IMG/VR virus record: IMGVR_UViG_3300023174_000767
Span: 1 to 20,131 of that record
Strand: one strand, 5' to 3'
DNA: 20,131 nt
Source: a virus
Of the stretch, positions 1 through 20,131 are shown piece after piece. Under the pieces are notes generated by a model. That model was given only the letters and a program-made list of their open reading frames with translations. It was not told the DNA's origin and did no database searches. The position numbers and the translations under genes are program-made. The stretch's first letter is position 1. Each line of letters opens with the position of its first letter.

Positions 1-2
1 CT

Positions 3-3000
3 GGTATTTTAGCATCACAATATAATACAGCTTTTAATCAACCAACAGGAACTTATACAGATAAGCAGGGATATTATATTGTTCAAGGTGATGTCGCCTA
101 TGCAAGAAATACTGGACATCCAATGGTATATGGTTGCACAAATTCTACTAAAATTTATCCATATACCGCAAATGAACCATCGCTGATTCTTCCAGGATAT
201 GGATTTTTAAATGAAGTAGATAAGTATAAAACAAAAACATATGAAATGTGGCTAAGGATAAATTCTTCTACATTATCAATGAAAAGAATCATGGGTCCAG
301 TTTTTGGAAATGATGGATTATATGTTGATGCAGCAAACCTAATTCTTAAAGTAGGAACATATTTTATTTCACATTATGTTGGTGAATGGGATAGACTAAT
401 GCTTGTTCAAATAATAACATCTAAGGATGGCATTCAAATGTTTCTTAATGGTGATGTTATTGGAAATATTTCTTACGCTGTAAAGGACATACCTTTTTCT
501 GAATATTATTATCCAACAACCTTAGATAATAAAATTATTAACTCTAATTTTGAAAATCATAACTCGGGTTGGGGAACAAGAAATGGTTCAAATGCTCGTT
601 CTACTGGTGATTCTTTTATAGGGTCTGCATCAATTCTTTATACTGTTGGCTCTACTGGAACAACTGGTGGTATTAATACAGTAACAACCCCAACAACAGT
701 TGCTATTACTGCTGTTACTCCAAGTTCTCCATCTGTTGGATATGTAAAATATACAGGAAATAATATTTATTCCGTAGGCGATACTGTAACAACTTCTCTG
801 CTTGCACCAGCTGGATATAATGGAACATTTACTGTTACTGAAGCAACAGAGACATATTTTGTTGTTGCTAATGCTACAACTACAACCGTAACAGATGGTG
901 TAGGTTCTTCTTCATCTACAAGCACAAAACTAATTCCAATTTCTCCTGGAAATACATATACATATTCTATCTATATGAAAGATGTAAATACAGGAAAACA
1001 ATATAACAATGTAATAGATTATTATAACTCATCGCTAGGTTTGATTTCTGGAAGCTCATCTATTGGACCAGCAACAACAATTTCGTCTTCAGATTGGACA
1101 AGAGTAACTTATACTTTTACAGTTCCAGAAACTGTTGGAACATCTCCAACTGTTCCAGCATATGCAAGACCTTATACATATTCAAACACAACATTTGCAG
1201 TAGGTGATTCTGGAAAAACTGTGTATTATGATGGGGCATTATTCCAACAATCTACATTAGCTAATCCATATGTTTATAAAACACCAGCATCAAATATAGA
1301 ACAAGACTGGATAGGCTTTTATGCTCATTCCGATGTTTCATTAGAGGTATCTTGTGTTGCTGTATATAATTATGGAATTACAAAATCAACAGCTTTATCT
1401 AGATTTTCTTATGGTCAAGCAGTAGGTTTTCCAAAAGATGTAGTATCTGCTTATTCTGGTTCAGCAATTGTTCCAGATTATACTCTTGCAAAATATGCTA
1501 ATAATCAAAATTATGGAGTGTCACAATCTAATACTTGGAAAAGTGCAGTAACAAATAATAATTTTATTATAGACAAGGATACACTTTCAACACCAAATTA
1601 TACTTTGCCAATAATTGAGATAGAACCATCTAGCACATTAACTCAAACAGATATGCTAAATGCATTATCATCAATTAATGCAACGTACTTTGACCTTCAA
1701 CCAAACAGTACTTGGAACGGAATAGAGTCAAGAATATCTTTTAACAACTTTAAACAAATTTCAAATGATATTGATATGTTCTATACAGTATTTGATAAAT
1801 CAGAAAATAACACAGACACTAAGCAAATTATTTTTCAAATTGTAGATATAAATAAACCTAAAAATTATTTAGAAGTATCTATTTTAAACAATACTCTTGG
1901 ATATTATTTTTACTACAATTCAGATACCGCTTCAACGCTTGCAACTTTTAGTGCATCATCACTAAACACTAAATATGCAGCTGCAATAAATATTACAAAT
2001 TTAGTTACAAAAAATTCAAATTTTTCAAAGTTTTTTGCCAATAGAGAAAATCTAAAAATTTATGTTGGCGGTTCAAAAGATTTTACAGACGACCAAACAT
2101 TTACTGGAAAAATATACAGAGTTGGTTTTGGCGATTTAAGAAACTATGGCAAGGTATCTTCATCATTTAATCCTGATGGATACTATTCAACTATAACAGC
2201 AGGAAACTTAAACACACACATTGCAAATTATACTCTTTTATTAAATAATGGTTGGAGTGGACAATCATTTATGGATATTGCAGTAAATTCATATTGGCAA
2301 GATATTGTTCCTCTAAGTCGTCTTGCAAAAACGGTAGATGGTCAGTATAGACTTGATTACCTACAGTTTAATGTTGACTATCCAAATCAAATAGATGCTA
2401 CAAGTGCAGATACTAAAACATATCTAACTTTTCAAACTGGCGGAAACCCAGATATCACAACATTTGCAAACACAACAATTGTTGGAACAGATAGATATCT
2501 AAATATTACTAGTGCTTGGACAAATACTAAATATCAAGTAACTGATGGAACAGTTGTATACATACCAACAAATGTTTCATCTAGTACATTAACGCTAGGA
2601 ATTCATATAGAAACAAACAGTCCTGGAGTTATTATGAATCCGACCAACATAAGACATTTACAAATTGCTGCACAAGCAATTGGTTCAAGTACAACAATTG
2701 GAACAAACGGAGATGAACTTATTTCTTTTGGAGCAGGAAATAATCCTATACTTATTTCTAAGTCTAATGACCCATATTACTATTTAACATCACAGTCTGG
2801 ATTTAGGGTGGTAGGAACAAATGCATCAACTAGGGGATATTATTCAAATATAAATAAAGACAAGTATGATGATTTTAGTATTGGTGCTATTCAATTTTCA
2901 GCAAAGTTTCCATTAACACAATTTGCAAATACTGAAACATTAATGTTTGAATTAGAAAATGTTGATGATTCAACGAAGGTAAAGTTTTATGTAATTGGAG

Positions 3001-3536
3001 AAACATCAGCTTTGACTAGAGGTAGAATTTATGCCAAAGACCAATCTGGAGCAGTATACACAAGCTTAAAGTATTATCTAAATGGTGTAGAGGTAGATAG
3101 AGCGATTGTTTCTGTAGATGAATGGTTTATGCTAGGCATTAAGTTTACAACTGATTATAGCCTTAACTCAAAAGCTGGAAAGTTTAACTTCTCTGGTAAA
3201 CAATTAATAAATCATTTTGAGTATTTTCAACCAAACTCAAGTCAAAGAAATTCACCAATATACATATATCCAAAATGGATTAATGTTAGATATTCTGCAA
3301 CTGCATCAAAAATATGGAATGACTATACTGCATTAACTTGGCAAGATGTGGCAACAAGTCCAGCAACATCAGTATTTGTTGGTACAAACCCATCAAATAT
3401 TCAGGAAGTATTTTCAGGAACAGGTAAAAATATTGTTGGCAACGATTATAACTATCCATATCTAATACCACAATCGTTCTCATATAGAGCATTTATGGCA
3501 ATAGAGACTACCACATCTGACGCAATACTTCTATAA
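3..3536 (+). CDS. Large LamG/carbohydrate-binding-like tail or fibre protein, 5' partial
   Basis: The frame is open from base 3, 40 codons before the first in-frame ATG at 123, so the real start lies left of the window; 1177 residues are visible. Nucleotides about 225-527 read like the first part of a LamG/concanavalin-like domain (KTYEMWLRI, then MFLNGDVIGNISY), and its last strands seem to resume at about 1293-1420 (DWIGFYAHSDVSLEVSCVAV). Between them, 528-1292 resembles a CBM4/9-type carbohydrate-binding domain (NSNFENHNSGW, SDWTRVTYTFTVP, YYDGALFQQ), itself interrupted by a beta module at 705-905. A further LamG-like stretch lies near 2880-3220 (YYLNGVEVDRAIVSVDEWF). No signal peptide or membrane segment is seen. 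A virion-surface, glycan-binding tail or fibre role is inferred from domain type and context. It is unusual to find it directly upstream of the portal. The domain calls are by eye; the protein's exact place in the virion is unknown. Confidence 0.7.
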   Translation, partial: GILASQYNTAFNQPTGTYTDKQGYYIVQGDVAYARNTGHPMVYGCTNSTKIYPYTANEPSLILPGYGFLNEVDKYKTKTYEMWLRINSSTLSMKRIMGPVFGNDGLYVDAANLILKVGTYFISHYVGEWDRLMLVQIITSKDGIQMFLNGDVIGNISYAVKDIPFSEYYYPTTLDNKIINSNFENHNSGWGTRNGSNARSTGDSFIGSASILYTVGSTGTTGGINTVTTPTTVAITAVTPSSPSVGYVKYTGNNIYSVGDTVTTSLLAPAGYNGTFTVTEATETYFVVANATTTTVTDGVGSSSSTSTKLIPISPGNTYTYSIYMKDVNTGKQYNNVIDYYNSSLGLISGSSSIGPATTISSSDWTRVTYTFTVPETVGTSPTVPAYARPYTYSNTTFAVGDSGKTVYYDGALFQQSTLANPYVYKTPASNIEQDWIGFYAHSDVSLEVSCVAVYNYGITKSTALSRFSYGQAVGFPKDVVSAYSGSAIVPDYTLAKYANNQNYGVSQSNTWKSAVTNNNFIIDKDTLSTPNYTLPIIEIEPSSTLTQTDMLNALSSINATYFDLQPNSTWNGIESRISFNNFKQISNDIDMFYTVFDKSENNTDTKQIIFQIVDINKPKNYLEVSILNNTLGYYFYYNSDTASTLATFSASSLNTKYAAAINITNLVTKNSNFSKFFANRENLKIYVGGSKDFTDDQTFTGKIYRVGFGDLRNYGKVSSSFNPDGYYSTITAGNLNTHIANYTLLLNNGWSGQSFMDIAVNSYWQDIVPLSRLAKTVDGQYRLDYLQFNVDYPNQIDATSADTKTYLTFQTGGNPDITTFANTTIVGTDRYLNITSAWTNTKYQVTDGTVVYIPTNVSSSTLTLGIHIETNSPGVIMNPTNIRHLQIAAQAIGSSTTIGTNGDELISFGAGNNPILISKSNDPYYYLTSQSGFRVVGTNASTRGYYSNINKDKYDDFSIGAIQFSAKFPLTQFANTETLMFELENVDDSTKVKFYVIGETSALTRGRIYAKDQSGAVYTSLKYYLNGVEVDRAIVSVDEWFMLGIKFTTDYSLNSKAGKFNFSGKQLINHFEYFQPNSSQRNSPIYIYPKWINVRYSATASKIWNDYTALTWQDVATSPATSVFVGTNPSNIQEVFSGTGKNIVGNDYNYPYLIPQSFSYRAFMAIETTTSDAILL
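705..905 (+). repeat. Inserted beta module, copy A
   Basis: This codes a 67-residue Thr/Val/Gly-rich segment starting ITAVTPSSP, with core motifs VGDTV, YNGTF and YFVVAN. A gapless hand alignment with copy B (19846-20046) gives 38 identities in 67 positions. Similarity is mainly at protein level, with short DNA matches only, so the copies are not recent. It interrupts a carbohydrate-binding-like domain. Confidence 0.75.
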
Positions 3537-3538
3537 TA

Positions 3539-3547
3539 TGGTATACT
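3539..3547 (+). promoter_or_regulatory. Extended -10 promoter, leaderless layout, for the 3554 gene
   Basis: TGGTATACT has an extended TGN followed by the -10 hexamer TATACT at 3542-3547. Exactly 6 nt separate it from the ATG at 3554, so transcription would begin at or beside the start codon. There is no Shine-Dalgarno before that ATG. A second TATAAT overlaps the preceding stop codon at 3532-3537. No convincing -35 is present (CTGACG at 3517 is a weak match). Confidence 0.5.
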
Positions 3548-3553
3548 ATTGGT

Positions 3554-3943
3554 ATGAGAAAACCAGAACAAGAACCAATGGACGCTATGGAAAGAGCGTT
3601 AGCTAGTGCTAAAATCCAAGTAATTGAAAAAAACTATGACTGGGGTCTATATGTTTGGATTAGAGAAAATGGCAAGCCATTTCTTGATGAAGATGGAAAT
3701 ATCCTAAACATACCTTCTAAAAAGAATGACCCAGCACAAATTGCAAAACTTAAAGATGCAGCAACATATTGGGGAGAGCCAAATGGTAAACCAATATTTT
3801 ATCCTGGTCTTGGAAGAATTTCAGACGAAGAGCACAGTGAGCAGATAGACAGAATGAAACAAGGCTTTATTCCAAACCTAAATGACCTTGGTGCTGTACA
3901 GGCAGCGAAAGACACAATTGCCCTATACGGAGATGAAGAATAA
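3554..3943 (+). CDS. Small conserved-looking protein of unknown function upstream of portal
   Basis: This codes 129 residues. The product is soluble and charged, with no signal peptide or membrane helix. The N-terminal third is helical in character, followed by NYDWGLYVWIRENGKPFLDE, which looks like a short beta hairpin; a middle part holds ATYWGEPNGKPIFYPGLG, and the C-terminus is acidic. I do not recognise the family. The start has no Shine-Dalgarno but sits 6 nt after a -10 box, which supports leaderless translation from this ATG. Its stop codon overlaps the portal start by 1 nt (TAATG), so the two are probably translationally coupled and the protein may act in early head assembly. That role is inferred from position only. 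Confidence 0.75.
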   Translation: MRKPEQEPMDAMERALASAKIQVIEKNYDWGLYVWIRENGKPFLDEDGNILNIPSKKNDPAQIAKLKDAATYWGEPNGKPIFYPGLGRISDEEHSEQIDRMKQGFIPNLNDLGAVQAAKDTIALYGDEE

Positions 3944-5550
3944 TGGAAGAATACGAATACAGAATTCCTGCATCGCTATCAGAACTTGAAGAAGAGCGTA
4001 ACCAGTTTACAGAACAAGACCCATTTAATAAAACCTGGGATGATGTAAAAGCCTTTAATGGTCTAGATACAAATTTTAAAAGAAGAACTACTCGTTCATT
4101 TACTAAGGCAGAGCCAACAGCACAATATATTGATAGTGCTATGGGAATTAGTTCTGGTATTGGTGGAGCACAGTCAAAAGAGATTAATCCAGGAACAGTA
4201 TTTAGAAATGCCTACGGTCTATTTGACGTAATCACACCACCCTGGAACCTATTTGAACTTGCAAACTACTATGATACATCATTTGCTAACCACGCTGCCA
4301 TTGATGCAAAAGTAGAAAATATTGTTGGTCTTGGCTATATGTTCCAAACCACTCGCAGAACTATGATGATGTTAGAATCATCAAACAATGAATCTGCTAC
4401 AGAAAAAGCTCGCAAGCGTATCGAACGAGCCAAGGTAGAAATGAATGACTGGCTAGAATCACTAAATGATGAAGACTCATTCACAAACACTATGATGAAG
4501 GTATACACAGATGTTCAGTCAATGGGTAATGGATATCTTGAAATTGGTAGAACCACCACAGGAGAGATTGGCTATATTGGTCACATTCCTGCTGTAACAA
4601 TGCGTGTTCGTAGACTCAAGGATGGATACGTTCAGATTATTGGAAACAAAGTTGTTTACTTCCGTAATTTTGGAGCAACCAATGCAAACCTAATTACTGA
4701 CGACCCACGCCCAAATGAAATTATTCACTTCAAGGAATACTCGCCACTAAATACATACTATGGTGTTCCAGATATTATTTCTGCAATTACTGCACTACAA
4801 GGTGACCAGTTGGCTTCACAGTATAACATTGATTACTTTGGCAACAAGGGTGTTCCTCGCTACATCATTACTCTAAAGGGTGCAAAGCTATCGTCTGATG
4901 CCGAAGACAAGATGTTTAGATTCCTACAGACAAGTCTAAAGGGGCAGAATCATAGAACACTATATATTCCACTACCAGGAGATACAGAAACCAACAAGGT
5001 TGAGTTTAAAATGGAACCTGTTGAAAATAGTGTTCAAGAAGCTTCATTTAATGAATACAGAATTCGTAACCGTGATGATATTCTTGTTGCTCACCAAGTT
5101 CCACTTTCAAAAATTGGTGGTGGCGATGCAGGAGGAGTTGCAGCAGCATTAGCACAAGACCGAACATTCAAAGAGCAGGTAGCAAGACCAGCACAAACAT
5201 CACTAGAAAAGATGATTAATAGAATAGTAAAAGAAAAGACAGACCTTCTAGAATTTAAGTTTAATGAACTTACACTTACAGACGAAGTTGCTCAGTCACA
5301 AATTCTTGAGCGTTATGTTAAGACTCAAATTATGGTTCCAGATGAAGCTCGTGAAATTCTTGGTCTTGCACAAAGACCAGATGGAGATGGAGCAACTCCT
5401 ATGGAACTTACCTCAAGACAAGCAACTGATGCTCGTGCTAACCTAGCAGGTAACAGAGCAAGAGATGCAGAACGAGCAAATAATGCTTCTGATAGCACAA
5501 CCACCACCACTGGAAGAAATGCCCAGGGTGAAGGTAGAGCTTCAAATTAA
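3943..5550 (+). CDS. Portal protein, HK97/PBSX-type
   Basis: At 535 residues it is within the usual size of phage portals, which form the dodecameric ring at one capsid vertex for DNA passage and connector docking. Recognisable portal features are NIVGLGYMFQTT from residue 126, the wing/stem region GNGYLEIGRTTTGEIGYIGH, EIIHFKEYSPLNTYYGVPD with the Y-G-V-P turn at residue 273, SQYNIDYFGNKGVPRYI, and the later RNRDDILVAHQVPLSKIGG, typical of the HK97/PBSX portal branch. The C-terminal 50 residues are Ala/Asn/Thr-rich and probably disordered. It overlaps the 129-residue gene by 1 nt and lies just upstream of the protease, the normal head-module order. Confident from motifs and context. Confidence 0.92.
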   Translation: MEEYEYRIPASLSELEEERNQFTEQDPFNKTWDDVKAFNGLDTNFKRRTTRSFTKAEPTAQYIDSAMGISSGIGGAQSKEINPGTVFRNAYGLFDVITPPWNLFELANYYDTSFANHAAIDAKVENIVGLGYMFQTTRRTMMMLESSNNESATEKARKRIERAKVEMNDWLESLNDEDSFTNTMMKVYTDVQSMGNGYLEIGRTTTGEIGYIGHIPAVTMRVRRLKDGYVQIIGNKVVYFRNFGATNANLITDDPRPNEIIHFKEYSPLNTYYGVPDIISAITALQGDQLASQYNIDYFGNKGVPRYIITLKGAKLSSDAEDKMFRFLQTSLKGQNHRTLYIPLPGDTETNKVEFKMEPVENSVQEASFNEYRIRNRDDILVAHQVPLSKIGGGDAGGVAAALAQDRTFKEQVARPAQTSLEKMINRIVKEKTDLLEFKFNELTLTDEVAQSQILERYVKTQIMVPDEAREILGLAQRPDGDGATPMELTSRQATDARANLAGNRARDAERANNASDSTTTTTGRNAQGEGRASN

Positions 5551-5555
5551 AAGTG

Positions 5556-5564
5556 TGTTACAAT
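5556..5564 (+). promoter_or_regulatory. Extended -10 promoter candidate upstream of the protease gene
   Basis: TGTTACAAT lies just after the portal stop and has one mismatch to the TGTTATAAT boxes at 8101 and 12884. It would give a leader of about 35 nt. A second possible -10, TATAAT at 5592-5597, is 9 nt before the ATG. The weak inverted repeat ATACC...GGTAT (5574-5592) lies between them. Confidence 0.4.
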
Positions 5565-5606
5565 AGAATAACAATACCTATAAAAAGGGTATATAATTAA
5601 GGTAAT

Positions 5607-6884
5607 ATGACTATTCAAAAAGCTCATTGGGATACCGATGGCGATAATGTTCGCTTGTCGATGCCATTTAATAAAGTAGATAAAGAGAGGCGTATCGTCT
5701 CTGGCTTTGCCACACTTGACAATGTTGACAGACAAAATGATATTGTCACACCAGAAGCCTCCATGAAGGCATTCCAAAAATTCCGTGGAAACATCCGTGA
5801 AATGCACCAACCTGTAGCTGTTGGCAAGATGGTTTCCTTTAAAGAAGATAAATATTTTGACCCAGAAACAAAGAAGATGTATTCTGGTATTTATGTATCT
5901 ACATATATTTCAAAAGGTGCTCAAGACACTTGGGAAAAAGTTCTAGACGGAACTCTTTCTGGTTTTTCTATTGGTGGCAAAATGAATAAGTATGATACTG
6001 CCTATAATGAAGAAGTTTCAAAAAAAGTTCGTATTATCAAAGACTATGACTTAATGGAACTATCTCTTGTAGACACACCTGCAAATCAATTTGCAAGTAT
6101 TCTTTCTGTTGAAAAGGTAGATGGAGTTGATGTTTTCAAAGGTGAAAGCGTTGACACAATTATCGAAAATGTATTCTGGGATTCTGAGTCAGGACTAGTT
6201 TTGCTTTCAGAAAAAGAAACAGAGGTAAGCCCAACAACTGGGGTACCTATGCAGAACATTGGTTTCGTTGAGAAAAATGATAACGAAAAAACAGAAATGC
6301 TAAAGTTCTTAGTTGATAGTGCTAAAGGCATTAATGTTACTAAGATAAATAAGGAGAATGATAACATGGCAAACGAAATCGTAAATGAAGTAGTAGCCGA
6401 AGTCGCTCCAGAGGCAGAAGTTGTAGTTGACGCTCCTGCTACAGAAGAAGTTGTTGAGACTGTTGTTGCAGAAGAAGCCATCGAGGCTCCTATTGTTGAC
6501 GCAGACCCAGCCATTGTAGAAGAAGTTGTAGAAGAAGTTGTCGGAGAAGATGCAGCAATTGCTAAGTCTGTTACCGAACTAGCTTCAACCGTTACAACAG
6601 CCTTTAGCGACATCACAGCAATTGTCAAGTCACTAGCAGATGCTAACACAGCACTAGTTAACGACATGGCAGAACTTAAAAAGTCACTTAATCTTGTATC
6701 AGCAAAAATTGAAGATGCAGAATCAGACTTTAACAATTTCGGAAAACGAATTGACGCAGTAGAAGCAGATACCGCTTTCCGTAAATCTGGAGACCTCAGT
6801 GAGGTTCTACAGCATCAACCAGAACAGGTTGAGAAATCCCTATGGGGCGGAAGTTTCCTCAAAACATCCGATTTGTTTAGATAA
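5607..6884 (+). CDS. Prohead serine protease with C-terminal scaffold-like region
   Basis: This codes 425 residues. Residues 1-165 match the HK97/XkdF-type prohead protease: NVDRQNDIVTPEA, H67 in EMHQP, S121 in LSGFSIGG and E151 in LMELSLVDTPAN. These occur in the order of the His/Ser/Glu triad known for the HK97 protease, which cleaves scaffold and capsid delta regions inside the prohead. Residues 254-330 are strongly acidic and Val/Glu/Ala-rich, and about 335-395 is a likely coiled coil (VNDMAELKKSLNLVSAKIED), as in scaffolding proteins. The protein is therefore probably a protease-scaffold fusion. The ATG at 5607 has only a weak AAGG site 4 nt upstream. An internal start at 6366 could make the scaffold alone. 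The protease assignment is firm; the scaffold role is inferred. Confidence 0.88.
   Translation: MTIQKAHWDTDGDNVRLSMPFNKVDKERRIVSGFATLDNVDRQNDIVTPEASMKAFQKFRGNIREMHQPVAVGKMVSFKEDKYFDPETKKMYSGIYVSTYISKGAQDTWEKVLDGTLSGFSIGGKMNKYDTAYNEEVSKKVRIIKDYDLMELSLVDTPANQFASILSVEKVDGVDVFKGESVDTIIENVFWDSESGLVLLSEKETEVSPTTGVPMQNIGFVEKNDNEKTEMLKFLVDSAKGINVTKINKENDNMANEIVNEVVAEVAPEAEVVVDAPATEEVVETVVAEEAIEAPIVDADPAIVEEVVEEVVGEDAAIAKSVTELASTVTTAFSDITAIVKSLADANTALVNDMAELKKSLNLVSAKIEDAESDFNNFGKRIDAVEADTAFRKSGDLSEVLQHQPEQVEKSLWGGSFLKTSDLFR
6366..6884 (+). CDS. Possible free scaffold protein from an internal in-frame start
   Basis: Within the protease gene the ATG at 6366 (residue 254, MANEIVNEVVAEV) is in frame. 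It is preceded by AAGGAG at 6351-6356, 9 nt upstream and better than the site of the full gene. Translation here would give a 172-residue acidic, coiled-coil protein with no protease domain. Nested protease/scaffold genes of this kind are known (lambda C/Nu3). The product is inferred from the start signal and protein character. Confidence 0.5.
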   Translation: MANEIVNEVVAEVAPEAEVVVDAPATEEVVETVVAEEAIEAPIVDADPAIVEEVVEEVVGEDAAIAKSVTELASTVTTAFSDITAIVKSLADANTALVNDMAELKKSLNLVSAKIEDAESDFNNFGKRIDAVEADTAFRKSGDLSEVLQHQPEQVEKSLWGGSFLKTSDLFR

Positions 6885-6896
6885 ATCAAATTCACT

Positions 6897-6904
6897 AGGA
6901 GGTG
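6897..6904 (+). promoter_or_regulatory. Strong Shine-Dalgarno of the major capsid gene
   Basis: AGGAGGTG lies 6 nt before the ATG at 6911, near-perfect complementarity to the 16S 3' end. It decides the start: the in-frame GTG at 6902 is part of this site, so the longer reading is not the real protein. Confidence 0.85.
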
Positions 6905-6910
6905 AAAATT

Positions 6911-8035
6911 ATGTCGGAAGAAATTATTATTAATAAAAACTATCCAGGTTCAGGTGGTTACACTGCAGCAGAAGTAAATGCTCAGGGTGGCTTTGCATCT
7001 GGAAACATTGGTGGTGTAACAAGCCCAGGTCTTTCAGTCCTTGGTAACATCCCAACAGCTCAATATGGTGTGACAACTGGTTCTAACGCAGTTGACCCAT
7101 CACGTGAGCTAAACCCAACATTCGCTGGTGCTGGTATTCTACGTCCTGAACAGGCTCGTAGATTCATTGAGTACGTTTGGGATGGTACCGTTCTTGCAAA
7201 AGATGGTCGTCGTGTCACAATGCGAGCCAACATCATGGAACTTGAAAAGGTTAACGTTGGTGAGCGTGTTATCCGTGCTGCCAACCAAGGTGACCCAACC
7301 TACACAAACGCTGGTGCTACATTCAGCAAGGTTGAACTTACTACCAAAAAGATTCGTCTTGACTGGGAAGTATCATCCGAAGCTCTTGAAGACAACATCG
7401 AAGGTGCTGCTCTTGAAGACCACCTAGTTCGTTTGATGACACAGGCTTTTGCCAATGACATCGAAGACCTAGCAATCAATGGTACAGGTACAGGTGCGAA
7501 CAACTTCCTTAACATTCTGGAAGGTTTCGTAAGCCGTACAAAGACTGATGGTTGGGCACACGAATACGTTGCTACAGTTGCTAACAACGCATTCACACCA
7601 GAAGTACTACAGCAAGTTGTTGACCGCCTACCACGTAAGTATCGTGCTCTAAAGACTGGTCTAAAGTTCTACGCAGGAACTTCAGCATTCCAGGGCATTG
7701 TACGTCAGAATGGTACCGCTGCAAACAACATTTGGTCATACGAATATCGTAACGCTTACTTGGATGGTAACAACCAGGTTCTAGGCGATGCTCGTACTAC
7801 TCGTGTACTAGGTATTCCTGTCATGGAAGTTCCTTACTACCCAGAAGGCTTCGTTGACCTTACCTTCCCAAGCAACCGTATTTGGGGTTTCCAGAGAGAC
7901 ATCACTGTAAACCGCTTCTACGTAGCAAAGAAGGACACCATTGAATACACCGTATTTGTACGTTTTGGTATTCAGTGGGAAGAGCAGGACGCTATCGCAT
8001 ACGTTGACAGCGACTCAATCGACTCAAGCCTATAA
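6911..8035 (+). CDS. Major capsid protein, HK97 fold
   Basis: This codes 374 residues from the ATG at 6911. It follows the protease, carries the strongest ribosome site in the window and ends at a strong terminator, as expected for the most abundant virion protein. HK97-fold features are the spine helix and surrounding strands (KIRLDWEVSSEALEDN, then ANDIEDLAINGTGTG), the A-domain-like TPEVLQQVVDRLPRKYR, GTSAFQGIVRQ, VLGIPVMEVPYYP, and a C-terminal strand series (VNRFYVAKKDTIEYTVFVRF). The first 70 or so residues are Gly/Ala/Ser-rich and could be a flexible arm or a delta-like region removed by the protease; no cleavage site can be assigned. Codons favour AAC, GAC, TAC and CGT more than neighbouring genes, consistent with high expression. 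Confidence 0.92.
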   Translation: MSEEIIINKNYPGSGGYTAAEVNAQGGFASGNIGGVTSPGLSVLGNIPTAQYGVTTGSNAVDPSRELNPTFAGAGILRPEQARRFIEYVWDGTVLAKDGRRVTMRANIMELEKVNVGERVIRAANQGDPTYTNAGATFSKVELTTKKIRLDWEVSSEALEDNIEGAALEDHLVRLMTQAFANDIEDLAINGTGTGANNFLNILEGFVSRTKTDGWAHEYVATVANNAFTPEVLQQVVDRLPRKYRALKTGLKFYAGTSAFQGIVRQNGTAANNIWSYEYRNAYLDGNNQVLGDARTTRVLGIPVMEVPYYPEGFVDLTFPSNRIWGFQRDITVNRFYVAKKDTIEYTVFVRFGIQWEEQDAIAYVDSDSIDSSL

Positions 8036-8054
8036 TCTTGAGTTAACCCATTTA

Positions 8055-8088
8055 AGGGGACAGAGGCTTCGGCTTCTGTCCCTTTTTT
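8055..8088 (+). terminator. Intrinsic terminator after the capsid gene
   Basis: The stem arms are 8056-8067 and 8072-8083, closed by a C(TTCG)G tetraloop at 8068-8071 and followed by a run of T to 8088. About 12 base pairs form, with two G-T wobbles. It lies 20 nt after the capsid stop. Confidence 0.92.
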
Positions 8089-8100
8089 GGTTCATTAATC

Positions 8101-8109
8101 TGTTATAAT
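8101..8109 (+). promoter_or_regulatory. Extended -10 promoter for the connector operon
   Basis: TGTTATAAT, with TATAAT at 8104-8109, comes 12 nt after the terminator T-run. The expected start near 8116 leaves a very short leader that contains GGAGG (8116-8120), 4 nt before the ATG at 8125. No -35 is recognisable. The same nonamer recurs exactly at 12884. Confidence 0.6.
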
Positions 8110-8124
8110 ATAATCGGAGGAATA

Positions 8125-8499
8125 ATGTCAGAAGAAAAAATCACCCAGGTTGAAAAAACCGCAAATGAATTTGGTATTTCTGTTTCAAAAATTGAAGCGG
8201 TAGAAGAAGGCAATGTAGTAATCACCATACCAAAGAAAAAGACTAAGCCAAAGGCTTCAGCAGAAGCAGTAATAAATGACACTATTGGTGCCACTATTGA
8301 AAAAGAAGAACCTAAAAAGGAAGCACCTAAAAAACAAAAAGTTGCACTATATTCTAGTAGAAATGTTTTTTGGGAAGGTGTAGGAGAAGTTCAGCGTGGT
8401 TACAATTTTGTAACACCAGAACAGGCAGATATGTGGGTTACAAGAATTCACATTAGGATTGCCACACCAGATGAAATTAAAGAGGTTTTTGGTAATTAA
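8125..8499 (+). CDS. Small protein downstream of capsid, unknown function
   Basis: This codes 124 residues. The N-terminal 50 are acidic to mixed and may form a small alpha/beta unit (TANEFGISVSKIEAV). Then comes a Lys/Glu/Pro-rich linker (KKKTKPKAS; KEEPKKEAPKKQK) and a compact C-terminal domain from about residue 72 (VALYSSRNVFWEGVGEVQRG ... ATPDEIKEVFGN) that looks beta-rich. Small proteins with a C-terminal domain of this type often follow the capsid gene in actinophage-like genomes, but I cannot assign a function; a head accessory role is only a guess. The start has GGAGG at 4 nt spacing. The stop overlaps the next start by 1 nt (TAATG). Confidence 0.75.
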   Translation: MSEEKITQVEKTANEFGISVSKIEAVEEGNVVITIPKKKTKPKASAEAVINDTIGATIEKEEPKKEAPKKQKVALYSSRNVFWEGVGEVQRGYNFVTPEQADMWVTRIHIRIATPDEIKEVFGN

Positions 8500-9707
8500 T
8501 GGAAATCATTAAGGTAAATTCTGGAACAACACAAAGCACAACAGGCTGGACATACAAAAATTTTGCAACAAATAAATTTGTATTTACAATAGATTTTCCA
8601 GATAGCTTTAGTGGGTCTACTGCATATTTGGTAGTAACAGATATGCTTGACTTTAGTATTGTTTATGAAATAGGTTGGACTAGGGCTTCATTTAATGGAA
8701 TTGATGTTGTTGTTCCACTTAAATATGATGCAGACTATAAGGTTCAGGTTTATTCTGGAACAAGTGCTATTCCAAGTAATTTATTTTTTGAGGACTACTA
8801 CGAAGTTCGTAGACCATATGTAGACCCCACCACAAAATCAACAGTAGCAAGTGAAGTAGCCAAATATAAAGACCAAGAAGCACTAGCACGAGCAATTGTT
8901 GACTCTATTGTTACAGATGGATTTTATTATAAAAGACACCTAATTAATACTCTTGGTTTAGGTAATGATTATCTTGCTGTTTGGGATAACCTAAAAAGAG
9001 TTATTGCTTTATATGAAAACAATGTTCTTGTTTATAAAGATGAAGACAATATTGAAATTACAGGATTTTGGGATGCTAACCCACCCTCAAATAGCAATCT
9101 TGGTCTAAAAACACTTAGTAAGTTAGATTATTCTGTAGGAGATATTGTTACAATTCAAGGTTCAACCAATCTTGACGGAACATATACTATATATGAATTA
9201 TTAGAAAATGCTGGATTGTATGGACTTAGACTTGCAGGTAAAACTATAACATCTGCACAAGTTTCTGCAGAGGCTAAATTTGGTTCTGTTAAAAAATATT
9301 GGACATCTCAATATGTATTCACGCCAGACCAAACTGCATTAACCTTAGACTATACTGGTGAAATAAATAGAAGAGAATCAACTCCATCAATTTTTCCAGC
9401 TGGTTCCTCAGACTATATTGGTCTTATGTACGGTGGTCGTGGATTTGCTGCTGGTAACGACTATACAATTATTGGTGAAGATGGATACCTAATGGTCCCA
9501 TCTGACATTAAGAGAGCAACTGAAATGATTATTGACGACATTGAATGCGGAAGACTTGACTATTATAAAAGATACATCAATGCCTACAATACTGACCAAT
9601 TTGATGTTAAGTTTGATACTGCTGTTTTTGAGGGAACAGGAAATATTCTTGTAGATAAGATTTTATCTAAATACTTCAAGACTATTACTCACCCAGGGGT
9701 GTTGTAA
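8499..9707 (+). CDS. Head-tail adaptor/connector-like protein
   Basis: This codes 402 residues, long for an adaptor. Residues 1-110 look like a beta sandwich (FVFTIDFPDSFSGSTAYLVV). Residues 110-160 carry a helical YVDPTTKSTVASEVAKYKDQ segment. Residues 185-264 hold the beta module shared with two other genes. The C-terminal 100 residues (VPSDIKRATEMIIDDIECGR ... ILVDKILSKYFK) have the helical pattern of gp6/gp15-like adaptors, which bind the portal ring and extend the DNA channel. Position between capsid and closure genes supports this. The core helical part is therefore split by extra beta domains. Start and stop both overlap neighbours by 1 nt. Function is assigned by context and pattern, not by a firm family match. 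Confidence 0.65.
   Translation: MEIIKVNSGTTQSTTGWTYKNFATNKFVFTIDFPDSFSGSTAYLVVTDMLDFSIVYEIGWTRASFNGIDVVVPLKYDADYKVQVYSGTSAIPSNLFFEDYYEVRRPYVDPTTKSTVASEVAKYKDQEALARAIVDSIVTDGFYYKRHLINTLGLGNDYLAVWDNLKRVIALYENNVLVYKDEDNIEITGFWDANPPSNSNLGLKTLSKLDYSVGDIVTIQGSTNLDGTYTIYELLENAGLYGLRLAGKTITSAQVSAEAKFGSVKKYWTSQYVFTPDQTALTLDYTGEINRRESTPSIFPAGSSDYIGLMYGGRGFAAGNDYTIIGEDGYLMVPSDIKRATEMIIDDIECGRLDYYKRYINAYNTDQFDVKFDTAVFEGTGNILVDKILSKYFKTITHPGVL
9051..9290 (+). repeat. Inserted beta module, copy C (divergent)
   Basis: Residues 185-264 of the adaptor-like protein (start IEITGF) contain DYSVGDIVTIQG, then LDGTYTIYELLE and YGLRLAG. These follow the same VGDxV / GTYTI / aromatic-x-hydrophobic order as copies A and B. 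Only the core pattern is conserved, so homology is likely but not certain. Confidence 0.5.
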
Positions 9708-10156
9708 TGGCAATATGCGAAACCACAGATTTTTTATTTCCAATGCTTGCAGATGTTTATTATCCAATAGTTGAGCAAGGTGCTTATGGAGATGTAAAAA
9801 GAAACTGGGTATTAGATAAAAGTATTTCATGTGCATTTGTTGCTAGTGGTTTAAAAAATAAAAAAGATATTCAACCAGATGCTAAACTAAATATTGATAA
9901 TGCTTTAAATGGTAGGGTAAGAACCGATATAAGATTTTCAAGTGAAGACGAAAGAAATGCTCTTACAAATATTCTAATAACTAATATTAGAGATAAGAAT
10001 AGTAATGTTATTTATTTAGAAACTTCTGGTTCACGTTCTGGACAGCCAACAATATTTGAACTTGCAACATTTGAGCCAGTGGTTGGTCCATTTGGAAGTG
10101 TAGAGTATTATAAAATAATTGTTAAACGTTCAGAAAATCAAGGAACAGACATATGA
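9707..10156 (+). CDS. Head-closure (stopper)-like protein
   Basis: This codes 149 residues. Its character is a small beta barrel of the head-closure type: YYPIVEQGAYGDVKRNW, VRTDIRFSSEDERNALTNIL, and a closing FELATFEPVVGPFGSVEYYK. These stoppers sit beneath the adaptor and seal the channel after packaging. Its place in the cassette, after the adaptor and before gp10-like and terminator-like proteins, agrees. It contains a single Lys-rich loop (KNKKD). Start overlaps the previous stop by 1 nt; the stop overlaps the next start by 4 nt (ATGA). Assigned mainly by synteny and size. Confidence 0.6.
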   Translation: MAICETTDFLFPMLADVYYPIVEQGAYGDVKRNWVLDKSISCAFVASGLKNKKDIQPDAKLNIDNALNGRVRTDIRFSSEDERNALTNILITNIRDKNSNVIYLETSGSRSGQPTIFELATFEPVVGPFGSVEYYKIIVKRSENQGTDI

Positions 10157-10815
10157 TAACAGTAAAATTTGATGATAAAAATTTATTTAGAGACATTATG
10201 AATATTGCAGAATATTCAAATGGATATGTTGATGGTGCTAAACTAGGTAAGACAAAATTTTTAAATGAACTTGGTGCTAGTGCAGTAGAAATAGCAAAAC
10301 AATTTATTGATACTAATGCAAAACTTGACCCACAAAGACTACATCATGTTTATGAATGGTATATGACTGGAAGCCCAGAAGCAAGACTATATGATATTGA
10401 CTATACTCTTACATCTAATAATCTTGTTTTTACATATTCATTTAAACAATCACAATCTATAAGCAGAGGTTCTACTACACCATTTTTTAATAAAGCAGAA
10501 ATTATGGAAAAGGGAATTCCAATTACTATTAAACCTAAAAACTCAAGTGTTCTTGTATTTCAAAATGGTGAAGAAACTATCTTTACGCCCAATCCTATTC
10601 AAATTAATAAACCAGGTGGAGAAGTTCAGGGACAATTTACCAATGTTCTTGATATGTTTTTTAATAGATACTTTACTCAATCTTTTTTGCAAGCATCTGG
10701 AATTGCATATAATTTAGAAAATCCAGCAGAATTTCACAAACATTTAAAAAAGAATGCCAAGCGTTCAGAGGGTGTTAAAGCAGGGTATAATTGGATAGTA
10801 GGAGCAATCAAATGA
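10153..10815 (+). CDS. Neck/tail-completion protein, HK97 gp10-like
   Basis: This codes 220 residues. An N-terminal helical part (ELGASAVEIAKQFIDTNAKL) is followed by LHHVYEWYMTGSPEARLYDI, a pattern typical of gp10-like minor tail/neck proteins. A beta-strand region follows (NNLVFTYSFKQS; MEKGIPITIKPKN). Such proteins join the closed head to the tail. The C-terminus is basic (HKHLKKNAKRSEGVK). The start overlaps the previous stop (ATGA), and the stop overlaps the next ATG in the same way. The family call is by pattern and synteny. Confidence 0.6.
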   Translation: MITVKFDDKNLFRDIMNIAEYSNGYVDGAKLGKTKFLNELGASAVEIAKQFIDTNAKLDPQRLHHVYEWYMTGSPEARLYDIDYTLTSNNLVFTYSFKQSQSISRGSTTPFFNKAEIMEKGIPITIKPKNSSVLVFQNGEETIFTPNPIQINKPGGEVQGQFTNVLDMFFNRYFTQSFLQASGIAYNLENPAEFHKHLKKNAKRSEGVKAGYNWIVGAIK

Positions 10816-11342
10816 CAGCAACATCTATATTAAATACACCAATGCTTTGGGTAAATCATTACCTTCAAGAAAAGTTAGAGGCATTGGGATTTAACTCTAT
10901 ACCATTTTTCCCAACAACACCATCTACCATTGACAACTTAACATCAAGTTTTCCAGAAGGTGGAATTATGTGTACATATGACAGACTTATTCGTATGCGT
11001 AGAAAACCATTTCCACACATTAAATGTGAACAAGCTTTGTATTATTTTTATGCCACAGCAGAAAACTCAGTTGTCAATATGATTAAGATTACAGAAAAAA
11101 TTCTAAGACTAATGGACCGTGAAGACGAAACTGCAGAAGAAATAAATAAATGGCAAAAAGATAAAGGTTCTATTACCGTAGAGGGAGAAACCATTCAGCC
11201 AAACTTTTATTTTCATAGCTTTAAGGTATATCAGTTAGAAGAGGTCAGGGATGTCATTGATTTTGGCACTGCTCGGACCTATGGTGGTAATAAAATTATA
11301 ATTGAATTTGATTACCATATGGTTATTCAAGACTCAATTTAA
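10812..11342 (+). CDS. Tail terminator-like protein
   Basis: This codes 176 residues from the ATG at 10812, chosen because it has AGGAG (10800-10804) 7 nt upstream and overlaps the previous TGA; a TTG start at 10791 is unlikely. The protein mixes helices (PMLWVNHYLQEKLEALGF; MIKITEKILRLMD) and strands (IIIEFDYHMVIQ), as in tail terminators, which cap the tail tube at the head-proximal end. It lies immediately before the major tail protein, the usual place for this gene. The Tyr/Phe-rich YYFYATAEN region is typical of the core sheet. Function is inferred from position and fold character. Confidence 0.55.
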   Translation: MTATSILNTPMLWVNHYLQEKLEALGFNSIPFFPTTPSTIDNLTSSFPEGGIMCTYDRLIRMRRKPFPHIKCEQALYYFYATAENSVVNMIKITEKILRLMDREDETAEEINKWQKDKGSITVEGETIQPNFYFHSFKVYQLEEVRDVIDFGTARTYGGNKIIIEFDYHMVIQDSI

Positions 11343-11356
11343 TCATAAACGCAAGT

Positions 11357-11362
11357 TATACT
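11357..11362 (+). promoter_or_regulatory. Possible -10 box for the major tail protein gene
   Basis: TATACT lies in the 78-nt gap before the tail protein. It lacks the TGN extension and a clear -35, and would leave a leader of about 50 nt. It is weaker than the other boxes. Confidence 0.3.
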
Positions 11363-11420
11363 TATATTGAGGAAACAATCAGCACCATAAATTCCATAAG
11401 AAATAAGAGGTGAAAAAATT

Positions 11421-12107
11421 ATGGCATATCAAAGAGGTACAAGCTCCAACATTATCGTTGGTGCAGCAGCACTTTACGCTTATGAATCAGGCGAAATGGC
11501 TTACTCAAACCTACCAGCTGCATCATCAGATGCATCTTATAGAGAAACTCTGAGCAACAACACCAGCTTCCGTAACGTAGGTTACACTAGCAATGGTATT
11601 GACCTTACATTTGCTCCAGATTTTGGTGAAGTAAGCGTTGACCAGGTTCTTGACGTAGCTAAACTCTACAAGCAGGGCATGACAGTTAACCTTAACACAA
11701 GCTTTGCAGAGGCTACCCTAGAAAACTTGCTTCTTTCCTTGGCTCGTCCAAGAACAGATGCATTCGTTTCAAGTGGTACTGGTGGTCTAACTGGAGAGGA
11801 CACTCTACAATTATCCGCTGGAGACATCGGTGACTGCCCAATCGAACGTGGTTTGGTTGCGGTAGGACCAGGAACTGGTGACTGTGCAGTAGGAAGCACA
11901 ATTGAACGTATTTACGTTGCATATCGTGCAATTTCTATTGACAGTGTTACTGTATCCGCAAAACGTGATGCAGCAACAATGTTCGACGTTTCATTCCGTC
12001 TACTTCCTAATAACTCAGGAACATACGGAAGAATTGTAGACCGCACACTCGCAGCAGGTAACAAGACTGGCTATCCAACATCTAACGTTACTAGCGATTC
12101 ATTCTAA
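11421..12107 (+). CDS. Major tail (tube) protein
   Basis: This codes 228 residues. It sits between the terminator-like gene and the chaperones, and the visible sequence is mostly beta with short helices: TSFRNVGYTSNGIDLTF, FGEVSVDQVLDVAKLYKQG, ATLENLLLSLARPR, and a final RRNA-like repeat-free strand pair (VTVSAKRDAATMFDVSFRLL). This is the tail-tube layout, a beta sandwich with one helix. Two cysteines flank a Gly-rich loop (near residues 138 and 154). It has its own Shine-Dalgarno (AGAGGTG, 11406-11412), a strong terminator, and the C-ending codon bias shared with the capsid gene, all expected for a very abundant product. No sheath gene is adjacent, so a non-contractile tail is likely. Confidence 0.85.
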   Translation: MAYQRGTSSNIIVGAAALYAYESGEMAYSNLPAASSDASYRETLSNNTSFRNVGYTSNGIDLTFAPDFGEVSVDQVLDVAKLYKQGMTVNLNTSFAEATLENLLLSLARPRTDAFVSSGTGGLTGEDTLQLSAGDIGDCPIERGLVAVGPGTGDCAVGSTIERIYVAYRAISIDSVTVSAKRDAATMFDVSFRLLPNNSGTYGRIVDRTLAAGNKTGYPTSNVTSDSF

Positions 12108-12124
12108 AAATAACTTAATAGTTG

Positions 12125-12160
12125 AGGCTCCCCTAACTTCGGTTGGGGGAGTTTCTTTTT
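12125..12160 (+). terminator. Intrinsic terminator after the major tail protein gene
   Basis: The stem arms are 12128-12137 and 12142-12151, closed by a C(TTCG)G tetraloop at 12138-12141. There are about 10 base pairs with one G-T wobble, extendable by wobbles, followed by a T-rich tract to 12160. It uses the same tetraloop as the terminator at 8055. Confidence 0.92.
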
Positions 12161-12168
12161 GCTATAAT
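12160..12168 (+). promoter_or_regulatory. Extended -10 promoter, leaderless layout, for the long chaperone
   Basis: TGCTATAAT, with TATAAT at 12163-12168, begins on the last T of the terminator. Exactly 6 nt separate it from the ATG at 12175 and there is no Shine-Dalgarno, so the transcript should start at or beside the start codon. Spacing equals that at 3542-3554. Confidence 0.6.
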
Positions 12169-12174
12169 AGATAC

Positions 12175-12870
12175 ATGGCTACTAAAATATATGAATCAGG
12201 ATTTATACAATTAATTGATGGAACAGTTTTACACATTAATCCACTCAAGATAGTTTATCTTAGAGATTTTATGGATGAATTTTCCAATTTTGGAAAAGCT
12301 CAATCAGAAGAAGAAACAATGGATATTTTACTTATTTGTGGAGCAATCGCAATGAGACAATACCATCCACAAATAGCAACAAAAGAATTGCTAGAAGACT
12401 CAATAGATATGGATACTTTATATGACCTACTAGATTTTTCTGCAGGTATTCAGTTAAAGAATAAAGAAGAAACACAAGATACTCCACAGAAACAGGTATC
12501 AGACAATCCACCAACATGGGAAAATATGGACTTGGCAGCACTTGAATCAGAAGCATTTTTGCTGGGTATTTGGAAAGACTATGAAGAATTAGAATCCTCA
12601 TTATCATTACCAGAACTAATGAGTACACTAAATGCTAAGAGAGACGCAGACTATGCTGAAAAGAAATTTCTTGCTGCTATCCAGGGTGTAGACCTAGATG
12701 AACAATCTGGTAAAAATAATGAACCAGATGCATGGGAATCAATGAAGGCTAGAGTATTTAGTGGTGGAGCAACAAGTGACCCAGATGATATCCTAGCACT
12801 ACAAGGAACAAATGCACAAAAAGCTGGATTCGGTATTGGTATGGGACTAGCTTATGAAAAGTGGGACTAG
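12175..12870 (+). CDS. Tail assembly chaperone, long (GT-like) form
   Basis: This codes 231 residues. Residues 1-95 are paralogous to the next gene (DGTV, PLKI, LRDFM, IAMRQY and LED shared; about 42 identities in 95 by hand alignment). After a Gln/Pro/Thr-rich linker, residues about 129-175 (LGIWKDYEELESSLSLPEL, then a helix with LNAKRDADYAEKKFLAA) have the pattern of the T region found in frameshifted chaperones. In lambda-like phages, G and GT chaperones coat the tape measure and recruit tube subunits, and GT arises by -1 frameshift. Here GT-like is encoded in one uninterrupted frame. Expression probably starts leaderless from the -10 box 6 nt upstream. The role is well supported by synteny directly before the tape measure. 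Confidence 0.8.
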   Translation: MATKIYESGFIQLIDGTVLHINPLKIVYLRDFMDEFSNFGKAQSEEETMDILLICGAIAMRQYHPQIATKELLEDSIDMDTLYDLLDFSAGIQLKNKEETQDTPQKQVSDNPPTWENMDLAALESEAFLLGIWKDYEELESSLSLPELMSTLNAKRDADYAEKKFLAAIQGVDLDEQSGKNNEPDAWESMKARVFSGGATSDPDDILALQGTNAQKAGFGIGMGLAYEKWD

Positions 12871-12883
12871 TCAATCTGTTTTA

Positions 12884-12892
12884 TGTTATAAT
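12884..12892 (+). promoter_or_regulatory. Extended -10 promoter for the short chaperone and tape measure
   Basis: TGTTATAAT (TATAAT at 12887-12892) lies 13 nt after the long chaperone stop. It matches the 8101 box exactly. The leader of about 20 nt carries AGGAGG at 12907-12912, 4 nt before the ATG at 12917. Confidence 0.55.
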
Positions 12893-12916
12893 TGTTTATA
12901 ACCTATAGGAGGCAAA

Positions 12917-13237
12917 ATGGCAACCACCATTAACGAAGCAAAAGAAATCACTCTGCCAGATGGAACAGTTATTACTGTACGTCCACTCAAAATTTCTCTT
13001 CTACGTGACTTTATGAAAAAATTCACAAGCATTGAAGAAGTTGCAGAAGATAACGATAAATCAATGGATATCCTCATGGAATGCGTAAGCATTGCAATGC
13101 GTCAGTACAAGCCAGAATTGGCTGAAGACCCATCAAAGCTAGAAGATATTTTAGACCTACCAACCGTATATCAAATTATTGAAGAAGCATCAGGCGTAGC
13201 CCTAGGCGGAACTCAATTTATCGGTGGTAAAAACTAA
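12917..13237 (+). CDS. Tail assembly chaperone, short (G-like) form
   Basis: This codes 106 residues and consists almost entirely of the G-like domain shared with the upstream gene (LPDGTVITVRPLKISLLRDF; SIAMRQYKPELAE; LEDILDLPTVYQII). It has no T-like extension. In tail assembly the short form is normally made in large excess over the long form. A separate promoter and a perfect AGGAGG ribosome site, compared with the leaderless long gene, would provide such an excess here. No productive slippery site was found at its 3' end: a -1 shift would meet a stop after about 16 codons. The gene lies 18 nt before the tape measure. Confidence 0.8.
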   Translation: MATTINEAKEITLPDGTVITVRPLKISLLRDFMKKFTSIEEVAEDNDKSMDILMECVSIAMRQYKPELAEDPSKLEDILDLPTVYQIIEEASGVALGGTQFIGGKN

Positions 13238-13255
13238 TAAAAGAGGTAATAATGA

Positions 13256-16200
13256 ATGTCTGATTTCGAGTCCAAAGTAAGAATTGATATTGATGCTAGT
13301 CAAGCACTAGCACAAATCAAACTTCTTCAAAGACAGATTTCAGACTTTCATTCCTCAATGGCTAAGGGTAGTGCTACAGCCAATCTAAAATCACTACAAA
13401 TGCAACAATCACTAGTTGACACAATTAATGCAACTGGTCAATATTCAGCACAGATGAAAACTGTTGCATCATCCACTCAAGCTTTTACAACATCACTTGA
13501 AAAGAATAAATTATCTCTAAACCAGTATTTTAAGTATGCTGGTGGTGCTTCCAGAAGCTTTGGTAAATTCTTTAAAACAGAAATGGATACCATTCAAAAA
13601 GTAGCCATTGAAAGAGTCAAGGACCTACAGACTCAATATATTAAAATGGGTCGTGATGCAAATGGTGCTCTTAAAACAATTGCTGTTAGACCACTTGCAC
13701 TTGACATGGAAAACCTGTCAACTAAAACACAGATTGCTGCACAAAAGCAACAACTTCTAAACCAACTATTAAAACAAGGCTCTACTAATCTTCTAAATTT
13801 TGGTAAGAATACTCAATGGGCAGGTCGCCAGCTTATGGTTGGTTTCTCTATTCCACTTGGTATTCTTGGAGCATCCGCTGCTAAAACATTTATGGAAATG
13901 GAAAAGCAAGCAGTTTCATTTAAGCGTGTTTATGGAGATACATTCACAGCATCTGCTGAAACAGATAAGATGCTTAAACAGGTCAAAGACCTAGCATCTG
14001 AATTTACTAAATATGGAGTTACAGTAGAAAAAACTATGGAGTCTGCTGCTAAAGCAGCTGCTACTGGTAAAATGGGGGCAGACCTACTTGCTCAAGTATC
14101 AGAATCAACACGCCTATCAGTATTAGGTAACGTAGAACAACAAAAAGCACTAGAGACAACAATCTCCCTAACAAATGCTTTCGGAACATCTGCTGACGAA
14201 CTTCGTGGAAAAATTAACTTCCTAAACGCAGTTGAAAACCAAACTGTAACATCTATTGAAGACCTGACAACTGCTATTCCAAAAGCAGCACCAGTTATCA
14301 AGCAACTTGGTGGCAACGTAGAAGACCTGTCATTCTTCCTTACAGCAATGCGTGAAGGTGGTATCAATGCATCTGAAGGTGCCAACGCTCTAAAGTCTGG
14401 TCTTGCATCTCTTATTAATCCAACTAACAAGGCAAGCAAAATGCTTGAAGGTTTTGGAATTAATATTCAAAGTATTGTTCAAAAAAATAAGGGTGATGTA
14501 AAAGGTCTAGTTATTGATTTTGCTAAAGCACTAGATACACTAGACCCTCTAAATCGTGCTCGTGCTATTGAGCAACTATTTGGTAAGTTCCAATTCTCAC
14601 GTCTATCTACATTGTTCCAAAACGTAATTAAACAGGGTAGCCAAGCATCAAGAGTTCTAGAACTAACTAAACAATCATCTGCAGAACTTGGAATCCTTGC
14701 TCAACGAGAGCTTAATCGTATTTCATCATCACCAATGTATAAATTCCAAAAAGCAGTAGCTGACTTTAAAAAAGAACTTGCCCCTGTTGGTGAAGAATTT
14801 ATTAAAGCTGTTACACCACTTATTAAATTCGGTACAGATGTTCTTAAAGCATTCAATAATCTTGATGGCGGAGTAAAGCAATTTATTATTACAACTACAG
14901 GTGTTATTGCTGGTCTTGGACCAATTATGCTTATGACATTTGGTTTGATTGCTAACGGTGTCGCTAACCTTATTAAAGGTTTTTCTTTTGTAAAGAGTAT
15001 ATTTAATAAAACAACTACTGCTTCACAGGTTCTTGGTGAAACTACTGATTATATGACACAACAGCAAATTGAAGCTGCTGCAGTTGCTGCCTCATTAGAC
15101 CAGGTACACAATAAACTTACACAATCATTTACTGTAGAAGCAAAAGCAGTAGCAAACCTAGCAGCACAATATGAAAAAGCTATTTCTGCACAAGTTGCAT
15201 TTAGTGGTGTTGCTGCAAATGGAGGAAAAGGAAAGGCTAAAACAGCACCCAAAAAATACGCTAGTGGTATTTTTAGTGTTCCTGGTCCTAAAGGTGCTGG
15301 AGATATTATACCAGCAATGCTTTCTCCAGGTGAAGCAGTCATTCCTGCAAAACCTGCACAAAAGTATCGTGGTTTTATTAAAGGCATGATTGCTGGAAAT
15401 ATCCCAGGATTTAATAAAGGTAAAAAAGCAGACGAACCTTTATCAAAAAGACTAAAGGATAGAATGGATGAAGCTCCATCACATATTAAATCTCAAAAAC
15501 AAAAACATACATGGGCAACTAGAAACACGGAACTTGACATAATAAGAAAAGTTGCTAGACAACATGGTGTTAGCACATCTGGATTCTTTGAAACTCAATA
15601 TATGACAAATCACGCTTCTCACTTAGAAGAGTCTTCTAGAAGAGTAAATGTTGGAAGAGGACTTTATGAAAGAATAAAACAATGGTTTGCTAGAAACCTG
15701 ATGACCGACTTGGGGATTGTTAACAAATCGCTTCAAGATATATCTGGTGAGGGTTTTGGTTCTGGTTCAAGCAAGAAAAAAATCCGTGACGAAGTTATGG
15801 GTAATTCTAAACAAATGGCTAAAGAACTTGGAATATCTGAAAAAGAATTTAAACAAATTGCTAAAGATGTTCTTGCTGGAAAGCATATGACTACTCCAAA
15901 GTCTGCAGCCGTTGCAGCAAAAGTTTTGCGTGTAGCAGAAAAACAAGCAACTACACCACAGGCAAGAGCTAAGTATTCTGGAGCAGCAGGTGTTCTTGAA
16001 CATAGGACAGCCGATAAAAGTTCAAAAGCATTTTACAAAACACTTGATGACAGAGCATATGTTGAAGACGATAAGAAAAGACTTGCTGATGAAAAAAGAA
16101 GAATTGATAAAAAAATAGAAATTGTTAAAAATGCAACTGACGAAGAAGTTAAAAATCTTAAAGATAAAAGAAAAGCAATAGAAAAAGCAAAAGCAAAAAT

Positions 16201-19200
16201 AGATAATGAGGTTCAACAATCTGCTGCAAAAGCAGCAAAAGCTCAGGTATCTGCAAACAATGAAAAAGGAAAAACTGCTGGAAAACAAAAAAGGGCTGCT
16301 AAAGCCGAGGGTGCAAAAGCAAAAACAGAAGAAGCAAATGCTAAAAAAACAACTGCAGCAAAAACAAAACCAACACCAACAATTGCTGTAACAGAACAAC
16401 TTGGTAATGGAGTTACAAAAATAACAAAACCAGATGGGAAAGTTCAGTATAAAGTAAATAATAGATATGCCAATGCTGAAGTAGCACAATCACTAGTTAG
16501 TCAAGCTCCTGCATCTAAAAAAACAAGTAGATTTGGAAAAGTTGGTTCATTCCTTTCTAGAAGAGGTGTTCTTGGTGGAGCAGGTATGGCTGCTAGTATG
16601 GGTGGCAGTATGCTTGGTGGAGACATTGGAAATACTCTTGCAAATGTTGGAAACGCTGCATTTATTGCCGATGTAGGTAGAAGTTTTATTCCAGCAAAAG
16701 CAAAAGCAAAACTTGTTACATTTGGAGTAGAAAAGTTACTTCCAATACTCAAAAATCTTGCTCCAATGTTTTTAAAATTGGGTCTTGTGCTGACAGTAGC
16801 GACAACAGCATATGAAATATTTACAGCAAATGCTAAAAAACAAGCAGAAATTTCTAAAGCAGTTGTAGATACATTATCTATGAGTAAAGATAAATTAGAT
16901 AAAGTTAATGAATTCTTTGGAACAAATGCACAACTATCTGGTATTAGAACTTTGTCTGTTGCTGGCGAAGGTCAAACAGGAAAACAAGCAAGTCTTGCAG
17001 AACAGTTTAGAACAAGTGACCAATTCAAATCTCTTTATGGAGACCAGGCAAGCAAATTACGTGGAGCAACAGATAAGCAATTTGCAATAACAATGCAATC
17101 ACTAGCACTTGATTTATATGGTCAAGGTGTTGGTGCTGAACAGGTACAAATTATTGTTGATGCTATTAAGAAAGAAGCTCAAAAAACAAACGTTGTTATT
17201 AAGTTTAAAGATTTGACCTTAGATACAGAAACAGGAAGACAAAATCTAGCTAAAAGTATCAAGGAAATTACAGATGGCATGGTAAAAGAACTTCAGTCTC
17301 AAAGAGATTGGCTTGGTCTTAACTGGTTAGCTTCTGCAAATATAGATGCATATACTTCACAACTAAGTGGATTTATTTCTGCACTATCTCAAGAATTTGA
17401 AAAAGGAAAAATTTCAGTAACTGAATTCCAAACTTCATTTAGTAGAATTGAACAAAGTTTTTATCAAGCAGAAAAGGCAAATCCTGGAGATGGACTTTCT
17501 TATTTAAATAATGTACTTCAAAAAACTAGTCCAGAAGTTGCTTTTGCTGCAGCAGGAATCACTGATTTAAATAATCAATTAATGGTTACAAAATTAGCTG
17601 CCAAGGGTGCTGCTATGAGTACTCAGTTGTTAGCAGATGTTGCAGCTGGAGATATCAATGCAATCGACTACCTAGATGATTTAAATAAACTTGAAGATAA
17701 AAAAAATAATGATACGATAAAGCAACAAAAGATTATTTCTGGCATAACTACACAACAAAAAAATCTTCAAAAACAAGAAACAGCAGTTAATAATTTATAT
17801 GATAAAAGAATTACTGCACTTGAAAGAATTGATTCGCTAAATCAATCAATTTCAGATAGACAAAAGGGACAACTTGATTTAGCAGATGCCCTTTCTCAAG
17901 GTGATGTATTCCGTGCTGCTCAAGCAATGCAACAAATTAGAGCAGATGAAGCTAAGGTTGCTCTAGAACAACAAAAAAATTCTCTTCAGGATGCAAGAGA
18001 TAAACAAACTGGTGCATTGCAAAATAAACAAGACAACCTAGACAGTGCTTTAACTTCTGCTCAATCTAAACTTAATGATATTTCCAATACACAAATGGAC
18101 CCATATGTATCAAAAATAAATTCAAAAACAATGGAACAGTTGTTTACTCAATATGGTTGGCTATATAAACTTGTAAATGTAAATCTGTGGTTTGCAGACC
18201 AAGATACAGTTAAAAAAGAATTTGGTAAATATGTATCAGGAAATAAAAAAATTGCAAATTCCGAAGACCCTTTAGGAATGTTTAAAGGCAAAAAAGGAAA
18301 TGTATTACCTAATGGTTTTGGTCCTGGTCATGCCGATGGTGGACATATCACAGGTCCAGGTAGTGGAACAAGTGATTCAATCCCTGCCATGCTTTCAAAT
18401 GGTGAATATGTTGTTAGAGCAAATGCTGTAAAGAATATTGGTGTACATACCCTTGATAAACTAAACCAAGCAGATAGAATGAACTTTGCTGATGGTGGAC
18501 TAGCAGGATTTAGACAGTCTGAACATAAAGTTCCTGGTAAAGAACGTTTTGGTCTTAATGATATTGCTGCTGGACTAGCCAACCCAATCATTCAAGGTGG
18601 AGCACAAGGCTCAGACGTTATGGGTGGTTTTGCAACTGCACAATCATATATGAATGTAGCTTCTGGTAAGGGAGGAGTTTTTGATTATCTAACCGCAATT
18701 CTTACACCATTTGCACTTACTGGATTTGGTGGAGCAAGTAAAGCAGGAATGTTTGGAAAGCTTGCGTCTAAATTACCAGGCGGTATAAAAGCAACAGCAT
18801 TAAATCAAACAGCAAGACATAGAAGTATTTTTCCAATTAAAGAAGTTTATCATCCACTAGATGTAGCAACTGAAAATGCTAAAACTTTTGGACCAGGAAC
18901 TTATTTTGGTAAAAATTCTAAAGTTTCTGGTAGCATTTTTAGAGACTTTGGAAATGAATCACATAAAATTACAACAACACCAAAAGCAGCCATAAAAACT
19001 TTATTTAGTAAAGGTTATGCAAACATAGAACAACTTACAGAAGAGTGGACAAAAAATAGCGGAAGAACATCTTATATCCAAAATTGGGACAAGCTTTCAA
19101 AAGAAAGTAAACAAAAATTTGTTATGGACCAACTAGATGGAATGACTTGGGATGACCCATTTATTCAAAACCTAATTGCTAAAGGTTATATTGGTTTTAA

Positions 19201-19735
19201 AAATGGAGATGCTTTGTCAAACTGGATGGTTGGTGTTCCAGGTTCTGGATATGGTCTAAAGCATATTCCTAACAAACTTCCAAAAGTTTCTGGAAAAGTT
19301 ACAAAAATAAATAAAATAGTACCAGGACTAATCGACCAAGGAAAGTCTCGGTCCCCATTTAATAATCCATTAATTTCACCAAGTAGAACTGGACAGGATT
19401 ATCTAATGGCTGCAAAAGCAACTGGAATAAATATAATGGACACAATTCCTCACTTTAAAAAGGGTGGTATGTTTCGTACTGGATATGTTGATGGCGGACT
19501 AGCACTTCTTCACGATAAAGAATTTGTTATGAATGCTGGGGCAGTTAAAGAATACGGTGTTGACAAGCTTAAAGCCATGAATAATGGAACATACAACAAT
19601 GGTTCCGTGTATAATAGTTATGGAGTAAATATCAATGTTGGTGGTTCTAATTCAAATGCCAGTGACATTGCACGAACAGTAATTAGAGAAATCAAAAAGA
19701 TTGATTCTCAACAAATTAGGAGCACTAGAATTTAA
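13256..19735 (+). CDS. Tail tape measure protein, multi-domain
   Basis: This codes 2159 residues, among the longer tape measures. It sets tail length and takes part in DNA delivery. Residues 180-400 match the TP901-type core (WAGRQLMVGFSIPLGILGAS; TTAIPKAAPVIKQLGGNVED; FFLTAMREGGINASEGANAL). Hydrophobic stretches lie at about 543-575 and 1163-1190, plus a Gly-rich segment at 1104-1142. Residues 720-930 are basic and unrecognised; 940-1060 is a Lys/Ala-rich coiled coil; 1470-1620 is another coiled coil. A Gly-rich motif ending in IPAMLSxGE-type sequence occurs at 668-704, 1692-1738 and, diverged, 2067-2110. Residues 1855-2005 resemble an ADP-ribosyltransferase-like fold. Start: the ATG at 13256 follows GAGG by 9 nt; an earlier ATG at 13252 opens only a 3-codon frame. 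By the usual ~0.15 nm per residue, the upper limit for the tail is about 320 nm; globular inserts would reduce it. Confidence 0.92.
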   Translation: MSDFESKVRIDIDASQALAQIKLLQRQISDFHSSMAKGSATANLKSLQMQQSLVDTINATGQYSAQMKTVASSTQAFTTSLEKNKLSLNQYFKYAGGASRSFGKFFKTEMDTIQKVAIERVKDLQTQYIKMGRDANGALKTIAVRPLALDMENLSTKTQIAAQKQQLLNQLLKQGSTNLLNFGKNTQWAGRQLMVGFSIPLGILGASAAKTFMEMEKQAVSFKRVYGDTFTASAETDKMLKQVKDLASEFTKYGVTVEKTMESAAKAAATGKMGADLLAQVSESTRLSVLGNVEQQKALETTISLTNAFGTSADELRGKINFLNAVENQTVTSIEDLTTAIPKAAPVIKQLGGNVEDLSFFLTAMREGGINASEGANALKSGLASLINPTNKASKMLEGFGINIQSIVQKNKGDVKGLVIDFAKALDTLDPLNRARAIEQLFGKFQFSRLSTLFQNVIKQGSQASRVLELTKQSSAELGILAQRELNRISSSPMYKFQKAVADFKKELAPVGEEFIKAVTPLIKFGTDVLKAFNNLDGGVKQFIITTTGVIAGLGPIMLMTFGLIANGVANLIKGFSFVKSIFNKTTTASQVLGETTDYMTQQQIEAAAVAASLDQVHNKLTQSFTVEAKAVANLAAQYEKAISAQVAFSGVAANGGKGKAKTAPKKYASGIFSVPGPKGAGDIIPAMLSPGEAVIPAKPAQKYRGFIKGMIAGNIPGFNKGKKADEPLSKRLKDRMDEAPSHIKSQKQKHTWATRNTELDIIRKVARQHGVSTSGFFETQYMTNHASHLEESSRRVNVGRGLYERIKQWFARNLMTDLGIVNKSLQDISGEGFGSGSSKKKIRDEVMGNSKQMAKELGISEKEFKQIAKDVLAGKHMTTPKSAAVAAKVLRVAEKQATTPQARAKYSGAAGVLEHRTADKSSKAFYKTLDDRAYVEDDKKRLADEKRRIDKKIEIVKNATDEEVKNLKDKRKAIEKAKAKIDNEVQQSAAKAAKAQVSANNEKGKTAGKQKRAAKAEGAKAKTEEANAKKTTAAKTKPTPTIAVTEQLGNGVTKITKPDGKVQYKVNNRYANAEVAQSLVSQAPASKKTSRFGKVGSFLSRRGVLGGAGMAASMGGSMLGGDIGNTLANVGNAAFIADVGRSFIPAKAKAKLVTFGVEKLLPILKNLAPMFLKLGLVLTVATTAYEIFTANAKKQAEISKAVVDTLSMSKDKLDKVNEFFGTNAQLSGIRTLSVAGEGQTGKQASLAEQFRTSDQFKSLYGDQASKLRGATDKQFAITMQSLALDLYGQGVGAEQVQIIVDAIKKEAQKTNVVIKFKDLTLDTETGRQNLAKSIKEITDGMVKELQSQRDWLGLNWLASANIDAYTSQLSGFISALSQEFEKGKISVTEFQTSFSRIEQSFYQAEKANPGDGLSYLNNVLQKTSPEVAFAAAGITDLNNQLMVTKLAAKGAAMSTQLLADVAAGDINAIDYLDDLNKLEDKKNNDTIKQQKIISGITTQQKNLQKQETAVNNLYDKRITALERIDSLNQSISDRQKGQLDLADALSQGDVFRAAQAMQQIRADEAKVALEQQKNSLQDARDKQTGALQNKQDNLDSALTSAQSKLNDISNTQMDPYVSKINSKTMEQLFTQYGWLYKLVNVNLWFADQDTVKKEFGKYVSGNKKIANSEDPLGMFKGKKGNVLPNGFGPGHADGGHITGPGSGTSDSIPAMLSNGEYVVRANAVKNIGVHTLDKLNQADRMNFADGGLAGFRQSEHKVPGKERFGLNDIAAGLANPIIQGGAQGSDVMGGFATAQSYMNVASGKGGVFDYLTAILTPFALTGFGGASKAGMFGKLASKLPGGIKATALNQTARHRSIFPIKEVYHPLDVATENAKTFGPGTYFGKNSKVSGSIFRDFGNESHKITTTPKAAIKTLFSKGYANIEQLTEEWTKNSGRTSYIQNWDKLSKESKQKFVMDQLDGMTWDDPFIQNLIAKGYIGFKNGDALSNWMVGVPGSGYGLKHIPNKLPKVSGKVTKINKIVPGLIDQGKSRSPFNNPLISPSRTGQDYLMAAKATGINIMDTIPHFKKGGMFRTGYVDGGLALLHDKEFVMNAGAVKEYGVDKLKAMNNGTYNNGSVYNSYGVNINVGGSNSNASDIARTVIREIKKIDSQQIRSTRI
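15257..15367 (+). repeat. Tape measure Gly-rich motif, copy 1
   Basis: Residues 668-704 of the tape measure contain ASGIFSVPGPKGAGD, then IPAMLSPGEAVIPAKPAQKY. IPAMLS and GE are shared with copy 2. Motifs like this are known near the ends of many tape measures. Confidence 0.75.
18329..18469 (+). repeat. Tape measure Gly-rich motif, copy 2
   Basis: Residues 1692-1738 contain ADGGHITGPGSGTSDS, IPAMLSNGEYVVRANAV and HTLDKLNQ. This is the fullest form of the motif. Confidence 0.8.
18818..19270 (+). other. ADP-ribosyltransferase-like region within the tape measure
   Basis: Residues about 1855-2005 contain EVYHPLD, then FGPGTYFGKNSKVSGSIFRD, then a helical part, and finally AKGYIGFKNGDALSNWMVG. 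The order recalls the H / GxGxYF...A..Y / GYDGI...E-type pattern of ART folds in phage proteins. The usual HGT is HPL here and no clear catalytic Glu is seen in the last strand, so it may be inactive or unrelated. It lies between copies 2 and 3 of the Gly-rich motif. Confidence 0.35.
19454..19585 (+). repeat. Tape measure Gly-rich motif, copy 3 (diverged)
   Basis: Residues 2067-2110 contain FKKGGMFRTGYVDGG, LLHDKEFVMNAGAVKEYGVD and KLKAMNN. It keeps the GG, E-x-V, A-V-K and (D)KL..(L/M)N positions of copy 2 but lacks IPAMLS. Confidence 0.65.
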
Positions 19736-20131
19736 TGACAGATAACTATGCAGAATATTTAAATGGTAGAAAGAAATATTCTCGTCCACAAGCAATGCTA
19801 TGGGCAAATAATTCTGGAACATTTTCAGTAAGAGAAGCATCAAACATTACTGCAGTTACTCCATCAAATCCTGCTGTTGGTAGTGTAAAGTATACTGCTG
19901 CTAACAATTTTGCCATTGGAGATTTTGTTAATATTAGTGGTCTTGCTCCAGATGCATATAACGGCACATATGCAATTACTGGAGTAAATCCAACATTTTT
20001 TGTTGTTACAAATACAACTACCGCAGGAGTTACAGATGCTATTGGTGTTGCTGGAAAAGCATCATATGTTCCAACTGGAACTGAAATTAATGCAGATAGC
20101 TCTTCTAATAACTTTATTATCCTATCTGATG
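19735..20131 (+). CDS. Minor tail protein downstream of tape measure, 3' partial
   Basis: The first 132 codons are visible, starting at an ATG that overlaps the tape measure stop by 1 nt (TAATG). The N-terminus (NYAEYLNGRKKYSRPQAMLW, then GTFSVREASN) and the part after the insert (ADSSSNNFIILSD) read like the start of a distal tail or tail-tip protein. Between them, residues 38-104 are copy B of the beta module seen in the left-hand tail gene. Gene order after a tape measure favours a distal-tail/baseplate role; the rest of the gene lies outside the window. The product name is therefore from context, while the reading frame and start are firm. Confidence 0.75.
   Translation, partial: MTDNYAEYLNGRKKYSRPQAMLWANNSGTFSVREASNITAVTPSNPAVGSVKYTAANNFAIGDFVNISGLAPDAYNGTYAITGVNPTFFVVTNTTTAGVTDAIGVAGKASYVPTGTEINADSSSNNFIILSD
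19846..20046 (+). repeat. Inserted beta module, copy B
   Basis: This codes 67 residues starting ITAVTPSNP, with IGDFVNISGLAP, YNGTYAIT and FFVVTN. It is 38/67 identical to copy A in the left-hand gene, without gaps. It splits what otherwise reads as a continuous minor tail protein N-terminus. Confidence 0.75.

Follow-up and report, generated by a model that had tools for sequence, protein, structure and literature searches.

A homologous beta-barrel cassette in loops of unrelated virion proteins of a lake-type tailed phage: likely copy spread and a putative role in glycan adhesion

Why should one small beta module occur in three different virion genes of a single phage, and is it a mobile decoration domain or an integral part of each protein that carries it? 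The question arises from IMGVR_UViG_3300023174_000767, a tailed-phage fragment of a lake-type phage, analyzed here over its whole length of 20,131 bp (the window). Since the window is the entire IMG/VR record, genes are cut at both of its ends. They run in the order tail-associated protein, small ORF, portal, protease, major capsid protein, small ORF, adaptor-like protein, three ORFs of connector/terminator size, major tail protein, two small related ORFs, tape measure and Dit-like protein, where "adaptor-like" and "Dit-like" are labels given by gene position. Among isolates, Streptomyces phages of the Karimac/Faust/Yaboi type come closest, the major capsid protein being ~40% and the Dit-like protein ~30% identical to theirs. 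The two adjoining ORFs before the tape measure (12175-12870 and 12917-13237) look like paralogues that share ...DGTV...PLKI..LRDFM... and IAMRQY.P, and are probably, to judge from their sequence, a duplicated tail assembly chaperone. The features discussed below are as follows.

3..3536, plus strand: host A, a large virion/tail-associated protein, open at the window edge (~1415 aa in sister phage G003)
528..704, plus strand: CBM_4_9-like domain, first part (PF02018 match with copy A removed)
705..905, plus strand: copy A, FCCH-like beta-barrel module, residues 235-301 of host A, nested in the CBM_4_9-like domain
906..1271, plus strand: CBM_4_9-like domain, second part, split off by copy A
6902..8035, plus strand: major capsid protein (context), similar to that of Karimac/Faust-type Streptomyces phages
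8499..9707, plus strand: host C, adaptor-like protein, 402 aa, after the major capsid protein in gene order
9036..9299, plus strand: copy C with linkers, 88 residues, at a beta-hairpin of host C
9051-9290, plus strand: copy C core, residues 185-264 of host C
13256..19735, plus strand: tape measure protein, without module (PhageMin_Tail, E = 5.9e-26)
19735..20130, plus strand: host B, Dit-like protein, after the tape measure; ORF cut by the window edge (298 aa in G003)
19822..20064, plus strand: copy B with linkers, 81 residues, in an N-terminal loop of host B
19846-20046, plus strand: copy B core, residues 38-104 of host B

The sequence-only reading had placed the modules inside their host proteins and not at the ends, and both the coordinates and the internal positions (residues 235-301, 38-104 and 185-264) proved right. 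As it had also reported, copies A and B are identical at 38 of 67 residues without a gap; they score 197 (BLOSUM62), while none of 500 shuffles exceeds 67, and their DNA is identical at 135 of 201 positions. Copy C, put forward as a divergent third copy, is marginal against A and B in pairwise comparison (scores of 55 and 50, with shuffle maxima of 56-58 and 46-52). An independent HMM was built from 36 inserts found at the C site in other phages, leaving out the window clade because circularity was to be avoided. This model matched host B (E = 7.9e-11), host A (E = 7.9e-7) and host C (E = 1.4e-6), found no match in the portal, major capsid, major tail or tape measure protein of the window, and reached a best E of 0.02 among 2100 shuffled decoys. 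Because it finds all three hosts, copies A, B and C are homologous, and the third copy, weak in pairwise comparison, is borne out. Single-protein Pfam scans of the unedited hosts recognized neither the module nor the carbohydrate-binding domain (CBM), tblastn with copy B gave no match in isolate phages, and a scan of cellular genomes with one single copy found no relative; a C-type copy used as query retrieved 14 records.

Structure prediction, one of the checks proposed at the outset, gave a single fold for B and an identical strand order for C in the predicted models. From a 61-row alignment of copies, AlphaFold2 modeled copy B with confidence (pLDDT 91, pTM 0.77) as a small beta barrel whose strands span 4-6, 15-18, 28-32, 41-48 and 52-55. 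Within a model of the whole of host C, itself of moderate quality (mean pLDDT 70), the insert has strands at 185-190, 200-205, 216-220, 227-237 and 240-246 (pLDDT ~83), flanked by the host's own strands (165-173 and 176-180 before, 263-266 and 270-274 after). The best Foldseek matches of the module in the PDB are E1 FCCH domains of UBA1/UBA6 (2v31, TM 0.63) and the beta-barrel domains of the endosialidases of K1F (1v0e, 3gvk) and phi92 (4hiz), with TM of 0.62-0.67. Matches to FCCH domains reach a probability of 1.00, mostly at TM 0.55-0.66 and with modest E values of at least 0.04, and the modeled barrel has the FCCH fold. An Ig fold was not recovered; the 50 PDB matches listed for the module include no protein with an Ig domain. 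A fold search with full host C returned diffuse beta-sandwich matches only.

Sequence profiles point to the same two families. With E up to 1 allowed, 28 of 61 copies are recognized by the Pfam family E1_FCCH (PF16190; best E = 3.3e-6), yet none of 25 records rises above its gathering cut-off and window copy B is not matched even at E up to 1. The endosialidase family End_beta_barrel (PF12195) matches 20 of 61 (best E = 0.0012), and the module profile aligns to the phi92 structure 4hiz at E = 5.3e-4 across the whole barrel (profile positions 6-66). The E1 FCCH domain (PF16190; 2v31, 2lzj) is the closest solved fold and gives the best Pfam profile, but the module lies below the curated cut-off and has no link to ubiquitin chemistry. 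With the endosialidase barrel (PF12195; 1v0e, 3gvk, 4hiz) it shares the fold and a sequence similarity that extends along its whole length and may reflect homology; in contrast to the single barrel of each endosialidase enzyme, many copies occur here, in hosts in which no enzyme domain was found. Predicted viral proteins with a similar fold bear names such as baseplate J-like, tail protein I, tip attachment protein J, Gp6-domain protein, major tropism determinant and "E1 FCCH domain containing", and because of these names we regard the fold as widespread in virion proteins. Three further cases were observed in passing. In a contig from an unrelated phage, one very long ORF (L036, 4273-12114) contains at least seven strong copies of the barrel module; the annotated major tail protein of Microbacterium phage A3Wally (L266, MZ150783, 796-1836) bears one copy; and Pantoea phage PdC23 (L267, 979-1851) encodes, right before the major capsid gene, a 290-residue protein annotated as "endosialidase", an annotation possibly due only to the common barrel.

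A search for homologues without the module, likewise suggested by the sequence-only reading, turned up empty sites in relatives of all three hosts. At site B, 59 of 68 distinct host cores are empty (5-28 residues between the flanks) and 9 are filled (80-87 residues); at site C, where the insertion point is a hairpin tip after YENNVLVY, 34 of 73 are empty (2-13 residues) and 39 filled (79-90 residues). No core at either site has 31 to 60 residues between the flanks. The closest empty relatives at B (L110, L113 and L114) are 76-80% identical in the best segment. Since relatives lack the copies at the exact spots, the module behaves as a movable add-on and, like other mobile virion domains, is a fragment common to unrelated proteins whose relatives do without it. 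In four loci (L109, L111, L112, L117) the copy in the B protein lies ~15 residues further downstream, and this shift therefore marks an independent insertion point, while in L119 and L121 another module type takes the place of the FCCH-like module at the B position. That other type is related to a second small module (TVTLTTGSTTNFAVGQTLTKNSGTGAFG...), seen in the L005 tail protein (~residues 965-1030) and absent in L006; like the barrel, this second module occupies sites of this kind in some phages and is missing from others.

Copy A interrupts another domain. With copy A cut out, host A is recognized by Pfam CBM_4_9 (PF02018) at E = 9.8e-6 (26.4 bits, cut-off 25.9 bits). In G028 (locus L274, 26800-31500) the same CBM_4_9-like domain is unbroken, module-free and 49% identical, but its place in the protein differs: it lies N-terminal to the part that comes before it in the window. 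Copy A has therefore been inserted into a domain that is mobile in its own right. In distant homologues of host A at more than 30 loci, residues ~168-432 (CBM and module) are missing altogether.

Further copies lie in the protein after B, of which sister phage G003 has four (T1-T4). T1 is common to L110, L113, L114 and L006, in which T2, T3 and T4 are cleanly absent. Phage G001 lacks T4 (225 bases), and its tail protein is 96% identical to that of G003 (1652 of 1729 aligned residues). The T3 copy of G001 is 86% identical to T3 of G003 and likewise to T4 of G003, and at 53 T3/T4-informative sites it alternates between T4-like and T3-like tracts in 6 runs, a number as low in 0 of 100000 shuffles, between flanks that are identical to G003 at 238 of 240 positions. 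In its sequence this mosaic looks like gene conversion between copies, with chimeric assembly as a caveat for metagenome contigs. Between the window and G003, DNA identity has a median of 95%, and many 200-base bins of the tape measure (window 15401-19600) fall to 53-77%, with indels. A special peak of divergence at A and B between these two phages was considered and set aside, since mosaicism extends over the whole region and neither copy leaves the ordinary range.

An alternative hypothesis is that the segments are ancestral, integral parts of their hosts that were lost in some lineages, their resemblance reflecting convergence of fold. A C-site insert that is common and old (39 of 73), with linkers in common with those of other phages, would fit this. 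We nevertheless consider it highly improbable, given sequence homology across different hosts, a copy A nested in a CBM that is found intact elsewhere, differing insertion points at B (L109, L111, L112, L117) and a T4 present in one and absent from the other of two near-identical phages. For A, B and T2-T4 the integral-part reading is contradicted; for copy C alone, ancestral presence with losses is possible.

Insertion of a movable module, the reading we prefer, has a recent and an older part. In a module tree of low resolution, built on a short alignment for which window copy C is too short, a single subfamily (support 88) unites A and B with T2-T4 and with the shifted B copies, and the C-site inserts form separate lineages. 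Five copies of this subfamily (A, B and T2-T4) occur in the window clade, and A and B thus represent a recent spread within that clade. Copy C is present in the window lineage, with its nearest host relatives empty; its insert shares linkers with C-site inserts of other phages, and its connection to them rests on these linkers. It is an older insert of its own site and not part of the recent spread of A and B. The idea of a mobile decoration domain accordingly stands as regards a discrete module, present or absent, in loops of unrelated virion proteins, but does not extend to copy C as a member of the recent spread. On host trees computed free of the insert, at least four changes of state are needed at C and at least five at B, counts that do not separate gain from loss, and well-supported branches force three at each site.

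The spread of the copies had also been described as old or diversifying. Between orthologous copies dN/dS is 0.19-0.36, and among A, B, T3 and T4 it is 0.35-0.54; both ranges therefore indicate purifying selection, contrary to diversification. These values bear on a further possibility, that the module is a neutral or selfish decoration spread by illegitimate and homologous recombination wherever insertion in a loop is tolerated. Such an explanation is suited by copies that are mosaic, by the cleanness of insertions in tolerant loops and by a site that holds more than one type of module (L119, L121). A dN/dS of 0.19-0.36, in contrast, implies selection keeping fold or function, although maintenance of the fold alone could suffice, and we judge neutrality decidedly unlikely.

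Beyond the established homology, common fold, clean presence or absence, repeated changes on host trees and DNA mosaic between copies, we consider an account in which a homologous barrel cassette is carried in virion-protein loops, spreads by copying and has a predicted role in glycan adhesion to be likely overall. In this account, a cassette of ~67 residues with the FCCH/endosialidase-barrel fold is spliced into loops, probably exposed, of virion proteins that are otherwise not related, namely, a tail-associated protein (inside its CBM), an adaptor-like protein and a Dit-like protein, and copies would spread by duplication and short-tract recombination, either between copies or between phages. 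Surface exposure is suggested by insertion at loop or hairpin tips, although copy C, in a connector-like protein, may be partly buried. The modules could then act as low-affinity, replaceable adhesion units that bind glycans of the host surface, with many weak modules adding avidity along the virion. We infer glycan adhesion because copy A lies within a CBM and because the K1F endosialidase barrel binds polysialic acid; by analogy, weak glycan binding is plausible. For immune evasion, the other role named by the sequence-only reading, the analysis gave no support. The K1F barrel, the one such barrel known to bind glycan, is one of three polysialic acid sites of its enzyme and a hotspot of host discrimination (PMC12632334).

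The main rival to adhesion is a structural role, in which the module is a spacer or stabilizer that widens or braces its ring or hairpin and has no ligand. The PDB fold search also matched the module to parts of two structural proteins, 9n71 from a phage tail tube and 9jlf from a head-tail interface, it occurs in major tail proteins of Microbacterium phages, and an inserted domain of the YSD1 tail protein stabilizes its ring (PMC8718954). However, very close relatives are module-free at every site, as expected of a dispensable decoration, and copy A sits in a carbohydrate-binding domain; we therefore regard a spacer as a minority possibility, somewhat unlikely but worth keeping in view beside adhesion.

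Promiscuous virion domains such as Ig-like domains and CBMs are already known; what is new here is the FCCH-like fold, nested and apparently gene-converted. In two accounts that cite Fraser 2006 (PMC10385173, PMC8718954), the phage Ig-like domains are small beta domains on many kinds of virion protein that are proposed to bind carbohydrate weakly. The module is likewise a small beta domain added to virion proteins, but by structure search its fold is not Ig, and it lies within loops, unlike the C-terminal Ig-like domains of the T5 and YSD1 tail proteins. In lactococcal and Lactobacillus phages, CBMs are inserted in a loop of the "evolved Dit" and in neck-passage proteins and are missing from relatives (PMC9692632). 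Such an inserted module, absent from relatives, is a close parallel, except that those CBMs are larger, whereas a 67-residue FCCH-like barrel of one subfamily occurs here in several proteins of one phage. An evolved Dit has its CBM in the galectin loop, and host B is Dit-like by its position after the tape measure. The BACON arrays of crAss-like phages, repeated candidate carbohydrate-binding tail domains spread by duplication and transfer (PMC6949934), are tandem in one protein, while the present copies are dispersed over several. Phage protein domain mosaicism in general involves fragments common to unrelated virion proteins, with ongoing gain and loss (PMC10684548); in this case it is resolved to a single cassette, for which there are several empty sites, a nested insertion and, inside one gene, mosaic tracts. 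A literature search of partial coverage found no paper on FCCH-like barrels as movable virion cassettes.

A widespread but unnamed phage domain is now tied to both the FCCH fold of E1 enzymes and the barrel of endosialidases, and in one phage group at least four proteins offer clean sites, filled or empty, at which a single decoration cassette can be compared. Including its nesting in a CBM and the mosaic between copies, this cassette system makes it directly testable how adhesion modules are added and moved without breaking assembly. We speculate, while holding it unlikely, that the dispersed copies form an interchangeable repertoire in which, within one phage lineage, recombination and gene conversion between copies pass adhesion barrels around from one kind of protein to another (connector, distal tail, tail tip, fiber). 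If so, the surface chemistry of the virion would be re-tooled without a change in the receptor-binding protein.
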